Position numbers and translations under genes: made by a program. Shown one piece after another: positions 1 through 64,000 of a DNA stretch of 64,000 nt (its first letter is position 1; each line of letters begins with the position of its first letter). Where the stretch lies: the NCBI RefSeq assembly GCF_009497775.1, contig NZ_CP031012.1, positions 3,933,235 to 3,997,234 of the forward strand, written 5' to 3'. Below the pieces are notes generated by a model that ran no database searches, was not told the origin of the DNA, and saw nothing but the letters and a program-made list of their open reading frames with translations. This DNA is from Alcaligenes faecalis (lineage in GTDB: Bacteria; Pseudomonadota; Gammaproteobacteria; Burkholderiales; Burkholderiaceae_B).

Positions 1-1
1 C

Positions 2-1531
2 CGTCACGCAGGCAATGTGGACTTTGCTGCAGGCAACGCCTCTTACTATGCCCGCCTGACCGCCAATCAAGATCGTGCTCAGGACTACAAGGACGGGGAT
101 GGTGAGCGAGTACCCTCGCGCTGGAAAAAGTGGAATACGGACGTTGCCATTGGCCTGACTCCGGATGCCGATACCTTGCTGGAGTTAAGCGCGGGTACGG
201 GTGACGGCTATGCCCGCTATGCCGGTCGTGGCATGGATGGTACGAAATTCAAGCGTGAAACTCTGGGTCTGCGTTTCAAGAAAGACATGCACGAAGGCGT
301 GCTGCGCAATGTGGAGGCCCAGCTGTATTACAACTACGCCGATCACGTTATGGACAACTACGGGCTGCGCACCTTCAAACCGGGTGGTGGCATGTCCATG
401 CCTATGGCCTCCAATGTGGACCGCCTGACCTGGGGCGGCCGTCTCAGCATGGACTGGGCCTTGAGCGAAGACCTGACCCTAACCACGGGTGCTGATTTGA
501 TGCGCAGCCGCCATCGCAAACGCAGCGGTATGGGCATGCAGGATTACCGCGATCAGGATTGGGTGAAAGATGCCGAGTTCGACAATATTGGCCTGTTCAC
601 CGAAGCCCGTTGGGATCTGAACGACGCCAGCCGTTTGATTGGTGGTGCACGTGTGGATTGGGCCAGCGCCCGTGACCTGCGCCCCAGCCTGGGCAGCGGC
701 ATGATGAGCAAGCCTAACCCCGGTGCAAACGAGCGTCGTAGAGAAACCCTGCCCAGTGGCTTCTTGCGTATCGAACATGATCTGGATTCCCTGCCCTTGA
801 GCCTGTACGCCGGTATTGGCCATGTGCAGCGCATGCCGGATTACTGGGAGCTGATTTCCCCGGCCAGTGGCCCGCAAGGCAGCGCCAGTGCCTTCCTGGG
901 CATTCAACCTGAAAAAACCACACAGCTGGATTTTGGTGCCCAGTACAAGGATGAAACGGTATCGGCCTGGGCCTCCGCCTATATTGGCCAGATTCAGGAC
1001 TACATCCTGTTCGACTACCTGCCCGGCGGCATGATGGGCATGAAAACCCAGGCCAGAAACGTCAAGGCCCGCATCATGGGTGGCGAGTTGGGTGCGGACT
1101 GGAAAGCGACTCCTAACTGGACTTTGGGCGGCAGCCTGGCCTATGCCTGGGGCCGCAACAGTACTGATGGCCGCGCCCTGCCGCAAATGCCCCCGCTGGA
1201 TGTGCGTTTGACGGCGGATTATGTGCAAGGCCCCTGGTCCGCAGGCGGTGTCTGGCGCATTGTGGCCAAGCAAAATCGCTATTCGCAGGGACAAGGTAAT
1301 GTGGTGGGTTACGACTTCGGGCCTACGGGTGGTTTTAGCACCCTGTCGCTGTATGGCGGCTACAAGATCAACCGCAATCTGTCTCTGACAGCCGGTGTGG
1401 ATAATGTGTTCGACAAGACTTACGGCGAACACCTAAATCTGGCCGGGAACAGTGGTTTTGGTTTTGGCGCAGCAAGCCGCTTTAATGACCCTGGCCGCAC
1501 CGTCTGGCTACGTGCCGCTTTGACCTTCTGA
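2..1531 (+). CDS. TonB-dependent copper receptor (OprC/NosA-like), 5' truncated by window edge
   Basis: Outer-membrane beta-barrel receptor, probably for copper import. The frame is open from base 2, so the gene starts before the window; about 509 residues remain and the N-terminal plug domain is missing. Seen directly: alternating aromatic/polar barrel strands, a C-terminal strand ending in Phe (WLRAALTF), and several methionine-rich loops (GGGMSMPMAS, GSGMMSKP, GGMMGMK, RSGMGMQD). Met-rich loops fit the OprC/NosA copper receptor family; the copper assignment is inference from these motifs and overall family resemblance. A terminator follows the stop. Confidence 0.82.
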   Translation, partial: RHAGNVDFAAGNASYYARLTANQDRAQDYKDGDGERVPSRWKKWNTDVAIGLTPDADTLLELSAGTGDGYARYAGRGMDGTKFKRETLGLRFKKDMHEGVLRNVEAQLYYNYADHVMDNYGLRTFKPGGGMSMPMASNVDRLTWGGRLSMDWALSEDLTLTTGADLMRSRHRKRSGMGMQDYRDQDWVKDAEFDNIGLFTEARWDLNDASRLIGGARVDWASARDLRPSLGSGMMSKPNPGANERRRETLPSGFLRIEHDLDSLPLSLYAGIGHVQRMPDYWELISPASGPQGSASAFLGIQPEKTTQLDFGAQYKDETVSAWASAYIGQIQDYILFDYLPGGMMGMKTQARNVKARIMGGELGADWKATPNWTLGGSLAYAWGRNSTDGRALPQMPPLDVRLTADYVQGPWSAGGVWRIVAKQNRYSQGQGNVVGYDFGPTGGFSTLSLYGGYKINRNLSLTAGVDNVFDKTYGEHLNLAGNSGFGFGAASRFNDPGRTVWLRAALTF

Positions 1532-1535
1532 TCGT

Positions 1536-1572
1536 TTTTGCCTGCCGGGCCGGGCTGACTCGGCAGGCAAAA
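1536..1572 (+). terminator. Hairpin terminator after the TonB receptor
   Basis: Perfect 12-bp arms TTTTGCCTGCCG (1536-1547) and CGGCAGGCAAAA (1561-1572) begin 4 nt after the receptor stop codon. The A/T ends give U-runs on either strand, so it may work in both directions. Confidence 0.75.
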
Positions 1573-1590
1573 CAGCTGAAAAATCAGGAC

Positions 1591-1620
1591 AAAAAAAAAG
1601 GGACACCTAGCTGGTGTCCC
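1591..1620 (-). terminator. Rho-independent terminator downstream of rpoH
   Basis: GGGACACC (1600-1607) pairs with GGTGTCCC (1613-1620) around a 5-nt loop. On the minus strand nine U residues follow (A-run 1591-1599). It lies about 160 bp past the rpoH stop. Confidence 0.85.
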
Positions 1621-1782
1621 GTAAACATCCGCTTCAAAAGGGAGGGGAAGAGGAGAAGCCGAAGCGGATGCGCAAATGCCGAATTGCATAGGTGGCAAAA
1701 ATCAGCAAATGTATTGTTTAGTCCGCGAAGATCAGCTTAAGTTCTTCGGATTCCCCGAAAAGTTGTAACTCTTTAAAACGGC

Positions 1783-2679
1783 TTAAACCGCGGCCGCCAA
1801 AGCGACGCGCAGCTTCTTGAATGCAGCCACTTCAATCTGACGGATACGCTCTGCCGACACGCCAAATTCGGCGGCCAGATCGTGCAAGGTGGCACCGCCA
1901 TCGTCCTGCAACCAGCGGGCGCGCACAATGCGTTGCGAGCGCTCGTCCAGCGTGTCGATCGCCTCTTCCAGGCCGCTGCCTTCCAGCATGTCCTGGGCAC
2001 GACGCTCCAGCACGCGTGTCGGTTCCTCGTGTCCTTCGTCAGACAGGTAGGAAATAGGCGCGAAGTTGTCATCGTCGTCGTTGGCCGGGGCTTCCAGAGC
2101 CATATCGTGGCCGGACAAACGCACTTCCATCTCGCTGACGTCCTGTGGACGCACATCGAGTTCACGGGCAATCGCGTCTACCTGAGCCGTATCCAGCGTT
2201 TGTCCGTCCGGACGCATGCGGCGCAGGTTGAAAAACAGTTTGCGTTGGGCCTTGGTCGTGGCCACTTTCACCATGCGCCAGTTGCGCACGACATATTCGT
2301 GGATCTCGGCCTTGATCCAGTGCACGGCAAACGACACCAGACGCACACCGCGATCGGGGTCAAAGCGTTTGACGGCCTTCATCAGGCCCACATTACCTTC
2401 CTGGATCAGGTCGGCATGAGGCAAGCCGTAACCCAGGTACTGGCGGGCAATGGAAACCACCAGACGCAGGTGCGACAAAATCAGTTCACGCGCAGCATCC
2501 AGGTCATCCTGGTCGCGCAGACGCTGACCCAGCTCGGTTTCGCGTTCAGCGCTGAGCATGGGCAGGCGGTTAACAGCAGAAATATACGCTTCGATCGTCC
2601 CCAGTGCGCCTGGATTAGACACGGCGGCGACGAGTTCATTACCAGACGTCAGGGCCAAAGCGTTCGCTTGTTGTGTCAT
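1783..2679 (-). CDS. rpoH: RNA polymerase heat-shock sigma factor sigma-32
   Basis: Directs RNA polymerase to heat-shock promoters. 298 residues, within the usual family length. The sigma-70 region 2 core is clear (DLIQEGNVGLMKAVKRFDP, about residues 90-108), followed by the RpoH box QRKLFFNLR (145-153), which separates RpoH from other sigma factors. A C-terminal region 4 helix-turn-helix is present (ERIRQIE). It is transcribed alone and ends before a strong terminator. Its upstream region carries a perfect CIRCE operator at 2763-2789, so HrcA probably represses it. Confidence 0.97.
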   Translation of the reverse strand: MTQQANALALTSGNELVAAVSNPGALGTIEAYISAVNRLPMLSAERETELGQRLRDQDDLDAARELILSHLRLVVSIARQYLGYGLPHADLIQEGNVGLMKAVKRFDPDRGVRLVSFAVHWIKAEIHEYVVRNWRMVKVATTKAQRKLFFNLRRMRPDGQTLDTAQVDAIARELDVRPQDVSEMEVRLSGHDMALEAPANDDDDNFAPISYLSDEGHEEPTRVLERRAQDMLEGSGLEEAIDTLDERSQRIVRARWLQDDGGATLHDLAAEFGVSAERIRQIEVAAFKKLRVALAAAV

Positions 2680-2762
2680 GGAAAATCCTTCAAAAGTCAG
2701 CCGGCGAGAGCACTAAACAAGGCCCTCAAACCGCAGAAAACGTATTTCAACAATCATTGAGT

Positions 2763-2789
2763 TTAGCACTCGATGGTCTGGAGTGCTAA
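2763..2789. promoter_or_regulatory. CIRCE operator (HrcA binding site) upstream of rpoH
   Basis: TTAGCACTC (2763-2771), a 9-nt spacer, then GAGTGCTAA (2781-2789): an exact match to the CIRCE consensus with no mismatch. It lies 84 bp upstream of the rpoH start codon. CIRCE is the known binding site of the HrcA repressor; control of rpoH by HrcA here is inferred from position. Confidence 0.93.
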
Positions 2790-2965
2790 AAATTTCGAAT
2801 ACAGGAATAAGAGCGTCGCAGCAAGAAAAAGTTCACTACTTGGGGGAAAACTGCGGCAAATCGGTGGGCAGAACGCCACAAACAGGCAAAAAACTGTGGC
2901 TGCCTGAGAGTAACGCCTTAATGCCCACCTGAAAATAACAAAGTGCGACCTTGTTTATCCAGCGA

Positions 2966-3859
2966 TCACAGTCGCTCGGCGTGGAAATTCAGATGGTCCT
3001 GAATGAAGGTCGAGATGAAGTAGTAGCCGTGGTCATAGCCATCGTGACGGCGCAGGGTCAAAGGCTGTTTGGCCTGCTCGCACGCCTGCTCGAATACTTC
3101 CGGATACAGTTGCTCGGCCAGAAAGCCGTCGCTCAAACCCTGATCCACCAGAATACCGGCGGGATACGGTGTACTGGCCTTGGCCATCAAGGCGCTGGCG
3201 TCGTGTTGTTCCCAAGCCTGACGATCCTGACCCAGGTAGGCACCAAAGGCTTTTTCGCCCCAGGGGCAGCGGGTCGGCGCAGCAATAGGCGCAAAGGCCG
3301 ACACGGAGCGGTACTTGCCGGGATGGCGCAGAGCCAGCGTCAAGGCACCGTGGCCGCCCATGGAATGACCAAAAATACCCACACGGCTGGCGTCGCCGGG
3401 CAGAATGGTCGTGACCAGATCAAACAGCTCCTGGGTCACATAGCTTTCCATGCGGTAATTCTTGTTCCACCCAGGCTCAGTGGCATCCAGATAGAAACCG
3501 GCTCCGGTTCCCAGATCCCAGCCTTCATCCTCCCCTTCTACCCCTGCGCCACGCGGGCTGGTATCGGGAGTGACCAACATGATGCCGTGCTCGGCAGCGT
3601 AACGCTGGGCACCGGCCTTGATCATGAAGGTTTCTTCCGTGCAGGTCAGCCCTGCCAGGAAAAACAGCACAGGCACACGGCCTTGCCCGATAGCCTCTGC
3701 CAGACTGGCAGCCCCTTTCTGGGCGCTGGCCTGTAGTTGCGGCGGCATATACACAGAAAAACGCATGGGCAGGCCAATTGTCTGCGAAGCGTGTTGGTAG
3801 TAGCGCTGCCAACCATTAAAACAGCGGTGTTCGTTGAGCAGTTCCAGTGTCTGAGTCAT
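2966..3859 (-). CDS. fghA: S-formylglutathione hydrolase
   Basis: Hydrolyses S-formylglutathione to formate and glutathione, the second step of glutathione-dependent formaldehyde detoxification. 297 residues, typical of the alpha/beta-hydrolase family member FghA/FrmB. The nucleophile elbow GHSMGG has Ser at residue 166; the conserved Cys lies in FLAGLTCTEE (Cys73); a late His follows in RRHDGYDHGYYF. It lies 126 bp downstream of the class III alcohol dehydrogenase gene, its usual partner. Confidence 0.95.
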   Translation of the reverse strand: MTQTLELLNEHRCFNGWQRYYQHASQTIGLPMRFSVYMPPQLQASAQKGAASLAEAIGQGRVPVLFFLAGLTCTEETFMIKAGAQRYAAEHGIMLVTPDTSPRGAGVEGEDEGWDLGTGAGFYLDATEPGWNKNYRMESYVTQELFDLVTTILPGDASRVGIFGHSMGGHGALTLALRHPGKYRSVSAFAPIAAPTRCPWGEKAFGAYLGQDRQAWEQHDASALMAKASTPYPAGILVDQGLSDGFLAEQLYPEVFEQACEQAKQPLTLRRHDGYDHGYYFISTFIQDHLNFHAERL

Positions 3860-3985
3860 AGCCCCCTCTTGTTCTCAATTGCAGATCCGGTCCAAAGTTT
3901 AGGGCACGCCCAAGGGCGGCAAGGAACTCTGGAACCGGGATAAAGGGTGCAGGCGGCTGCCTGCGCCCTCCTCAAGCGACGTCTA

Positions 3986-5092
3986 TCAGTACATCACCAC
4001 CGAACGGATGGATTTACCGGCATTCATCAGGTCAAAGCCTTCGTTGATGCGCTCCAGCGGCAGGGTGTGGGTGATCAGATCGTCGATATTGATCTTGCCA
4101 TCCATGTACCAGTCCACAATCGTGGGCACGTCGGTACGACCACGAGCGCCACCAAAGGCGGAGCCCTTCCATTCGCGACCCGTTACCAGCTGGAACGGAC
4201 GGGTGGAGATTTCGGCACCGGCCTCGGCCACACCAATAATGATGGACTGGCCCCAACCGCGGTGGCAGCACTCCAGTGCCTGACGCATCACCTTGGTGTT
4301 GCCGATACATTCAAAGGAGTAATCCGCGCCGCCATCTGTCAGTTGAATGATGTGGTCCACCACGTTTTCAACTTCATTGGGGTTCACGAAATCGGTCATG
4401 CCGAACTGGCGAGCCATGGCTTCGCGCTCGGGGTTGATGTCCACGCCAATGATCTTGCCAGCGCCGACCATCTTGGCGCCCTGTATCACGTTCAGGCCAA
4501 TACCGCCCAAGCCGAACACCACCACGTTGGCACCCGCTTCCACTTTGGCGGTAAACAGCACAGCGCCCAAGCCTGTGGTCACGCCACAGCCGATGTAGCA
4601 CACCTTGTCGAAAGGCGCGTCGTTACGAATCTTGGCCAAGGCAATCTCCGGCACCACGATGTGATTGGCGAAGGTCGATGTGCCCATGTAGTGGTGCACA
4701 GGCTTGCCACCAATGGAGAAACGCGAGGTGCCGTCGGGCATCAGGCCCTTGCCCTGAGTAGAGCGAATGGCGGTACACAGGTTGGTCTTGCGCGACAGGC
4801 AGGATTTGCACTGACGGCACTCGGGTGTGTACAGAGGGATCACGTGATCGCCAGGACGCAGGCTGGTCACCCCAGCGCCTACATCCAGCACCACGCCTGC
4901 GCCTTCATGGCCCAGGATGGCTGGGAACAAACCTTCTGGATCCGCGCCAGACAAGGTGTAGTAATCGGTATGGCAAATGCCCGTCGCCTTGATCTCGACC
5001 AGCACTTCGCCCGCTTTGGGACCTGCCAGATCGACCTCTTCAATCGTTAGCGGTGCGCCCGCTTTCCAGGCAACAGCTGCACGTGTTTTCAT
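3986..5092 (-). CDS. adhC: S-(hydroxymethyl)glutathione dehydrogenase (class III alcohol dehydrogenase)
   Basis: Oxidises the formaldehyde-glutathione adduct to S-formylglutathione with NAD+. Zinc ligands are all visible: catalytic Cys40 and His62, and structural Cys92, Cys95, Cys98 and Cys106. A Rossmann motif GLGGIG follows. The ATG at 5092 (MKTRAAV) is preferred over an in-frame GTG at 5101, because GGAGG sits 9 nt before the ATG but only 1 nt before the GTG. Pairs with fghA downstream. No frmR-type repressor gene is adjacent. Upstream lies a small GGTCC/GGACC hairpin and AT-rich promoter-like sequence. Confidence 0.96.
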
Positions 5093-5244
5093 GTGGTCCA
5101 CCCTCCGGGTAAAAGTAATTATGGTTACGGCAAACTCGGTCCTTCGGGACCAAACTCTTAAAGTATAGAGAGTATTTTATAAGGCTCGGCCCGGCTGGCG
5201 GCACCTTGTATGGGTAAAGACCCGTACAAATTGCCTGGCAGGCA

Positions 5245-6486
5245 TCAATACAAGGACGATTTGCCCGTCAGAAGCACGCCCAGACGCAACATCCCGTAGG
5301 CCAGATAATCGCCCAGTCGGCTGAACAAACCCAGGCGCTGGTACTGCTCCGGGTAGACGCGGGCGGCATTGTGTTCGATCTCGTATTCCAGCTTGGCCTG
5401 CAAATCCTGGGTGAAAGGCACATCCTGAATCAGCACATTGGCCTCGCGCGCCAGCAGCAGGCTGAACGGATCCAGATTGGACGAGCCCACCATGGAGTAA
5501 TCGTCGATCACGGCGACTTTGGCGTGCAAATAGCTGGCCTTGTACTCGTACAGCTCGATGCCATGATCCAGCAACTGCCCATACATGAATCTACAGGCCC
5601 GATATTGCAGGAAGTATTCAGCATGGCCTTGCAGCAACAAACGCACCCGCACGCCTCGTTCCGCCGTCTGCTCGATACGACGGCGCAAGGTCCGGCCCGG
5701 AAAGAAGTAGGCATTGGCCAGCACCACCTGCTCCTGCGCCTTGCCAAGCAAGTGCAGATACGCCTGCTCTATTTGCTGACGATGGCGCACATTGTCCCGC
5801 AGCAGCAAGCTGGCCCGTACCCCTTCAAACACCTGCCCGGCCTGCTCCGCCTTCTTACGGGCCTGACGCCGCTTGCGCCATTCACGCCACAGGGTGAAAC
5901 GCTGGGTGAAGCTATCCCAGTCCTTGCGCCTGCGCCAGGCCATGCGCAGCCATAGTGCCTGCTGGGCACGCACCATATCGTCCACAATCGGCCCTTCGCA
6001 ACGCACGGCAAAATCAAAGCGCGGCCTGCCCTGCCCGTTGATCAAGGGCACTTCATCAAAGTCATCCAGAATATTGATGCCGCCCACAAAGCCAATGCGC
6101 TCATCAACCACCAGCATTTTCCGGTGCAGCCTGCGCAGGCGTCGCAAGGACAGGCGCGGTTCACGCCACCCTTGGGGCTTGGGGCGATAAATCCGGTAGC
6201 GGGCACGCATGGCCTTCAGTTGCTCGGCAATCTGCAAGGCATGCACATCGCTGCCAAAGCCATCAATCACCACGCGCACGCGCACACCGCGCTCACAGGC
6301 GCGACGCAAGGCGTCCAGAACGCTGTGACCGCTGTCATCCAGGTTGAAGATGTAGGTTTCCAGATGCAGGCGCTTTCTGGCCTGATCGATAGCCTCGCAA
6401 ATAGCCGGAAAGAACTCCTGGCCGTTTTGCAGCAGCGTGATTTGATTACCTTCGTGCCAAAGTGGATCGCGCTTCAGACTCGGCAT
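5245..6486 (-). CDS. clsB: Cardiolipin synthase B (phospholipase D superfamily)
   Basis: Forms cardiolipin or related phospholipids at the inner membrane. 413 residues with two HKD motifs: HRKMLVVD (His121) followed by GFVGG, and HAKVAVIDD followed by SMVGSSNLDP. There is no N-terminal membrane hairpin, which fits ClsB rather than ClsA. It follows the endonuclease/exonuclease/phosphatase gene by 40 bp, the same pairing as ybhP-clsB in Escherichia coli. It is the last gene of the fmdB-aspS transcription unit. Confidence 0.92.
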   Translation of the reverse strand: MPSLKRDPLWHEGNQITLLQNGQEFFPAICEAIDQARKRLHLETYIFNLDDSGHSVLDALRRACERGVRVRVVIDGFGSDVHALQIAEQLKAMRARYRIYRPKPQGWREPRLSLRRLRRLHRKMLVVDERIGFVGGINILDDFDEVPLINGQGRPRFDFAVRCEGPIVDDMVRAQQALWLRMAWRRRKDWDSFTQRFTLWREWRKRRQARKKAEQAGQVFEGVRASLLLRDNVRHRQQIEQAYLHLLGKAQEQVVLANAYFFPGRTLRRRIEQTAERGVRVRLLLQGHAEYFLQYRACRFMYGQLLDHGIELYEYKASYLHAKVAVIDDYSMVGSSNLDPFSLLLAREANVLIQDVPFTQDLQAKLEYEIEHNAARVYPEQYQRLGLFSRLGDYLAYGMLRLGVLLTGKSSLY

Positions 6487-6526
6487 GCTTGCTAGGCCTA
6501 TGCGTTAAGAAACCACTGAACGCCCT

Positions 6527-7378
6527 TTAAGGCAGCTCCAGCTCGGTCAGGATGGGGGCATGGTCGGACAACTGTTTCCAGGGGTCGCCCACCAGCACGC
6601 GGGCATTACGCACCGCAAAACCACGCTGATAGACACGGTCCAGACGTAGCCAGGGGAATGCCGCGGGAAAGGTCCGAGGAGGTGGCGTCATGCGTGCGGC
6701 ACCATTCACGCCCAGCTGAATGCCTTGATCCGGCACGACCAGCCCGCTTTTGCGCATGGTACGCAGCCACTTGATGGGCTGACGCAGACGGAAACGGTTA
6801 TCGGCCTGACCACGAGGCGAGAAAGAAAACACCTCGTACAGATTCAGCTGCTGCACAAAGATGGGGGCCAGCCGGTTATTCCAGTCGTTGAAGTCGCCTG
6901 CGATCAGCAAGGGCTCGTCCGCAGGGACAATGCGCTTGATGCGATCGAGCAAGGCCTGGACCTGGCGAACCCGGCCACTGTTGAACAGCCCCAGGTGCAC
7001 CACAATGCAATGCACCGGACGGCCACCGACGTCGATAATCGCATGGAGCAAACCGCGCTGTTCCATACGGTGGTCGGAAATGTCCTGGTTTTCGTACTGC
7101 AAAATGGGAAAGCGCGACAGCAAGGCGTTGCCGTGGTCCGTATGGGGACGAACCACATTGCACCCGTAAGCCGTATTCATGCGCAAGGCAGCGGCCAGCG
7201 ATTCGTGCTGGGCGTCCAGACTGCCTTGCAGCTGATTACGCCCCTGCACTTCCTGCAAAAACAACAAGTCGGGAGACAGTCCGTAAAGTCCCAGGCGCAG
7301 ATCCGCCAAAGACTCCCGTTTGCCCGAAGCCGAGCGGCCTTTGTGAATGTTGTAGCTAACTACCCGAATCACTGACAC
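6527..7378 (-). CDS. Endonuclease/exonuclease/phosphatase family protein (YbhP-like)
   Basis: 283-residue metal-dependent phosphoesterase fold. Family motifs are visible: SYNIHKGR near the N-terminus, FLQEVQG (catalytic Glu), AGDFNDWNN (Asp/Asn) and the closing SDHAP with the catalytic His. No signal peptide. It sits 18 bp after aspS and 40 bp before clsB. The physiological substrate of YbhP proteins is unknown; the fixed pairing with clsB suggests a phospholipid-related role, which is inference. Confidence 0.88.
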   Translation of the reverse strand: MSVIRVVSYNIHKGRSASGKRESLADLRLGLYGLSPDLLFLQEVQGRNQLQGSLDAQHESLAAALRMNTAYGCNVVRPHTDHGNALLSRFPILQYENQDISDHRMEQRGLLHAIIDVGGRPVHCIVVHLGLFNSGRVRQVQALLDRIKRIVPADEPLLIAGDFNDWNNRLAPIFVQQLNLYEVFSFSPRGQADNRFRLRQPIKWLRTMRKSGLVVPDQGIQLGVNGAARMTPPPRTFPAAFPWLRLDRVYQRGFAVRNARVLVGDPWKQLSDHAPILTELELP

Positions 7379-7396
7379 GCCGTCCCCCGATCTGAC

Positions 7397-9184
7397 TTAC
7401 TTGTTTTCAACAGCCCGCAGACGAATGTGCAACTCGCGCAGTTGCTGCTCGTCCACAGCCGATGGGGCCTGGGTCAGCAGACACTGAGCACGCTGTGTCT
7501 TGGGGAAAGCAATCACGTCACGAATCGAATCGGCACCGGCCATCAAGGTGACCAGACGATCCAGACCCATAGCCAGACCACCGTGTGGAGGCGCACCGTA
7601 TTGCAGCGCATCCAGCAGGAAGCCGAACTTCAGTTGTGCTTCTTCAGGGCCAATATTCAAAGCGCTGAACACTTTGCTTTGAACGTCGGCACGGTGGATA
7701 CGGACCGAACCGCCACCCACTTCCCAACCGTTCAGCACCATGTCGTATGCCTTGGCAAAGGCCTTGCCGGGATCTGTTTCCAGCAGGTCTTCGTGGCCGT
7801 CTTTGGGGCTGGTGAAGGGGTGGTGAGCAGCAAAGTAGCGGTTTTCGCCCTCGTCGTATTCGAACATGGGGAAGTCCACCACCCACAGGGGTTTCCAGCC
7901 GTCTTCGGCCAGACCGTTGGCTTTACCGAATTCGCTGTGACCGATCTTGATACGCAGGGCACCAATCGCGTCGTTCACGATCTTGGCCTTGTCGGCACCA
8001 AAGAAGATCAGGTCGCCGTTCTGGGCGCCCGTGCGCTCCATCACCTGTTTCAGAACCTCAACATTGATGTTCTTGACGATAGGCGACTGCAAGCCTTCAG
8101 GGATCGAGGTCACATCGTTGACCTTGATGTAAGCCAGGCCCTTGGCGCCGTAGATGCCGACGAACTTGGTGTAGGCGTCGATTTCGCTACGGGGCATGGC
8201 GCCACCGCCTGGAATGCGCAAGGCAACCACACGGCAGGATGGGTCGTTGGCTGGTGCGGAGAAGACCTTGAAGTCCACTTCACGCATCAGGTCAGCCACG
8301 TCCACGAATTCCAGCTTGACGCGCAGGTCAGGCTTATCCGAACCGTAGCGCTGCATGGCTTCCGTCCAGCTCATGGTGGGGAACTTGGGCAGTTCCACGT
8401 TTTGCACGGTGCGGAAAATGTGCGTGACCATGCCTTCAAAGATCTCGCGAATCTGCTCTTCGTTCAGGAAGGAGGTTTCGCAGTCGATCTGGGTAAATTC
8501 AGGCTGACGGTCAGCGCGCAAGTCTTCGTCGCGGAAGCACTTGGTGATCTGGTAGTAGCGGTCAAAGCCCGACACCATCAGCATTTGCTTGAACAGCTGG
8601 GGCGACTGGGGCAGTGCGAAGAATTCGCCTGCGTTCACACGCGAGGGAACCAGGTAGTCGCGAGCGCCTTCAGGGGTGCTCTTGGTCAACATGGGGGTTT
8701 CAATATCAATGAAACCCAGGTCGTCCAGGTAGCGACGGGATTGCATGGCCACTTTGTAGCGCAGCATCAGGTTGTTCTGCATTTGCGGACGGCGCAAATC
8801 CAGCACACGGTGCGTCAGACGCGTGGTTTCGGACAGATTGTCATCATCCAGCTGGAAAGCAGGCGTGACCGAGGCGTTCAGGATTTCGATTTCGTCACAA
8901 ACGATTTCGATCTCGCCCGAGCGCAGATCAGGATTAACCGTGCCTTCAGGACGAGCCTGAACGCGGCCGGTAATGCGCAAGCAGTACTCATTACGGATAC
9001 GTTCGGCCACTTCAAAGGCCTGCACGTTGTCGGGGTTGACCACAACCTGCGCCAGACCCTCACGGTCGCGCAGATCAATGAAAATCACACCCCCGTGGTC
9101 GCGGCGACGATGTACCCAGCCAAACAAATTGACCGTCTGGCCCAGGTATTCTTTGGAAACCTCGCCGGTATAACACGTACGCAT
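7397..9184 (-). CDS. aspS: Aspartyl-tRNA synthetase
   Basis: Charges tRNA-Asp with aspartate. 595 residues, normal for bacterial class II AspRS. An N-terminal OB-fold anticodon-binding domain ([19 protein letters not shown]) is followed by class II motif 2 ([18 protein letters not shown]), a GAD insertion domain, and motif 3 ([15 protein letters not shown]). The start MRTCYTGEV matches the family. Forms an operon with DUF502 and fmdB genes upstream and ybhP and clsB downstream. Whether it also charges tRNA-Asn cannot be judged from the sequence. Confidence 0.97.
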
Positions 9185-9226
9185 CTAGGATGACTCCGAA
9201 ATAGTAAAAACTGCAAATTGGAAAAT

Positions 9227-9886
9227 TCAGGTTCCAGCCAAGGGAGGTGTCCCTTCGGGACCCTCCGGCTGGTCAGAAACAGGGGGCAAAGCGATCGGCT
9301 CGGTAGGGCTGACCACTCCCATGGATACGATGTATTTAAGCGCCGCATCCACTGTCATGTCGAGCTTGTGTACATCCGCCCGAGGCATCATCAGGAAAAA
9401 ACCGGAAGTCGGGTTGGGCGTGGTGGGCACGTAGACGCTGACAAAGTCATCTCCCAGAATCTGCGCCACTTGTCCGCCCGGTGTTCCGGTCAAAAAGGCA
9501 ATGGTCCAGGAACCGGCCCTGGGATACTGCACCAGAACGGCCTCGCGAAACGCCTGACCATCGGGTGCCAACACCGTATCACTGACTTGTTTGACCGAAT
9601 TATAAATGGAACGCACCAAAGGAATACGCCCAAGTAGCAATTCCCAACGATCCACGACTGCACGGCCCAGATAATTGGCCGCCAGCAAACCCGTGCCAAA
9701 CAACACGGCCAGCACCAGCACAATTCTAAAGCCGGGAATCCGCAGGCCGAACAGGGCCTGCGAAGAAAGAAACTCCGGCACCACGCTCTCCAGCGTTTCG
9801 ATCAGCAAAGTCATCACCCATACGGTGATGACCAAGGGCACCCAGATGAGCAGGCCAGTGACGAAATAACGCTTGAAGGGGCGCAT
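9227..9886 (-). CDS. DUF502 family inner-membrane protein
   Basis: 219 residues with two N-terminal transmembrane helices (about 9-33 and 53-72), then a soluble domain with the DUF502 signature (RSIYNSVKQVSDT; TPNPTSGFFLMMP). The function is not established. It lies 11 bp after fmdB and 42 bp before aspS. The fmdB-DUF502-aspS order is characteristic of many betaproteobacteria and supports the taxonomic placement. The start ATG codes MRPFKRYFVTG, typical for the family. Confidence 0.88.
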   Translation of the reverse strand: MRPFKRYFVTGLLIWVPLVITVWVMTLLIETLESVVPEFLSSQALFGLRIPGFRIVLVLAVLFGTGLLAANYLGRAVVDRWELLLGRIPLVRSIYNSVKQVSDTVLAPDGQAFREAVLVQYPRAGSWTIAFLTGTPGGQVAQILGDDFVSVYVPTTPNPTSGFFLMMPRADVHKLDMTVDAALKYIVSMGVVSPTEPIALPPVSDQPEGPEGTPPLAGT

Positions 9887-9897
9887 AGGGAATGGTG

Positions 9898-10161
9898 TTA
9901 GCTGGACGATGAGGAAGAAGGTGTCGTCGAAGCAGCGGGTGTGGACGTAGAACCACTATCCGCCGGCTTGCTGCCACCCTGGTTACGAAAATCCGTTACA
10001 TACCAGCCCGTACCCTTGAGCTGAAAGCCAGCCGCCGTGACCTGTTTGGTAAAGGTAGGCTGATTACATTCTGGGCAGACCTCCAAAACGGGGTCCGACA
10101 TTTTTTGCAGCACATCTTTTTCGTATTGGCACGAGCTGCATTTATACGCATAGATAGGCAC
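9898..10161 (-). CDS. FmdB-family zinc-ribbon protein
   Basis: 87-residue small regulatory-type protein. The zinc ribbon has Cys8-x2-Cys11 and Cys29-x2-Cys32, after the usual MPIYAYKC start. The C-terminus is a low-complexity Ser/Thr/Pro tail ending in six serines. FmdB proteins were named from a formamidase/acetamidase locus, but their general role is unknown. First gene of the aspS operon. Confidence 0.88.
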   Translation of the reverse strand: MPIYAYKCSSCQYEKDVLQKMSDPVLEVCPECNQPTFTKQVTAAGFQLKGTGWYVTDFRNQGGSKPADSGSTSTPAASTTPSSSSSS

Positions 10162-10365
10162 GACTCATCCTAACAAAAAGCCGAAACAAACTTCGAGAGA
10201 CAAATAAGTAGGGTCGATACCAGCAAATTTCAAGCTGGGGACCCGCTCAAACAGAACCCGCAAAGAGTGCCCAGGGGCACTTCTGCCGTGATTTTAGCCC
10301 TTTTGGCGTTCAATCGCACTGAACTTTGCCTCAGCCAGACGGGCCGCGCCAGGCGGCCATCCGGA

Positions 10366-11625
10366 TCAAATCAAAAATAGGCAGGCGGCAATCAGGGTCG
10401 GGACAGCCGCACTGATCAGCAAACGCAGGGGCGAAATAGCCCCGTCCGGGAAGCTGCCCTTCAAAATGGAGAAACCCGCCGGGTTGGGTGCGTTGGCAAT
10501 GACGGTCAAGCCACCACCCGTTACCGCACCGGCCACCAGCATGTAGCGCCAGATATCCGAGGTGCCTTCAACCAGAGAGCCCAGATAGGTCAGGGCAGCA
10601 TTGTCGGTCACAGCGGTCAACGCCGTTGCGCCCCAGAACAGCACGGTGGGCGACAAGCCGCCCAGCAGATCCTGCAACCACCACTTTTGCAAACCGCCCA
10701 GCACCACCAGACCGGCCAGAAAGAAACCCACCATCAGGCCCTCGCGCACCAGCAAAGGGTTCTGGTAATGCTTGTAGGAGTGGGCGTAGCCAATGAACAG
10801 CATCAGCAAAGCCATGAACACAATGGGGTGATGCGCGCCCAGCACGATCGCCACCAAAAAGGCTACGTGAATGGCCATGACCGTAATAGGGACGGCGCGC
10901 TGAGCCTGTTTTTCTTCCGGTATGCCCTGGCCCATTTCCAGCAAGGCCTTACGACAGATCAGGGTTACCAGACTGGCATTGATCAGCACGGCCAGAACGG
11001 CACGCCAGCCAAAGTGCGTGGACATATATGCCGTGTCCCAACCAAAGGTACTGGCGACCATCAGCACGGGCGGTGCCGCGTAAGCCGTCAACACACCACC
11101 AATAGAGACGTTTACAAACAGCACACCCACAGTCAGGTATTTGAAACCGGCATGACCCTGATGACGAAAATAGGCTTTGCGTAGCAACAAGGCAGCCAGC
11201 GTCATGGCGGCCGGCTCGGTAATCAGGGAGCCCGCCAGCGGAACGACCGACATCGTAATCAGATAGGTGGAAATCTTGTCCTGCATGGGCAAGGCACGCG
11301 CCAAAACAGAAACAGTCTTGTTCACCAGCTCCAGAATAGGACGGCTGGCCGCCACCACCATGATCGCAAACACGAACATGGGTTCCGTAAAGTTGCGCCC
11401 TTCCAGGTATTCGATGGCCGAACTCAAATCAACAAAAACAGCCATATACGCCACCAGCACACAGGCCCAGACGCCAAAAACGGCCTCGACCTCGGACAAC
11501 ATGTGCCACAGCCCTGCATGGCTGCCGCCTTTGTTGGCTAAACGTGCAAACACTGGAACCGAGAAGGTGTGGACGATAGCAATGGCAAAGAGCGCCGTTG
11601 CAACATACTCAAGAGGAGAGGCCAT
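10366..11625 (-). CDS. Putative Na+/H+ antiporter (PF07399-type)
   Basis: 419 residues with about eleven hydrophobic segments and no signal peptide. Overall similarity is to the family annotated as putative Na+/H+ antiporter. Conserved-looking intramembrane polar stretches include LITEPAAMTLAALLLRK and TAVTDNAALTYLGSL, the latter resembling the discontinuous-helix motifs of ion transporters. Monocistronic. Substrate is inferred from family annotation only. AAAGG about 7 nt before the ATG supports the start. Confidence 0.75.
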   Translation of the reverse strand: MASPLEYVATALFAIAIVHTFSVPVFARLANKGGSHAGLWHMLSEVEAVFGVWACVLVAYMAVFVDLSSAIEYLEGRNFTEPMFVFAIMVVAASRPILELVNKTVSVLARALPMQDKISTYLITMSVVPLAGSLITEPAAMTLAALLLRKAYFRHQGHAGFKYLTVGVLFVNVSIGGVLTAYAAPPVLMVASTFGWDTAYMSTHFGWRAVLAVLINASLVTLICRKALLEMGQGIPEEKQAQRAVPITVMAIHVAFLVAIVLGAHHPIVFMALLMLFIGYAHSYKHYQNPLLVREGLMVGFFLAGLVVLGGLQKWWLQDLLGGLSPTVLFWGATALTAVTDNAALTYLGSLVEGTSDIWRYMLVAGAVTGGGLTVIANAPNPAGFSILKGSFPDGAISPLRLLISAAVPTLIAACLFLI

Positions 11626-11668
11626 TCTTCAAACCTTTAAAGCTTTAGGTAAATTGCTTGAACGCGTT

Positions 11669-12613
11669 TCAAGCCAGACTGATCGTGCCCGCCAAAGCGG
11701 CTACCACCAGCAACACACCAACCCAGATATTGGCGCGGAACAGACGCAGGCCCCGCTCGGGGTAACGCACGTCAAAGTGCCGCATCTGCCACAGCAGATG
11801 AATGGCAATCACTGCCATCACCACGTAGTACAAAATCCGCTCGTTCAGCAGAAAACCGCCTACCAGCCAGCAGGCCATCGCGGCGATGTAAAAACCGCTG
11901 ATCCAGGTTTTGCCTGCCTCGCGGAAACGCAGGGCCGTAGAGTGCAGGCCCAGCTTGGTATCGTCAGCCACGTCGATATAGGCATAGATGGAGTCGTAAC
12001 CCACCTGCCACAAAATCGCGCCCACCCACATCAGGATGGCGCCAAAAGGCACCATATTCTGCGTGTCGGACCAGGCCATCAGCATGCCCCAGTTAAAGCA
12101 GATACCCAGGACCACTTGTGGCCAGTAGGTAAAGCGCTTGCACAAGGGGTAGATCATCACAATGGGAAACAGGGCCAGCGCCAGCCAGCGGCTGTACTCA
12201 TTAATGGCAAAAAGCAGCAAGGCACACACAGCCATCTGCGCCAGCACGAAAATCACGGCCTTGCGCATGGTGAGCTGGCCGCTGGTCAGGGGCCGGAAAC
12301 GGGTGCGTTCAACCTGGTGGTCGAAATTACGGTCCGCCATATCGTTAAAGCAGCAGCCAATGCCGCGCATCAACAAGGCACCCAGGGAAAAGATCACCAC
12401 ACGCCACAAGGTAGGAATACCGTCTGCTGCCTGCACCAGAGCGGCCAGGGCGGGCAAAAGGGTCAACCACGTACCAACGGGGCGGTCCAGCCGGCACAAG
12501 CGGGCATACGGCCCCCAGGAAGCGGGAAGATAGCGGGCCACCCAATCATTGTTGGGGCGCATATCGGACAGATCAGGGCGCGGGGAGGATTCCGAAGCGG
12601 ATGGAGATGTCAT
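11669..12613 (-). CDS. ubiA: 4-hydroxybenzoate octaprenyltransferase
   Basis: Prenylates 4-hydroxybenzoate in ubiquinone synthesis, in the inner membrane. Membrane prenyltransferase with both Asp-rich motifs: NDMADRNFD and DVADDTKLG. Multiple transmembrane helices follow. The frame is open further upstream, but the ATG at 12613 (MTSPSASESS) or 12562 (MRPNNDW) is preferred, because the extra upstream residues look random and cross a palindrome at 12661-12683. About 314 residues with the 12613 start, normal for UbiA. Confidence 0.93.
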   Translation of the reverse strand: MTSPSASESSPRPDLSDMRPNNDWVARYLPASWGPYARLCRLDRPVGTWLTLLPALAALVQAADGIPTLWRVVIFSLGALLMRGIGCCFNDMADRNFDHQVERTRFRPLTSGQLTMRKAVIFVLAQMAVCALLLFAINEYSRWLALALFPIVMIYPLCKRFTYWPQVVLGICFNWGMLMAWSDTQNMVPFGAILMWVGAILWQVGYDSIYAYIDVADDTKLGLHSTALRFREAGKTWISGFYIAAMACWLVGGFLLNERILYYVVMAVIAIHLLWQMRHFDVRYPERGLRLFRANIWVGVLLVVAALAGTISLA

Positions 12614-12660
12614 AGAGGTAAAACCTAAATCCAGGCCTTGGGCCGTAGACTGAAAACAGG

Positions 12661-12683
12661 CATACCCTCTGGCAGAGGGTATG
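12661..12683. repeat. 10-bp inverted repeat upstream of ubiA
   Basis: CATACCCTCT and AGAGGGTATG separated by GGC: a perfect 10-bp stem with a 3-nt loop, 48 bp upstream of the ubiA start. On the minus strand only a weak U-tract follows (CCTGTTTTC). Either a second terminator after the aminotransferase gene or a leader hairpin of ubiA. Confidence 0.6.
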
Positions 12684-12776
12684 CGGTGGATTCCGGGAAC
12701 GTGCCCATGCTCCTGGAGCACAGAAAACTGGATGGGCGGCCCTTGAAAACCACAACGCTGGCCCAGCCAGCGCATG

Positions 12777-12803
12777 AAAAGACGCAGACCATCAGTCTGC
12801 GTC
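12777..12803 (-). terminator. Terminator after the aminotransferase gene
   Basis: GACGCAGAC (12781-12789) and GTCTGCGTC (12795-12803) form a 9-bp stem with a 5-nt loop. On the minus strand TTTT follows. It lies about 20 bp past the aminotransferase stop. Confidence 0.8.
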
Positions 12804-12823
12804 CAGTGCCTGCCAAACAGCCA

Positions 12824-14020
12824 TCAGGCTTCTTTGATGAGTTTACCCAAGATGGCGATGCCTTCGCGAATTTTTTCCTCAGGCACGGTGGCAAAGCTCA
12901 GGCGCAAGGTATTGCGCTTGACGTCCTTGCCCGCGTAGAAGGGCTCGCCAGGCACAAAAGCCACCAGATTTTCAATCGCTTTTTGCAACAGGGCCGTGGC
13001 ATCCACGTGCTCGGGCAAGGTCACCCAAATGAACATGCCGCCTTCAGGACGGGTCCATTGGGCTGTGTCCGGGAAGTTCTTGTCCATGGCGTCCAGCATG
13101 ATGGCGCACTGTTTCTGGTAAATATCGCGCACTTTGGGCAGGTGCTGTTCCAGGAAACCGTTATGTACGGCTTCGTAAACCGCCATCTGCGTCAGTGTGG
13201 ACGTATGCAAGTCCGTGGCCTGCTTGATCTGCACCAGTTTGTCGATGATCTTGGCAGGAGCCACGATGTAACCCAGGCGCAGGCCGGGAGCCAGCACCTT
13301 GGAGAAGGTGCCCAAACGGATCACGGTCGCACCTGCCTTGCGGCCCAGGGACAGCAGGCTAGGCAGACGCTCGCCGGCGTAACGCAATTCGCCGTAAGGA
13401 TCGTCCTCGACGATAGGGATATGCGCGGCAGCACATCGCTCCACCAGATCCTGACGACGCTCCAAAGGCAGGCGCAGGCCGGTGGGGTTCTGGAAGTTGG
13501 GCAGTGCGTACAGCAGACGGGCACCCATGGCTTCAGGAGCCGACACGTACTCGGGGATCATGCCCTGGCCGTCGGTAGGAATAGCCACGAAAGAAGGATC
13601 GTACACGGACAGAGCCTGCAAAGCGCCCAGGTAAGTAGGCGACTCCACCAGCACCTTGCTGCCTTCGTCAATGAACAGCTTGCCCAGCATGTCCAGCGCT
13701 TGCTGCGAACCGTTCACCAGCAGAATTTCATCGGCGTCCACAGGGGCGCCTTCGGCGCTCATTTGCTCTGCCAGCCATTTGCGCAGGGGCAGATAACCTT
13801 CCGTGGTGGTGTATTGCAGTGCCACACGACCCTGCTCGCTCAGTACCTTATTGAACGCGCTTTGCATTTCCTCGACAGGAAAGCCGACTGGAGTGGGCAA
13901 ACCGCCCGCAAAGGAAATAATCTCGGGACGCGCAGTGACCTTGAGAATTTCACGAATTGCGGAGCCACTCAGTTTCTGGGCACGTTGGGAAAAGGTAAAA
14001 GACTGCGAGAGGGTATCCAT
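12824..14020 (-). CDS. PLP-dependent aminotransferase, class I/II (2-aminoadipate/kynurenine aminotransferase-like)
   Basis: Fold-type I aminotransferase of the LysN/AadAT type, about 398 residues. Visible: ISFAGGLP near the N-terminus, the PNFQNPTG loop, EDDPYGELRY, and the PLP lysine in GTFSKVLAPGLRLGY. The ATG at 14020 (MDTLSQSFTF) is chosen; the frame extends 32 residues upstream but that part is not family-like. Monocistronic. The specific amino donor cannot be read from the sequence. It lies next to the hut genes but on the opposite strand. Confidence 0.85.
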   Translation of the reverse strand: MDTLSQSFTFSQRAQKLSGSAIREILKVTARPEIISFAGGLPTPVGFPVEEMQSAFNKVLSEQGRVALQYTTTEGYLPLRKWLAEQMSAEGAPVDADEILLVNGSQQALDMLGKLFIDEGSKVLVESPTYLGALQALSVYDPSFVAIPTDGQGMIPEYVSAPEAMGARLLYALPNFQNPTGLRLPLERRQDLVERCAAAHIPIVEDDPYGELRYAGERLPSLLSLGRKAGATVIRLGTFSKVLAPGLRLGYIVAPAKIIDKLVQIKQATDLHTSTLTQMAVYEAVHNGFLEQHLPKVRDIYQKQCAIMLDAMDKNFPDTAQWTRPEGGMFIWVTLPEHVDATALLQKAIENLVAFVPGEPFYAGKDVKRNTLRLSFATVPEEKIREGIAILGKLIKEA

Positions 14021-14274
14021 GATTCGGGGAAGTCCTGAAGAAGAACGATTAAATACTTCATATGCAAACTTTATAGCTTGCAATAAATAACGCAGGATGC
14101 CGAAAAAACCAGGCATCCTGCACCTTTGAATGAATTATGACTCGGGTTTATTAGCGTATACCTTGCCACCAAGCGGCTTGCAGCGCAAGTAGCCCAAGGG
14201 TTTGTGCTCGGGATTTACCCTGAAAAAACGGCCTGTCCTTCAAGACGATCGTCGTGCTTTGTCTATACTCAGCT

Positions 14275-14288
14275 ATTGTATATACAAT
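14275..14288. promoter_or_regulatory. HutC operator in the hutDIF promoter
   Basis: ATTGTATATACAAT is a perfect 14-nt palindrome 28 bp upstream of the hutD ATG. Known HutC sites have a TGTA-N2-TACA core, which this matches exactly. A second related half-site, GTCTATAC, lies just upstream at 14261-14268. HutC itself is encoded at 22098-22829. Confidence 0.82.
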
Positions 14289-14315
14289 TAAAAATCCACC
14301 CGGAGCCATGCCACC

Positions 14316-14921
14316 ATGAGCCAGCCCCACCCTGCCACTTTGCTTCGCCTGCTGAACATCAGCAGCCTGCTCGTGCAGCCCTGGAAAAACGGTGGCGGCA
14401 CCACACGTGAAGTGCTGTGCCATCCCCAACATGCCGACTACGAGCACTTTGACTGGCGCATCAGCCTGGCCCAGGTCCAGACCTCCGGCGATTTCTCCCG
14501 CTTTCCCGGCATAGACCGACACATCATGTTGATCGAGGGCGACAACATGCAATTGATTCACAACGAGCACATCCATGTGCTGCATCCGTTCCAGCCCTAC
14601 GCTTTCGCGGGCGAGGACAAGATGGCCTGTTTGTTACCACTAGGCCCGACACAGGATTTGAACCTGATGCTGCGCCGGGGCAGGGCCCAGGGCAGCTTGC
14701 AAGCATGGCAGGGACGGAACGACTCCATAAGCCTGGACGCTGGCACCCACTTTCTGTATGCGCCGCAAGGCGGCTATCAGCTCCAGACCGGCACACACAG
14801 CTGGACCCTGGACGCCGGGCAAGCCCTGATGGGCAGCACACCCGCCCCCTTGTCGCTGCTACTGCAAGCCGACCACGCTGATGCCCCGCTGGTCTACGCC
14901 TATATCGCTCCCACGGAATGA
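14316..14921 (+). CDS. hutD: HutD family protein
   Basis: 201-residue cupin-like protein of the HutD/Ves family. The family signature [11 protein letters not shown] (about residues 24-34) and WRISLAQV are present. HutD is conserved in hut operons; a proposed role is to moderate urocanate-driven induction rather than catalysis. First gene of hutD-hutI-hutF, behind a HutC operator. hutI follows with its ATG 2 bp after the stop codon, so translation is probably coupled. Confidence 0.92.
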
Positions 14922-14922
14922 A

Positions 14923-16155
14923 ATGATGAGCTACACACTTTGGACTGATTTACGCCTGGCCCCCAACGCCGACCCCGAACACGTCATCGAAGATGCCTGT
15001 CTGGTCGAACAAGCGGGCCGTATCGCCTGGATGGGCCCACGTCATGACCTGCCCGCGCAGTGGCAACACCCCACTTACGAACACAAGCTGGGAAATCGCT
15101 GGGTGACCCCCGGCCTGATCGACTGTCACACCCATCTTGTTTACGGCGACAACCGCGCCCAGGAATTTGCCCTGCGGCTGGCTGGGGCCTCCTATGAAGA
15201 AATCGCCCGCCAGGGTGGCGGCATTGTGTCCTCCGTCAAAGCGACCCGCTCCCTGAGCGAAGACGAACTACTGGCCCAAGCCCTGCGCCGTCTGGATGCC
15301 TTGCTGGACGAAGGCGTCACCGCGATTGAAATCAAATCCGGCTACGGCCTGAATCTGGATAGTGAGCGCAAAATGCTGCGCGTCGCCCGCCGTCTGGGCG
15401 AGCTGCGCCCGGTCACAGTGCGCAGCACCTTTTTAGGTGCCCATGCCCTGCCTCCCGAATTTGCCGGGCAAACCGATGCCTATCTGGATCTGGTCTGCGA
15501 TGAAATGCTGCCCGCCCTGGCACAAGAAGGGCTGATCGACGCGGTTGACGTCTTTTGCGAGCGGATCGCCTTCGATCTGAAGCAGTCCGAGCGTGTCCTG
15601 AAAGCAGCCCAAGCGCTGGGCCTGCCCGTCAAAATGCACGCCGAGCAGTTATCCAATCTGGGCGGCACGGAAATGGCGACACGCTACCAGGCCCTGTCCA
15701 CCGATCATCTGGAATATCTGGATGAAGCTGGTGTCATCGCCATGAAAAAAGCTGGAACCGTGGCTGTGCTGCTGCCCGGCGCCTACTACTTCCTGCGCGA
15801 AACCCAGTTGCCCCCGATTGAATTGCTGCGCAAACACGGCGTGCCTATGGCCCTGTCCACCGACAGCAACCCCGGCACCTCCCCCTGTGCTTCCCTGTTA
15901 CTCATGCTGAACATGGGCAGCACACTCTTCAGGCTGACCGTTCCCGAAGCCCTGGCAGGCGTCACCCGCCATGCCGCCCAGGCACTGGGCGCCCCGGACA
16001 TTAGCGGTGAACTCAGCATCGGGTCCCGCGCCGACTTTGTCGCCTGGGACATAGACTCCCTGCCCGAGCTGGTCTACTGGCTAGGCCTGCCGCGCTGCGC
16101 CCTGGTCGTGTACCAAGGCAGCATCAGCCGTGACCTGCGTAAGGAATCACCATGA
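14923..16155 (+). CDS. hutI: Imidazolonepropionase
   Basis: Hydrolyses imidazolone propionate to N-formimidoyl-L-glutamate, step three of histidine breakdown. Amidohydrolase superfamily: metal-binding HTH in [17 protein letters not shown], the DHLEY motif and [11 protein letters not shown]. About 410 residues. The start is ATG 14923 or the adjacent ATG 14926 ([11 protein letters not shown]); the open frame further upstream lies inside hutD. The 3' end overlaps hutF by 4 bp (ATGA). Confidence 0.96.
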
Positions 16156-17573
16156 GCATCCCCCGGCAATATGAAGCACTCTGGGCCCCGTGGGCCTATC
16201 TGGACGGCCAGTGGCAAGCCAATGTGCTGCTGCGCTGGGACCAGCACGGCACACTAACAGACGTTCTACCCGAAGCCAGCCAGCAGGATATAGACGCGGC
16301 AGGCTCCGTCCACACAGCTCAGGGTGCCGTACTGCCGGGCATGCCCAATCTGCACTCACACGCTTTTCAAAGTGCCATGGCCGGGCTGACCGAGTTTCGA
16401 GGCCAAGGCCAGGACAGCTTCTGGAGCTGGCGCGACCTGATGTACCGCTTCGCCGCCCGTCTGGAGCCCGAGCACATGCAGGCCATTGCCCAATGGCTCT
16501 ATATACAGATGCTGAAAGCGGGCTACACCAGCGTGTGCGAGTTCCATTATCTGCACCACCAACGCGACGGCCAGAATTACGCCCCCATAGGCCTGCTGGC
16601 CCAAGGCGTCATGGAAGCGGCCAGCGCCAGCGGGCTGGCTATTACCATGCTGCCCGTGCTGTACCAGTACAGCGATTTCGGCAGCAAAGCGCCACGCCAG
16701 GATCAACAGCGCTTTTTGAACAGCCCTACACAGTTGCTGTACCTGCTGGAGTCCTTGCACGACAGCCATCCCTTGAATGCAGACCGGCGTTACGGTGTTG
16801 CGCCCCACTCTCTGCGCGCCGCCAATGTCGGTTCTATCAATACCCTGATCGACGGCCTGCACAGTCTGCCCTCGTGCCACCCGATTCACATCCACATTGC
16901 CGAGCAGATGGCCGAAGTGCTGGCCTGCCAGGACATCAAAGGCTGCAGCCCGGTGGCCTATCTATACGACAACTTCAATGTGGACGAACGCTGGTGCCTG
17001 GTCCACGCCACTCATATCGACGAACAGGAGCGCCACCAAATTGCCCGCAGCGGTGCAGTAGCAGGCTTGTGCCTGACCACCGAGGCGAATCTGGGCGATG
17101 GCCTGTTCCCCGCCGCCACCTTTCTGGCCGAGCAAGGACGTATGGGCATAGGCTCGGACAGCCATATCTGCGTGGACTGGCGCGCCGAGCTGCGCTTGCT
17201 GGAATATGGTCAACGATTGATCAACCAGCAACGCAATGTGCTGGCTTCGCCCCAACAGCCCTTTGTGGCGGACTACCTGTTTGAAACCTGTGCGGGCGGT
17301 GGTGCACAGGCATCCGGGCGAGCCAGTGGGCAGCTCAGCCCCGGCCATCAGGCAGATTTAATGGTGATTGATCTGGAACACCCCAGTCTGGCGGGGCTGG
17401 ATAAGCAGCATTGGCTGTCGGCCCTGGTCTTTTCCGAACGCGCCCACGCCAACCCGATTCGTGATGTATTCGTCAGCGGAAAAGCCTGCATTAGGGACGG
17501 ACATCACCCGCAGGAAGAAGCGGCCTTTGCCGCCTATCAAGAAACGCTGGGTAGTCTACTGAACAAGGCTTAG
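16152..17573 (+). CDS. hutF: Formimidoylglutamate deiminase
   Basis: Converts N-formimidoyl-L-glutamate to N-formyl-L-glutamate plus ammonia. 473 residues, amidohydrolase superfamily, with metal motif [16 protein letters not shown], a HATH motif and the GSDSH Asp near the C-terminal half. Its presence implies the HutF/HutG route, where HutG then releases formate; no hutG gene is in this window. Overlaps hutI by ATGA and ends 10 bp before the convergent antitoxin gene. Confidence 0.95.
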
Positions 17574-17583
17574 ATACAAAAAA

Positions 17584-17886
17584 TCAGATAATGGCCTGTA
17601 AGCCCTTGTCGGCAATGATGTTCAGCAACTTGAGCGCCGGGCCAGTAGGATGGGTTTCACCTTGCTCCCACTTGCGTATGGTCGATGCCGTGGTATGCAA
17701 ATAAAGCGCAAATACCGGCTGGCTGAACTTCAAGCCTTCCCGCAGCCGCTTGATATCAACCGCATCAAACTCCCGAACTGGCGGCGGACAAATTGCGTCA
17801 AACTCGCGCATCGTCACCTTGCCGATCGCTCCTACCTCCTGGAGAGCCGCCAGGTCGCCGCGTAGCGATTCGATGATCTTGCTCAC
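17584..17886 (-). CDS. HigA/XRE-type antitoxin
   Basis: 100-residue DNA-binding antitoxin. A helix-turn-helix is clear near the C-terminal half (LKFSQPVFALYLHTTASTIRKWEQG). The GTG at 17886 (VSKIIESLRG) is chosen because GGAGGT lies 5 nt upstream; the frame continues upstream inside the toxin gene. It is the second gene of the pair, as in HigBA-type modules, and overlaps the toxin frame by 89 bp. It probably binds the dyad in the module's promoter at 18266-18294. Confidence 0.85.
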   Translation of the reverse strand: MSKIIESLRGDLAALQEVGAIGKVTMREFDAICPPPVREFDAVDIKRLREGLKFSQPVFALYLHTTASTIRKWEQGETHPTGPALKLLNIIADKGLQAII

Positions 17887-18253
17887 AATGCACCTCCAAT
17901 AACACGTCAGCCTGCAATGCATTGAACAAGGCTTCCGGGGACAAGCCCAAAAACACCTTACCGACAAATTGCAGCGTTTTCTTCTCATCCTGCGTGATGT
18001 TCCCCTTGTCACTCTTGGAGAACCCATGCAGGAACACATAACGGCTACCTATTCGGGCCGAAAGCAAACTGCGATAGCCGCCGCTTTTGCCACCACCAGG
18101 ACGAGCTACCCGCTTCTTGTATAAGGCGCCCCCCAAGTCCACATCGATCAGACCGCTTTCCATCTCCTGAACCGCCTTGCACAAGGCAATATCGGGCAGC
18201 TTCTCAGCCGCCTGCCATCGCGCAAAGTCTTTGCGCTTGAGAACGCGCGTCAT
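17798..18253 (-). CDS. RelE/HigB-type toxin (PF06296-like)
   Basis: Probable ribosome-dependent mRNA interferase. Start MTRVLKRKDFARW with GGAGG 6 nt before the ATG. Family features: GLIDVDLGGALYKKRVARPGGGKSGGYRSL and FLHGFSKSDKGNI. 151 residues, roughly 25-30 longer than I expect for this family: after EVHCEQDH the frame runs on 27 residues (Arg/Gly-rich) into the antitoxin gene. This may be a lost stop codon or a strain-specific tail. First gene of a two-gene operon lying between hutF and hutH. Confidence 0.83.
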   Translation of the reverse strand: MTRVLKRKDFARWQAAEKLPDIALCKAVQEMESGLIDVDLGGALYKKRVARPGGGKSGGYRSLLSARIGSRYVFLHGFSKSDKGNITQDEKKTLQFVGKVFLGLSPEALFNALQADVLLEVHCEQDHRIATRRPGGSPGGRSDRQGDDARV

Positions 18254-18265
18254 ATCGACCTCCAA

Positions 18266-18294
18266 ACTATACCCGTATCGGGCATACTTATCAA
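18266..18294 (-). promoter_or_regulatory. Promoter and operator of the toxin-antitoxin pair
   Basis: Minus-strand TTGATA (18289-18294), a 17-bp spacer and TATAGT (18266-18271) make a near-consensus sigma-70 promoter. The spacer holds an inverted repeat ATACCCG-TAT-CGGGCAT (18269-18285, one mismatch). An operator between -35 and -10 fits antitoxin autorepression. Confidence 0.8.
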
Positions 18295-18461
18295 TCTCTC
18301 GTCGTGGAGCAGCCAATTCGCAACCCGCTCGCCCCATCCCACGCGGGCTTATCCTCCTTATGAACATAGCGCATACACATCGCCACAGCCATGTGACTTG
18401 TGAGCTTTATATCCATCTTGATTGGCACGCCTTAGCTAGCAATACAGGCCGTCATGAAACA

Positions 18462-18495
18462 AAAAAATCCCCGGCTTGGTGATCCAGGCCAGGGA
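18462..18495 (-). terminator. Terminator downstream of hutH
   Basis: On the minus strand CCCTGGC pairs with GCCGGGG (one G-U pair), with further inner pairing, followed by ATTTTTTTG. It lies about 45 bp past the hutH stop and separates it from the toxin promoter. Confidence 0.75.
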
Positions 18496-18538
18496 CAAAT
18501 TCGTGGAGACAAAAACAATCAGCAGTACTTCATGAAAA

Positions 18539-20074
18539 CTAGAACAGATCAGCCGCCGTCGCTGCCAGGCTCTCGTCCAGCACCAGGGCTTTCAGAGCCT
18601 CGATATCGGGAGCCAGATAACGGTCCTGATCGTAGAAAGGCACGGCCTGACGAATTGCATCCTGCACCTTCTTCAAGCGCTCGGACGTCAGTAAAGGGGC
18701 ATGGAAATCAATGCCCTGTGCTGCGCACAGCAATTCAATCGCGATAATCGCAGCCGTGTTCTGTGCCATGTCTTCCAGCCTGCGCGCCGCAAAGGTTGCC
18801 ATGCTGACGTGATCTTCCTGGTTCGCGGAAGTAGGCAGGCTATCCACACTGGCAGGATGTGCCAGCGACTTGTTTTCTGAAGCCAAAGCCGCCGCGGTCA
18901 CATGGGCAATCATGAAGCCCGAGTTCAAGCCTGCGGATGGAACCAGAAACGGTGGCAAGCCGGAAATACTGGCGTCGATCAGCAAAGCCACACGGCGTTC
19001 TGCCAGGGCACCAATTTCAGCAATCGCCAGAGCCAAGCCATCAGCAGCAAACGCCACTGGCTCGGCGTGGAAGTTGCCGCCGGAAATTACCTGATCCGGC
19101 TCGCTGTTCTTGCCTGGGAACACCAGCGGGTTATCCGTGACGGCATTGGCTTCCGTCAGCAAGCTGCGTTCGTTCTGCGTGATCAGATCCTGAATCGCGC
19201 CCATCACCTGGGGCTGGCAACGCAAGCTGTAGGGATCCTGCACCTTGTTGTCATTGTCGCGGTGCGACTGACGAATCTGGCTGCCAGCCAGCAGTTCCCG
19301 ATACAGGCGGGCTGCATAAATCTGCCCTGGCTGTCCACGCACCTCATGGATGCGCGCATCAAAAGGCGCATCACTGCCTTTGGCGGCGTCCACACTCAAG
19401 GCACCGGCCAGAATCGCATTGCGGAACAAGGTCTGGGTGCGGAACAAGCCATTCAAAGCCAGGGCCGTAGACACTTGCGTGCCATTGATCAGCGCCAGCC
19501 CTTCCTTGGCGGCCAGCACAATCGGGGTGATACCCGCCCTGGCCAAAGCCTGCTGGGCAGGCATCCATTCGCCTTGCCACTTGGCTTGCCCTTCACCGAT
19601 CAGCGTCAGCGTCATGTGCGACAAGGGTGCCAAATCACCCGATGCGCCTACGGAACCTTTGGACGGAATGAAAGGCACCACGCCTGCATTCAGAATGTCC
19701 AGCAAGGTCGTGACCACATGCGAGCGTATGCCTGAAAAGCCACGCGCCAGACTGGCAATCTTCATAGCCATGATCAGCCGTGCCACCGCATCGGACACCG
19801 GCTCGCCCACCCCCACGGAGTGCGACAGGATCAGGTTCTTTTGCAGCTGTTCCAGATCGTGGTCGGGAATGCGTTGCTGGGCCAGCTTGCCAAAGCCGGT
19901 ATTGATGCCATAAGCCGGATTACCTTCACGGATGATCTTGGCCACAATGGCCGAGGACGCATCCATGGCCCCGATCGCCTGTGGCGGCAGAGTCAGAACA
20001 GTCGGTTCCTGCCAGATTTGGCGCAGCTGTGCCAAAGTCAGTGCGCCGGGAGAAAGCTCGATACTCTTGCTCAT
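18539..20074 (-). CDS. hutH: Histidine ammonia-lyase
   Basis: Deaminates histidine to urocanate, the first step of histidine use. 511 residues. The Ala144-Ser145-Gly146 triad that forms the MIO cofactor is in [14 protein letters not shown]. The [11 protein letters not shown] motif (catalytic Tyr) is near residue 55. It lies 18 bp after hutU in the same operon and ends before a terminator, with the toxin-antitoxin pair beyond. Confidence 0.97.
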
Positions 20075-20092
20075 TTATCTGTCCTGTTTTTC

Positions 20093-21808
20093 TTACTTGA
20101 TCATGGGCAGTGTCAGCCCGAAATTCTTGGCCGTTTGAATCGCCAGCTCGTAGCCTGCATCCGCATGACGCATCACACCACTGGCGCAATCGTTAATCAA
20201 GACCCGCTCCAGACGGGCCGCCGCCTGCTCGCTACCGTCGGCCACAATCACCATGCCAGCGTGCTGGCTGTAGCCCATGCCCACCCCGCCCCCATGATGC
20301 AGCGAGACCCAGCTGGCCCCGCCTGCGGTATTCAGCAAAGCATTCAACAAAGGCCAGTCCGACACGGCATCCGTGCCATCACGCATGCTTTCGGTTTCGC
20401 GGTTGGGGCTGGCTACCGAGCCGGTATCCAGATGGTCGCGACCAATCACAATCGGCGCTTTCAGCTCGCCCTTGCGCACCATTTCGTTAAAAGCCAAACC
20501 GGCACGATGACGCTCGCCCAGACCCAGCCAGCAAATTCGTGAAGGCAGGCCCTGGAAAGCAATACGTTCCTGCGCCATGTCCAGCCAACGATGCACGTGC
20601 TGATTGTCGGGGAACAGCTCTTTGATCTTTTGATCGGTTTTGTAGATGTCTTCCGGGTCGCCTGACAAGGCCACCCAACGGAACGGGCCTTTGCCCTCGC
20701 AAAACAAGGGGCGAATATAGGCAGGTACAAAACCGGGGAAATCGAAGGCATTGGCCACGCCTTCATCAAACGCGACTTGGCGAATGTTATTGCCGTAGTC
20801 CACAACCGGAATACCCATTTTCTGGAAATCCAGCATGGCCTGTACATGAACGGCGCAGGACTTGGCAGCGGCTTGCTGAATACGGGCGTGTTGCGCCGGG
20901 TCTTTCTGCGCCGCCTGCCACTGCTCCACCGTCCAACCCGAAGGCAAATAGCCATTGAGCAGATCGTGGGCGGACGTCTGGTCCGTCACCAGATCAGGTT
21001 TCAAACCACCAGCTTGGGCACGTCGCACCAGTTCAGGCAGTACGTCGGCAGCGTTACCCAGCAAGCCAATCGACACAGCCTCCTTGGCGGCCGTGTGCTG
21101 GGCAATCAGTTCCAGCGCATGGTCCAGATCGCGCGCCTGCTTATCCAGATAACGGGTCTGCAAACGGAAGTCGATACTGCTTTGCTTGCATTCAATTGTC
21201 AGCGATACCGCCCCGGCAAAGCTGGCAGCCAAAGGCTGTGCGCCACCCATGCCACCCAGGCCAGCAGTCAGAATCCAGCGCCCAGCCAGCGAACCACCAA
21301 AATGCTGACGACCTGCTTCGGCAAAAGTCTCGTACGTGCCTTGCACAATGCCCTGGCTGCCAATGTAGATCCAGCTTCCCGCCGTCATCTGCCCATACAT
21401 GAACAGACCGGCCTGATCCAGCTCGTGGAACTTCTCCCAGGTGGCCCATTTGGGCACCAGATTCGAGTTGGCCAGCAGCACGCGTGGTGCATCACTATGA
21501 GTACGGAATACACCCACCGGCTTGCCGGACTGAATCAGCAAAGTCTGGTCGTCCTCCAGCTGGCGCAGGCTGGCCAGAATCTGGTCATAGCACTCCCAGT
21601 TCCGCGCCGCACGCCCAATGCCGCCATACACCACCAGATGCTGGGGATTCTCGGCCACGGCCGGGTCCAGATTGTTCTGAATCATGCGGTACGCCGCTTC
21701 CGCCACCCAGTTCTTGCAACTGAGCTTTGTGCCCGTCGGGGCATGAATCTCCCGCGCAGGATCGAAACGGGGATCTTGGCTGGCCGCCGAAGTGTGATGA
21801 TCAGGCAT
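20093..21808 (-). CDS. hutU: Urocanate hydratase
   Basis: Hydrates urocanate to imidazolone propionate using bound NAD+. 571 residues with the ATG at 21808 ([10 protein letters not shown]). GGAGG lies 8 nt before this ATG; longer upstream starts add non-family sequence that runs into the promoter. NAD-binding [12 protein letters not shown] and [17 protein letters not shown] near the C-terminus are typical. First gene of hutU-hutH; HutC-like half-sites lie upstream at 21932-21963. Confidence 0.96.
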
Positions 21809-21931
21809 GGTGATGTCCTCCATCTGAGGTGTCTCTGGATACGCGTTGGTTCTATCTGGCAGGCTGTTTCCATACACGGAAGGCAGGTCCAAGCGCCGAC
21901 AAAACAACGGTTTTCTTGTAAGCTCATGCCA

Positions 21932-21963
21932 ATGTATAGTCATTTTCCCAAGTTGTCTATACA
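21932..21963. promoter_or_regulatory. HutC-like operator pair in the hutU/hutC divergent region
   Basis: ATGTATAG (21932-21939) and CTATACAT (21957-21964) are perfect 8-bp inverted arms 17 nt apart. TGTCTATACA at 21954-21963 differs from the TGTA-N2-TACA core by one base. Position between hutU and hutC suits control of both units. Confidence 0.65.
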
Positions 21964-22097
21964 TATAAAAGAGAGCCTTGCATAAGCCAGTGAATGTAAG
22001 CATGGCAAGGCATCACCCGCGGCCTGGTGCACGACCTCAGATCTGGCCTGCGCGAGACTCTTTTGCGTGAGAACACGTCCTACAGGAAAGCATAAAA

Positions 22098-22829
22098 ATG
22101 GATGTCCCCCAGACGAGTCATTCGTCAACTGAACCAAGCATGCCTGCCTATCTGCAAATCAAGAATTTTGTGCTGGAAAAAATCCAGTCCGGCCAATGGC
22201 GTGAAGGTGATCTGATCCCCACCGAACTGGCTTTATGCGAGCAGTTTGGCGTGTCGCGCATGACGGTCAACCGCGCACTGCGGGAACTGACGAACGATGA
22301 GCTGCTGGTCCGCATCAAAGGCTCGGGCACCTATGTCGCACAGCCCAAATTCCAGTCCACCCTGATCGAGATACGCAGCATCGCGCAGGACATACGGGAG
22401 CGCGGCCACCAACACAGCTGTCAGGTGCTGAGCATGGAGCGGCTGCAGGCCAGCCCGGCTCAAGCGCGGCTGTATGGCATTGCACCGGGCGCGGCGCTGT
22501 TTCATTCCATTATTGTTCATGCTGAAAACGGCCTACCCATCCAGTACGAGGATCGTCTGGTGGATGCGCAAATGGCACCGGATTACATGGAGCAGGACTG
22601 GAGCCAGATCACGCCTAATGAGTATCTGGTGCGGGTTGCTCCCCTGCCGACCGGCTTTTACAGCATTGAAGTGCTGGTGCCGCCCACCGGAATCGCACAG
22701 GCCCTGCACATGCAAGAGCAACAGCCCTGTTTGGTGATGGACCGCCGCACTTTTTCCAGCGAGCAGTTCACTACTCATGCCAGACTCTGGCATCCCGGCG
22801 ATCGCTACAAATTCACGGGACGGATGTAA
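22098..22829 (+). CDS. hutC: Histidine-utilisation repressor (GntR family, UTRA domain)
   Basis: Urocanate-responsive repressor. 243 residues: an N-terminal GntR winged helix-turn-helix (PAYLQIKNFVLEKIQ; ELALCEQFGVSRMTVNRALREL) and a C-terminal UTRA ligand-binding domain (ending HPGDRYKFTGRM). AGGAAAG sits 7 nt before the ATG. Divergent from hutU. Expected to bind the palindromes at 14275-14288 and 21932-21963. The APH(6)-like gene follows 25 bp downstream and may share its transcript. Confidence 0.94.
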   Translation: MDVPQTSHSSTEPSMPAYLQIKNFVLEKIQSGQWREGDLIPTELALCEQFGVSRMTVNRALRELTNDELLVRIKGSGTYVAQPKFQSTLIEIRSIAQDIRERGHQHSCQVLSMERLQASPAQARLYGIAPGAALFHSIIVHAENGLPIQYEDRLVDAQMAPDYMEQDWSQITPNEYLVRVAPLPTGFYSIEVLVPPTGIAQALHMQEQQPCLVMDRRTFSSEQFTTHARLWHPGDRYKFTGRM

Positions 22830-22854
22830 ACCGCTCCCTGGCAACTGATCCCCC

Positions 22855-23682
22855 ATGCCCAATTCCCTGACTCACTATCTGCAGCTCTGGAATCTGAACG
22901 CGGATGGCCCCACCTTTACCAGCGGCAATGCGCACTTGCTGCCGGTGCAATGGCACGGCCAGGCCGCCATGCTGAAAGTCTCGACCTCTCCCGAAGAAAT
23001 CCAGGGCTACGATCTGCTGGAGTGGTGGCAAGGCCAAGGGGCCGCCAAGGTACTGGCCCGCGCGAGCAATGCCCTGCTGATGGAGCGCGCCACAGGAACC
23101 CAAAGTCTGGTGGCGCTAAGCCATGCCGATCAGGATGAACAAGCCAGCCGAATTATTTGCGATGTCGTCGCCCAATTGCACCAGGCATCATCAAGGGCCG
23201 AGAACCCTCAAAACCCCCGTGCAGCTCCCGGCACACTGACCCCGCTACACGACTGGTTTCAGCCGCTTGAGCACGTTGATACCAGCCTGCACCCTCTCCT
23301 TTCCAGCGCTCGCCACACTGCACGGAAACTGCTTGCCCAAACACGCGACATCGTGTGTCTGCACGGCGATATTCATCATCACAATATTCTGGATTTTGGA
23401 CCACGCGGCTGGCTGGCTATCGACCCCAAAGGCTTGATCGGGGAACGCGCTTTTGACTACGCCAATCTGTTCTGCAATCCGGATACTGAAACCGCCCTTG
23501 ATGCTGATCGATTTCTGGCACGGGTGAACACCGTATCCCACTATGCCCAACTGGACCGGCAACGGCTCTTGCAATGGATTCTGGCTTGGTGCGGCCTGTC
23601 GGCCACCTGGCATTTTGAAGACGAAAGCGATCCGGCTACTGCACTGGGCATTGCAGCGCTGGCCGCACAGACCTTGTCCTGA
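22855..23682 (+). CDS. APH(6)/streptomycin kinase-like phosphotransferase
   Basis: Protein-kinase-fold phosphotransferase similar to aminoglycoside/hydroxyurea kinases. 275 residues, close to APH(6) length. Catalytic loop CLHGDIHHHNIL and metal-binding IDPKGLIGE are intact. An N-terminal Lys lies in AAMLKVSTSPEE. Whether it phosphorylates streptomycin or an endogenous substrate cannot be told. It lies 25 bp after hutC and ends 4 bp before a convergent AraC gene. Confidence 0.8.
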   Translation: MPNSLTHYLQLWNLNADGPTFTSGNAHLLPVQWHGQAAMLKVSTSPEEIQGYDLLEWWQGQGAAKVLARASNALLMERATGTQSLVALSHADQDEQASRIICDVVAQLHQASSRAENPQNPRAAPGTLTPLHDWFQPLEHVDTSLHPLLSSARHTARKLLAQTRDIVCLHGDIHHHNILDFGPRGWLAIDPKGLIGERAFDYANLFCNPDTETALDADRFLARVNTVSHYAQLDRQRLLQWILAWCGLSATWHFEDESDPATALGIAALAAQTLS

Positions 23683-23686
23683 AACC

Positions 23687-24541
23687 TTAAGCCCGCCCGC
23701 TCTCGACTTCTTCGCTCTTGCGATAGCGGGTCAAAGACAGCCCTGTGTGGCGCTTGAAATAACGGCACAGATAGGACGGATCCTCAAAATTCAGCTGATC
23801 GGCAATCTGCCCGATCGCCAGCTGGCTGTAGGAAAGCAGCGCCTTGATCTCCAGAACCACTTGCCTGTCGATCAAGGCCTTGGGGCTGTCGTTGAAAAAC
23901 TCTTTGGTCAGCTGAGACAGATAAAACGGGGTGATGTTGAGCGCATCCGCATAACACTTCACCTCCCTATGCTCCCGACATTGCTGGCCAACCAGTTCCC
24001 AAAACCGCCAGCTGATCATTTCCTTGCGGCTGAACTGCTGGCTGCCCTGGTATTCAGGCGGAATCTGCTCGGCAATGCGCAGAAAGAAATTCTGCAGCTG
24101 ATTGCGCAACATGATGTGCTGATACAGCGTGCGGGTCCGCACAATCTCGCGCAGTTGCACCAGCCAGGCCGCCAGCAAAGCTCGGTCCTTCTGCGGCGGC
24201 ACACACAGCGGATTGTCGTGCAGGAACACAAACAAGGGATTAGGCAGCTGATACGCCACTTCCGAGGCCAGATTCTTGGGCATCAACAGGAAAAACACCT
24301 TGAAACCGCGCGAACGCCGTTTCAGCAGCGCAATCGTGTCTTCCGCCAGCACCAGCACATCATGGGGCCGTACGACCTGATCCTTGAAGTTCAGGCTGAC
24401 CAGGGCGCGGCCTGACAGGCAGATCATCAAGGTCATATAGGCATGACCAAAAGACAAAGGCATTCCCACACCTTCCGCCAGCGTTGTCTCGCCTGTCAGC
24501 CAGCTGTCTTGGGCGCTGAATAATTGTGGGATCTGATGCAT
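23687..24541 (-). CDS. AraC-family transcriptional regulator
   Basis: 284 residues from the ATG at 24541 (MHQIPQLF), preceded by AGGAAAG. An N-terminal effector domain is followed by two C-terminal helix-turn-helix motifs (YADALNITPFYLSQLTKEFF; IGQIADQLNFEDPSYLCRYFKRHTGLSLTRYR). The target is unknown. It is divergent from the GNAT gene at 24674, which is a candidate target by position only. The open frame upstream of this ATG overlaps that GNAT start and is not used. Confidence 0.87.
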   Translation of the reverse strand: MHQIPQLFSAQDSWLTGETTLAEGVGMPLSFGHAYMTLMICLSGRALVSLNFKDQVVRPHDVLVLAEDTIALLKRRSRGFKVFFLLMPKNLASEVAYQLPNPLFVFLHDNPLCVPPQKDRALLAAWLVQLREIVRTRTLYQHIMLRNQLQNFFLRIAEQIPPEYQGSQQFSRKEMISWRFWELVGQQCREHREVKCYADALNITPFYLSQLTKEFFNDSPKALIDRQVVLEIKALLSYSQLAIGQIADQLNFEDPSYLCRYFKRHTGLSLTRYRKSEEVESGRA

Positions 24542-24673
24542 GGTGTTCGTCTTTCCTTTACGACCCGACAATCCGCAGGACTTGCTAAAAGTACCGAAAC
24601 TGCCAAGGTACTGCTCTGTTCCCCCAAGCCGCCAGGTTCTATTCTGTTTTCTGCTTAATTGTGAGTAAAGAAA

Positions 24674-25228
24674 ATGAAACTCCAAACAGAAAGACTTATT
24701 TTACGCCCCTGGCAGGACAGCGACGCCGAGGATTTGTACGAATACGCCAAAGACGAGCGAGTCGGCCCGATTGCAGGTTGGCCGGTTCATACCAGCGTTG
24801 AGGAAAGTGCCGAAATTATCCGCACAGTTTTCAATATGCCCGAAGTGTATGCCGTCGAGCACAAGGACAATGGCCGGGCTGTCGGTTGCATTGGCATCCT
24901 GATCGGCAAGAACAGCAACTTCGAGATCAGTGAAGAAGAAGGCGAAATTGCCTATTGGATTGGCGTCCCTTACTGGGGTCAGGGCTTGATCCCCGAGGCC
25001 GTGCGCGAAGTGATGCGACACGCTTTTGAAACGCTGAAGCTGAAGGCCCTGTGGTGCGGCTACTTTGCCAACAATGCCCAATCGCAGATTGCGCAAACCA
25101 AGTGTGGCTTTCGCCATCATCACACCGAAGAAAACAAGTACAACCAGTTCCTACAGGACTACCGGACTGAACACATCAGCCGCATTACCGCTCAGGAATG
25201 GCTGGCCTTGCCCAAACGACAGGCCTGA
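24674..25228 (+). CDS. GNAT N-acetyltransferase, RimJ/RimL type
   Basis: 184 residues with typical family landmarks: TERLILRPWQDSDAEDLYEY at the start, AYWIGVPYWGQGL with the acetyl-CoA-binding segment, and FANNAQSQIAQTKCGF near the end. Could modify a ribosomal protein N-terminus or a small molecule. Divergent from the AraC regulator, and followed by a long hairpin at 25271-25320. Confidence 0.85.
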   Translation: MKLQTERLILRPWQDSDAEDLYEYAKDERVGPIAGWPVHTSVEESAEIIRTVFNMPEVYAVEHKDNGRAVGCIGILIGKNSNFEISEEEGEIAYWIGVPYWGQGLIPEAVREVMRHAFETLKLKALWCGYFANNAQSQIAQTKCGFRHHHTEENKYNQFLQDYRTEHISRITAQEWLALPKRQA

Positions 25229-25270
25229 ACACCTGTCGTAACCCACACCCACGCCGCCGCTCTGGGTGTA

Positions 25271-25320
25271 GAACGGCCCCCAAAACCTGGATACCTGTCC
25301 CAGGCGTTTGGGGGCCGTTC
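25271..25320. terminator. Long hairpin between convergent genes
   Basis: Perfect 14-bp outer arms (GAACGGCCCCCAAA, 25271-25284, and its complement at 25307-25320) enclose an inner CCTGG/CCAGG stem. It separates the convergent GNAT and MFS genes. There is no strong U-run, so a bidirectional terminator is likely but not certain. Confidence 0.65.
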
Positions 25321-25355
25321 ACCTTGGGCATCGCGTGCAGCGCACGCGGTGTCTT

Positions 25356-26867
25356 CTAGACCGTCTGCAAAGCGTGCTTGGGCTGTCGCAACAAGACAAA
25401 GAGCAGACCGGCAATCAAGGCCGCCAGGCCTGCCAGCGCATGCAGCACCGTCAAAAATGAAGCGGCATAACTGGCAGCCAATTGCGCTTCCAAACCAGGC
25501 AGCTGTTGCGCGGCCAACTGCAATTCACCCAAAGCCGCTCGACTGGCTGCTTCCAGAACCGCCGCTTGTGTAAACGCAGTGCTGTCCACACTCAGGTGAT
25601 GCTGAATCAAGGTAGCCAGCAGCACGCTGACCACGGCAATGGCCACACCATCCGCAGAGATCCGCACCGTATTGAAGATACCCGTGGCCATTCCGACCCG
25701 ATCCGGGCTGACCACACTGACCGCCATCCCGTCCATCAAACCCCAGGGCAAACCGATACCCACGCCGATCAGCAATAAAGGCAGATGCAGGGCTGGACCG
25801 CCACCTGCATCAAAGCCTTCCGCCAGAGTCCACAAACCCACGGCTACCAGAAGCAAACCCAGGCTGGACAAGGTGCCTGCCGATAGCCAGCGAGTTAGCA
25901 AGGCCGCCACAAAAGGCACGATCAACAAGGGCGCGGCCAACCAAACCATCATCTGCCCGGCCTGCAATGCGCCGTAACCATCAATCCCCATAAAGCGACC
26001 GGGCAACAACACAATCAGCACGATGAACAGGAATGCGGGGGCTGCGGCCAAAGCCTGCACACCCACAAAGCCGGGGTCACGAAAGAAACTCAAATCAATC
26101 ATGGGCTGCGCAACGCGGCGCTCTATACAGACAAAGCCCACAAAGGCGACAACAGAGGCCAGCAGGGTGGACAGCACCCAGCTATCGGACCAGCCCCGCT
26201 CCGGGATCAGCAACATGCCATAGGTAAACAGGCCCAAAGCCAGCGTAAAGCTGATGGCACCCGGCCAGTCCAATGCACCCTGCGAGCCGCCCTGACTGGG
26301 CTTGGTGCTGATCAGAACCAGCAGCAAGCCGACCACGCCAATAGCCCCGGTCGCGTAGAACACGCCTTGCCATTGCAGCGCCTCCACAATCCAGCCGAAA
26401 AACCAGGGGCCAAAAGACAGGCCCAGGCCGAAAGACGTACCTAACAAGCTGAACGCCCGCGCCCGTGCACGCCCTTCAAACAAGGGAGCCAGAGAGGACA
26501 TGGCAGCGGCAAAAGCGGCGGCACCGCCCAGGCCCTGCATCATGCGCAAGATATCAATCCAGAACACGGAGGGCATGAAAGGAATGGCGATGGTGAAGGC
26601 GCAAAACCACAACATGCCAATCAGCCAGATGCGGCGCTGACCGTAAATGTCCGTCAGGCTGCCCGACACCATCATGGCACCGCCGTAACTCAGAATGTAC
26701 GCGTTCATGATCCAGCTCAGTTGCGCGGCGCTGCCACCCAATTCCGCACTGATGGCCGACAGCACCACTGCCGGGCCGGTGAAGCACAAGGGGATCAATA
26801 AAGCCGTTAAACAGGCTGACAATAATTGCAGCCGACGCATGGCCGGCGAGGAAGAAGAGGAAAGCAT
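25356..26867 (-). CDS. MFS drug transporter, DHA2 (14-TM, EmrB/QacA) type
   Basis: 503-residue inner-membrane exporter with about 14 hydrophobic helices. Motif A-like GSLTDIYGQRRIW follows TM2, and LGGAAAFAAAMSSL lies in the fourth helix region. The N-terminus is short and Ser-rich. Divergent from the LysR gene at 27034, which probably regulates it. The substrate cannot be deduced. Confidence 0.85.
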   Translation of the reverse strand: MLSSSSSPAMRRLQLLSACLTALLIPLCFTGPAVVLSAISAELGGSAAQLSWIMNAYILSYGGAMMVSGSLTDIYGQRRIWLIGMLWFCAFTIAIPFMPSVFWIDILRMMQGLGGAAAFAAAMSSLAPLFEGRARARAFSLLGTSFGLGLSFGPWFFGWIVEALQWQGVFYATGAIGVVGLLLVLISTKPSQGGSQGALDWPGAISFTLALGLFTYGMLLIPERGWSDSWVLSTLLASVVAFVGFVCIERRVAQPMIDLSFFRDPGFVGVQALAAAPAFLFIVLIVLLPGRFMGIDGYGALQAGQMMVWLAAPLLIVPFVAALLTRWLSAGTLSSLGLLLVAVGLWTLAEGFDAGGGPALHLPLLLIGVGIGLPWGLMDGMAVSVVSPDRVGMATGIFNTVRISADGVAIAVVSVLLATLIQHHLSVDSTAFTQAAVLEAASRAALGELQLAAQQLPGLEAQLAASYAASFLTVLHALAGLAALIAGLLFVLLRQPKHALQTV

Positions 26868-27033
26868 GGTTCTCGTTGACTGCTAAAGCGTGCGTGCCCA
26901 ACAGAAATGGACACGGTATGAAATACCCGCATGATCGGGGTCGATTTCAGGAGCTTAAGCGTCACCGCATCAAAGAAAAATACACTACAGTTATTAATAC
27001 TTAGGAAATAAATTCTTAAATAAAGTCGGCACC

Positions 27034-27918
27034 ATGATGGAAAACCTGAGCAATATCGGCCTGTTCGTGCGCGTGGCGGAACGCCTGAGCTTCTCGGCCG
27101 TGGCCCGCGAATCCGGCCTGTCGCCCTCCACAGTAGGCAAGTCCATCGCCCGTCTGGAAGAGCGGCTGAAAGTGCGCCTGTTTCACCGCAGCACCCGCAC
27201 TCTGGCCCTGACTGCCGACGGCAAGATTTTTCTGGAGCGCTGCAGACGCATCTTGAGTGAAATCGAGGCAGCAGAACTGGAAATGTCCCAAGCCAGTGAA
27301 ATGCCGCGCGGCACCCTGCGAATCAGCTTGCCGCGCTACAGCGGCCTGTTTCAGCAGGCCATCAGCCACTTCATGCAGCGTCACCCGGCCGTGGAACTGG
27401 ATATGGATTTTTCCGACCGTCTGGTCGATGTGATTGGCGAGGGTTTTGATGCGGCCATCCGTGCCAGCGCCTTGAGTGACTCCGGCCTGATGCGCCGCCG
27501 TCTGTGCACCTTCCGCCGTGTCCTGGCCGCCTCCCCCGAGTATCTGCAGGAACGTGGTCGCCCTCTACAGGCCAAGGACCTGCAACACCATGCCTGCCTG
27601 CACTACCGCTTTCCCAATACCGGGCGGCTGGAACAATGGCCAATTTCCGAGACACAGGACATGCCCGAGCTACCCCGCACACTGGTCTGCAATAGCGTGG
27701 AAATGCGGGTGCATCTGACCCTGCAAGGGCAAGGCATCGCTTGTCTGCCGGATTTCACGGTGGGGGAACATTTAAGCAGCGGGCAGCTGCAAACCATTCT
27801 GGATGAATACACCCATAACACCGTGCCACTGTGGATTGTCTGGCCAGCCAGCCGCAACCTCTCGCCCAAGCTGCGCGCCTTTATTGACTGCATGAGCGAG
27901 GCGGTTTTCCAGGCCTAG
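27034..27918 (+). CDS. LysR-family transcriptional regulator
   Basis: 294 residues. N-terminal winged helix-turn-helix (LSFSAVARESGLSPSTVGKSIARLEERLKVRLFHRSTR) and a periplasmic-binding-like effector domain. The start is ATG 27034 or the next codon, 27037. Divergent from the DHA2 pump, with an AT-rich 166-bp intergenic region suited to LysR binding. Ends 31 bp before the convergent nat gene. Confidence 0.9.
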   Translation: MMENLSNIGLFVRVAERLSFSAVARESGLSPSTVGKSIARLEERLKVRLFHRSTRTLALTADGKIFLERCRRILSEIEAAELEMSQASEMPRGTLRISLPRYSGLFQQAISHFMQRHPAVELDMDFSDRLVDVIGEGFDAAIRASALSDSGLMRRRLCTFRRVLAASPEYLQERGRPLQAKDLQHHACLHYRFPNTGRLEQWPISETQDMPELPRTLVCNSVEMRVHLTLQGQGIACLPDFTVGEHLSSGQLQTILDEYTHNTVPLWIVWPASRNLSPKLRAFIDCMSEAVFQA

Positions 27919-27949
27919 CCCGGCACACCCTGCGACTGCGGCCCGGCTA

Positions 27950-28804
27950 TCAGCCCCCGGTCAGCTCGGAAGCGGCATCCTGGGACTGGCTCACACACAA
28001 GAACAGCTCCTGAGCTTCTTCGCGGCTTAATGTCAGGCCCAAGCGTGTCTGCAAGCATTCGGCCCAGGCGGTCGCATCCGTGTATTGATGCCGTTGCGAC
28101 AGGCCCGCATTATCCCGCTGCGTATACGTGTCATTGACCATCAGCTCGCGGATACCGGGCTGGGTGCGGCTGATCAGCAGGCTATTCAAGAACACCGACT
28201 GCGGATAGGTCGAGGTGTACCAATTACCGATTTCAAAATCGATCTGCGAGGCCGGAGCCAAGCCGTACTGATACACCGTCTGCCAGCCGCTACGAGTTTG
28301 GAACTGCAAGCTCAGCACCTCTCCGGCCTGCGTAATCCGATACATGCCGTGTGGCGTTGTTTGCGGCGTATCCAGCACAAATTCCAAAGGTGCCGTTTGC
28401 GTGGTGGAGCCAAAAGCCACATCCGCAAACCAGCTACGGCCTTCAATCTCGACTCGCAGCAACATATGCGTCAGGCCAGTTTCCACCTCGGCGGGGACTT
28501 GCCAGCGCACGCGGGCAATCAAGGGCGTAACGTTAAAGCCCATCTGCTGCAAAACCGCCAGAAACAGCGTGTTGTGCTCAAAGCAATAACCACCTCGTTG
28601 ACGCTGAATCAACTTGTCCACAATGGCCTCCAGATCCAGAGGCACACTGTCTCCCCGGTAGGGCGCAATGTTCTCAAACGGGATCGCTTGCGGGTGCAGC
28701 ACATGCAGCTGTTGCAACACTTCCAGGCTCGGTTCCACCGGCCCCTGATAGCCGATACGGGCAAAGTAAGAATCAAGAAAAGCCGCTGTAGAAATGGCAG
28801 TCAT
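27950..28804 (-). CDS. nat: Arylamine N-acetyltransferase
   Basis: Transfers acetyl from acetyl-CoA to arylamines and hydrazines. The catalytic triad is intact: Cys74 in RGGYCFEHN, His113 in LTHMLLRV and Asp128 in WFADVAFG. 284 residues from the ATG at 28804 (MTAISTAAF), which has GAGGTG 4-5 nt upstream; the longer open frame lacks such a site. Monocistronic. The Cys-His-Asp triad makes the family call firm. Confidence 0.95.
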   Translation of the reverse strand: MTAISTAAFLDSYFARIGYQGPVEPSLEVLQQLHVLHPQAIPFENIAPYRGDSVPLDLEAIVDKLIQRQRGGYCFEHNTLFLAVLQQMGFNVTPLIARVRWQVPAEVETGLTHMLLRVEIEGRSWFADVAFGSTTQTAPLEFVLDTPQTTPHGMYRITQAGEVLSLQFQTRSGWQTVYQYGLAPASQIDFEIGNWYTSTYPQSVFLNSLLISRTQPGIRELMVNDTYTQRDNAGLSQRHQYTDATAWAECLQTRLGLTLSREEAQELFLCVSQSQDAASELTGG

Positions 28805-28960
28805 CTGACACCTCAAAAAATCGCGATTATGAAAAACGGCGGTCTGCTCCACCTGTTTATACAGGCAAAACGACCGCCCAAAGCTGTCTTGCACCCGGTG
28901 AGCCGGGCCTGCCACTCTACCGACACCCCATTGCCAGCAAAGCGACAGACCCTTGGTGGC

Positions 28961-29281
28961 TCAAGCGCTATGCTGACTGACGAAGTTCAGCAAATTCTGT
29001 TTGGGAACCGCACCCACCAGGCGGTCAATGACCATGCCGTCCTTGAACAGCAACACGGTCGGAATGCTCTGGACACCATAGCGCACGGCCAGATCAGGCG
29101 ACTTGTCCAGGTCCACCTCGCCAAACTGGGCGCGGCCCTGCATATCGTCCGCCAGAGCATTGAAAATGGGTGCCATCACCCGGCATGGGCCACACCATTG
29201 CGCCCAGAAACGCACGGCATATACATGGGATGCCTGGCCCAGCTCGGCATCAAAATTGTCGTTATTAAGTTTCTTGAGCAT
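28961..29281 (-). CDS. Thioredoxin
   Basis: Disulfide reductase with the canonical WCGPC active site and the cis-proline SIPTVLLF. 106 residues from ATG 29281 (MLKKLNND); GGAG lies 11 nt upstream, whereas the upstream in-frame ATG at 29296 has no ribosome site. Cytoplasmic, no signal peptide. A second copy beyond the housekeeping trxA is likely, but that cannot be checked here. Confidence 0.92.
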   Translation of the reverse strand: MLKKLNNDNFDAELGQASHVYAVRFWAQWCGPCRVMAPIFNALADDMQGRAQFGEVDLDKSPDLAVRYGVQSIPTVLLFKDGMVIDRLVGAVPKQNLLNFVSQHSA

Positions 29282-29322
29282 GAATGAAGACTCCATAAAG
29301 TAAGGGCAAAAAGCCCGCGCCA

Positions 29323-29346
29323 GATCGCCACGATATCGTGGCGATC
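29323..29346. terminator. 24-nt perfect palindrome after the GNAT gene
   Basis: Two 12-nt arms with no spacer: GATCGCCACGAT (29323-29334) followed directly by its complement. On the minus strand it follows the GNAT gene and is trailed by a GGGCTTTTTGCCC segment. Probably a terminator, though a palindromic protein site is possible. Confidence 0.6.
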
Positions 29347-29357
29347 CAAGGCAATAA

Positions 29358-29894
29358 TCAGGCAGGCAAACAACGTCCCAGCAATTGGCCGGGCCAGTCT
29401 TCTACCTGGAAAGTAGCAAGGCGTTCATAGCCACAGGACTCGTAAAAACGCACTAAAGCCCCGGTACCACCGCCGTAACAGTCCACACGCAATTGCGCGA
29501 CACCAGCACGTCGGGCCTGATCATCTGCAAAGCCCAGTAAGCTGCGTCCCAACCCCTTTGCCTGCGGGTCTCGCGAGCAAATCAAGACGCGCACATACAC
29601 CTCCGGCTCGGTCGCGGCGGGCACATAGGGCATGGACTCACCCAGAATCAAGGCACCCTGAACACGACCTGCCTGGTCTTCAGCCACCCAGGCTCCAGGC
29701 AAGGCACAGGCCTCGCGAATTCGGGCAATCTGGCGCTCTTGAGTTGACCAGGGCTCTGTGCCCCACTGCCCTTGATTGCCAATCTCCGTAAACCAGGCAA
29801 TGGCTTCATCAAACAGGGCAAGGACAGCCGCGACGTCCTGCTCCGTCGCGCGACGTACCAGCCAAGGCCCCATGTACATACCGATATTGTTCAT
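29358..29894 (-). CDS. GNAT N-acetyltransferase
   Basis: 178 residues from the ATG at 29894 (MNNIGMYMGPW), with AGGAG 7 nt upstream. The acetyl-CoA loop is DPQAKGLGRSLLGFA, and the C-terminal RFYESCGYERL is typical. The frame is open for another 25 residues upstream but without a ribosome site. Substrate unknown. It lies between the thioredoxin gene and an MFS gene, all on the minus strand. Confidence 0.86.
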   Translation of the reverse strand: MNNIGMYMGPWLVRRATEQDVAAVLALFDEAIAWFTEIGNQGQWGTEPWSTQERQIARIREACALPGAWVAEDQAGRVQGALILGESMPYVPAATEPEVYVRVLICSRDPQAKGLGRSLLGFADDQARRAGVAQLRVDCYGGGTGALVRFYESCGYERLATFQVEDWPGQLLGRCLPA

Positions 29895-30014
29895 TGCTTT
29901 ACTCCTGACTCTAATAAGGACCCTGGGCAGTAAAACACAGTGTGTTATGACCCTGCAGAGGGGTTTCAAGCCTCCAGAATCTGCCCATCCGTCTGCTAGC
30001 AGACACAGCGGTGC

Positions 30015-31202
30015 TCAGGCGTGAGCCGACGTCCGGCTTAGCCGTGCATCCAGTCCCGCCAACAACAAGGAAACCACCGCGATGATGACGCCTACCCAGG
30101 CAACCGAGGCCAAGCCATAGCCCAGGCTGATCGGGATACCGGCCAGCAAAGGTGCCAAGGTCAAACCAGCCTGAAAAGCGGAGGCGTTGGTGGCCCCTGC
30201 CAACATGGGTGCATCCGGTGCCAACACATACACACGCCCCCACACTGCCGGGTTCAATAGAAAACCTGCCAGGCCCAGCATGAACACCATGGCAACCGTT
30301 GCCCACACCGAAGCGGCAAACAAGGCGATGATGGCCGAGCTGATAATCAGGCCAATAATCCCCGCGACCAAAGTTCCACGCGGCTGACCATCAGCGGTAC
30401 GGCCACCTATCGTCAAACCGATAAAGGCACCGACACCGAACAGGATCAGGACCGCTGGCAACCATTCCGCATTCAAGCCACTGACTTCCATCAGCAAGGC
30501 GGCGATATAGCCAAAGGTGCCCATGTACGCAGCCGTGGTGAACATGGTGGTGGCATAGGCCACCCACAGGGCGGAACGCTTCATGGCACGCAATTCAGTG
30601 ACCAGATCCGGCTCTTTTGCATCGCTGGCAGTGTGCTTGGGCAAGGCCAGCAGGACGGCGACTGCGGAAATCACGGTGACGGCAATCACCGCCCAGAAAC
30701 CGCCTCGCCAGCCTGTCGCCTCACTGATGTATGTCCCCGCCGGGCCGCCCAGCACCATGGCCACCGTCAAACCACTGACCACAATGGACAAGGCCTTGGC
30801 GCGGCGATCCGGTGGCGACAACTGCACAGCCGTGGCCGCTGCCACGGACCAGAAACAGGCATAGGCCAAACCCATGCCAAAGCGCGCCAGCAAAATGGCC
30901 CAGTAGCCCTGTGCCAGCAAACTGACCACCGTAGCCGCAATAAAAGCCAGCTGACTGATGAACAAGGCACTGCGGCTAGGCCAGCGCAAGGCCAGGATCG
31001 CAAAAGGCGGGCCACCAATCAGCGCCCCCACCGCAAAGGCTGAAATCAGGGTGCCTGCGGTAGGCAAGGAAATGCGCAGATCCTCCGCAATCATGGGCAG
31101 GATGCCGCCCATCAGAAACTCGGCACTGCCCATGGCAAACAGGCTCAGGGCAAGCAGATAGACGGCAGACGGAATGGTTCCAGTGGTTTTCAGGCTACTC
31201 AT
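30015..31202 (-). CDS. MFS transporter, DHA1 type (Cmx/AraJ-like)
   Basis: 395 residues and about 12 transmembrane helices. Start MSSLKTTGTIPSAVYLLALSLFAMGSAEF resembles actinobacterial and proteobacterial chloramphenicol/arabinose efflux pumps of the Cmx/CmrA/AraJ group. Motif C-like GGPAGTYISEATGWRGGFW is present. It lies 28 bp after the DUF2938 gene and is probably cotranscribed from the MerR-type promoter at 31762-31792. Confidence 0.83.
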   Translation of the reverse strand: MSSLKTTGTIPSAVYLLALSLFAMGSAEFLMGGILPMIAEDLRISLPTAGTLISAFAVGALIGGPPFAILALRWPSRSALFISQLAFIAATVVSLLAQGYWAILLARFGMGLAYACFWSVAAATAVQLSPPDRRAKALSIVVSGLTVAMVLGGPAGTYISEATGWRGGFWAVIAVTVISAVAVLLALPKHTASDAKEPDLVTELRAMKRSALWVAYATTMFTTAAYMGTFGYIAALLMEVSGLNAEWLPAVLILFGVGAFIGLTIGGRTADGQPRGTLVAGIIGLIISSAIIALFAASVWATVAMVFMLGLAGFLLNPAVWGRVYVLAPDAPMLAGATNASAFQAGLTLAPLLAGIPISLGYGLASVAWVGVIIAVVSLLLAGLDARLSRTSAHA

Positions 31203-31230
31203 GACAGGTGTCCCAACAAATTACAGCGCC

Positions 31231-31722
31231 TTAGGCCACTTGCTTGATCAGCAAGGCCGCAAGGTACATACCCAAACCAAAAATCGCGTGTGTCAGCAAG
31301 CTGCGCAAACGATTGATCCAAGGCGTAGGGGTACGCGATGCAGCCACTCCGGCTCCCATGGCGGGCTGCATGACAAAAAAGGGCATCACGACCGTCACCG
31401 TGCCCACAATGACGGCGGGCAGCCAGCGGGGATCTTGCAGCCACGCGGTGCCATAGACCGCAACCAGCAAAAAGGCGAAAACAATGCCCACGGCATAGTG
31501 AATGAACCAGCCCAGGGCAGACTCCCCCGCAATCGGTTCAGCCTTGCCGATATTGCTGTGCGCGATCTGACCACGCAGCAAATATCCGGCCCAGCGGCCC
31601 ACCATGGCGTAGTTCAGCGTGGCAACGCCCATCGCCTTTTGAATCAGGCCCCAGATATCCATAAAGATGGTGGCTCCGACCCCGATCAGAATCACATGCA
31701 CCCACTCATTGATCGATAACAT
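31231..31722 (-). CDS. DUF2938 family membrane protein
   Basis: 163 residues with four hydrophobic segments; function unknown. The family-like core includes MDIWGLIQKAMGV, GRWAGYLLRG and PFFVMQPAMGAGVAASRTP. ATG 31722 (MLSINEWVHV) has AAAGGA 6-7 nt upstream; an in-frame TTG lies two codons earlier. First gene after the MerR-type promoter, followed by the MFS gene. Confidence 0.82.
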   Translation of the reverse strand: MLSINEWVHVILIGVGATIFMDIWGLIQKAMGVATLNYAMVGRWAGYLLRGQIAHSNIGKAEPIAGESALGWFIHYAVGIVFAFLLVAVYGTAWLQDPRWLPAVIVGTVTVVMPFFVMQPAMGAGVAASRTPTPWINRLRSLLTHAIFGLGMYLAALLIKQVA

Positions 31723-31761
31723 TGGCAATCCTTTCCGTTGATAAGCACATCGTTTTGAGCG

Positions 31762-31792
31762 ATCATAGAAGTTGAAGTCAACTTCAAGTCAA
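31762..31792 (-). promoter_or_regulatory. MerR-type promoter with 19-bp spacer
   Basis: On the minus strand TTGACT (31787-31792), exactly 19 bp, then TATGAT (31762-31767). The spacer contains the dyad TTGAAG-N4-CTTCAA (31772-31787). Over-long 19-bp spacers with a central dyad are the hallmark of promoters activated by MerR-family proteins, and a merR gene lies divergently at 31803. Confidence 0.88.
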
Positions 31793-31802
31793 TAGGTGCA
31801 AG

Positions 31803-32246
31803 ATGGATATTTCAGAAGTCGCCAAACAAACAGGCTTGCCCTCCTCCACCGTGCGCTATTACGAGAAGGAAGGCCTGATCAGCGCGGTCAGCGCTCCCGG
31901 AGAACGGCGTCGTTTCACCCCACAAGTGCTGGATCAACTGGCCTTGATTGCCTTGGGGCAAGCGGGCGGTTTGTCGCTGGAAGAAATACGGGCCATGCTG
32001 CCTCCCGATGGCTCTCCGCAGGTAGACAGGCAGTTGCTGCTGTCCAAGGCCGATCAACTGGATGCCACCATCAAGCGCCTGAAAGCCATGAGCGAAGGCT
32101 TGCGCCACGCCGCCCACTGCCCCGCCGCCAACCATACGCAATGCCCTCAATTCCAGCGCTTGCTAAAGGCTGCCGCCATCCGGGTGAAGAAGAACAAGAC
32201 GGGCAACTCCAGCGAGGCGGTGTCACGTCTTGCCAAAACCTTGTAG
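31803..32246 (+). CDS. MerR-family transcriptional regulator
   Basis: 147 residues. N-terminal winged helix-turn-helix (ISEVAKQTGLPSSTVRYYEKEGLI), a coiled-coil dimerisation helix, and a C-terminal segment with two cysteines (HCPAANHTQCPQF) that could bind a metal or sense a thiol-reactive compound. It begins 11 bp from the divergent MerR-type promoter and very probably controls the DUF2938-MFS unit and itself. The inducer is unknown. Confidence 0.92.
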   Translation: MDISEVAKQTGLPSSTVRYYEKEGLISAVSAPGERRRFTPQVLDQLALIALGQAGGLSLEEIRAMLPPDGSPQVDRQLLLSKADQLDATIKRLKAMSEGLRHAAHCPAANHTQCPQFQRLLKAAAIRVKKNKTGNSSEAVSRLAKTL

Positions 32247-32279
32247 GGCAAAAAACCAACAGCCGTCACGGGCCGAGGC

Positions 32280-32309
32280 TTCAAGGCTGTAAAAACCTCC
32301 CCCTATAAT
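32280..32309 (+). promoter_or_regulatory. Promoter of the FloR-like leader transcript
   Basis: TATAAT at 32304-32309 is a perfect -10. TTCAAG at 32280-32285 is a weak -35 with an 18-bp spacer. Transcription from here would give an untranslated leader of about 230 nt before the exporter ATG at 32546. Confidence 0.65.
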
Positions 32310-32411
32310 GAACAGCTGTCGCGCCACATCCCTTTGGACTGCGCCAGACGCAGCCATCAAGCGTTTCCCCCGCGACACATCTGCAAGCTATTTATGTGAG
32401 GAGCCGTCTGC

Positions 32412-32441
32412 ATGACGAGCACTGAGTCAGCAACTGAGTAA
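32412..32441 (+). CDS. Nine-residue leader peptide upstream of the FloR/CmlA-like exporter
   Basis: ATG at 32412 opens a nine-codon frame encoding MTSTESATE, ending in TAA at 32439-32441. GAGGAG is about 8 nt upstream, a good ribosome site. The stop codon is followed immediately by an 11-bp hairpin. A short translated leader directly before a hairpin and a phenicol-type exporter gene is the layout of the cmlA attenuator, whose leader, as I recall it, is also nine residues and similarly Ser/Thr-rich. Confidence 0.7.
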   Translation: MTSTESATE

Positions 32442-32525
32442 GCCGCAACAAGCTCTTGTCTTGTTGCGGCGTTCTGTACTTCCAATCCCGCTGATTGATA
32501 ACAAACAGACGCCGCCCGATCTCTT
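32442..32525 (+). promoter_or_regulatory. Attenuator-like region with two mutually exclusive hairpins
   Basis: Hairpin 1: GCCGCAACAAG (32442-32452) pairs perfectly with CTTGTTGCGGC (32460-32470), loop 7 nt. Hairpin 2: GCGGCG plus TCTG (32466-32471, 32473-32476) can pair with CAGACGCCGC (32506-32515), and is followed by CTCTTTTT. Both use 32466-32470, so they cannot form together. A ribosome stalled on the leader peptide would disrupt hairpin 1. Which state is permissive is not settled by sequence alone. Confidence 0.62.
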
Positions 32526-32545
32526 TTTCGAGTGGTAATTTTGTT

Positions 32546-33745
32546 ATGTCTTCCTCACGCTCTTCCTGGGCTTATACGCTGCCAGCCACCCTGCTGCTGA
32601 TGGCGCCCTTCGACATCCTCGCTTCCCTGGGGATGGATATTTACCTGCCTGTCGTCCCGGCCATGCCGGAGCTTCTGGGCACAACCCCAGCCGTCATCCA
32701 GCTGACTCTTAGCCTGTACATGCTGCTATTGGGTGCGGGGCAACTGATCTTTGGCCCCCTGTCGGACCGCATAGGCCGACGACCTGTTTTGCTGACAGGT
32801 GCCGCTCTGTTCGTGCTGGCTTCAACAGCCGCTGCCTTGTCCAGCTCCGCCTGGGCTTTTGTCGGTTTTCGGGTGCTGCAAGCACTGGGGGCCTCGGCCA
32901 CCCTTGTGGCCCTGTTTGCCACGGTGCGCGATGTGTATGCCGACCGCCCCGAGGGCGTGGTGATCTACAGCCTGTTCAGCTCCATCCTGGCATTCGTACC
33001 CGCATTGGGGCCTATTGCAGGTGCTCTGATTGCCCGTGCGGGCGGGTGGCAAGCCATCTTCCTGAGCCTGGCCGGAATGGGGCTGCTGGCCTGGATCCAT
33101 GCGCTGTTCCGTTGGCATGAAACCCGGCCTGCCAAGCCAATGCATTCACAGCAGTCCGCACTGGCCGTCTTCAAAAGCCCGGCGTTCTGGGTCTATACCC
33201 TGGGTTTTTCCACCGGGATGGGAACATTTTTTGTCTACTTCTCGACCGCGCCACGAGTCCTGATCGGACAAGCAGCTTATTCAGAAATGAGCTTCAGCCT
33301 GGCCTTTGCCAGCGTTGCCCTGGTGATGATTGCCACCACCCGCCTGTCCAAAACCTTTGTGGCTCGCTGGGGCACAGCGGGAAGCCTGAAACGCGGCATG
33401 GGCTTGATCGCCCTTGCCGCCCTATTGCTGGCAACAGGACAGCTCTTGCTGAAACCCTCCTTTGCCAGCTTTATCCTGCCCATGTGGCTGGCCGCCATTG
33501 GCATTGTGATGACCGTATCCGTCACCGCCAATGGCGCCTTGGCCCAGTTCAACGACGTGGCCGGTTCCGCCGTGGCAATCTACTTTTGCGTGGAAAGCCT
33601 GATCGTTAGCGTGATTGGCACCTTGGCAGTGACCTTGCTGGATGGGGATACTGCGTGGCCGCTGGTGGTGTTTGGTCTGGGGATGAGCAGCATGGTTTTG
33701 CTTGCTTTGATGCTGCTGGAGGCAAGGAGCAAACGCGAGGCTTGA
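32546..33745 (+). CDS. FloR/CmlA-family MFS exporter (phenicol efflux type)
   Basis: 399 residues, 12 helices, DHA1 drug:H+ antiporter. From memory of FloR, long stretches match closely: WAYTLPA, LLLMAPFDILASL, MDIYLPVVPAMP, DRPEGVVIY, FSTAPRVLIGQA, and FWVYTLGFS-GMGTFF. This places it nearer FloR than CmlA1. Start MSSSRSSWAYT at 32546; an in-frame TTG at 32495 is possible but lies in the attenuator. Followed by a terminator. Phenicol export is the likely function, with actual resistance unproven. Confidence 0.88.
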   Translation: MSSSRSSWAYTLPATLLLMAPFDILASLGMDIYLPVVPAMPELLGTTPAVIQLTLSLYMLLLGAGQLIFGPLSDRIGRRPVLLTGAALFVLASTAAALSSSAWAFVGFRVLQALGASATLVALFATVRDVYADRPEGVVIYSLFSSILAFVPALGPIAGALIARAGGWQAIFLSLAGMGLLAWIHALFRWHETRPAKPMHSQQSALAVFKSPAFWVYTLGFSTGMGTFFVYFSTAPRVLIGQAAYSEMSFSLAFASVALVMIATTRLSKTFVARWGTAGSLKRGMGLIALAALLLATGQLLLKPSFASFILPMWLAAIGIVMTVSVTANGALAQFNDVAGSAVAIYFCVESLIVSVIGTLAVTLLDGDTAWPLVVFGLGMSSMVLLALMLLEARSKREA

Positions 33746-33755
33746 AGTCAAAAAA

Positions 33756-33778
33756 GGAAGGCTTTCGATAAGCCTTCC
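33756..33778 (+). terminator. Terminator after the FloR-like gene
   Basis: GGAAGGCTT (33756-33764), loop TCGAT, AAGCCTTCC (33770-33778), then CTTCATTT. It lies 11 bp past the stop codon; the A-run on its 5' side would also serve minus-strand transcripts. Confidence 0.78.
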
Positions 33779-33861
33779 CTTCATTTGGACCACCCGTCGC
33801 CACTGCTCATGAGTCATTTCAGGACCGAGCTACGACGGACAACAATGCAATCAAGCGTACC

Positions 33862-33912
33862 CATGTCCGTAATCCCAGTCCCAAGTACACATAAGGACTG
33901 GGATTACGGACA
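33862..33912. repeat. Perfect 19-bp inverted repeat next to a broken GNAT gene
   Basis: Arm 33862-33880 (ATGTCCGTAATCCCAGTCC) is the exact complement of arm 33894-33912, with a 13-nt loop. It lies 6 bp beyond the pseudogene stop. No U-run follows on either strand, so it is not a standard intrinsic terminator. Confidence 0.7.
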
Positions 33913-33917
33913 TTAAG

Positions 33918-34406
33918 TCAGCAAGCCGTCCCCAGGTTCAAGTCATACGTCACCCACGCTGTTGCCTGAGCCAGACCATCGTATAGCCTGCGCGCCTGCG
34001 CATTGTCCTGCGCCGTAATCCAGCGCAGAAACGGCCAACCTTGTTCCTTGCCAGCCTGGGCGACAGCCTCAATCAAGCGGCGACCCAGCCCGCTGCCTCG
34101 CTGTTCAGGCGACACAAACAAGTCATCCAGAAAGCCAGCATCCTTGCCCAGCAAGGGCTCCGGGAAAGGACGGTAATGCGCCAAACCCAGCAGCGCACCA
34201 TTCGCCGGAACTACCACCTTCCCCTGCAAAGGATGCTGCGCATCCAGCAGCCAGGACTAGGTACGAGCCAGGATCTCTTCATTCATGGGCTCTTTGTAAA
34301 ACTCGGCGTACTGCCGATACAGCAGCTCCCAAGCGGCCCGGTCTTGGGGCTGCAAATCCCGGATCTGAATACCATCGGCTACTGGCTGTTCTGAACTGCT
34401 AGTCAT
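33918..34406 (-). pseudogene. GNAT N-acetyltransferase gene interrupted by an in-frame amber codon
   Basis: Reading from ATG 34406 (MTSSSEQPVADGIQIRDL) the frame encodes a normal GNAT start, including RAAWELLYRQYAEFY. An in-frame TAG follows at 34257-34259 after ILART, and the same frame continues without shift (SWLLDAQHPLQGKV) to the acetyl-CoA loop SPEQRGSGLGRRLIEA and the stop at 33918. One substitution (Trp TGG or Gln CAG to TAG) explains it. Last gene of the GST-LLM unit, 18 bp after the LLM gene. Confidence 0.88.
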
Positions 34407-34424
34407 GCTTGTCTTCCCCTGTCG

Positions 34425-35456
34425 CTACCATGCTGTTGCAAGGGCAGGCTGTTCCTGATGAGAGGCAAAATGCGGCAGCACATATTCAGCCAGCTCCTGG
34501 ATAATTTCCGCCGCAGGTCGCTGCGCAAACTGAATACCCAAAGCGGCATGATTCACTCCGGCTGCCTGCCATTCCTCCAACAAGGTAATCAACCCCTTGC
34601 GCCCGGTACGCAGTGTAAAGCCACCTCGCAAGGGGGTGCGTGGATAATCCGGGTCGTCCACCAGATCCAGCCATTCATTGGTCATGTGCGGGCGGAAACC
34701 GCCATCGGGAATCCGCGCTCGCCATGCCTGAATTTTGGCAGCCAGCCTTTGCGGGCCCAGCGGTGTATGTGTGGCTTCCGGGTAAGTCAGCCAACCATCG
34801 GCATGCTCTGCAATCCATTCGGGCGACTGCCCCGAGGAACTGGTGACAATCAGGGGAATGGAGCCATGCACGGGCTTGGGTAACAGCTCTGCCGTATCGA
34901 AGCGGCCTAGCGGAGAGTCGATATTCAGTTGCCCCGCTTGTGTTAACTGACGGAAGTAGCTGACAGCCTGTGCAAATCGCTCTGCCCGTTCGGCTCGCTC
35001 CACACCATAGGCAGGAAACTCCACGGGTCTGTCCCCGGAAGCAATACCCAGCACCAAGCGTCCGCCGGACAACTGATCAATGGTGAAGGCGGATTTGGCC
35101 AGGTCGATCGGGTGACGCAAGGAGAAAATCGTGCTGCCCGTGGCCAAAGCCACCCGCTTGGTGCGAGCAGCCAGAAAAGCCAGATAGGTAAAGGGGTCGA
35201 ACACCTGCCCCGCATCGCCAAAGCTGGGGTCATACAAAGGTACGTCTCGTACCCACACCGCTGCAAAATCCTGGCGGTCTATCTCCTCTACCAGCGCTGC
35301 CTGCCCAGCCAGCACACTCATATCGCCTTCATAAAAACGCAGAGGCAGGAAGATACCCATGGTCAGGCGACCCGGCGCAAACATGCGGCTATAGCCAGGG
35401 TGATTGGCAAAGGCAGGGAAAGATGCGCCTTGAGTCAGGCTTTTTTCAATCGTCAT
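34425..35456 (-). CDS. LLM-class flavin-dependent oxidoreductase
   Basis: 343 residues, luciferase-like (beta/alpha)8 monooxygenase fold. Typical segments: WVRDVPLYDPSFGD, ALATGSTIFSLRHP, KSAFTIDQLSGGRLVLGIASGDRP and TSSSGQSPEWIAEHADGW. Probably uses FMNH2 or F420-independent flavin; the substrate is unknown. GAGGGG precedes the ATG. 12 bp after the GST gene, so both are likely one operon, under the divergent LysR regulator. Confidence 0.86.
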   Translation of the reverse strand: MTIEKSLTQGASFPAFANHPGYSRMFAPGRLTMGIFLPLRFYEGDMSVLAGQAALVEEIDRQDFAAVWVRDVPLYDPSFGDAGQVFDPFTYLAFLAARTKRVALATGSTIFSLRHPIDLAKSAFTIDQLSGGRLVLGIASGDRPVEFPAYGVERAERAERFAQAVSYFRQLTQAGQLNIDSPLGRFDTAELLPKPVHGSIPLIVTSSSGQSPEWIAEHADGWLTYPEATHTPLGPQRLAAKIQAWRARIPDGGFRPHMTNEWLDLVDDPDYPRTPLRGGFTLRTGRKGLITLLEEWQAAGVNHAALGIQFAQRPAAEIIQELAEYVLPHFASHQEQPALATAW

Positions 35457-35468
35457 GATGTTTTCCCC

Positions 35469-36092
35469 TCAAACGCCGGTAGCGGGTTCAGGCAAGGTGA
35501 TGCCTTTGCGAACTGCGGGGCGCTGGGCCACACGTTCATGCCAGGCGCTCATATGTAGGTACTGGCTGAAATCAAAGTCGATAATCCGCGCAATATGCGT
35601 CCAGCCAAAATGCGCAATATCGGCAATGGAGTAGTCCTGTCCTGCCAGATAAGGATGGTCGGCCAAGCGTGTATCCAGCACGGTGAACAGATCATTCACC
35701 AGACGGCGGTAGCGCTCGATAGCGGCCGGGATCTTCTCTTGGGCAAACAGCTCGAAATGCACGCGCTGGCCCAGAATCGGCCCCACGCTGGAGGCGTGAA
35801 ACTGCAGCCACTTGATCGTTTCCCAGCGCTGAATGGGGTCTTTTGAAAGCAATTGGCCGGTTTTCTCCGCCAGATACAGCAGGATCGCGGCGGACTCGAA
35901 CAGGACAATACCTGTTTCATCATCCTTCATCACCGGGATACGCCCATGCGGATTCAGAGTCAGAAACTCCGGCTGCTTATGTTCGTTCGCTTCAATACGC
36001 ACGTGATGCAGGCGATACGGTAGCGCCAGCTCTTCCAGGGCGATGGTCGCCTTAAAGCCGTTAGGCGAACTATCGGTGTACAGATCAATCAT
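35469..36092 (-). CDS. Glutathione S-transferase
   Basis: 207 residues. N-terminal thioredoxin-like domain (MIDLYTDSSPNGFKATIALEEL, with SPN at the active-site position and ESAAILLYLAEKTG for glutathione gamma-glutamyl contact) and an alpha-helical C-terminal domain (YLAGQDYSIADIAHFGW). First gene of the unit with the LLM oxidoreductase. Nu-class-like features (NG following the active-site Ser) suggest YghU/YfcG relatives, which is tentative. Confidence 0.9.
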   Translation of the reverse strand: MIDLYTDSSPNGFKATIALEELALPYRLHHVRIEANEHKQPEFLTLNPHGRIPVMKDDETGIVLFESAAILLYLAEKTGQLLSKDPIQRWETIKWLQFHASSVGPILGQRVHFELFAQEKIPAAIERYRRLVNDLFTVLDTRLADHPYLAGQDYSIADIAHFGWTHIARIIDFDFSQYLHMSAWHERVAQRPAVRKGITLPEPATGV

Positions 36093-36133
36093 GGTGTGGC
36101 TCTCAAACTGAAAGTTCGCTCTTCTTTTGTATA

Positions 36134-36236
36134 TAGATAAGCTAAACTTTAAAAACGATACAGAAGCCTATTTTCCCCAGCTATAAAGACAAAGAAAAAC
36201 GATTAAATCTGCTTTATAGATTTAGATAAACTAAAC
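36134..36236. promoter_or_regulatory. Two near-identical 14-bp direct repeats in the GST/LysR divergent region
   Basis: TAGATAAGCTAAAC (36134-36147) and TAGATAAACTAAAC (36223-36236) differ at one base. One lies near the GST promoter and the other abuts the LysR start codon. Plausible binding sites of the LysR protein for GST activation and autorepression; inferred from position. Confidence 0.5.
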
Positions 36237-36237
36237 C

Positions 36238-37122
36238 ATGAATCCTGTCTTTCCTTTGCAGGCTCTGCGCGCCTTTACCGAAGTCGGACGCCACGGCAGC
36301 ATCAAGCTGGCCGCCCAGTCGCTGGGTGTGACCTCGGGCGCAGTCAGCCAGCAAATCCGGCTGCTGGAAGATCGCTTGGGCGTGACACTGTTTGTGCGCA
36401 GCCACCACAAAATGAGCCTGAGCGAAGCAGGTGAACAGGTCTACCCTGTCCTGCTGACGGCGTTTGACCAGATCGAACAGGCCATGCACACGCTGGAGGC
36501 CACCAAGCAGCGCAAGACACTGACGATCAGCACCGTGCCTTCCTTTGCCGCTTCTTGGCTGATTCCCCGGCTGGCCGATTTCAAGCAGCGCCATCCCGAT
36601 ATCGAAATCCGTGTGGAGGCCTCCCCCACGCTGGTGGACCTGCGTCGAGACAAAGTCGATATCGCCATTCGCCACGGCTTGGGCGTATACCCCGGCTTGC
36701 AGGCCGAGCCCTTGATGGCCCCTGTCTTGCTGCCTGTAGCCAGCCCTGCGTTGCTGAAAGGCAAGCCAGCTATTCAGGAACCAGCAGATTGCCTGGAGTG
36801 GCCACTGCTACAAGATGCCGACCGAGCCGACTGGGCCCTCTGGCTGTCTGCCCACGGAGTGGAGGACGATGCGCGCGCCGATAGAGGCACGGCTTTCGAG
36901 GATGATTACCTGCTGATACGCGGCGCAATTGCGGGCCTGGGGTTGGCCTTGATACCGCAAGAATATGCGCAGGATGAAATAGCCGCAGGCCGCTTGATGC
37001 AAGTGCTGAACAAGCCCTGGCCAGCCCGCTTTGCCTACTATCTGGTGACCTTGCCCGATACGACGCAAAGAGCAGAGGTCCGTGCCTTTAGTGATTGGAT
37101 AGTCGAGCAAGCCCAGTTATAG
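36238..37122 (+). CDS. LysR-family transcriptional regulator (GcvA-like)
   Basis: 294 residues. Helix-turn-helix: GSIKLAAQSLGVTSGAVSQQIRLLEDRLGVTLFVR, with the GAVSQQI recognition helix common in GcvA-type members. Effector domain includes EIRVEASPTLVDLRRDKVDIAIRHG. Divergent from GST, which it probably regulates together with the LLM gene. A trinucleotide repeat begins 20 bp after the stop. Confidence 0.91.
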   Translation: MNPVFPLQALRAFTEVGRHGSIKLAAQSLGVTSGAVSQQIRLLEDRLGVTLFVRSHHKMSLSEAGEQVYPVLLTAFDQIEQAMHTLEATKQRKTLTISTVPSFAASWLIPRLADFKQRHPDIEIRVEASPTLVDLRRDKVDIAIRHGLGVYPGLQAEPLMAPVLLPVASPALLKGKPAIQEPADCLEWPLLQDADRADWALWLSAHGVEDDARADRGTAFEDDYLLIRGAIAGLGLALIPQEYAQDEIAAGRLMQVLNKPWPARFAYYLVTLPDTTQRAEVRAFSDWIVEQAQL

Positions 37123-37140
37123 CAAGGTAGCCAGGCTTCT

Positions 37141-37218
<78 letters not shown>

Positions 37219-37403
37219 GGCGACGGTGGCGGTGGTAACGATGACCGCTATCGCACAGCGGTAGGGAAAAGCAGAAAGCACTTAATCGCCTCCCGATCCG
37301 GCCTATGTAGGACCACCACTTCAACAGACCTCATTTCGACGCCCCCCTGCTCCAGACCTCAAGAATCAGCCTGACTTCCAACAAGGAAGCATATGATTTT
37401 TTG

Positions 37404-37434
37404 AAAAAAAAGCCCCGTCCAAAAGGGACGGGGC
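37404..37434 (-). terminator. Terminator of the Rieske/reductase operon
   Basis: GCCCCGTCC (37412-37420) pairs with GGACGGGGC (37426-37434) across a 5-nt loop. On the minus strand an eight-base U-run follows (A-run 37404-37411). It lies 28 bp past the reductase stop. Confidence 0.9.
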
Positions 37435-37461
37435 AAACCTCAACAAGCAAGTGAAAAACTC

Positions 37462-38673
37462 TTAGGGCAATTCCACGGCCACCGGCCCACGGGGACGGGA
37501 ACAGCACAACAAGACTTTGCCCTCTGGCACAGGGTCCAGAGGCTCTTCAAAATAATCGACCTCGCCCGATACCAAGGTGCACATGCAGGTATTGCACAGG
37601 CCTGCACGGCAATTAAAGTCCGGGTTCAAGCCCGTTTCTTCAGCCAGATCCAGCAAGGAAGGACAATCCTCATGCCATTGGGCCTGACGACCGTCGGGCA
37701 AGAACGTCACGGTCTGCGTGGCATCTGCGGCGGTTTCATCAACTGCTGCAAGCGACTCGGGTTCTGATGCACTTGCAGTCGCACTGCCAAGCACGGCAGG
37801 CGCTGTCGCTGGCTGCTCTGGCTGAACAAGGCTGGCCGCAACATCACCAGCCAAGGTCTTTTCCAGCACCGTGGCCGGGCCAAAAAACTCGTAGTGAATG
37901 CGTTCGCGCGCCACCCCCAGACTACGCAGCACACCGTAATTACTCTGCATGAAGGCACCAGGCCCACACAGGTAAAACTCGTAATCATCCAGTGGCAGCC
38001 AACGCTGCAACTGCTCACGTGTAATCAGTCCCGCCACATGGTGCAAACCGGCTTGCTCATCATCTTCAGTCGGGTTGCGATAGCAGAAGTAAAGCTGCAC
38101 GCCTTCGCGCTGCGCCACCAGCTCGCGCATCTCATCCGCAAAGGCATGCACCACGCTGTTATCACAGGCATGGATCACATACACCTTACGCTGACTGCGT
38201 TTAAGCAAACGATGCAGCATGGCCAGCAAAGGGGTCTGGCCCACGCCGCCGCTTAGCAGCACCACAGGCCGCTGGCTGCTCTCGTCCAGCACAAACTCAC
38301 CCATCGGTCCGGCCGCGCTCAGCACATCGCCCGGCTGCACCTGTTGATGCAGATAGGAGGAGGCCAAGCCATCAGCCACGCTTAATCCTGCCGGGGCCTT
38401 CTCGTGTTTGACGGAAATGCGCAGACGCTCCGTGCAGTCGGGATCCCCCGACACGCTGTAATTGCGCAGCACGGTTTGCCCGTCAATCTCCAGACGGAAC
38501 ACCAGATACTGACCCGGCTGATAAGGCGGCATAACACCGTCCACCGGCTGCAGTACAAACGAAGTAATCACTTCGCTTTCGCGCTGCTTTTCCAGTACGC
38601 GATAGTCCCGGAAACGGCGGCTGGCCGTAGCCTCGGTGGACGCAGGTGATGCAGTCGTATTCATCACACTCAA
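37462..38673 (-). CDS. Flavin reductase with C-terminal [2Fe-2S] ferredoxin domain (oxygenase partner)
   Basis: Electron-transfer partner for the Rieske oxygenase. Order: FAD domain (RNYSVSGDP), NAD(P) domain (LLSGGVGQTPLLAMLHRL; FYLCGPGAFMQ), a roughly 60-residue Ala/Pro/Ser/Glu-rich linker, then a plant-type ferredoxin domain with Cys-x4-Cys-x2-Cys in CRAGLCNTC and a later Cys. 403 residues. The long linker suggests a freely swinging ferredoxin. Starts with an ATGA overlap on the oxygenase gene. Confidence 0.9.
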   Translation of the reverse strand: MSVMNTTASPASTEATASRRFRDYRVLEKQRESEVITSFVLQPVDGVMPPYQPGQYLVFRLEIDGQTVLRNYSVSGDPDCTERLRISVKHEKAPAGLSVADGLASSYLHQQVQPGDVLSAAGPMGEFVLDESSQRPVVLLSGGVGQTPLLAMLHRLLKRSQRKVYVIHACDNSVVHAFADEMRELVAQREGVQLYFCYRNPTEDDEQAGLHHVAGLITREQLQRWLPLDDYEFYLCGPGAFMQSNYGVLRSLGVARERIHYEFFGPATVLEKTLAGDVAASLVQPEQPATAPAVLGSATASASEPESLAAVDETAADATQTVTFLPDGRQAQWHEDCPSLLDLAEETGLNPDFNCRAGLCNTCMCTLVSGEVDYFEEPLDPVPEGKVLLCCSRPRGPVAVELP

Positions 38674-39713
38674 GCCGTTGCGGTCTCGCTGGCGACGGCT
38701 TGCTCGGCCTGGATCATCTGGCTGATCTTGCGACGGAAGCGCAAGGGGCCGGAATCCAAGGGCAAGTCCAAAGCGGCAGGACGCTCTTTCAGGGCCTTAT
38801 GCACTTCTTCCAGAACCACTTTGTCTTCCAGGAAAGCGTGGCGCACGTCTTCATTAAAGACCTTGGAGATGGCCTCATCATCCGGGCTGAAATTGCGCAG
38901 TTGGAACCAGAAGTAGCGGGTGTGTTCCTCGTCGATAGGCGTCAGGAAGTTATAGGAGTCCATCAGGAAAACGTCCTGGTGGTACTCGCTGGGTTCCTCG
39001 GTGGCGGCACCGGCGGGCAGGAAGATAGCCTTGATTACGGCCAGCGATGGGAAGCGCACTTCGTATTGCTGCTTACGGTCGCAATTGCCTTCAAATTTCA
39101 CAAATTGCTTGTAAAACGGCGCAACTTCCACATTTTTAGACCAGCGCGAGACCGTCACGCCATTGTCTTCAACCTTGACGGTCAAGGGCAGGCCGATGAT
39201 GTCGGGGCTGCCAAACGAGCTTTGGTGTACCCAGGACACGTGCGAGGGGTCCAGCAAATTGTCGGTGACGTACAGGTAATTGCAGTCCAGCTCCATGGCA
39301 TCGCCACGGTTCACACCCCATTCGGCGTTGTCCCACTCGGGGATGTCGATCAGTTTGGACGGATCAGCCAGTTCAGGATCACCCATCCAGACCCAGACCA
39401 GGCCAAACCGCTCCGTACAGGGATAGCTGCGCACCACCGCACTTTTAGGGATTTGCGCCACACCGGGCGCCTTGGTACAGGAGCCGCTGCAATCAAATGT
39501 CAGGCCGTGGTAGCCACACTCCACCTGATCGCCAATCAAACGGCCTTTGGACAAAGGCAGGCGACGGTGCGGACAGGAATCTTCCAAAGCCACAGGCTGG
39601 CCGTCTTCGCGGCGATACAGCACCAGGTTTTCGCTAAGCATACGCACAGGCTGCAAGCTGCGACCGAGCTGCGTAGCCAATGCGCCTACATACCAGGCAT
39701 TGCGTACAAACAT
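38670..39713 (-). CDS. Rieske non-heme iron oxygenase, alpha subunit (VanA/phthalate-dioxygenase-like)
   Basis: 347 residues. Rieske ligands Cys47, His49, Cys66 and His69 (SCPHR, CGYHG). Mononuclear iron motif Asn152-x2-Asp155-x2-His158-x4-His163 (NLLDPSHVSWVH). Single-subunit demethylase/hydroxylase layout. Substrate unknown: vanillate-type aromatic demethylation and betaine demethylation are both possible from the partner type. First gene of a two-gene operon; the LysR gene at 39870 is divergent. Confidence 0.9.
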   Translation of the reverse strand: MFVRNAWYVGALATQLGRSLQPVRMLSENLVLYRREDGQPVALEDSCPHRRLPLSKGRLIGDQVECGYHGLTFDCSGSCTKAPGVAQIPKSAVVRSYPCTERFGLVWVWMGDPELADPSKLIDIPEWDNAEWGVNRGDAMELDCNYLYVTDNLLDPSHVSWVHQSSFGSPDIIGLPLTVKVEDNGVTVSRWSKNVEVAPFYKQFVKFEGNCDRKQQYEVRFPSLAVIKAIFLPAGAATEEPSEYHQDVFLMDSYNFLTPIDEEHTRYFWFQLRNFSPDDEAISKVFNEDVRHAFLEDKVVLEEVHKALKERPAALDLPLDSGPLRFRRKISQMIQAEQAVASETATA

Positions 39714-39869
39714 GATTTACCCCCAACTCTGAATGCGGTGCATGATGGCGGAACGAGCCCACTCATGCTCTATTGTTTGTCATGATAGTCGCAATCAAAT
39801 TCAGCCTACCATCCATATCGTTTAGAATTTCTAAAGTTAAATTACTTTTCTGGACGGGGTTTGACCATC

Positions 39870-40820
39870 ATGGATACCTTGCCTCCCTTACGCGCGCTGC
39901 AAGTCTTTGAGACGCTGGGCCACAGCCAAAGCCTGCAAGAAGCCGCCCGTCGTCTGAAAATTACTCCCGGTGCCATCAGCCAGCAATTGCGCCTGCTGGA
40001 AGACACGCTGGGCTGTAGCCTGACCTACAAAGAAGGCAAACGCTTGCGGCTGACAGCGGCGGGGGTGCGCTTTCATGAAATCTGTACCCAGGCGTTTGAG
40101 CTGTTGCGCGACGGCCAGCAAGAAATGGAGCGTTCGCGCAACACCAGCCTGCTGTCCATCAGCGCTTTGCCGTCCATGCTTAAAACCTGGATGGCTCCAC
40201 TGGCGTTTCAATGGCAGGAGCAGTACGACCCGGAGCTGACCCTGCACCTGAAAGGCAGCCATGCCGAGCCCGATCTGGAGGCCGAGCAAATCGACTTTCG
40301 GATTACCTACGGCCAGGCCGCCGCCCGCCCCCGCAGCTTTACCGAGCTTTATACAGACCGTGTCGTGCCCGCTTGCAGCCCGGCCCTGCTCCAAGGGCAA
40401 GCCGCCTTGCGGCATCCTCGTGATCTATTGAGCTATCCCTTGCTGTCCTCGGACTGGCAGCCACGCTTTACTTCACCGCCATCCTGGCGCGACTGGTTTG
40501 AGTCTCTGGATATAGACATAGGCGATACACCCCTGGATCGCTTCCGCGTGTTTTCCCTGTCGCATATGGCGCTGGAGTCTGCAGTGGCAGGTCAGGGTTT
40601 TGTATTGGCGCAATGCTCGATGATAGAAAAGGAAGTGCGCAGCGGGCAGTTGGTCCTGCCCTTCTCCCACTCCTTGCCCCTGCCCTGGCCCTATGTGCTG
40701 ACTAGGCGAGCGGGTGCGTTTGAATCGCCCCATAGTCAGGACTTTCATCGTTACTTATTGAACCGGGCGCGGCAGCAGGAACAGATCAATCAGGAGTTGT
40801 TATTGCAAGCATGGACCTGA
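39870..40820 (+). CDS. LysR-family transcriptional regulator (GcvA-like)
   Basis: 316 residues from ATG 39870 (MDTLPPLRALQVF); an in-frame TTG lies 9 bp upstream. Helix-turn-helix SLQEAARRLKITPGAISQQLRLLEDTLGCSL. The effector domain is ordinary. Divergent from the Rieske oxygenase operon with 156 bp between, so it is the likely regulator of that operon. Confidence 0.9.
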   Translation: MDTLPPLRALQVFETLGHSQSLQEAARRLKITPGAISQQLRLLEDTLGCSLTYKEGKRLRLTAAGVRFHEICTQAFELLRDGQQEMERSRNTSLLSISALPSMLKTWMAPLAFQWQEQYDPELTLHLKGSHAEPDLEAEQIDFRITYGQAAARPRSFTELYTDRVVPACSPALLQGQAALRHPRDLLSYPLLSSDWQPRFTSPPSWRDWFESLDIDIGDTPLDRFRVFSLSHMALESAVAGQGFVLAQCSMIEKEVRSGQLVLPFSHSLPLPWPYVLTRRAGAFESPHSQDFHRYLLNRARQQEQINQELLLQAWT

Positions 40821-40923
40821 GCAATGTCGCAGTACGACGAAGCACGGCTGGATCAGACAAGTACGTATAAGCGCTTGTTACCACCCGATCAAAGCACCTG
40901 CAGACTACATTTCCAACACCCAC

Positions 40924-40966
40924 AAAAAAGCGTGTTTACCGCCCCCGAAGGGGCCATAAACACGCT
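40924..40966 (-). terminator. Terminator of the aromatic aminotransferase gene
   Basis: AGCGTGTTTA (40929-40938) pairs with TAAACACGCT (40957-40966), with an inner GCCCC/GGGGC stem. On the minus strand a run of six U follows. It lies 30 bp past the aminotransferase stop. Confidence 0.9.
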
Positions 40967-40996
40967 CTTTAATCCTGCCGGAAAGACTTCAGTGTC

Positions 40997-42190
40997 TTAG
41001 GCCACCACAGCAGCCAGCGACTCCGCGAAGTAATCCACGTTGGATTGGTTCAGGCCTGGCACGCTGATGCGGCCCGACTCCAGAATGTACACGCCGAAAT
41101 CGTCACGCAATTTCTGGATCTGCTCTTTTGTCAGGCCGGTGTAGCAGAACATGCCTTGTTGTTTGACGAAGTAGCTGCTGTCGTACTGGGGAGCCAGTTC
41201 TTTCAGACGATCGTGCACACGCTTGCGCATGGCGGCGATACGCTGACGCATGGTTTCCACGTCTGCCGTCCACTCGGCCAGCAAGGACTCGTCGGACAAG
41301 ATGGTGGCAATGGCCTGACCACCGTGCGATGGCGGGTTGGAGTAGATGCGACGCACCACAGCTTTGAGCTGACCCAGAACGCGGTCAGCTTCGTCCGCGC
41401 TCTGGCACACCACCGACAAGCCGCCGCAGCGCTCGGAGTAGTAGGAGAAGTTCTTGGAAAAGGAATTGGCCAGCAGGAAAGTCAGGCCTGCATCGACCAT
41501 GGCGCGCACGGCGAAGGCATCTTCATCCAGGCTACGACCAAACCCCTGGTAAGCCATGTCCAGGAAAGGAATCAGCTTGCGCTGTTGCAGCACAGGAATC
41601 AGTTGCAGCCACTGCTCATCGCTCAGATCAGCCCCGGTGGGGTTATGACAGCAGGGGTGCAGCAGGACAATGCTGTGCTCGGGCAGGACGGAGATATCTT
41701 CCATCAGGCCGGTGAAATCCAGGCCGCGAGTGGCTGGATCGTAGTAACGGTAGGTGTGAGTAGGAATGCCCGATCCACGGAAAATGGAGTGGTGGTTATC
41801 CCAGGCTGGATCGCTGATCCACATTTCGCTATTGGGGTAGGCGTCGTGCAGGAAGTCGCCACCCACTTTCAAGGCACCCGAACCGCCCAGTGTCTGAATG
41901 GTCGCAACACGACCTTCTTGCAGCACTTTGCTGTCGGCACCAAAAACCAGTTTTTGCACGGCGCTGCGGTACGAAGCCAAGCCTTCGATAGGCAGGTAGC
42001 CACGTGGCTGGCCCTTGGCCGCCCATTGTTCTTCAGCCCGGCGAGCCACATCCAGCAAAGGCAGACGGCCTTGCTCGTCGTAATACAAACCAATGGTCAG
42101 GTTGACCTTGCGATCGCGCGGATCGGCGTGAAAGGCCTCGTTCAAACGAAAAATCGGATCGCCACCATAGGCCTGCAAATGCTCAAACAT
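40997..42190 (-). CDS. Aromatic/aspartate aminotransferase (TyrB/AspC family)
   Basis: PLP enzyme transferring amino groups between aromatic amino acids or aspartate and 2-oxoglutarate. 397 residues, normal length. Key segments: LTIGLYYDEQGRLPLL, HPCCHNPTGADL, FLDMAYQGFGRSL and the PLP lysine in NSFSKNFSYYSERCG. Monocistronic with its own terminator. TyrB versus AspC specificity is not decidable here; I leave the symbol empty. Confidence 0.92.
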   Translation of the reverse strand: MFEHLQAYGGDPIFRLNEAFHADPRDRKVNLTIGLYYDEQGRLPLLDVARRAEEQWAAKGQPRGYLPIEGLASYRSAVQKLVFGADSKVLQEGRVATIQTLGGSGALKVGGDFLHDAYPNSEMWISDPAWDNHHSIFRGSGIPTHTYRYYDPATRGLDFTGLMEDISVLPEHSIVLLHPCCHNPTGADLSDEQWLQLIPVLQQRKLIPFLDMAYQGFGRSLDEDAFAVRAMVDAGLTFLLANSFSKNFSYYSERCGGLSVVCQSADEADRVLGQLKAVVRRIYSNPPSHGGQAIATILSDESLLAEWTADVETMRQRIAAMRKRVHDRLKELAPQYDSSYFVKQQGMFCYTGLTKEQIQKLRDDFGVYILESGRISVPGLNQSNVDYFAESLAAVVA

Positions 42191-42665
42191 GCTTGTTCCT
42201 TGAAAAATTACGGTTGTGGGCCGCCCGGTCTGGTCGACGGTCTATTCAAATAACCATTGACCTTATACCTTGGGCCTACTTTAGCCAATATCCTGGGGAT
42301 CTTTTTGCAGCACATGAGCACACGAGCGATGCGTGAATGCGTCATCAGACTTGTCCCCCCTTGGCGCGGCGCGGCACCTGTTCTTGTCTAGTCGGTGCAG
42401 GCGGTCAAACACCAGCGTCACCATGAAGTCTGTTCACAGTTCCAGTAAACCGGAGGTTCAAGAACGTGAACGCGGTGTACCAGCTTGTCTGCCTGGGCCT
42501 TGCCAGCAACGAATATACATGGCTTTCTGACGATACAGAACCGTGCACTTGCATTCATTCTGCTTTTGGTCCGCCCGTACTCCCCACGTGTCACCGCACT
42601 GTCATATGCAGATTCCGCTCAAGACCGTTAACATGGGACTTTCACCGTTTCATCAGGAGTCCGCC
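42191..42665. other. 475-bp intergenic region without a supported gene
   Basis: Between the aminotransferase and phosphatase genes. A GTG at 42466 with GGAGG 9 nt upstream opens an 80-codon frame, but its composition is not protein-like and it runs into the phosphatase gene. It must contain the aminotransferase promoter and the phosphatase promoter. I see no strong terminator or RNA motif. Confidence 0.5.
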
Positions 42666-43415
42666 GTGTCCGTATCGCCGCTGCCCAGTTCCGTATCCTG
42701 CCCTTTAGAAGGGGCCAGCAACTTCCGTGATATTGGCGGCTATGCCACAGACTCCGGCTCCTTTCGTAAAGGTCGCGTCTACCGTTCGGACCATTTGGCG
42801 GATTTAAGCAGCCATGATCTGGACACTCTGCAAGAGCTGGGCATCGCCCGTTCCCTGGACTTTCGCGGAGCACACGAGCGCAAACGCTCGCCTTATCAGT
42901 ACAGCTTTCTGACCAGCCACGCGCTGACCGTCGAGCCTACCGTCCTGCCGGATTTTATGGACATGCTGGCTAAAGGCCAGGTGGATGTAGAAGCGGCACA
43001 CGGCACCATGAACAAGACCTACACCGAGTTCGTGACCGGCCATGCCGCCACTTTCGGACAAGTCTTTGATCAACTACTGCAAGCCGATACGCCGGTGGTC
43101 ATGCACTGCACTGCGGGCAAAGACCGCACCGGCTTTGCCGTCGCCTTGCTGCACCGCGCCGCTGGCGTGCACCCTGACGATGTCATGCACGACTATCTGC
43201 TGACCAATCAATTCTTCCGCCGCCCCAATCTGCCCGATAACCGTGGCATCAGCGACGAAGTGCTGGATATCCTCTGGGGCGTCAAGCCCGAGTTTCTGGA
43301 AACCGCCTTCAAGACGATTGATGAAACGTACGGCAATCTGGAGAACTTCTTTCAGAACGCCTTGAAGCTCAGCCCCGCCCGACGCGAGGCCTTGCTGGAA
43401 CGCTACACCGCCTAA
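42666..43415 (+). CDS. Protein-tyrosine/serine phosphatase (PF13350-type)
   Basis: 249 residues from GTG 42666, which has AGGAG 6 nt upstream; longer in-frame ATG starts (42543, 42633) lack a site. The P-loop HCTAGKDRTG carries the catalytic Cys and Arg. The N-terminal NFRDIGGYATDSG and YRSDHLADLS are typical of LipA/IphP-like phosphatases in bacteria. No signal peptide, so cytoplasmic. Substrate may be phosphoinositide or phosphoprotein. Overlaps the convergent MBL gene by 4 bp at the stops. Confidence 0.87.
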   Translation: MSVSPLPSSVSCPLEGASNFRDIGGYATDSGSFRKGRVYRSDHLADLSSHDLDTLQELGIARSLDFRGAHERKRSPYQYSFLTSHALTVEPTVLPDFMDMLAKGQVDVEAAHGTMNKTYTEFVTGHAATFGQVFDQLLQADTPVVMHCTAGKDRTGFAVALLHRAAGVHPDDVMHDYLLTNQFFRRPNLPDNRGISDEVLDILWGVKPEFLETAFKTIDETYGNLENFFQNALKLSPARREALLERYTA

Positions 43416-44512
43416 ACCACGCCTACGGAGGTCGCTGGCAACTCCCAGTGACCTTCCAGGCTCAAGGCCGGTCCCATCACATTGCGCCAGGTCGGCAAAT
43501 CATGCATTTGCGTGAACAAAGGCATGCAATAGCGCGGCTGCACCATATCCACCAGCCAACGCAAATCTGTCAGACGCGGGTGCACATTCCAGCACAAGGT
43601 ATGCGTGCCACGGGGCGCATGGGGGGCCACATAGCCGGTGTGAATCAACAAGCGCTCGCTGGACTCGGCATTGCGGTCCGCAGCCCGCGCCTGATGCTCC
43701 CGAATCAACTCCCCTGCCTTGCCCTGACAACCGTCCGGCTCACCCGCCAGCAGCAGGTGCGCTTGCGGATCAAACGTAGCGGCACGCGGCATCAGTTCAC
43801 GCAAGGATTGCTGCACACCCGGCAACAACAAATCACTGCTTTGGCTGATCATGCGGGTCAGGTTTTCGTAGCAGGACGCGTCCATGCTCCAATCCTCAAA
43901 ACCTTGCTGCTGACGCCACAAGGCAATCTCTATCGCCCGACCTGAAGGCGGCACGGGCAACAAGGCCGGCTGAGACTCCAGCAAGGACTCCAGAATGCTC
44001 CAGGCCACGTGATGGGACTGGTCGTACAAACCGTAAGACGCATCCAGCAAAGCCAGGTAGGCAGGGGGTGGCAAATCAAAGGGGAACAGCAAGGATTCGC
44101 AGGAAAAATCCCCGCTATAAAACAGCCCGCCGCCCACATCCAGATGCAACCAGACACCACCCAAGGCATGGCCGGACAAGCCGGTACGCACGGCAATATC
44201 GCCAATGTAAGTCGTGCCGCGGGTTGGGAGCTCCCGCCAGATCCGCCCCGCAGGCAAGCTGCGCGCCGTCGAGGCCGTGGCATAAACAGGAATATGTTCA
44301 GGCAGCTTGGATAAGGAGCCAATATGATCCTGATGATCGTGCGTCACCAGAATGGCATCCACCTCCAGCCCTTCATACCAATCACACACCTGCCCAGGGT
44401 ACAAAGGCCCGCCCGCATCCAGCAGCAATCGCAAGCCACAAGCCTGCACGAGAATGGCGGCTGGCGCTTTGCCTCCATAGCCGCTTAACACCGTCACCAG
44501 GGTCTGGTTCAT
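43412..44512 (-). CDS. MBL-fold metallo-hydrolase (RNase J/CPSF-like exonuclease fold)
   Basis: 366 residues from ATG 44512 (MNQTLVTVLSG). The metal motif THDHQDHIG and the later SGHALGG, SGDFSCES and HTGYVAPHAPRGTH indicate a beta-lactamase-fold hydrolase with a beta-CASP-like insert. DNA or RNA processing is possible; the substrate is unknown. Monocistronic, 4-bp convergent overlap with the phosphatase gene. Upstream lie about 350 bp of non-coding sequence. Confidence 0.75.
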   Translation of the reverse strand: MNQTLVTVLSGYGGKAPAAILVQACGLRLLLDAGGPLYPGQVCDWYEGLEVDAILVTHDHQDHIGSLSKLPEHIPVYATASTARSLPAGRIWRELPTRGTTYIGDIAVRTGLSGHALGGVWLHLDVGGGLFYSGDFSCESLLFPFDLPPPAYLALLDASYGLYDQSHHVAWSILESLLESQPALLPVPPSGRAIEIALWRQQQGFEDWSMDASCYENLTRMISQSSDLLLPGVQQSLRELMPRAATFDPQAHLLLAGEPDGCQGKAGELIREHQARAADRNAESSERLLIHTGYVAPHAPRGTHTLCWNVHPRLTDLRWLVDMVQPRYCMPLFTQMHDLPTWRNVMGPALSLEGHWELPATSVGVV

Positions 44513-44803
44513 GCTCCGTCCCCCACAAGGCATTCAGGCCAATACATCACCAAGCCACACCCGGCATCCTGCTTTGCAGCACGGCGCAACACCGGGCACA
44601 AAAGCAAAGCATCAATAAGCGCAATGGGCCGCAGCTCACGCTGCCGGACAGAAGAAGGCATCAACTTAAAGAACCAGAGTCACCGAAGTGCCCTGCCTTA
44701 AAAAGACTACGACAGGCTCAGGTTAAACAAGTGTTCTTTCAGCCCTGTTACAGTTTTATGGCAGTTCGATGGCAGTGAGCTGCCCCGTGCAAAACAGGCA
44801 AAA

Positions 44804-44831
44804 CAAAAAAAGAGCGCCAACCTCAGCGCTC
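44804..44831 (-). terminator. Terminator of the 45-49 kb minus-strand operon
   Basis: GAGCGC (44812-44817) pairs with GCGCTC (44826-44831); on the minus strand TTTTTTTG follows. It lies 28 bp past the Gate-domain protein stop. The rest of 44513-44803 shows no gene or other motif. Confidence 0.85.
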
Positions 44832-44859
44832 CTGAAAAGGGGGGACTACAAACAGGAAC

Positions 44860-45966
44860 TCAGATAATCAAAGGCGTCAAAAATACGGCCAGAATCACTG
44901 CCGTCACCAAGCGCATCACGATGCCCAGAACAGCCGCCATCATGACTTCTTTTTCATTCAGATCCGAGCACTCGGCCCAGACCACCGGAATCTGTCCAAA
45001 TACAGCTGACAGTGGCAATCCCGACGAGGCCAGGACGAAGGAACCCACCACCAACGAGGGATCCAATGTTGAAGCCATCGCCTGCAACTTACCCATCGCC
45101 AAAGTCGGGCTGACCAGCATCGCCAGCACGCCTGTTTCGGGATGAATATTCAGCGCCAGCAAACCGCGCTCCAGCACATCGCTGACAGGTGCCCAAATAC
45201 CCATGTGTTCAAGCAAGCCAATGACACAGAACACCAAAGCCACGGCTGGAATCAGAATCAGCAGCAACAACTCCACCCCTTCGCGGGCGGCCTTGAACAG
45301 CATGGGTGCAAAATCAATATTCGGTGTGAAACGAGGCGCTGCCAGCAAATCCACCGAGCGAACATTGCGGTAGACCAGCCGTGACAGCAATAAGGGGGAC
45401 AGCAACAAGGGGCCGAAGATCGCAATCAGCACCACGGCAAAGACATTCACCCCGGCAAAGGTCAAGGCCATCATGCCCAGCATGAAGGTCGAGAACGATT
45501 GCTGTGACTGCACCATCGTGGCCACCGCAATTTTCTGCTCGTCCTTGGTAGCTCCTGCCTGGCGCAGCAAGGGGCCTGAAATACGGCCAGCCGCGTTGAT
45601 ATCACCAAAAATGTTGTACACGCTGGGAATGATGACGGCCGGATTGATTCCAATGGCCCGCATCGCTGGCATAAAGACCCGCATCATGGCGTCAGTAAAA
45701 CCCAAACGCTCCAGCAAGCGTCCAATGATGACGCTGATAATGACAGCCACCCCAACCTGCCCGGTCAAAAATACATCCACCACCACGGGCTTGACCTTGT
45801 TGAGCACCGTATCAAACGCGCCCGACAAGGTCGCGGGAAAGAAAAACAGCGTCAGCATGGCCACGGCCAGCAAGCTCAGGCCTACCGCCTCGATACGTTC
45901 CAAGGGGCGGCGGCCCGCAGGCGGTGAATGCACTACCTTATCGATTTCTATTGTTTTGTTATCCAT
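44860..45966 (-). CDS. Nucleoside-recognition (Gate) domain membrane protein
   Basis: 368 residues, about eight to nine hydrophobic segments. Gate-domain features: FFPATLSGAFDTVLNKV, PSVYNIFGDINAAGRISGPLL and ASSGLPLSAVFGQIPVVWAECSDL. Such proteins resemble YjiH or spore-maturation-type permease halves; transport of a small organic solute is inferred. Last gene of the operon starting at 49556; 26 bp after the Nif3-like gene. GGAGAG precedes the ATG. Confidence 0.75.
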   Translation of the reverse strand: MDNKTIEIDKVVHSPPAGRRPLERIEAVGLSLLAVAMLTLFFFPATLSGAFDTVLNKVKPVVVDVFLTGQVGVAVIISVIIGRLLERLGFTDAMMRVFMPAMRAIGINPAVIIPSVYNIFGDINAAGRISGPLLRQAGATKDEQKIAVATMVQSQQSFSTFMLGMMALTFAGVNVFAVVLIAIFGPLLLSPLLLSRLVYRNVRSVDLLAAPRFTPNIDFAPMLFKAAREGVELLLLILIPAVALVFCVIGLLEHMGIWAPVSDVLERGLLALNIHPETGVLAMLVSPTLAMGKLQAMASTLDPSLVVGSFVLASSGLPLSAVFGQIPVVWAECSDLNEKEVMMAAVLGIVMRLVTAVILAVFLTPLII

Positions 45967-45992
45967 GTCTCTCTCCGTTCAGGAAGCTGGAC

Positions 45993-47015
45993 TTACTGGA
46001 AGCTCAACACATTCTTGCCCATCAAATGGGCAGTCGAAAAATGCTGGGCGTATTCACGCAGGCGGGCCCCACCCACTTGATGCACAGGTGTCGATGTCAC
46101 CCGGTCGCGGAACATCACCACCTCGACACCATCGAGCAAAGCGCTCAGGGCATACGCCAAGGGCAACCCATTTTCCAGAATTTCCAGTACATGACTGTTG
46201 CCCACCAGGAAATTCAGGCCTAGTTCACGCGCGCATTCGATAAGCGCATGGCCGTCGTAGACCCGGCTGATGGAAGCCAGCACCGTGTCAACGCCCGGGT
46301 TCTCGGCCACCGCCTGACGCAGATGGTCGGGGCTGAAACCGGTATGCGGAAAAATGTGCAAAATACGACCGACTCGACTACTACGCTCGCCCAGCCGAAT
46401 GGCTCCCCGCGTCAGAGTACTGGTCTCCAGAATGTTTTCATTGCCCTTGATACGGCGTTCAGCCTGCAAGACCTGATCCTCCAGATCCAAGCCCATGAAA
46501 CCGTCAAGCCGATCCAGCATATCGCCCAAGGTGTTCACCCCTTCCAGGGGCTCGCCCACGAACATCACATTGCCATGAATGCCTCCATAAGCGATATCGC
46601 TTTTGCCCACTTTGTGGCCATGCAGATACGCAATACCCGGATGCAAACCATGAAACGCTTCGTGGCACTCCAGCGCAGCGATGCCATACAAGTCCAGATA
46701 ATCCTTCAGGGTCACGCCCCCGCAACTAGCAGCGTCAGCGATCGGATGATGCGCAACAATGGCATCCACCCCGGTTGCGCCGGCCAGCTCAATGCTCAGC
46801 TCGGACATGGTCATGCACACCGCCACCTTGCGCACTTCCTTGTTGGGATCCCCATGAATCAGCCCCGGGATCTCCAGTACTTCCTTGCCGTAAATTCCAG
46901 AGGACTTCCAGATCACGAAGGGATGATGGCCGCATTTGACCTCATCCATACAGGACACCATGCGTCCCCCCGTAATTACGTTCAATGCATCCAGCAAATC
47001 GGCTACATAGGCCAT
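45993..47015 (-). CDS. Nif3-like/DUF34 dinuclear-metal protein
   Basis: 340 residues from ATG 47015 (MAYVADLL), with GGAG about 8 nt upstream. The motif VDAIVAHHPIADAASCGG and the later HALIECARELGLNFLVGNSH fit the NIF3/NGG1p family, thought to bind two metal ions through His and Glu. The biochemical role of this family is not settled; metal or nucleotide-linked hydrolase functions have been suggested. Immediately preceded by a very strong hairpin (47037-47078). Cotranscribed with the Gate protein gene. Confidence 0.75.
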   Translation of the reverse strand: MAYVADLLDALNVITGGRMVSCMDEVKCGHHPFVIWKSSGIYGKEVLEIPGLIHGDPNKEVRKVAVCMTMSELSIELAGATGVDAIVAHHPIADAASCGGVTLKDYLDLYGIAALECHEAFHGLHPGIAYLHGHKVGKSDIAYGGIHGNVMFVGEPLEGVNTLGDMLDRLDGFMGLDLEDQVLQAERRIKGNENILETSTLTRGAIRLGERSSRVGRILHIFPHTGFSPDHLRQAVAENPGVDTVLASISRVYDGHALIECARELGLNFLVGNSHVLEILENGLPLAYALSALLDGVEVVMFRDRVTSTPVHQVGGARLREYAQHFSTAHLMGKNVLSFQ

Positions 47016-47031
47016 GATTTTGTCTCCAAAT

Positions 47032-47078
47032 AAAAAGCCGGCCTCGGGCCCTGGGAGTTCCCAGGGCCCGAGGCCGGC
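47032..47078 (-). promoter_or_regulatory. Terminator-like hairpin just upstream of the Nif3-like gene
   Basis: Arms 47037-47056 and 47059-47078 are perfectly complementary over 20 bp (GC-rich, GCCGGCCTCGGGCCCTGGGA in the first arm) with a 2-nt formal loop. On the minus strand the stem is followed by TTTTTATTT and then the ribosome site of the Nif3-like gene at 22 nt. This is an intrinsic terminator placed inside an operon, so an attenuator or partial terminator. Confidence 0.8.
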
Positions 47079-47263
47079 GGTATGCGAGCACTTCCTGTCG
47101 GCAACTTCCCCAAGCGGACCGGTCAGGGTCTGGGCTCGGTTCCAGAGCACACTGCCCACAAGGCAATCCACTCCGGACGGAAGGACAACAAGACTGTCTA
47201 CCAGTCAGCTTCTTTTTATCGATTCGGAATTCAGGACATCGGCTCTCACCAATGTCACTGCAT

Positions 47264-47620
47264 TCACACTCCTTTGTGCAACAACACCATGGTGGAAGAC
47301 AACTGCGCCGTCGCGTCGTAATCCTTGAAAATGGCCACGACGTCCAGGCCATACTCTTCCACCAAAACCTGCTTCATCTCTTTTTTGAACGCCTTGATCA
47401 GATACAGATCTGCCAAATCAGCGATATGCGCGTTTTCACGGCTCAGCGTCTGCAGGGCAGGCTGTCGTTTGTGAACGGCCAGCATGCTGATCCTGTCCTC
47501 GAGCACATCAATCTTTAGCGTCACCACACCTGAGGCAAAAATACTGCTGTTAATGCGGTTGTAGTCCCGGGTCAGTGCCTGCTTGAGTTCGCCTATAGAA
47601 GAAAAGCCTGCCATCACCAT
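47264..47620 (-). CDS. DUF2294/MpsC-like protein
   Basis: 118-residue soluble protein resembling the DUF2294 family, which includes MpsC of a Na+-translocating membrane-potential system in firmicutes. Family-like features: LTRDYNRINSS near residue 20 and a central LADLYLIKAFKKEMKQVLVEEYGLDVVAIFKDYD. GGGGG precedes the ATG by 6 nt. No membrane segment. Presence in this operon does not by itself imply ion transport. 33 bp after the OCD-like gene. Confidence 0.65.
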   Translation of the reverse strand: MVMAGFSSIGELKQALTRDYNRINSSIFASGVVTLKIDVLEDRISMLAVHKRQPALQTLSRENAHIADLADLYLIKAFKKEMKQVLVEEYGLDVVAIFKDYDATAQLSSTMVLLHKGV

Positions 47621-47653
47621 TGCCTACCCCCAACATCTTTGAATTATTGTCGT

Positions 47654-48601
47654 TTATCCGTGTTCAGCGACCGTCTCCTGTGCCATCTTGCTTTGCTGAT
47701 AACGGCGATACGCCAGACCAGCAACAGCAATATCTTCAATCGCCACACCCACTGATTTATACACGCAAATCCCCTGTGCGTCGTAGCCTTCTCCACGGTC
47801 CAATTGCAACCAATCGCTTAGTTCGCACAGCTTGTTGTGGATGGCGCAATCAGGTGCAGCCAGAATCAGGTCTCCGGCCTCGGCCAGCGTCTGCTCACCC
47901 CACTCCACCACAATCTTGCCAGCCCGCTCCAGGCAGGCATCATCCAGTTCCCGCGCTGTCGGCAAGCTGGAGCCGACAGCGGCGACAAAGCAACCCGGCT
48001 TCAGGCTGCGTCCATCAAACAAGGGAGTGCGACTGCGACTGGCTGTGACCAGAATATCTGCCTGTGCGGCGATCTCTTCTGCTCGGGCAGCTCGCACAGG
48101 CACGCCGCATTCCAGCTCCAGTTGATGGCAGCGCTTCTCATCGACACTCGGGCTCCAGACCAGCACGCGATGTAAATCAAAGGCCTGGCAAAACTGCACG
48201 GCATGCGCCATCCCCTGAGCTCCCAAACCCAACACGCCCAAGGTTTGAGAGCGGGGATTGGCGCCACGCTGCGCCGCCAGGACCGAGCACGCCGCAGTAC
48301 GCCACTGCGTAATCGCCCCGGCATCCAAAGTGGCGAGCGCCTGACCGCTAAGCGCATCAAACAGCACGATGACAAAATTGAATGCGCCGTGCACGGTCGT
48401 ATAAATCTTGGCGCCAGCCACTTGCTGGCCTGGAATGACCGCGCCCAAGGTCGACAAGCGGGTATCCCCCACCTGCGTGCGCACACGACGCTGCTGAGCC
48501 GCCTGGCCCTGCCCAAACTCGATGAAAGCCTGCTCCAGCACCTCCTGTACCGCAGGCGCATCAAGCAGCTCGTGTAGTTGCTGATCGGTCAAATGCAGCA
48601 T
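47654..48601 (-). CDS. Ornithine cyclodeaminase / mu-crystallin family protein
   Basis: 315 residues, NAD(P)-binding dehydrogenase or cyclodeaminase fold. The Rossmann stretch LGVLGLGAQGMAHAVQF, GAITQWRTAACSVLAA and the C-terminal CVYKSVGVAIEDIAVAGLAYRR are conserved family segments. Members act on ornithine, alanine, imines or lysine-derived rings, so the substrate here is open; a cyclic imine produced upstream in the pathway is plausible. Fifth position in a tight minus-strand operon. Confidence 0.85.
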   Translation of the reverse strand: MLHLTDQQLHELLDAPAVQEVLEQAFIEFGQGQAAQQRRVRTQVGDTRLSTLGAVIPGQQVAGAKIYTTVHGAFNFVIVLFDALSGQALATLDAGAITQWRTAACSVLAAQRGANPRSQTLGVLGLGAQGMAHAVQFCQAFDLHRVLVWSPSVDEKRCHQLELECGVPVRAARAEEIAAQADILVTASRSRTPLFDGRSLKPGCFVAAVGSSLPTARELDDACLERAGKIVVEWGEQTLAEAGDLILAAPDCAIHNKLCELSDWLQLDRGEGYDAQGICVYKSVGVAIEDIAVAGLAYRRYQQSKMAQETVAEHG

Positions 48602-48613
48602 GGGCCGCTCCTC

Positions 48614-48892
48614 TTACCAACTAACCGTAACGTCACCACGAACAAAGGTCTGGCACGCCATGCGAAACCCGTCTGCCAGATCCTGTTCGGACAAATGCTT
48701 GTGTTCCTTGGCCTTGACCTCATCCGTATTGTCCAAGCCCTCGGTAATGCGGCATTTGCATGTCCCGCAGATACCGCCTCCGCACTTGAACGGAATGCCA
48801 CCCCGCTCCCGAATCGATACCCGCAACAAATTGCTGTTTTCAGCGGCGGACACAACCAAATCATTGTTCGATGCAAATGTAATCTGAACCAT
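48614..48892 (-). CDS. [2Fe-2S] ferredoxin (second of two)
   Basis: 92 residues, plant-type. Cluster ligands Cys37-x4-Cys42-x2-Cys45 (CGGGICGTC) and Cys80 (FRMACQT). Lies 12 bp before the OCD-like gene and 11 bp after the unassigned 114-residue gene. An electron carrier for the oxygenase of the same regulon is the natural reading. Confidence 0.9.
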   Translation of the reverse strand: MVQITFASNNDLVVSAAENSNLLRVSIRERGGIPFKCGGGICGTCKCRITEGLDNTDEVKAKEHKHLSEQDLADGFRMACQTFVRGDVTVSW

Positions 48893-48903
48893 ATTCTGCT
48901 ACC

Positions 48904-49248
48904 TCAGGATTGCTGCTGTACCGGGGCCTGGGCCCCAGCCTTGTGACCGACGACCTCACACTGACGCAACTCGGCCTGTATGCTGCCAAACTGTGTCAAT
49001 CCGGCCAGCTCTTCATAAGCCTGCTCGGCTGTCGCAAACTTTTCCATTTGCCGGGTAGGAATGTCATTGATCGTGCCGTTTGGCGTCTCTTCCACAATGC
49101 GAACGCGCGACCCTTCCTGAATGCGTGCAATGGCAAACACCGCTTTGAAACGTCCCTGAAAATGGTATTCATACGCTGCCACCATTTCCACGCCCACTCC
49201 CGGCTCCGTGCGGTATTCTCCCGGCTTGCTCGTCAGCACCACATACAT
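48904..49248 (-). CDS. Unassigned 114-residue protein between two ferredoxin genes
   Basis: I do not recognise this family. The ATG at 49248 is chosen because AGGAGG lies 7 nt upstream; a GTG one codon earlier is possible. The reading start overlaps the ferredoxin stop (TGATG). Seen: MYVVLTSKPGEYRTE start, one Trp-free soluble domain, acidic and basic residues mixed, a hydrophobic FKAVFAIARI strand, a single Cys, and a disordered Gln-rich end. No membrane helix or signal peptide. Position suggests an oxygenase accessory or coupling protein. Confidence 0.75.
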   Translation of the reverse strand: MYVVLTSKPGEYRTEPGVGVEMVAAYEYHFQGRFKAVFAIARIQEGSRVRIVEETPNGTINDIPTRQMEKFATAEQAYEELAGLTQFGSIQAELRQCEVVGHKAGAQAPVQQQS

Positions 49249-49556
49249 CACTGCACCTCCTGTGTTTCTGCCTGCTCCAGAACGATGTCCTGGTTAATCC
49301 ACAGCTGGCACGCCAGCCGCCAGCCCTGATCCAGTCGCTCGCCCAACTGCTTTTTCTCTTTCCAGTTGGCGGCAGGCAGATGCTCGGCCCCCTCCAGCAC
49401 ACGACACGCACATTTGGCGCACTTGCCCATGCCGCAACCGTAGGTCAAATGAGGAAAGGGGAATTGCTTGATGCCCGCCCTGACCACCAAATTCGTGTTC
49501 TCCTGCACTTCGCCCACATGAGTCTGGCCGTTTTTATGAAAAGTAATGGTTGGCAT
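49248..49556 (-). CDS. [2Fe-2S] ferredoxin (first of two)
   Basis: 102 residues from ATG 49556 (MPTITFHKNG), with AGGAGG 4 nt upstream; the frame extends upstream but without a site. Ligands Cys41-x4-Cys46-x2-Cys49 (CGMGKCAKC) and Cys83 (LACQ). First gene of the minus-strand operon running to 44860. A GntR-type GGTATAC element lies at 49625-49634, about 70 bp upstream. Confidence 0.9.
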   Translation of the reverse strand: MPTITFHKNGQTHVGEVQENTNLVVRAGIKQFPFPHLTYGCGMGKCAKCACRVLEGAEHLPAANWKEKKQLGERLDQGWRLACQLWINQDIVLEQAETQEVQ

Positions 49557-49620
49557 AAGACCTCCTGCTTGCTGCCAATGATGCGACCGGATTGCGAGCC
49601 CTGACCGCCTGAAAAAACCA

Positions 49621-49634
49621 AGAACGGTATACCA
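49621..49634. promoter_or_regulatory. GGTATAC operator, ferredoxin-operon copy
   Basis: AACGGTATACCAAG-type element with GTATAC at 49627-49632. On the minus strand a TTGACT starts just before it. One of five intergenic copies that flank the units of the 44.8-58.6 kb regulon. Confidence 0.7.
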
Positions 49635-49697
49635 AGTCAAAAAATGCGCTTTCCCCGCAACAGATTTCCTTGGTTTTAGACACAGTTTTCCGTCAAT

Positions 49698-49726
49698 TTG
49701 AGTAGAAACCCCTATTGCGGTATACT
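49698..49726 (+). promoter_or_regulatory. Plus-strand promoter overlapped by a GGTATAC element
   Basis: TTGAGT (49698-49703), 17-bp spacer, TATACT (49721-49726). The -10 is part of GCGGTATACTTAA (GTATAC at 49720-49725), so the regulator would block RNA polymerase directly. It drives the short frame at 49758. Confidence 0.75.
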
Positions 49727-49757
49727 TAATTCAATTCAAACCCTAAACGAGATTGCC

Positions 49758-49949
49758 ATGAAAACCCCCGTCGAACTTCGCTATTTGCAGCGTCCTGTCG
49801 GCGAGCAGTTGCTGCCTCATTTGGCTCAGCGCAAGCATCTGCGCCGTCGTATTCCACTCATCAATCTGCCCTCGCTCACTGAGCTGTTTGGCAGCCGAAA
49901 AAAGTGCGACCCTGAAGCGGCCCAGGATCAGCTCCCGCACAGTGCCTAG
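49758..49949 (+). CDS. Small hypothetical protein
   Basis: 63-residue frame MKTPVELRYLQRPVGEQ to DQLPHSA, basic in the middle (RKHLRRR). No family recognised, and the ribosome site is weak (ACGAGA). Support comes from a good promoter 31 bp upstream with an overlapping GGTATAC element. Its stop overlaps the convergent reductase stop by 4 bp. It could be a small protein of the regulon or a non-coding transcript. Confidence 0.4.
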   Translation: MKTPVELRYLQRPVGEQLLPHLAQRKHLRRRIPLINLPSLTELFGSRKKCDPEAAQDQLPHSA

Positions 49950-50980
49950 GCAAGAGAAGGCTCTGCCGAGCTGGTATCGGACTGAAAGTTGAAGGCATCG
50001 GCATACATGAACTGCTCATTGGCGCCATGCTCCTTGAACAGACCACGGGCCTGCTCAATCATCACGGGCGAGCCGCACAAGTAAATGGCATGCTCTGACA
50101 GGTCAGGTTCATCTCGACACACCTGTTGCTGCACATAGCCGCGCGCGCCTTGCCAACTCTCGTCAGCATGAGAGAGCACAGGGACGAAACGGAACTCGCA
50201 CAAGCGGTCCGCCCAAGATTCGATTTCCTGGGCCAGATACAAATCCTCGGGTCGGTTCATCCCCCAATACAGGCTGACAGGCGGGCAATCGTCCTTGTCC
50301 AGCAAGGACTCCAGAATCGCCTTGATCGGTGCAATGCCCGTACCAGTGGCCACCATGACCATGGGCCTCCAGTCTCGCTCGCGCCAATAGAACACGCCCA
50401 AGGGCAGCTCCAGCAGCAGCTCGTCTCCGGCTTTCAGCGTCGGCAGACATGCCTGGGTGAAACGGCCGCCTTCCACTTCCCGCACATGCAGTTCAATACG
50501 ACCCTGTGCGGCATCGGCATTGGCCATGGAAAAACTGCGTGCACGCCCGTCCTCGAACAGGATGTTCAGATACTGACCAGGACGAAACTGCACTGGCACG
50601 TCCTGGGGCAACTGCAAGGTCAAGCGCCAGATGCCCTGACACGCCCGCTCCACGCTATGAACCTGTGTCCTGACTTGCTGCGCTTCAGGCAACTCGTCAC
50701 GATGAGCGGCCAGACTGATTTCAATATCGGCATCCAGTCGAGCCTGGCAGGCGGCGGCATGGCCCTGCTCGTGTTCTTCATCAGCAATGCTCATGGGCAG
50801 GCAGTCATCCTCATAACAAACCTTCCCGCGAGTGACCTGAATACGGCAGGTACCGCAACCGCCAAACTCACAGTCGCTATAAATGCGCACGCCTTGGCGC
50901 TGGGCGGCCTGCAAGATGGTCTCTTGCGGTTCTACCCAGAACTGCTCGCCGGTTTCCTTGATGTCGACACGATGGGCCAT
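49946..50980 (-). CDS. [2Fe-2S] ferredoxin-NAD(P)H flavin reductase (phenol hydroxylase reductase type)
   Basis: 344 residues from ATG 50980 (MAHRVDIKET), AGGAGG 7 nt upstream. N-terminal ferredoxin domain: Cys37-x4-Cys42-x2-Cys45 (CEFGGCGTC), then an FAD domain (RARSFSMANA) and NAD domain (VMVATGTGIAPIKAILESLL; AIYLCGSPVMI). It would feed NAD(P)H electrons to the regulon's ferredoxins or straight to the diiron oxygenase. 20 bp after the GlcG-like gene. Confidence 0.92.
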   Translation of the reverse strand: MAHRVDIKETGEQFWVEPQETILQAAQRQGVRIYSDCEFGGCGTCRIQVTRGKVCYEDDCLPMSIADEEHEQGHAAACQARLDADIEISLAAHRDELPEAQQVRTQVHSVERACQGIWRLTLQLPQDVPVQFRPGQYLNILFEDGRARSFSMANADAAQGRIELHVREVEGGRFTQACLPTLKAGDELLLELPLGVFYWRERDWRPMVMVATGTGIAPIKAILESLLDKDDCPPVSLYWGMNRPEDLYLAQEIESWADRLCEFRFVPVLSHADESWQGARGYVQQQVCRDEPDLSEHAIYLCGSPVMIEQARGLFKEHGANEQFMYADAFNFQSDTSSAEPSLA

Positions 50981-51000
50981 GACCCGTCCTCCTGATGCCA

Positions 51001-51480
51001 CTATTTCTTGATGTCCGCCTGAACCAGCACGTCCAGACCCTCTGCCTTCAAGGCCTCGGCCAAGGCCTGCAAGCCGGCCACACCGGCTGCCGTGTCCTGC
51101 TCGCCGTTACCGCCACTCAGGCCTATACCACCAATGACCTCGCCATTGACCACAATGGGATAGCCGCCCACAAAGGCCGCAAAACGTCCTTCAAAGCTCA
51201 ACTGAATCCCGAAGGCCTCATTACCCGGCAAGGCGGGACCATTGGGCGGCGTGGTGAACAAATGGGTGGAGCGCTTGTGGCCGGCAGCGGTAAACGCCTT
51301 GTTCCAGGCAATCTGGGCGCCGGTAATACGAGCCCCGTCCATGCGCTCCATGACGATGGGATAACCCCCTTCGTCAACCACACAAACGGTCTCCAGCACG
51401 CCAATCTCTTTGGATTTGGCAATCGCCGCGTCCACCATCAAGCGCGCTTCGCGCTGTTCGAGACGTAGGATTTTTTTCAT
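51001..51480 (-). CDS. GlcG/HbpS family protein (DUF336)
   Basis: 159 residues. Family signature includes ETVCVVDEGGYPIVMERMDGARI, KAFTAAGHKRST and GGYPIVVNGEVIGGIGLSGGNGEQD. HbpS binds heme in Streptomyces; many GlcG relatives sit in catabolic operons with unknown roles, and some are reported as cofactor or isomerase-like helpers. Third gene after the oxygenase and aldehyde dehydrogenase genes. Confidence 0.88.
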   Translation of the reverse strand: MKKILRLEQREARLMVDAAIAKSKEIGVLETVCVVDEGGYPIVMERMDGARITGAQIAWNKAFTAAGHKRSTHLFTTPPNGPALPGNEAFGIQLSFEGRFAAFVGGYPIVVNGEVIGGIGLSGGNGEQDTAAGVAGLQALAEALKAEGLDVLVQADIKK

Positions 51481-51511
51481 AAGTCTTCTCAGTATTTCGG
51501 GTTAATAAAAT

Positions 51512-52972
51512 TCAGATACCGCGATACACGGTCTTGATCTGGGTATAGAACTCCAGGCCCGCCCGACCCGACTCACGGAAGGTGGAGGTGCTGGACTGTT
51601 TCAGTCCACCAAAAGGAGCATTGATCAAGTTGCCGGTTGTCGTGCGATTGATCTTGACCGTCCCGGCCTCAATGTCATTGGCAAAGCGATGCGCATATTC
51701 AGCACTGCGCGTCACAATGGCGGCAGACAAGCCGTATTCGGTGTCATTGGCCATGGCCAGTGCCTGCTCGTAGGAATCGATTTCCAGCAAGACAATCACC
51801 GGGCCAAAAATCTCTTCGCGGGCAATACGCATCTGCTGGGTCACGTCCGTAAACAAAGCCGGGCGCATGAACAGGCCGCGTGCGTAGTCACCGTCAGTCA
51901 AGCGTTCACCGCCCAGTAAATGGGTGGCTTCCTGCTTGCCGATGGCCACATATTCCAGAATGCTTTCCAGTTGGCTTTCGGTGGCGATCGGGCCCAGATC
52001 GGGGTTGCCATTCAAACCATTACCCACGGTCAAAGCGCTGACTTTCTCTACCAGGCGCCGTGTGAATTCTTCTTTGACCTGACGATGCACCAGCACACGG
52101 CTGGTTCCCGTGCAGGCCTGACCGCTCAAGGAAAATCCGCCTTGAACCACCAGTTTGACGGCCAGATCCAGGTCGGCGTCTTCCATGACAATCAAGGGGT
52201 TTTTTCCGCCCAGCTCCATTTGGGTCCGAGTGCTCATGCGTGCCTGACGACAAATGTTTTCACCCGCCTGGGTCGAGCCAGTAAACGAAATGGCGCGTAT
52301 CTGAGGGGATTGCACCAGCGTGGCCCCCACTTCACTGGCCCTGCCATGCACCAGGTTCAGCACACCCGCCGGGACCCCTGCTTGTGCAAAGGCTTCGCAC
52401 AGGTAGTAGCCGGTCAAGGGCGTGTCAGACGACGGCTTGAAAACAACGGTATTGCCGGTGATCAAGGCGGGGGCAATTTTGCGTGCCGGGATGGAGATGG
52501 GGAAATTCCAGGGCGCAATCACGGATACCACACCCAAAGGTTCACGCTGGGTATAGACCAGTTGCTGTGCATCGTCCTGAGGGAATGTTTCGCCGGTATA
52601 GGTCTGGCCTTCAACCGCATAAAAACGCAGGGTCTGGGCCGAGCGCCCAACTTCCATCTTGCTTTGCGCCAGCGTTTTGCCCTCTTCCCGCGTCAGACCC
52701 TGAGCGATACGGTCCACATTGGCATCAAGCCAGGCTGCTGCTGCATTCAGCACACGGGCCCGAGTAGAGATAGGCGTTGCTCGCCATCCCGCAAAGGCGG
52801 CCTGAGCAGCAGCAACGGCGGCCTGCGCGTCCTCAGCCGTGGACAGAGGGAAAGCTCCCACCACATCGTCCCGATCGGCCGGATTCAGATTAGGCGTCGT
52901 GCGCCCGCTCTGGCTGGGCAGCCACTGCCCATCAATGTAATTGTCGAAAACGACGTCCTTGAGATTGTCCAC
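51512..52972 (-). CDS. NAD(P)-dependent aldehyde dehydrogenase
   Basis: 486 residues, full length. Active-site segments: VIAPWNFPISIPARK, SFTGSTQAGENI, MELGGKNPLIV (general base Glu) and GQACTGTSR (catalytic Cys). Belongs to the broad ALDH superfamily; the substrate may be a semialdehyde formed after the oxygenase step. 60 bp after the diiron oxygenase gene and 31 bp before the GlcG-like gene. Confidence 0.93.
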   Translation of the reverse strand: MDNLKDVVFDNYIDGQWLPSQSGRTTPNLNPADRDDVVGAFPLSTAEDAQAAVAAAQAAFAGWRATPISTRARVLNAAAAWLDANVDRIAQGLTREEGKTLAQSKMEVGRSAQTLRFYAVEGQTYTGETFPQDDAQQLVYTQREPLGVVSVIAPWNFPISIPARKIAPALITGNTVVFKPSSDTPLTGYYLCEAFAQAGVPAGVLNLVHGRASEVGATLVQSPQIRAISFTGSTQAGENICRQARMSTRTQMELGGKNPLIVMEDADLDLAVKLVVQGGFSLSGQACTGTSRVLVHRQVKEEFTRRLVEKVSALTVGNGLNGNPDLGPIATESQLESILEYVAIGKQEATHLLGGERLTDGDYARGLFMRPALFTDVTQQMRIAREEIFGPVIVLLEIDSYEQALAMANDTEYGLSAAIVTRSAEYAHRFANDIEAGTVKINRTTTGNLINAPFGGLKQSSTSTFRESGRAGLEFYTQIKTVYRGI

Positions 52973-53032
52973 CGCTGTACTTCCTTGTTTCTAGGTCGGC
53001 GGGCAGCCCATCTGCCCGCTCGGCTTTCTGGC

Positions 53033-53767
53033 TCAGGCTGCTTCCAGCTGCAGTTCTTGCAGACTGATCTCGTCTTTGACGTAATCGTTGTACAGGGAGG
53101 TGGTATACAGTAGACGCATCTCGGCACCAATTTCGCAGATACGCAAGCAACGCTGCTGCAGTTCCACAGTGTTCGCATGCTCAAGCACGATCTGGTAGCC
53201 ACGCTCGCCGTGGATTTCGTCCGACACAATGTGCAGGTCGAAAAACTCCACTTCTTCGTCCGTGAAGCCGTATTTTTCGCGCAAGGTTGGGGTCTGCTTG
53301 CGGTAGATCGAGGGCACTTGGGACTCCAGGCCAACCACCAGCCCCGCCACCGCAACAACCGGATCTTCGCGCATGGCAATGGCGTAACACCAGGCCTGCA
53401 AGGCTCGGGTGGTGGCATTCATGTTGTCGGGGTCTTCAATACGTGCCCGTGTCGTGCCGCAAGCTTCGCCAAAGCGGATCAGCAGATCTGTGTGTCGGTC
53501 ACCGCCAATTTCCTCTTCGTACATATTGGCCAGCAAAAAGTCTTTGGCTTCCACGTACTCGGCGGGAGTGCGGGCATACAGATAACCCAGGTAATCGGCA
53601 AAAGGGCCGACATAGTGATAGTGGTTTTCAGCCCAGCGAGCCAGATGCTCACGGCTTAACTTGCCGCTGGCCCAGGCAATACTGAAAGGGGAAGTATTGG
53701 CACTTTTCCCTTTAATGGCGGTTTCCAGTGCGGTGCGAAATTCATCGCGATTCAGCAGTTTTTCCAT
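53033..53767 (-). CDS. Heme-oxygenase-like diiron oxygenase (HDO/TenA-fold)
   Basis: 244 residues, all-alpha TenA/PqqC-like fold. The six HDO metal ligands are present: Glu85-x6-His92 (EEIGGDRH), Glu148 (GLESQ), and His179-x3-Asp183-x2-His186 (HIVSDEIH). As I recall, the same spacing defines Chlamydia CADD and its relatives SznF, BesC and UndA. A true TenA or PqqC would lack this set. Likely carries out an O2-dependent cleavage or N-oxidation. First gene of the unit, behind a GGTATAC element. Confidence 0.85.
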   Translation of the reverse strand: MEKLLNRDEFRTALETAIKGKSANTSPFSIAWASGKLSREHLARWAENHYHYVGPFADYLGYLYARTPAEYVEAKDFLLANMYEEEIGGDRHTDLLIRFGEACGTTRARIEDPDNMNATTRALQAWCYAIAMREDPVVAVAGLVVGLESQVPSIYRKQTPTLREKYGFTDEEVEFFDLHIVSDEIHGERGYQIVLEHANTVELQQRCLRICEIGAEMRLLYTTSLYNDYVKDEISLQELQLEAA

Positions 53768-53840
53768 GACTGTTTCCTTGTTGAAAGACGTCGCCTTGAT
53801 AGCAGCCGACGAAAGATGAGGTTTGGACTATTTAAGTATA

Positions 53841-53852
53841 TTGTATACCGTC
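53841..53852. promoter_or_regulatory. GGTATAC operator, diiron oxygenase copy
   Basis: Minus strand AGACGGTATACAATA with GTATAC at 53843-53848, followed by TATACT, a probable -10, a few bases downstream. It is 76 bp upstream of the oxygenase ATG. Confidence 0.7.
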
Positions 53853-53890
53853 TACTATTTTAGAAAGTAGGGAATAACCCTGCCCGTTTA

Positions 53891-55372
53891 TCAGGCCAGC
53901 GCCACGCAACCATCCTTACGAGGGTCAGAAACAGCCTGCAAACGGCCGTCTGCCAAACGCTCAACCGCCTGAGCCCCGCCAAAGTCGCTGCGGCCAGCCA
54001 GTTCGCCTACGCCTTTATCAGGCGGCACATACCCGTGCTCACGCAGAAAGGCCGTACGGTTCGCATCAAAACCATCCTCCAGGGCCAGACGCCCGGCCCC
54101 CTCCAGACGCCAGCGCGGTTCAAACATCGCTTTATCCAAAGGCCAGCCATCGCGCAAAACACGGGTCCATATCTGTATCTGGCCTTGGGGTTGCATCAAG
54201 CCGCCCACCACACCCAGTCCCATATGGAACTGGCCGGACTTCAAGGCCAAAGACGGGACCACCGTGTGATAGGGCCGTTTGCCCGGCCCAGGGCCATTCA
54301 CATGCCCTGGCTCGGAGAAACCGAATCCCCGGTTTTGCAGCACAAACCCACAGCCGGGCACGGCATAGCCTGACCCAAACCGTTTGAAGATGCTGGACAT
54401 GAACGTAACGGCCAGCCCGTCCGCATCGACCACAACGGTGCAGACCGTATTCCCGGCCGGATCACACACGACTCGTGAAGCCTGAGCCATTGCGGCTTCC
54501 GTCGCCTTGACCAGCGCCAGCTCCGCCGCATCCTGGTCAACGGGGTGTTTCCAGGCGCGTTGCACGGCCTCCAGAACCGCCACCCCATGCGTGTTGGGAG
54601 GACATTCATAAAGGCTGAACTCACCCAGCGATGCGCTGACAGGTTCACAGAAGAACCCTTTATGACGGCGAAAGTCCTCAGCCCTCAACAATCCCTGCAC
54701 CTGTTCCATTGCCTGTTCAGCGTGCTGCGCGGGGCGACCCAGATAAAAGGCATCTGGCCCTTGCGCGGCTATCTCCTCCAAGACAGCCGCCAGCTCCGGA
54801 TTCCGGTACTGCTCCCCTGCTTTGGGCGGCTTGCCCGCACTATAAAGGGCGGCACACACGGGATCGCGATGCAGCACAAAATCGAAGATTTGCCATTCAC
54901 GCGCCGCCACCGGCGCTACCGCAAAACCTTCCCGCGCTGCCTGAATGGCAGGCTGCAACAAGCGCGCCCAATCCAGGCGGCCGTAGCGCTGGTGCATATC
55001 CCACCACCCTCGCACCAGACCGGGCGTGGTAATGGACAACACATGACGCTCCGGAATCCGTCCCTCAGGCAAAGCCTGAACATGCTCAGCCTTCAACAGC
55101 AGGGGTGCCGCGCCGCTGCCGTTGTAAGCCACTGGCATACTGTCGGGCGGTGCAATCATGGCCAGCAGATCGCCACCAATGCCTGTCGCCATAGGCTCAA
55201 CGACACCCATGACGGCATCGGCAGCAATAGCCGCATCCACTGCACTACCCTTGAGTTCCAGCATGGCCTGCGCGGCCCTCACCGCCAAGGGGTGCCCGGC
55301 AGCAACGGCCCAATGAGTCCCCAAACCCTGTTTTTCACCTGCGCTATAGGCTGTCGTACCCATATCGCTCAT
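53891..55372 (-). CDS. Gamma-glutamyltransferase family protein
   Basis: 493 residues from ATG 55372 (MSDMGTTAYS), which overlaps the permease stop by 4 bp. N-terminal nucleophile hydrolase: AVAAGHPLAVRAAQAML, GGNAVDAAIA-like GSAVDAAIAADAVMG, GIGGDLL. The putative autocleavage Thr is in GNTVCTVVVDADG, aligned with the family Thr before xxVVD. No signal peptide, unlike periplasmic GGT, so it may be a cytoplasmic amidohydrolase such as the oxamate-hydrolase group. Coupled to the permease gene. Confidence 0.87.
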   Translation of the reverse strand: MSDMGTTAYSAGEKQGLGTHWAVAAGHPLAVRAAQAMLELKGSAVDAAIAADAVMGVVEPMATGIGGDLLAMIAPPDSMPVAYNGSGAAPLLLKAEHVQALPEGRIPERHVLSITTPGLVRGWWDMHQRYGRLDWARLLQPAIQAAREGFAVAPVAAREWQIFDFVLHRDPVCAALYSAGKPPKAGEQYRNPELAAVLEEIAAQGPDAFYLGRPAQHAEQAMEQVQGLLRAEDFRRHKGFFCEPVSASLGEFSLYECPPNTHGVAVLEAVQRAWKHPVDQDAAELALVKATEAAMAQASRVVCDPAGNTVCTVVVDADGLAVTFMSSIFKRFGSGYAVPGCGFVLQNRGFGFSEPGHVNGPGPGKRPYHTVVPSLALKSGQFHMGLGVVGGLMQPQGQIQIWTRVLRDGWPLDKAMFEPRWRLEGAGRLALEDGFDANRTAFLREHGYVPPDKGVGELAGRSDFGGAQAVERLADGRLQAVSDPRKDGCVALA

Positions 55373-56886
55373 CCGAATATCAGCACGGCACAAATTGTCG
55401 ACAGCGCCATCCCCGCCAGCACAGGAACCGTCAGGGCTCGCACCAGATCCAGCACATGCACTCGGGCAAAGCCCGCCACGGCAATCAATGAAGACCAGGC
55501 AATCAGCGTGCCGCCTCCGGTCCAGATGGCGCCGATCTGTCCTACCGCAGCCAGAGTTTCCACCTCCAGCCCGGACACCGGACTCAAAGCCGACGCCAGC
55601 GTGCCCGTCAATGGCAGGCCCGAGAAGCCCGAGCCATCAATGCCCGAGATCATGCCTACCAACAAAACACCAAAAGCCACCAGAAAATGATTGTCCGGAA
55701 TCAGATGCTGACCCGCCGAGATCAGCTCGAACAGAAGGCTGGGCGTTTGCTCCAGGGGGGTACCCAAAATAGCAGACGTTGCTTCACTGGCACCCAGAAA
55801 GAAGAAGCCGGCGATGGGCAGCACCGAACCCATGGCGCGAAAGGCGAATACAAAGCCATCGGTCATATGGTCCGGGCAAGTGTCCAGCATGCGGCGTGGA
55901 CCTTCTGCCATACAGGTGGCAATCATCATCAGCACAAAGGCCACACCCCCAACCAAACCGGCGGCATCTCCACCACGCAGGACTGGCAAGGACGGGATAA
56001 AGCGGGGCAGCAGCATGATGCCAATCACCGCCAGGAACGCCAGTGGCGTAATCCAGGCCAGAATGCGTGAGTAGCGCTCTTCCTTGGCACTCAAACCGGC
56101 ATGCACCGTATGTTCATTCCCTGCCGTGCCACGGGCAATCTCCGCCTTGTCATAGGTCCCTTGAGATTCCATTTCATCCAGGGTGCTATCGGGCGCCTGG
56201 CGCATCCAGGCATCCAGCAAACGACTGTCGGCCGGTTTGAAATGGCGGCGCATCAGCAGAAATGCCAACGTCAGCGCAACACCACCTGTAATCCAGGAGA
56301 GCACCAGAGCACGATCAGCCAGCACGGCCACATCGGCACCGACACCTGCCGCCTTGGCGCTGATGCCCGGGGCAACCCCAATTATGTAGTCCGACGATAG
56401 CGCCATGCCCTGCCCACAGATGGCGATAGCCATCGCACCGACCAGTGGCGGCAAGCCAGCAGCAATAGCCGCCGGCAGCAAAATAGCCGACACCAGAGGC
56501 ACAGCAGGTGTAGGCCAGAAGAACAGCGAAATAAAGTAGGTAGCCGCTGCAATCATCAAAAAGGACGAGCCACTATTGACCATGACCTTGCGGAAAGGGG
56601 CCACCATCTTCACATCGGCCTCCAAGCGCTTTAACGAGTTCAGCAAGGCAGTCATGAACGTGATCACCAGGAAAATATTGAACAGTTCCTGAGCGGCCAC
56701 AAAGCTGGCAGAAAAAATACTGATGAAGCCCTGAATCGGACTGCCCGTCATGGCAGTGACAACCGCCAAAGTACCAATCACGGATGGCACCACCACGTTG
56801 GCCCGAAAAATCATCGTAATGATGATGACCAGAACGCTGATCAAATAAGCCCAGTGCGCCGCACTGAGCACCACGTCGCTTTGCAT
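55369..56886 (-). CDS. Multi-spanning permease of unassigned substrate
   Basis: 505 residues with about 12 hydrophobic segments and no signal peptide. Resembles ion-transporter-superfamily permeases (repeated GISAKAAG, SEATSAILGT, GMISGIDGSGFSGLPLTG segments), but I cannot name a transport family with confidence. AAGGGGG precedes the ATG. First gene of a two-gene unit with the gamma-glutamyltransferase homologue; a GGTATAC element lies 51 bp upstream. Probably imports the pathway substrate. Confidence 0.72.
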   Translation of the reverse strand: MQSDVVLSAAHWAYLISVLVIIITMIFRANVVVPSVIGTLAVVTAMTGSPIQGFISIFSASFVAAQELFNIFLVITFMTALLNSLKRLEADVKMVAPFRKVMVNSGSSFLMIAAATYFISLFFWPTPAVPLVSAILLPAAIAAGLPPLVGAMAIAICGQGMALSSDYIIGVAPGISAKAAGVGADVAVLADRALVLSWITGGVALTLAFLLMRRHFKPADSRLLDAWMRQAPDSTLDEMESQGTYDKAEIARGTAGNEHTVHAGLSAKEERYSRILAWITPLAFLAVIGIMLLPRFIPSLPVLRGGDAAGLVGGVAFVLMMIATCMAEGPRRMLDTCPDHMTDGFVFAFRAMGSVLPIAGFFFLGASEATSAILGTPLEQTPSLLFELISAGQHLIPDNHFLVAFGVLLVGMISGIDGSGFSGLPLTGTLASALSPVSGLEVETLAAVGQIGAIWTGGGTLIAWSSLIAVAGFARVHVLDLVRALTVPVLAGMALSTICAVLIFG

Positions 56887-56932
56887 GTATCCCCCTTTCC
56901 TTCTCTTTTTTCTGAATATTTAGCATTCCTGA

Positions 56933-56944
56933 AACGGTATACTA
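56933..56944. promoter_or_regulatory. GGTATAC operator, permease copy
   Basis: AAACGGTATACTATC with GTATAC at 56937-56942, 51 bp upstream of the permease ATG. It matches the other copies over AACGGTATAC and lies in the divergent region with the TauE gene. Confidence 0.7.
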
Positions 56945-57011
56945 TCTTCAATTAATGATCGAAATCAGAAAAAACTATCAAAAACTGGGGAAAACTCTAA
57001 GAATTTCACGC

Positions 57012-57041
57012 TTGAAACACTTAGATTGAATACCTTATACA
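57012..57041 (+). promoter_or_regulatory. Promoter of the TauE/SafE gene
   Basis: TTGAAA (57012-57017), 18-bp spacer, TATACA (57036-57041), 15 bp before the ATG at 57057. The -10 lies in CCTTATACAAATT, a weaker relative of the GGTATAC element. Confidence 0.65.
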
Positions 57042-57056
57042 AATTAAGAGGGAGCT

Positions 57057-57797
57057 ATGGCGGCTTTGATTGATCTTGTGGACCCGCTCTCCTGGCTGCT
57101 CATGGCCCTGCTGATTGTGCTGGCTGCCTTTTTGCAAGGCGTTGGTGGAGTCGGGTTTGCGATGCTGGTCGCGCCAATTGCCGCCTTGGTATTTCCGCAG
57201 TTGGTTCCAGGCCCCCTACTGGCCTTGGGTGGCAGTGTCTCTTTGCTGGCCGCCTTGCGAGAGCGCCAACATATCGTGCCCGATGTCGTTGTCTGTGCAC
57301 TGGGTGGGCGTGCCACCGGATCGATCATTGCCATACTGGCCATGACGCAACTCCCCATAGAAGCAGTCAACCTGGGTTTTGCCCTTGCCATTCTGGTGGC
57401 AGTCACACTGAGTGCCTGGGGCTTGCGTATCCTGGCCTCCAAACGAAACATGATCCTGGCTGGCATCGCCTCAGGCATCATGGGGACCTTGACTTCAGTA
57501 GGCGCTCCCGCTCTAGCCATTGCCATGCAAAATCTGGCTCCTGCACAGCTACGGGCTTCATTGGGTCTTATTTTGTTTTTGGGCGCAAGCCTGTCCTTGG
57601 TCCTGCTTATTGTGGCGGGCCTGTTCTCCGTGCAACAGGCAATGCTCAGCATCGTGCTCTACCCCTTCATGCTGCTGGGCTTCACGTTATCGGGGCAACT
57701 ACGTCATAAAGTCAGTCTGCCGCTGATGCGTAGACTGCTATTGGGAATTTGCTCTCTAAGTGCCGTGGTCTTGATTACCCGCACGCTGTGGCAATAA
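57057..57797 (+). CDS. TauE/SafE family anion exporter/permease
   Basis: 246 residues and seven or eight hydrophobic segments. Paired short repeats typical of TauE/SafE are seen: FLQGVGGVGFAMLVAPI and SGIMGTLTSVGAPALAIAMQ. Members move sulfonates, sulfite or other organic anions. GGGAG precedes the ATG. Divergent from the permease unit and 94 bp before the GntR gene, so likely part of the same regulon. Confidence 0.85.
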   Translation: MAALIDLVDPLSWLLMALLIVLAAFLQGVGGVGFAMLVAPIAALVFPQLVPGPLLALGGSVSLLAALRERQHIVPDVVVCALGGRATGSIIAILAMTQLPIEAVNLGFALAILVAVTLSAWGLRILASKRNMILAGIASGIMGTLTSVGAPALAIAMQNLAPAQLRASLGLILFLGASLSLVLLIVAGLFSVQQAMLSIVLYPFMLLGFTLSGQLRHKVSLPLMRRLLLGICSLSAVVLITRTLWQ

Positions 57798-57811
57798 TGC
57801 TTAGGCCGCAA

Positions 57812-57853
57812 ACTGTATACCATATTCAGAAAAGTGCGTTCACACCGTATAAT
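57812..57853 (+). promoter_or_regulatory. GntR promoter with GGTATAC-type element
   Basis: AAACTGTATACCATA has GTATAC at 57816-57821. TTCAGA (57826-57831) and TATAAT (57848-57853), 16 bp apart, form the promoter. The element adjoins the -35, fitting autoregulation of the gene at 57892. Confidence 0.7.
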
Positions 57854-57891
57854 CGTGTCTGGCCCTTCTGCCCGATTGCACAGGTCGCACC

Positions 57892-58599
57892 ATGAATATC
57901 CCCAGTTTCCACCTCCCCCATTCCCTTGGCGATACAGATAACCGTCGCTTGGGCGATCAGCACGCGTCACTGTTTGCGGTGATACGCGACCAGTTACGTG
58001 AACGTATCCTGAGTGGTGAATTCCATCCAGGCGACCGTCTGGTGGAAGGAAAATTGGCGAGCGAGCTGGGTGTGTCGCGTATTCCTGTACGAGAGGCCCT
58101 GCGCGAGCTGGCCTCCGAAGGACTGGTCACTATCGAACCACGACGTGGCGCCTCTGTGGCCGTCCTGTCGGCAGAGATTGCCTACAACATGGCTGAAGTG
58201 CGTGCCACGCTGGAAGGCTTGAATGCAAAACTGGCCGCCCAGCGCCGGGACCCGGCCAATATCGAAAAGCTGCAAACCATTTTGAGCCAGGGCCATGAAG
58301 CCATGGATGCCGGCAATCTGGATCTGCTCAAATCACTGAACCGACAGTTTCATGAAACTCTGGCCACCATGTCGGGCAATATCGTGCTGACCGAGCTGAT
58401 GCGCTCTCTGCGAGATCGCACCGCCTTGTTATTTGCACCCAGCAATTTGCAGCGCATCCGCCAGAACTGGGAAGATCACTCCCAGATCCTCAATGCGGTT
58501 GTGGCCGGTAATGGCGATCTGGCCAACCTGTTGGCCACCCAGCACGTGCACAATGCGGCCAAAGCCTATCAGGACGCGCAAAACGGCGAGAAGGTCTGA
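57892..58599 (+). CDS. GntR-family regulator with FCD domain, likely master regulator of the 44.8-58.6 kb regulon
   Basis: 235 residues. N-terminal winged helix: VIRDQLRERILSGEFHPGDRLVEGKLASELGVSRIPVREALRELASEGLV. The C-terminal FCD all-alpha ligand domain includes EVRATLEGLNAKLAA and NRQFHETLATMSGN, with metal or carboxylate-binding His/Asp typical of the class. An element of the shared GGTATAC type lies 71 bp upstream of its start. FCD regulators usually respond to a pathway acid. Ends directly against the convergent TetR stop. Confidence 0.92.
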   Translation: MNIPSFHLPHSLGDTDNRRLGDQHASLFAVIRDQLRERILSGEFHPGDRLVEGKLASELGVSRIPVREALRELASEGLVTIEPRRGASVAVLSAEIAYNMAEVRATLEGLNAKLAAQRRDPANIEKLQTILSQGHEAMDAGNLDLLKSLNRQFHETLATMSGNIVLTELMRSLRDRTALLFAPSNLQRIRQNWEDHSQILNAVVAGNGDLANLLATQHVHNAAKAYQDAQNGEKV

Positions 58600-59190
58600 T
58601 CAAGCAGGGCGGCCCATTCTCAATGCCGCCTCAAAGACTAGCCAAACCGATTCCAGACGCCGCTGGTACTTGCGCGCACCACCAAATAACAGCTCGCTTT
58701 GCAGGCTGTCGATCAAGGCCATGTAAGTCATGGCCAAGGTATCTACACTCAAACCTGTTTCCGGCCTGGCCAGGGCAGACTGTGCCAGGGCCCGATGGAT
58801 GATGCCTTCCAGATCCGCCATGAACACATGCATGGGTTCCATCACCACATCGTACAAATGCACAGGCGGCGCAAACAAGGTGCGAATCCAGAAACGTACT
58901 TGATGCGATTGCTCAAAACGCTCCTGTATCCCTTCCAGATACGCCCGCAACTGCTGCTTGATGCCATCGCCTCCGTGCAGAACCTGACGGGCGTGGTTCA
59001 GTTCATCATCCACAATCTTCGGAATCAAGCTCAGGAACAGCTCGTCCTTGTTGCGAAAATGGGCGTAGACCGAGGGCTTCTTGATGCCGACATCAGCGGC
59101 AATCTCGTTCATGGTGGTGGCATCAAAGCCCTGAACAGCAAAGCGCGCCAACGCGGCATCCTGCAGTTTTTCAGTAGTGGTTTTGCTCAC
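58600..59190 (-). CDS. TetR-family regulator
   Basis: 196 residues. N-terminal helix-turn-helix (AARFAVQG-like LARFAVQGFDATTMNEIAADVGIKKPSVYAHFRNKDELF). The C-terminal ligand domain is typical. It follows the Bcr-type MFS gene by 64 bp on the same strand and ends with no gap against the GntR stop. The palindrome at 60570-60585 upstream of the MFS gene is its probable operator. Confidence 0.9.
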   Translation of the reverse strand: MSKTTTEKLQDAALARFAVQGFDATTMNEIAADVGIKKPSVYAHFRNKDELFLSLIPKIVDDELNHARQVLHGGDGIKQQLRAYLEGIQERFEQSHQVRFWIRTLFAPPVHLYDVVMEPMHVFMADLEGIIHRALAQSALARPETGLSVDTLAMTYMALIDSLQSELLFGGARKYQRRLESVWLVFEAALRMGRPA

Positions 59191-59254
59191 AGTCCAACAA
59201 GCTCTCAGTCAAAGGCCAATGATCAGGGCCGCCTTCGCGGCCCGCAGCAACTGC

Positions 59255-60490
59255 TTATTTTACAGCTCCCAGTTCACTGACTGAGCGTGTCACCGTGCGA
59301 CAACGGCCAGCCAGAACATACAGCAAAATAGCCAGCAGACCGCAGCCGCCAATCGCCAAGGGCAAAACCTGTGGTCCAGGCACTGCCAGGCTGACGATAT
59401 AGCCCACCACTGCCGAAATCAGGTAATGGAACATGCCCATCAAGGCGGCAGCCGTCCCTGCCTGTGGACCAGCCACATCCATGGTCAAGGCCGTCACGTT
59501 ACCAAACACCATGCCCAAAGAGCCCACCGAAACGGCAATCAAGGCGGCATACAGGATCAGACCAGCCACATCTGCCTGCACCACGGCATACAGAAGCAAG
59601 GCCGAGGCCGTATGGACAATCAGCCCCAAGGCCAGCACCCGAGAGGTGGGCATGCCGGCCTTCAACAAGTAATTGCTGATGACCCCGCCCAGCACCAGCG
59701 CCACCGAGTTACCGGCAAACATATAGCTGAACACGGCAGGCGACAAGGAAAAATGCTGCGTGAACACAAAGGCCGAACCACTGATATAGACAAACAAGGC
59801 CGCCAAGGCGAAGCCACCGGAGCCGGTATAGGCCATGAAAGCCTTATTGCCCAACTCGCGACCATAGGCTCGAACAATATGGCCAGGATTCAAAGGAACA
59901 CGCTGTGTCACTGGCAGGGAGTCCGGGATGGCCTTCAGCCCCCACAACAAACCCAGCGTTCCTAAAAAGGCCAGCATCCAGAAAATGGCACGCCAGTCTG
60001 CATGGGTCAGCAGATAGGCACCCAGAATGGGCGCCACAATCGGTGCGATCATCATCACCTGCATCAGCAGGGAAAAGATGCTGGCCGACTCTTTGACATC
60101 ACACAAGTCCGCCACAATGGCACGCGGAGTGACCAAGCCTGCTGCAGCGCCCAAAGCCTGGATAAAACGCGCTGCCAGCAAAGCTTCAACCGATGTGGCC
60201 AAAGCACCAAAGACCGAGCCCACCACAAAAATAACCACGCCCAACAGCAAGGGCACTCGACGCCCGAAGCGATCCAGCAATGGGCCGTAAATACCTTGAC
60301 CCAGAGCCAGGCCTGCCAGAAACACGGACAGAGTTTGCTGAATCCGGCCAGGAGAAGCCCCCAGTTCCTGCGCAATCGCAGGCATGCCCGGCAAATACAT
60401 ATCAATGGCCATGGCATCCAGTGCCGTCAGCAAAGCCAGCAACAAGATCAAGGGCCAGGCCAGGCTTCTGCTACGTGACAGCTCGCTCAT
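59255..60490 (-). CDS. Bcr/CflA-type MFS drug exporter
   Basis: 411 residues, 12 helices. Bcr/CflA features: DMYLPGMPAIAQELGAS, QGIYGPLLDRFGRRVPLL (motif A) and TPRAIVADLCD. First gene of an operon with the TetR gene; the operator palindrome is about 80 bp upstream. Substrate unknown; relatives export bicyclomycin, sulfonamides or chloramphenicol. Confidence 0.88.
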   Translation of the reverse strand: MSELSRSRSLAWPLILLLALLTALDAMAIDMYLPGMPAIAQELGASPGRIQQTLSVFLAGLALGQGIYGPLLDRFGRRVPLLLGVVIFVVGSVFGALATSVEALLAARFIQALGAAAGLVTPRAIVADLCDVKESASIFSLLMQVMMIAPIVAPILGAYLLTHADWRAIFWMLAFLGTLGLLWGLKAIPDSLPVTQRVPLNPGHIVRAYGRELGNKAFMAYTGSGGFALAALFVYISGSAFVFTQHFSLSPAVFSYMFAGNSVALVLGGVISNYLLKAGMPTSRVLALGLIVHTASALLLYAVVQADVAGLILYAALIAVSVGSLGMVFGNVTALTMDVAGPQAGTAAALMGMFHYLISAVVGYIVSLAVPGPQVLPLAIGGCGLLAILLYVLAGRCRTVTRSVSELGAVK

Positions 60491-60569
60491 GTCACGCTCT
60501 CTACAGTGCGGAAAAACTGAAAATCAAACACGCTCACACCCCCGGATATAGCGCAATTCATTAAAACTA

Positions 60570-60585
60570 CCTACCGATAGGTAGG
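60570..60585. promoter_or_regulatory. TetR-type operator upstream of the Bcr-like pump
   Basis: CCTACC-GATA-GGTAGG is a perfect 6-bp inverted repeat with a 4-nt spacer (60570-60585), typical of TetR-family pump operators. It lies 80 bp upstream of the MFS start. Confidence 0.75.
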
Positions 60586-60623
60586 AAAGCCGCTACTGTA
60601 CTCCTTTCAAGGATTCAGGCAGA

Positions 60624-60653
60624 AAAAAACCCCGGAAAATACCGGGGTTTTTG
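60624..60653. terminator. Terminator of the ferritin-like gene
   Basis: ACCCCGG and CCGGGGT around AAAATA, with A-run before and T-run after, so U-tracts arise on both strands. On the minus strand it lies 20 bp past the ferritin-like stop. Confidence 0.88.
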
Positions 60654-60673
60654 TAAGCGTCTGTGCAAATAAC

Positions 60674-61222
60674 TTAAATATCCAGCAAATCGCCCATATC
60701 GTCGGCGTGCTCTTCCTCCACTGCCATGATTTCAACCAGCATCTGGCGGGTGGTCGGGTCGGTATCGCCAATACGCTCGATCATCTGGCGATAGGACTCG
60801 ATGGCAATACGCTCGGCAATCAGATTGGCGCGAATCATGGATTTGATGTCGCCACTATCGTCATATTCCGCGTGACTGCGCTCAGACAGATGTTTAGGGT
60901 TGAAATCCGGCTCGCCGTTCAACTGCACAATACGTTCGGCAATGCGGTCCGCATGCTCGGCTTCTTGCTGGGCATGTTCCAGAAACTCGGCTTTGATAGG
61001 CTCATTGTTCAAGCCAGTAGCGGTGAAGTAGTGGCGCTTGTAGCGCATCACACAGACCAGCTCGGTGGCCAGGGCCTCGTTGAGCATCTGAATGATTTCT
61101 TCGCGATTGCCCTTGTAGCCGGATGCCACCGCCCCATCGTCCACAAACTTCTTTGCAGCTGCGCGGATCGCGGCAACATCGATTGGACCTTGGCTTGGTT
61201 TGACAGCTTTCTGCTTACTCAT
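60674..61222 (-). CDS. Ferritin-like domain protein (bacterioferritin/Dps-like)
   Basis: 182 residues from ATG 61222 (MSKQKAVKPS), GGAGG 6 nt upstream; the earlier in-frame start lacks a site. Four-helix bundle with ferroxidase ligands: NEALATELVCVMRYKRHYF, EHAQQEAEHADRIAERI and MAVEEEHADDMGDLL. Stores iron or handles peroxide; closest to bacterioferritin-like proteins of betaproteobacteria. Monocistronic. Confidence 0.87.
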   Translation of the reverse strand: MSKQKAVKPSQGPIDVAAIRAAAKKFVDDGAVASGYKGNREEIIQMLNEALATELVCVMRYKRHYFTATGLNNEPIKAEFLEHAQQEAEHADRIAERIVQLNGEPDFNPKHLSERSHAEYDDSGDIKSMIRANLIAERIAIESYRQMIERIGDTDPTTRQMLVEIMAVEEEHADDMGDLLDI

Positions 61223-61735
61223 TGCATTCCTCCGTATTGATTCCCACCGCGAAAGCGCGGCGCTGTATCGCACAACAACCGGAAACGAACACACTGACTC
61301 CATAACCAACAAGAGCTTGTCCAAAGACAAACGCTTTACCTAAACCTGGGCTTGAAGTCTGCACGCTGCTTGTGGTTGAGACCGGTCGTGCAAGAAACTG
61401 AACAAAGTGGATAGGTGCTTTCATGGTAACGATTGCGCCCCGGCTTGGAAAGCGCAAAACGGCTGGTTTCCTTCCCTGAAAGGCGGCTGTTTCCGGATAG
61501 AAAAACCGGGAAATCCCTTACGTCCAAATCGCCAGGAATCACAGCACATGCGGCTTGGACGAAGAAATTGTTACTGGGAATCGCTACTTGAAATTGGCTG
61601 GATTCTGTTCAAGCCGGGATACAAGACCAAACACTTGGATACATACCCACAGTCTCGAACGGCTTTCTCAGTTCTTCTTTTCAGAATCACCTGATTCGAT
61701 TAATATGAAACGATCGTTACTTTTAATCCGTGATC
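61223..61735. other. Intergenic region between the ferritin-like and ChrB genes
   Basis: About 510 bp. I see no supported gene, though short open frames exist. A small CGCGAAAGCGCG hairpin lies near 61250 in the ferritin leader. The palindrome AACGATCGTT near 61709-61718 is 20 bp before the ChrB starts and might be an operator. The ferritin and ChrB promoters must be here. Confidence 0.45.
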
Positions 61736-62278
61736 ATGACTTCAATGAGCTGGCTGCTTCTAACCTACAAAGTCCCCTCTGAACCCAGTGCGAAACGGTT
61801 GGCTCTATGGCGACGTTTGAAAGCCCTGGGCGCGGTGTACCTGCAAAACGGGGTATGCGTGCTGCCCAAGACAGACGAGCATGTACGCCGCCTGAAAGTG
61901 CTGGAGAACGATATCGCCACCATGGAAGGCGAATGCGTCTTGCTGGAAACCATTGCGCTGGACAAGGCCCAGGAGGATAAAGTCATCGCCCGCTTCACCG
62001 ACGACCGCAACGAGCAATACCAGGAGCTGCTGGGCCGTTGCAAGGACTTCGAGGCCGAGATCGACAAGGAAATTTCGATTCAGAAATTCACCTACGCCGA
62101 GCTGGACGAAGAAGAAACCGATCTGAAGAAGCTGGAAAACTGGTACGAGAAAATCCAGAAGCTGGATTTTTATGGCGCCCCCCTGGCACAGGTTGCTCAA
62201 GAGCGCCTGCAAGAGTGCAAGGCACGGCTGGATGCGTATGCCCAGATGGTCTATGACGCTCATGAAGAAAACCGCTAA
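61736..62278 (+). CDS. ChrB N-terminal domain protein (chromate-resistance type)
   Basis: About 180 residues. The start is uncertain: GTG 61730, ATG 61736 or ATG 61745 (MSWLLLTYKVP); none has a strong ribosome site. The family start SWLLLTYKVPSEPSAKRLALWRRLKALGAVYLQNGVCVLP is clear, followed by a Glu/Lys-rich helical region. ChrB proteins act as chromate-responsive regulators or resistance factors. The C-terminal half typical of full-length ChrB is missing. The MFS gene overlaps its end by 17 bp. Confidence 0.85.
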   Translation: MTSMSWLLLTYKVPSEPSAKRLALWRRLKALGAVYLQNGVCVLPKTDEHVRRLKVLENDIATMEGECVLLETIALDKAQEDKVIARFTDDRNEQYQELLGRCKDFEAEIDKEISIQKFTYAELDEEETDLKKLENWYEKIQKLDFYGAPLAQVAQERLQECKARLDAYAQMVYDAHEENR

Positions 62279-63488
62279 TCCCGCACCCACACCGGCAGCC
62301 GACACCTCCCGAGCCAAAATCCACCGCAGCGTCTGGGCGCTGGGTTTTGTGTCCATGTTCATGGACATTTCTTCGGAGCTGATCCACGCTCTGCTACCCA
62401 TTTACATGGTCACCGTCATGGGTACGTCGGTACTGGCGGTCGGCTTTATCGAAGGCATTGCCGAAGCCACGGCGTCCATCATGAAAGTGTTTTCCGGAGC
62501 GGTCAGCGACCGTTTTGGAAAGCGCAAACTGCTGGCCGTGATTGGCTATGGTCTGGCCGCCCTGACCAAGCCCATTTTTCCATTGGCGAATTCGCTGGAC
62601 TGGTTGGTTGGTGCCCGCTTCGTGGACCGCATCGGCAAAGGCATACGCGGCGCACCGCGCGACGCTTTGGTCGCCGATGTCACCCCACCCGAGTTGCGCG
62701 GCGCAGCCTATGGCTTGCGGCAAACGCTGGATACCATTGGTGCCTTTGTGGGCCCCCTGCTGGCCATCGCCCTGATGTGGTGGACCGCAAACAACTACCA
62801 ACTGATCTTTTGGGTTGCCGTGCTGCCTGCCTTTGCAGCCATCGCCGTTCTAGTGTTCTTTGTGCGCGAACCCAAAATGCCTGCCACCACCCGCCCCCGC
62901 AAACTGCCCCTGAACCGGGAAGACCTGGGCCGATTGGGTTCCCGTTACTGGTGGGTTGTGGCGATTGGTCTGGCCTTTACCCTGGCCCGTTTCAGCGAAG
63001 CCTTCCTGATACTGCGCGGCGAATCCAGCGGACTGCCGCCCATGTGGGCTCCGGCCGTGCTGGTCGTCATGAGTGTGGCTTTTTCCCTGTCCGCCTACCC
63101 GGCTGGTGTGCTGTCGGATCGCATGCGTAAAACCGACCTGCTCCTGATCGGCGTGGCCTTGTTGATTGCTGCAGACCTGATCCTGGCCTTCGTTCCCGGC
63201 TTGCTGGGTCTGGGCCTGGGCGTTGCTCTGTGGGGCCTGCACATGGGCTTTACCCAGGGCCTGTTCAACGTCTTGATCGCCGATAACGCCCCTGCCGAAC
63301 TACGCGGCACTGCCTTTGGCATGTTCCACCTGCTAACCGGCATCGCCCTGCTGCTGGCCAGCGTCATCGCCGGTGTGCTCTGGGATACCATAGGCTTCCA
63401 AGGCACCTTTGCCGCCGGTGCGATCTTTGCGGTTTTAACTGGCGCAGGTTTGATCACCTTGCGACGTTCCGCTCAAGGCGCGTTCTGA
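62262..63488 (+). CDS. MFS transporter downstream of ChrB-like gene
   Basis: 408 residues from ATG 62262 (MKKTANPAPTPAAD); the frame extends upstream inside ChrB. About 12 helices, with motif A-like GAVSDRFGKRKLLA and repeated YPAGVLSDRMRKTDL. Translationally overlapping ChrB, so likely a two-gene unit. This is an MFS protein and not a ChrA chromate transporter; any chromate or metal role is inferred from the neighbour. A strong bidirectional terminator follows 2 bp past the stop. Confidence 0.83.
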   Translation: MKKTANPAPTPAADTSRAKIHRSVWALGFVSMFMDISSELIHALLPIYMVTVMGTSVLAVGFIEGIAEATASIMKVFSGAVSDRFGKRKLLAVIGYGLAALTKPIFPLANSLDWLVGARFVDRIGKGIRGAPRDALVADVTPPELRGAAYGLRQTLDTIGAFVGPLLAIALMWWTANNYQLIFWVAVLPAFAAIAVLVFFVREPKMPATTRPRKLPLNREDLGRLGSRYWWVVAIGLAFTLARFSEAFLILRGESSGLPPMWAPAVLVVMSVAFSLSAYPAGVLSDRMRKTDLLLIGVALLIAADLILAFVPGLLGLGLGVALWGLHMGFTQGLFNVLIADNAPAELRGTAFGMFHLLTGIALLLASVIAGVLWDTIGFQGTFAAGAIFAVLTGAGLITLRRSAQGAF

Positions 63489-63490
63489 AT

Positions 63491-63521
63491 AAAAAAGGCC
63501 GACATGAAGTCGGCCTTTTTT
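63491..63521. terminator. Bidirectional terminator between MFS and RidA genes
   Basis: AAAAAAGGCCGAC (63491-63503) and GTCGGCCTTTTTT (63509-63521) form a 13-bp stem with a 5-nt loop and U-tracts on both strands, between convergent genes. Confidence 0.95.
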
Positions 63522-63528
63522 CATTTCA

Positions 63529-63915
63529 TCATTCCGCGACAGCGGCGATGCATTCAATTTCCAGCAGAAACAAGGGGTTCCCCATATCCGCCGCAATCGT
63601 GGTACGGGCCGGGTATTCGCCGTCCTTGAAGTAGGTGCGATAGATCTCGTTCATGCGGGCAAAGTCACCGGCGTTCTTCAGAATCACATTGGCTTTGACG
63701 ATATGGTCCAGGCTGGAGCCTGCTTCTTCCAGCAAGGCTTTCACATTGGCCATGACCTGATGCATCTGGGCGTCGAAGTCGTTTTCAGCAATCTGACGAT
63801 CGTCAAAAAAGCCTGGCTGGCCCGACACAAACACAAAGCCATTGGATCGCACGGCAGGCGACAAGGGGGCACGTGGGGGAGTCACTTTGTCGGACCGGAT
63901 AATTTCTTTAATCAT
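63529..63915 (-). CDS. ridA: RidA family enamine/imine deaminase
   Basis: 128 residues from ATG 63915 (MIKEIIRSD). AGGAG is 6 nt before this ATG; the ATG at 63921 sits directly on the site. The catalytic Arg is in YPARTTIAAD and the motif GQPGF near the start is typical. It removes reactive enamine/imine intermediates from PLP enzymes. Subfamily (RidA versus Rid2-7) is not certain. Confidence 0.88.
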   Translation of the reverse strand: MIKEIIRSDKVTPPRAPLSPAVRSNGFVFVSGQPGFFDDRQIAENDFDAQMHQVMANVKALLEEAGSSLDHIVKANVILKNAGDFARMNEIYRTYFKDGEYPARTTIAADMGNPLFLLEIECIAAVAE

Positions 63916-63972
63916 ATTCATCTCCTGGTTAGTAGCTTGAGCTCTCTGGGCTCTTTCGTATTGGTTAACGGT

Positions 63973-64000
63973 TTACTGCACGCTGGCGCCGGAGGCTTTT
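63973..64000 (-). other. Possible C-terminus of a gene truncated by the window end
   Basis: On the minus strand a frame entering from base 64000 reads ASGASVQ and stops with TAA at 63973-63975. Only about eight codons are visible, so this cannot be confirmed; it is consistent with a gene ending 57 bp upstream of the RidA start. Confidence 0.25.

Follow-up and report, generated by a model that had tools for sequence, protein, structure and literature searches.

The question raised by this locus is what a heme-oxygenase-like diiron oxidase/oxygenase (HDO) does when it is encoded beside candidate electron-transfer genes and a GntR-type regulator. HDOs appear to be specialised in biosynthesis and are noted for unusual oxidations in natural-product pathways, with dedicated redox partners newly emerging (PMC13185094, available sections). 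The window was a 64,000-nt stretch of Alcaligenes faecalis DNA (NZ_CP031012.1, positions 3,933,235 to 3,997,234, forward strand), and the segment 44860..58599 was analysed. A sequence-only reading had described this segment as one 13.7-kb gene set for the import and oxidative breakdown of a nitrogen-containing compound. Our analysis favours, with somewhat better than even confidence, a GntR-controlled catabolic regulon centred on a multicomponent HDO oxygenase, whose substrate would be a small amine or amide, probably carboxylated.

For the comparison of loci, the best 80 of 493 relatives ranked by HDO similarity were used, corresponding to 79 distinct loci, and HDO as the search query is present in 79/79 of them by construction. 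Record titles were used to sort the loci manually into 25 groups, mostly at genus level and four above genus; group counts are given because Achromobacter is over-represented (25 loci). ORF calling in high-GC loci relied on a simple script that overlooked some genes (e.g. ferredoxin 2 in L105, which was read by eye). The features of the segment, with their occurrence in these loci, were as follows.

44860..45966, minus strand: Gate-domain-like membrane protein (Pfam Gate 24.9 bits, cut-off 29.6; 5/79 loci)
45993..47015, minus strand: Nif3-like (DUF34) protein (6/79 loci)
47037..47078, minus strand: intrinsic-terminator-like hairpin (19 pairs, then a T-run)
47264..47620, minus strand: 118-aa protein, doubtfully MpsC-like (6/79 loci)
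47654..48601, minus strand: OCD/mu-crystallin-family dehydrogenase (Pfam 2.4e-36; 20/79 loci)
48614..48892, minus strand: ferredoxin 1, [2Fe-2S] (Pfam Fer2 2.9e-12; 79/79 loci)
48904..49251, minus strand: U115, orphan 114/115-aa mostly beta protein (79/79 loci)
49248..49556, minus strand: ferredoxin 2, [2Fe-2S] (Pfam Fer2 1.3e-9; 79/79 loci)
49758..49949, plus strand: small gene, 63 aa, with a P-x-G-x-Q-L ... R-x3-R motif (GTATAC 38 nt upstream)
49946..51001, minus strand: BenC-like [2Fe-2S]-FAD-NAD reductase (Pfam Fer2, FAD_binding_6, NAD_binding_1)
51001..51480, minus strand: HbpS/GlcG-like protein (Pfam 7.5e-32; 75/79 loci)
51512..52972, minus strand: aldehyde dehydrogenase, ALDH (57/79 loci)
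53033..53767, minus strand: HDO, 244 aa (Pfam Haem_oxygenas_2, E 1.9e-37)
53891..55393, minus strand: GGT-family Ntn hydrolase homologue (Pfam 8e-102; 13/79 loci)
55369..56886, minus strand: TP505, 505-aa polytopic membrane protein (67/79 loci)
57057..57797, plus strand: TauE/SafE-family permease, 246 aa (Pfam TauE 4.5e-13; 47/79 loci)
57892..58599, plus strand: GntR/FCD regulator (Pfam GntR 1.9e-21, FCD 1.1e-25; 71/79 loci)

The complete HDO ligand pattern claimed from the letters held throughout the alignment, the putative diiron ligands Glu85, His92, Glu148, His179, Asp183 and His186 being kept in 92/92 rows, which with duplicate fetches of some genes amount to 80 distinct sequences. This set of three histidines and three carboxylates aligns with that of CADD, whose sequence is the closest among solved relatives (E 2.5e-17), and HDO appears by alignment to carry the ligand pattern of the diiron superfamily. 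Five AF2 models were obtained (pLDDT 86.7 to 58.3), and the best of them (86.7) is predicted to have the heme-oxygenase-like helical fold, with CADD 8va9 as the top match (TM 0.80/0.91, rmsd 2.0). The fold alone is not decisive, because PqqC 3hlx is also close (TM 0.83/0.80, rmsd 5.9). PqqC identity was rejected by the score of 41 bits against the NCBIfam PqqC equivalog cut-off of 240 bits.

Ferredoxin 2, U115 and ferredoxin 1 accompanied HDO in every locus (79/79) and every group (25/25), across Alpha- and Betaproteobacteria, with flanking-gene controls at 0-3/79 loci. Conservation as a set in 79 loci shows that the grouping of these genes is genuine and no accident, and the proposed neighbourhood check found HDO and both ferredoxins conserved together. 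The 13.7-kb set as first described was partly confirmed; the part 44860-47015 is probably a separate unit, since the terminator-like hairpin precedes it and its Nif3-like and Gate-domain genes occur in 6 and 5 of the 79 loci, respectively. The Nif3-like ORF start, read from the sequence, lies at about 47015, beyond this hairpin, which has by far the longest stem among the 17 terminator-like sites found (16.6 expected by shuffling). The Nif3-like, Gate-domain and MpsC-like genes are peripheral (5-6/79 loci), and the MpsC-like assignment is weak: the window protein had no Pfam MpsC match, and of two orthologues examined, one reached E 0.031 at 14.8 bits, below the Pfam cut-off of 23. The other calls were confirmed by Pfam for the GntR regulator, the reductase, the two Fer2 ferredoxins, ALDH, the OCD-like enzyme, the GGT homologue and the HbpS-like protein. 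Among the three membrane proteins proposed, TP505 and the TauE/SafE protein stood and the Gate-domain protein was sub-threshold. TP505, with no Pfam or NCBIfam match and no PDB relative (best E 0.96), is likely a transporter.

A candidate electron chain is encoded next to HDO, as had been claimed, in a catabolic-type context (FCD-type GntR, transporters, ALDH and sometimes hydrolases). The reductase gene was detected in 47/79 loci, and its product scored 194 bits with NCBIfam BenC, below the cut-off of 430. The ORF of ferredoxin 2 as listed begins at 49640, and its first ATG lies at about 49556 in the sequence. The unassigned 114-residue protein proved to be an orphan of 114/115 aa: U115 gave no Pfam or family match and no clear fold match, results that speak neither for nor against kinship with MmoB/TmoD-type coupling proteins. 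Among the genomes sampled, U115 was found solely in HDO-bearing ones, 5/200 (HDO 6/200) in one set and 3/119 (HDO 3/119) in another, which argues for the catabolic regulon; one HDO genome, where the two ferredoxins are still side by side, lacks U115, which argues against it. The probable role of U115 is in coupling or docking.

In bacterial multicomponent monooxygenases (sMMO, toluene and isoprene type), the work is divided among a diiron oxygenase, a reductase, a ferredoxin and a small coupling protein. The same division of labour is suggested here, but with a heme-oxygenase-like fold in place of a ferritin-like hydroxylase, and with two ferredoxins. Membership in that family was rejected on account of the oxygenase, and the likeness is one of working only. 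That an HDO has replaced the ferritin-like hydroxylase, with two non-equivalent ferredoxins, U115 as coupling protein and a co-regulated 63-aa component, in what would be the first catabolic HDO, is a tentative proposal to which we give less than even credence. UndA, BesC, HrmI, FlcD and other HDOs share fold matches and ligand type with this one and are biosynthetic; we know of no multi-protein electron chain like the present one for them. No catabolic HDO with ferredoxins was found among the titles and abstracts of the matches listed, mostly outside subscription journals. The mangotoxin acetylenase MboA likewise has a dedicated flavin/[2Fe-2S] NAD(P)H reductase, MboB, which is needed for full turnover (PMC13185094, available sections), and this need was counted in favour of the catabolic regulon. 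MboA-MboB differs in serving mangotoxin biosynthesis on a peptide, with no ferredoxin partner or U115-like protein described in the available sections of that source.

The regulator carries both a GntR wHTH and an FCD domain by Pfam, as expected for an FCD-type GntR. A motif scan located the palindrome GTATAC at the following positions.

49627..49632: upstream of ferredoxin 2
49720..49725: upstream of the 63-aa gene, in overlap with a predicted -10 (TATACT)
53103..53108: within the HDO 3' end, 131 nt before ALDH
53843..53848: upstream of HDO
56937..56942: between TP505 and TauE
57815..57820: 77 nt upstream of GntR

Across the loci, GTATAC lay within 150 nt upstream of TP505 in 67/69, of HDO in 72/82 and of a Cupriavidus amidase in 5/6 cases, against 0/47 for the reductase, 0/77 for U115 and 0/80 for ferredoxin 1 as internal genes. 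These internal-gene counts are a better control than the background of 0.7% (42 sites in 857,299 bases), which was derived mostly from coding DNA. With GTATAC before both TP505 and HDO, modules that are split apart seem to form a single GntR regulon, the palindrome being putatively linked to GntR by position only, a point that counts against the catabolic regulon. The low counts before OCD (1/20), GGT (3/14), carboxylesterase (0/2) and GntR itself (19/71) argue against the catabolic regulon. The GTATAC series was absent from the list of the sequence-only reading.

With one mismatch allowed, GGTATACAGTATTC was matched in 8/14 genomes searched, and 15/19 sites fell within known loci. Among the four unlinked sites, only that of Aminobacter (L099) was perfect, between a gene for a 782-aa peroxidase-domain protein and a LysR gene; the others (L100-L102, one mismatch) preceded a different GntR gene or were located within or next to unlabelled genes. 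A search of the window's own genome with KRGTATACMGTWT gave two sites, both in this locus, and its reversed control gave one match; a looser pattern gave this locus and three one-mismatch sites (L103, L104 and L098), of which L103 adjoins a cobalamin-independent methionine synthase gene. No further regulon members were recognised by these motif searches in the 14 genomes or in the window's own genome.

In the proposed pathway, TP505 and/or TauE would be the entry route for the substrate or a precursor, and an amide- or ester-cleaving hydrolase, where present (GGT-family here, other types elsewhere), may release substrate or product. Electrons would pass from NAD(P)H through the FAD/[2Fe-2S] reductase and the two [2Fe-2S] ferredoxins to the HDO diiron centre, which would activate O2 on a small substrate that bears an amine or amide and is probably carboxylated. 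The oxidation would yield an aldehyde to be converted by ALDH to the acid, and in some species the OCD-like enzyme may act on an imine or amino-acid product. GntR bound at GTATAC sites overlapping or flanking promoters would repress the genes, and binding of a pathway carboxylate would release it.

The proposed direction, breakdown rather than synthesis, is drawn from the gene types, and nitrogen in the substrate is plausible. The best NCBIfam model for ALDH, alpha-ketoglutaric semialdehyde dehydrogenase, was rejected as an identity (572.6 bits, equivalog cut-off 770); a second type (ALDHb) occurs in 4 more of the 79 loci. The OCD-like dehydrogenase matches PDB 3hdj (E 2.9e-97), and with its gene in 20/79 loci the suggested cyclic-imine intermediate is weakly supported. 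Thr316 of the GGT homologue is at the nucleophile position: its counterpart in 2e0w, presumably E. coli GGT with the T391A change, is the Ala that directly precedes Thr-His-Tyr-Ser. In GGT, the glutamyl group is held by Arg114, Asp433 and Ser462-Ser463; in alignments with 2nlz, 2i3o and 2e0w, the homologue has Ser for Arg in FREMAP, Phe-Gly for Asp-Asp and His-Thr for Ser-Ser, and it scored 243 bits with TIGR00066, below the cut-off of 357.85. Because these residues are lost and the gene occurs in 13/79 loci, the gamma-glutamyl intermediate was not supported. The GGT-related Ntn amidases 2nlz, 2i3o and 5hft (presumably the oxamate amidohydrolase HpxW) are among the nearest solved relatives, and the NGSG-type loop of 2nlz and 2i3o is found here too.

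The ligands, the CADD-like fold, the 79/79 linkage, the GTATAC pattern and the neighbouring hydrolases, which are of four kinds near some loci (GGT-family, amidase, carboxylesterase and alpha/beta hydrolase), were counted for the catabolic regulon. Counted against it were the 58/79 loci in which four probe proteins detected none of these hydrolase types, the absence of the reductase (32/79), TP505 (12/79) and ALDH of either type (18/79) from the fetched loci, some of which are short or cut, and the reduced Acetobacteraceae-type loci, where often just HDO, the ferredoxins, U115 and HbpS are seen, GntR and TP505 being variably present.

Export is a frequent function of TauE-family proteins, and in a biosynthetic cluster TauE/TP505 would export a modified amino-acid-like metabolite made by HDO and tailored by ALDH and OCD. 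Such a cluster seems unlikely: an AMP-binding gene (ligase/acyl-CoA-synthetase type) lies about 3 kb from HDO in a distant locus (L089, 44-46% identity), but no NRPS, PKS, ATP-grasp or AMP-binding gene was found among the annotated part of the close-locus neighbours, the regulator is of FCD type, and uptake-type systems (TctC, ABC, MFS) and hydrolases differ between loci. Its other support is that characterised HDOs are mainly biosynthetic and act on amino acids (PMC13185094, available sections). A detoxification or stress unit for a reactive aldehyde, heme or oxidant, rather than a growth pathway, would suit ALDH, the HbpS/GlcG-like partner and the perfect Aminobacter site; that peroxidase case is single, however, and the FCD-type regulator, with membrane transport proteins and the Cupriavidus amidase under the same GTATAC sites, makes this reading rather improbable. 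A self-sacrificing pABA synthase or other CADD-type cofactor maker is very improbable: HDO resembles CADD/NePabS in its predicted fold and putative six-ligand dinuclear site, with CADD first by both sequence and fold, but the sacrificial Tyr27 and Lys152 of CADD (PMC11965152, available sections) correspond to Ser29 in 92/92 rows and to Gln158 (Gln in 90 rows; the 2 rows with Thr are duplicate fetches of one distant gene), the neighbours are reductase, ferredoxins and ALDH, the NCBIfam CADD score is 93.9 against a cut-off of 200, and the distribution is patchy (HDO at E <= 1e-40 in 5/398 genomes of the phylum).

If the catabolic regulon is true, breakdown metabolism would be added to the range of the HDO family, and this tightly conserved HDO, with every link of a candidate electron chain beside it, would be a tractable model for HDO turnover in cells. 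The orphans U115 and the 63-aa protein, together with the shared operator-like motif, could make the substrate findable. The 63-aa gene, absent from the list of the sequence-only reading, has third-codon-position bias, and its protein gave tblastn matches in 40/79 loci at E <= 1 and motif-scan matches in 38/79 after one drop.

The gene set around HDO, the 244-aa heme-oxygenase-like diiron oxygenase (53033-53767, minus strand) of a 4.16-Mb single-contig genome, is real and conserved across two proteobacterial classes. The comparison was done with 79 loci (the best 80 of 493 HDO relatives from genome contigs) in 25 mostly genus-level groups, with the window proteins as probes; HDO was present in 79/79 by construction, as the search query. 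The [2Fe-2S] ferredoxins FDX2 and FDX1 and U115, the orphan protein encoded between their genes, were each found in 79/79 loci and 25/25 groups, versus 0-3 of 79 for the flank controls (MBL, TetR, MFS, Dps and C1-C3), so that the genes are conserved together. The remaining genes were found as follows: HbpS in 75, GntR in 71, TP505 (a 505-aa membrane protein) in 67, ALDH in 57, TauE and the reductase in 47 each, OCD in 20, GGT in 13, MpsC-like and Nif3-like in 6 each, and Gate in 5 of the 79 loci. ORFs and families of the regulator, HDO, reductase, two ferredoxins, ALDH, OCD-like, GGT-like and HbpS-like proteins agreed with the sequence-only reading in identity and position, and the family assignment of its MpsC-like protein proved weak. 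The permease and the hairpins at the edge of the set were located as follows.

57057-57797, plus strand: TauE/SafE permease
47078-47037: terminator-like hairpin of 19 pairs, upstream of the Nif3-like ORF start
44833-44810: second terminator-like hairpin, after 44860-47015

The stretch 44860..58599 had been read as one set. The portion 44860-47015 is probably another unit, because the Nif3-like ORF begins, by sequence, beyond the 19-pair hairpin, which is exceptional for stem length among the 17 terminator-like hairpins of the region (16.6 in shuffles, i.e. no excess). On the other side, TetR, Bcr/CflA-type MFS and ferritin/Dps-like genes (58600-61330, minus strand) adjoin the set and are placed outside it because they were present in 2-3 of the 79 loci.

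Two HDO genes per locus were found in three loci, with 100% identical proteins in L043 and L055 (DNA identity 99.2% over 837 bases and 98.3% over 764 bases, respectively) and 91% protein identity in L070. In all three, one copy stands with HbpS-reductase (in L043 with ALDH between them) and FDX2-U115-FDX1 accompany the other, as though each electron-transfer module required the enzyme.

HDO was matched by Pfam Haem_oxygenas_2 at 1.9e-37, and its best solved relative by sequence was CADD. The best AF2 model (pLDDT 86.7; five models down to 58.3) was superposed on CADD with TM 0.80/0.91 and rmsd 2.0, and on PqqC (3hlx) with TM 0.83/0.80 and rmsd 5.9, followed by UndA, HrmI, TenA, FlcD and BesC. 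The structural comparison with CADD and BesC thus returned a CADD-like fold, with BesC also among the matches; since CADD and PqqC both match, the fold alone is not decisive and the ligand residues decide. The proposed ligands E85, H92, E148, H179, D183 and H186 were identical in 92/92 aligned rows (80 distinct sequences). The NCBIfam PqqC model scored HDO at 41 bits (cut-off 240), and the sacrificial Tyr27 and Lys152 of CADD, as given in PMC11965152, are Ser29 and Gln158 in HDO. Because the six ligands are kept, Tyr27/Lys152 are absent and the PqqC score is under cut-off, the protein is, as judged from its residues, a diiron-type HDO and neither PqqC nor a CADD-type pABA synthase. HDO was 100% identical to the protein of Alcaligenes faecalis AU14, the closest named genome among the best 80 of 493 relatives. 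A second HDO homologue of the same genome (27-28% identity; L092:5928-6650, G000 C1 about 3407999-3408649), beside an MFS gene, keeps all six ligands and, in an alignment of four sequences, lacks Tyr where CADD has it. In the region L089:8429-14986, the gene of a distant HDO (44-46% identity) adjoins those of a GntR (49% identity) and a Rieske-domain protein, and an SDR gene and an AMP-binding gene are close by; L089 is a different, though related, system.

The division of labour resembles that of bacterial multicomponent monooxygenases, in which membership is excluded as the oxygenase of the set is an HDO. The mechanism of the HDO system is offered as a reasoned proposal. The gene set was not found described, and no catabolic HDO of its type was found, in the literature searched. 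PMC13185094 describes HDOs as apparently specialised for biosynthetic pathways, and MboAB as possibly the first dedicated pair of HDO and redox partner to be characterised; compared with MboAB as described there, the set has a reductase of comparable type and additionally two ferredoxins and U115.

U115 tracks HDO yet can be lost, because an order-level sample of 200 genomes yielded 6 with HDO (E <= 1e-30) and 5 with U115, all 5 of them among those with HDO, and 119 genomes of another family (that of G636) yielded the same 3 for both proteins; the exception is G921, where FDX2 is followed directly by FDX1 and the intervening U115 gene is missing, as read by eye. The HDO locus of G921 (L105) lacks GTATAC and also carries TctC receptors, a second HbpS-like gene and an MmgE/PrpD-family gene. 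Mean column identity of 61 aligned U115 sequences was 48%, and the AF2 model (pLDDT 87) is predicted to be mostly beta with one helix. Pfam gave no match for the window U115 and scattered weak ones among the 61 members; no PDB relative was found by sequence profile (best E 0.92) and no clear fold match for the predicted structure. The public name 'ferredoxin' is a poor match for a protein with a single Cys. By analogy, U115 may serve as a coupling or docking component.

The window contains 9 copies of the palindrome GTATAC versus 2.83 expected (sd 1.64), a count reached by 0/100 shuffles, and the sites of the locus are as follows.

49627, 49720, 53103, 53843, 56937, 57815: GTATAC sites, 6 of the 9 in the window

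Within 150 nt before the genes of the 79 loci, GTATAC was counted for TP505 (67/69), HDO (72/82), TauE (34/47), ALDH (33/57), GntR (19/71), FDX2 (12/79), GGT (3/14), OCD (1/20), carboxylesterase (0/2), the Cupriavidus amidase (5/6), reductase (0/47), U115 (0/77), FDX1 (0/80) and HbpS (2/75); its density was 313 in 665,332 bases within clusters versus 42 in 857,299 outside. Among the loci listed (<=3 per group), the site was often GTATACnGTATnC, a 13-bp near-palindrome, in Bradyrhizobium-, Aminobacter-, Kaistia- and Variovorax-type loci, and GTATACGnn or similar in Acetobacteraceae-type loci. The second-best model for the GntR regulator was NanR, an FCD-GntR protein that reportedly binds GGTATA repeats. 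We infer that GntR binds the GTATAC sites, and the set is probably co-regulated. The site at 49720 overlaps a predicted -10, such promoter matches being no commoner here than in shuffles. Aminobacter also has, away from the locus, a perfect operator-like site (L099:7341), which is flanked by the gene of a 782-aa peroxidase-domain protein and by a LysR gene.

Arg114, Asp433 and Ser462-463 have assigned roles in E. coli GGT. The GGT homologue still has Thr where the nucleophile is expected, but in the alignment with 2e0w Arg114 is replaced by Ser, Asp433 and its neighbour by Phe-Gly, and Ser462-463 by His-Thr; because of these replacements, the protein is more probably an amidase/acylase. Elsewhere, a carboxylesterase is encoded in L063 and L070, an alpha/beta hydrolase in L082 and an amidase in 6 Cupriavidus loci, and 58/79 loci have none of the four types; therefore the hydrolase is optional or encoded elsewhere. 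Both the ALDH of the set and a differing Aminobacter ALDH were closest, below cut-off, to alpha-ketoglutaric semialdehyde dehydrogenase, a similarity that hints at a short semialdehyde acid. The hydrolase and ALDH clues are compatible with an amine- or amide-bearing carboxylate without naming the compound.

A further small gene lies under the 49720 site.

49758-49949, plus strand: conserved 63-aa ORF

With its protein, tblastn matched 40/79 loci at E <= 1, many weakly (L008 at 0.20), and no PDB relative was found. A motif scan matched 39/79 loci, or 38 after L051 (no start, unrelated) was left out, plus the window, L083 and L091, versus 2 matches in the reversed-sequence control. Codon differences between the window and L003 were 6, 1 and 19 by position, mostly third. 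In Alcaligenes and near kin the gene lies between those of the reductase and FDX2; in Achromobacter it diverges from HDO, and most Cupriavidus matches have it between GntR and an amidase. GTATAC was found 23-48 nt before the called start in 16/17 non-Achromobacter copies and 69 nt upstream of the L059 copy (no start found); the 24 Achromobacter copies have none within 120 nt of the called start, and in L011 (Achromobacter) the shared HDO GTATAC lies ~125 nt from the gene.
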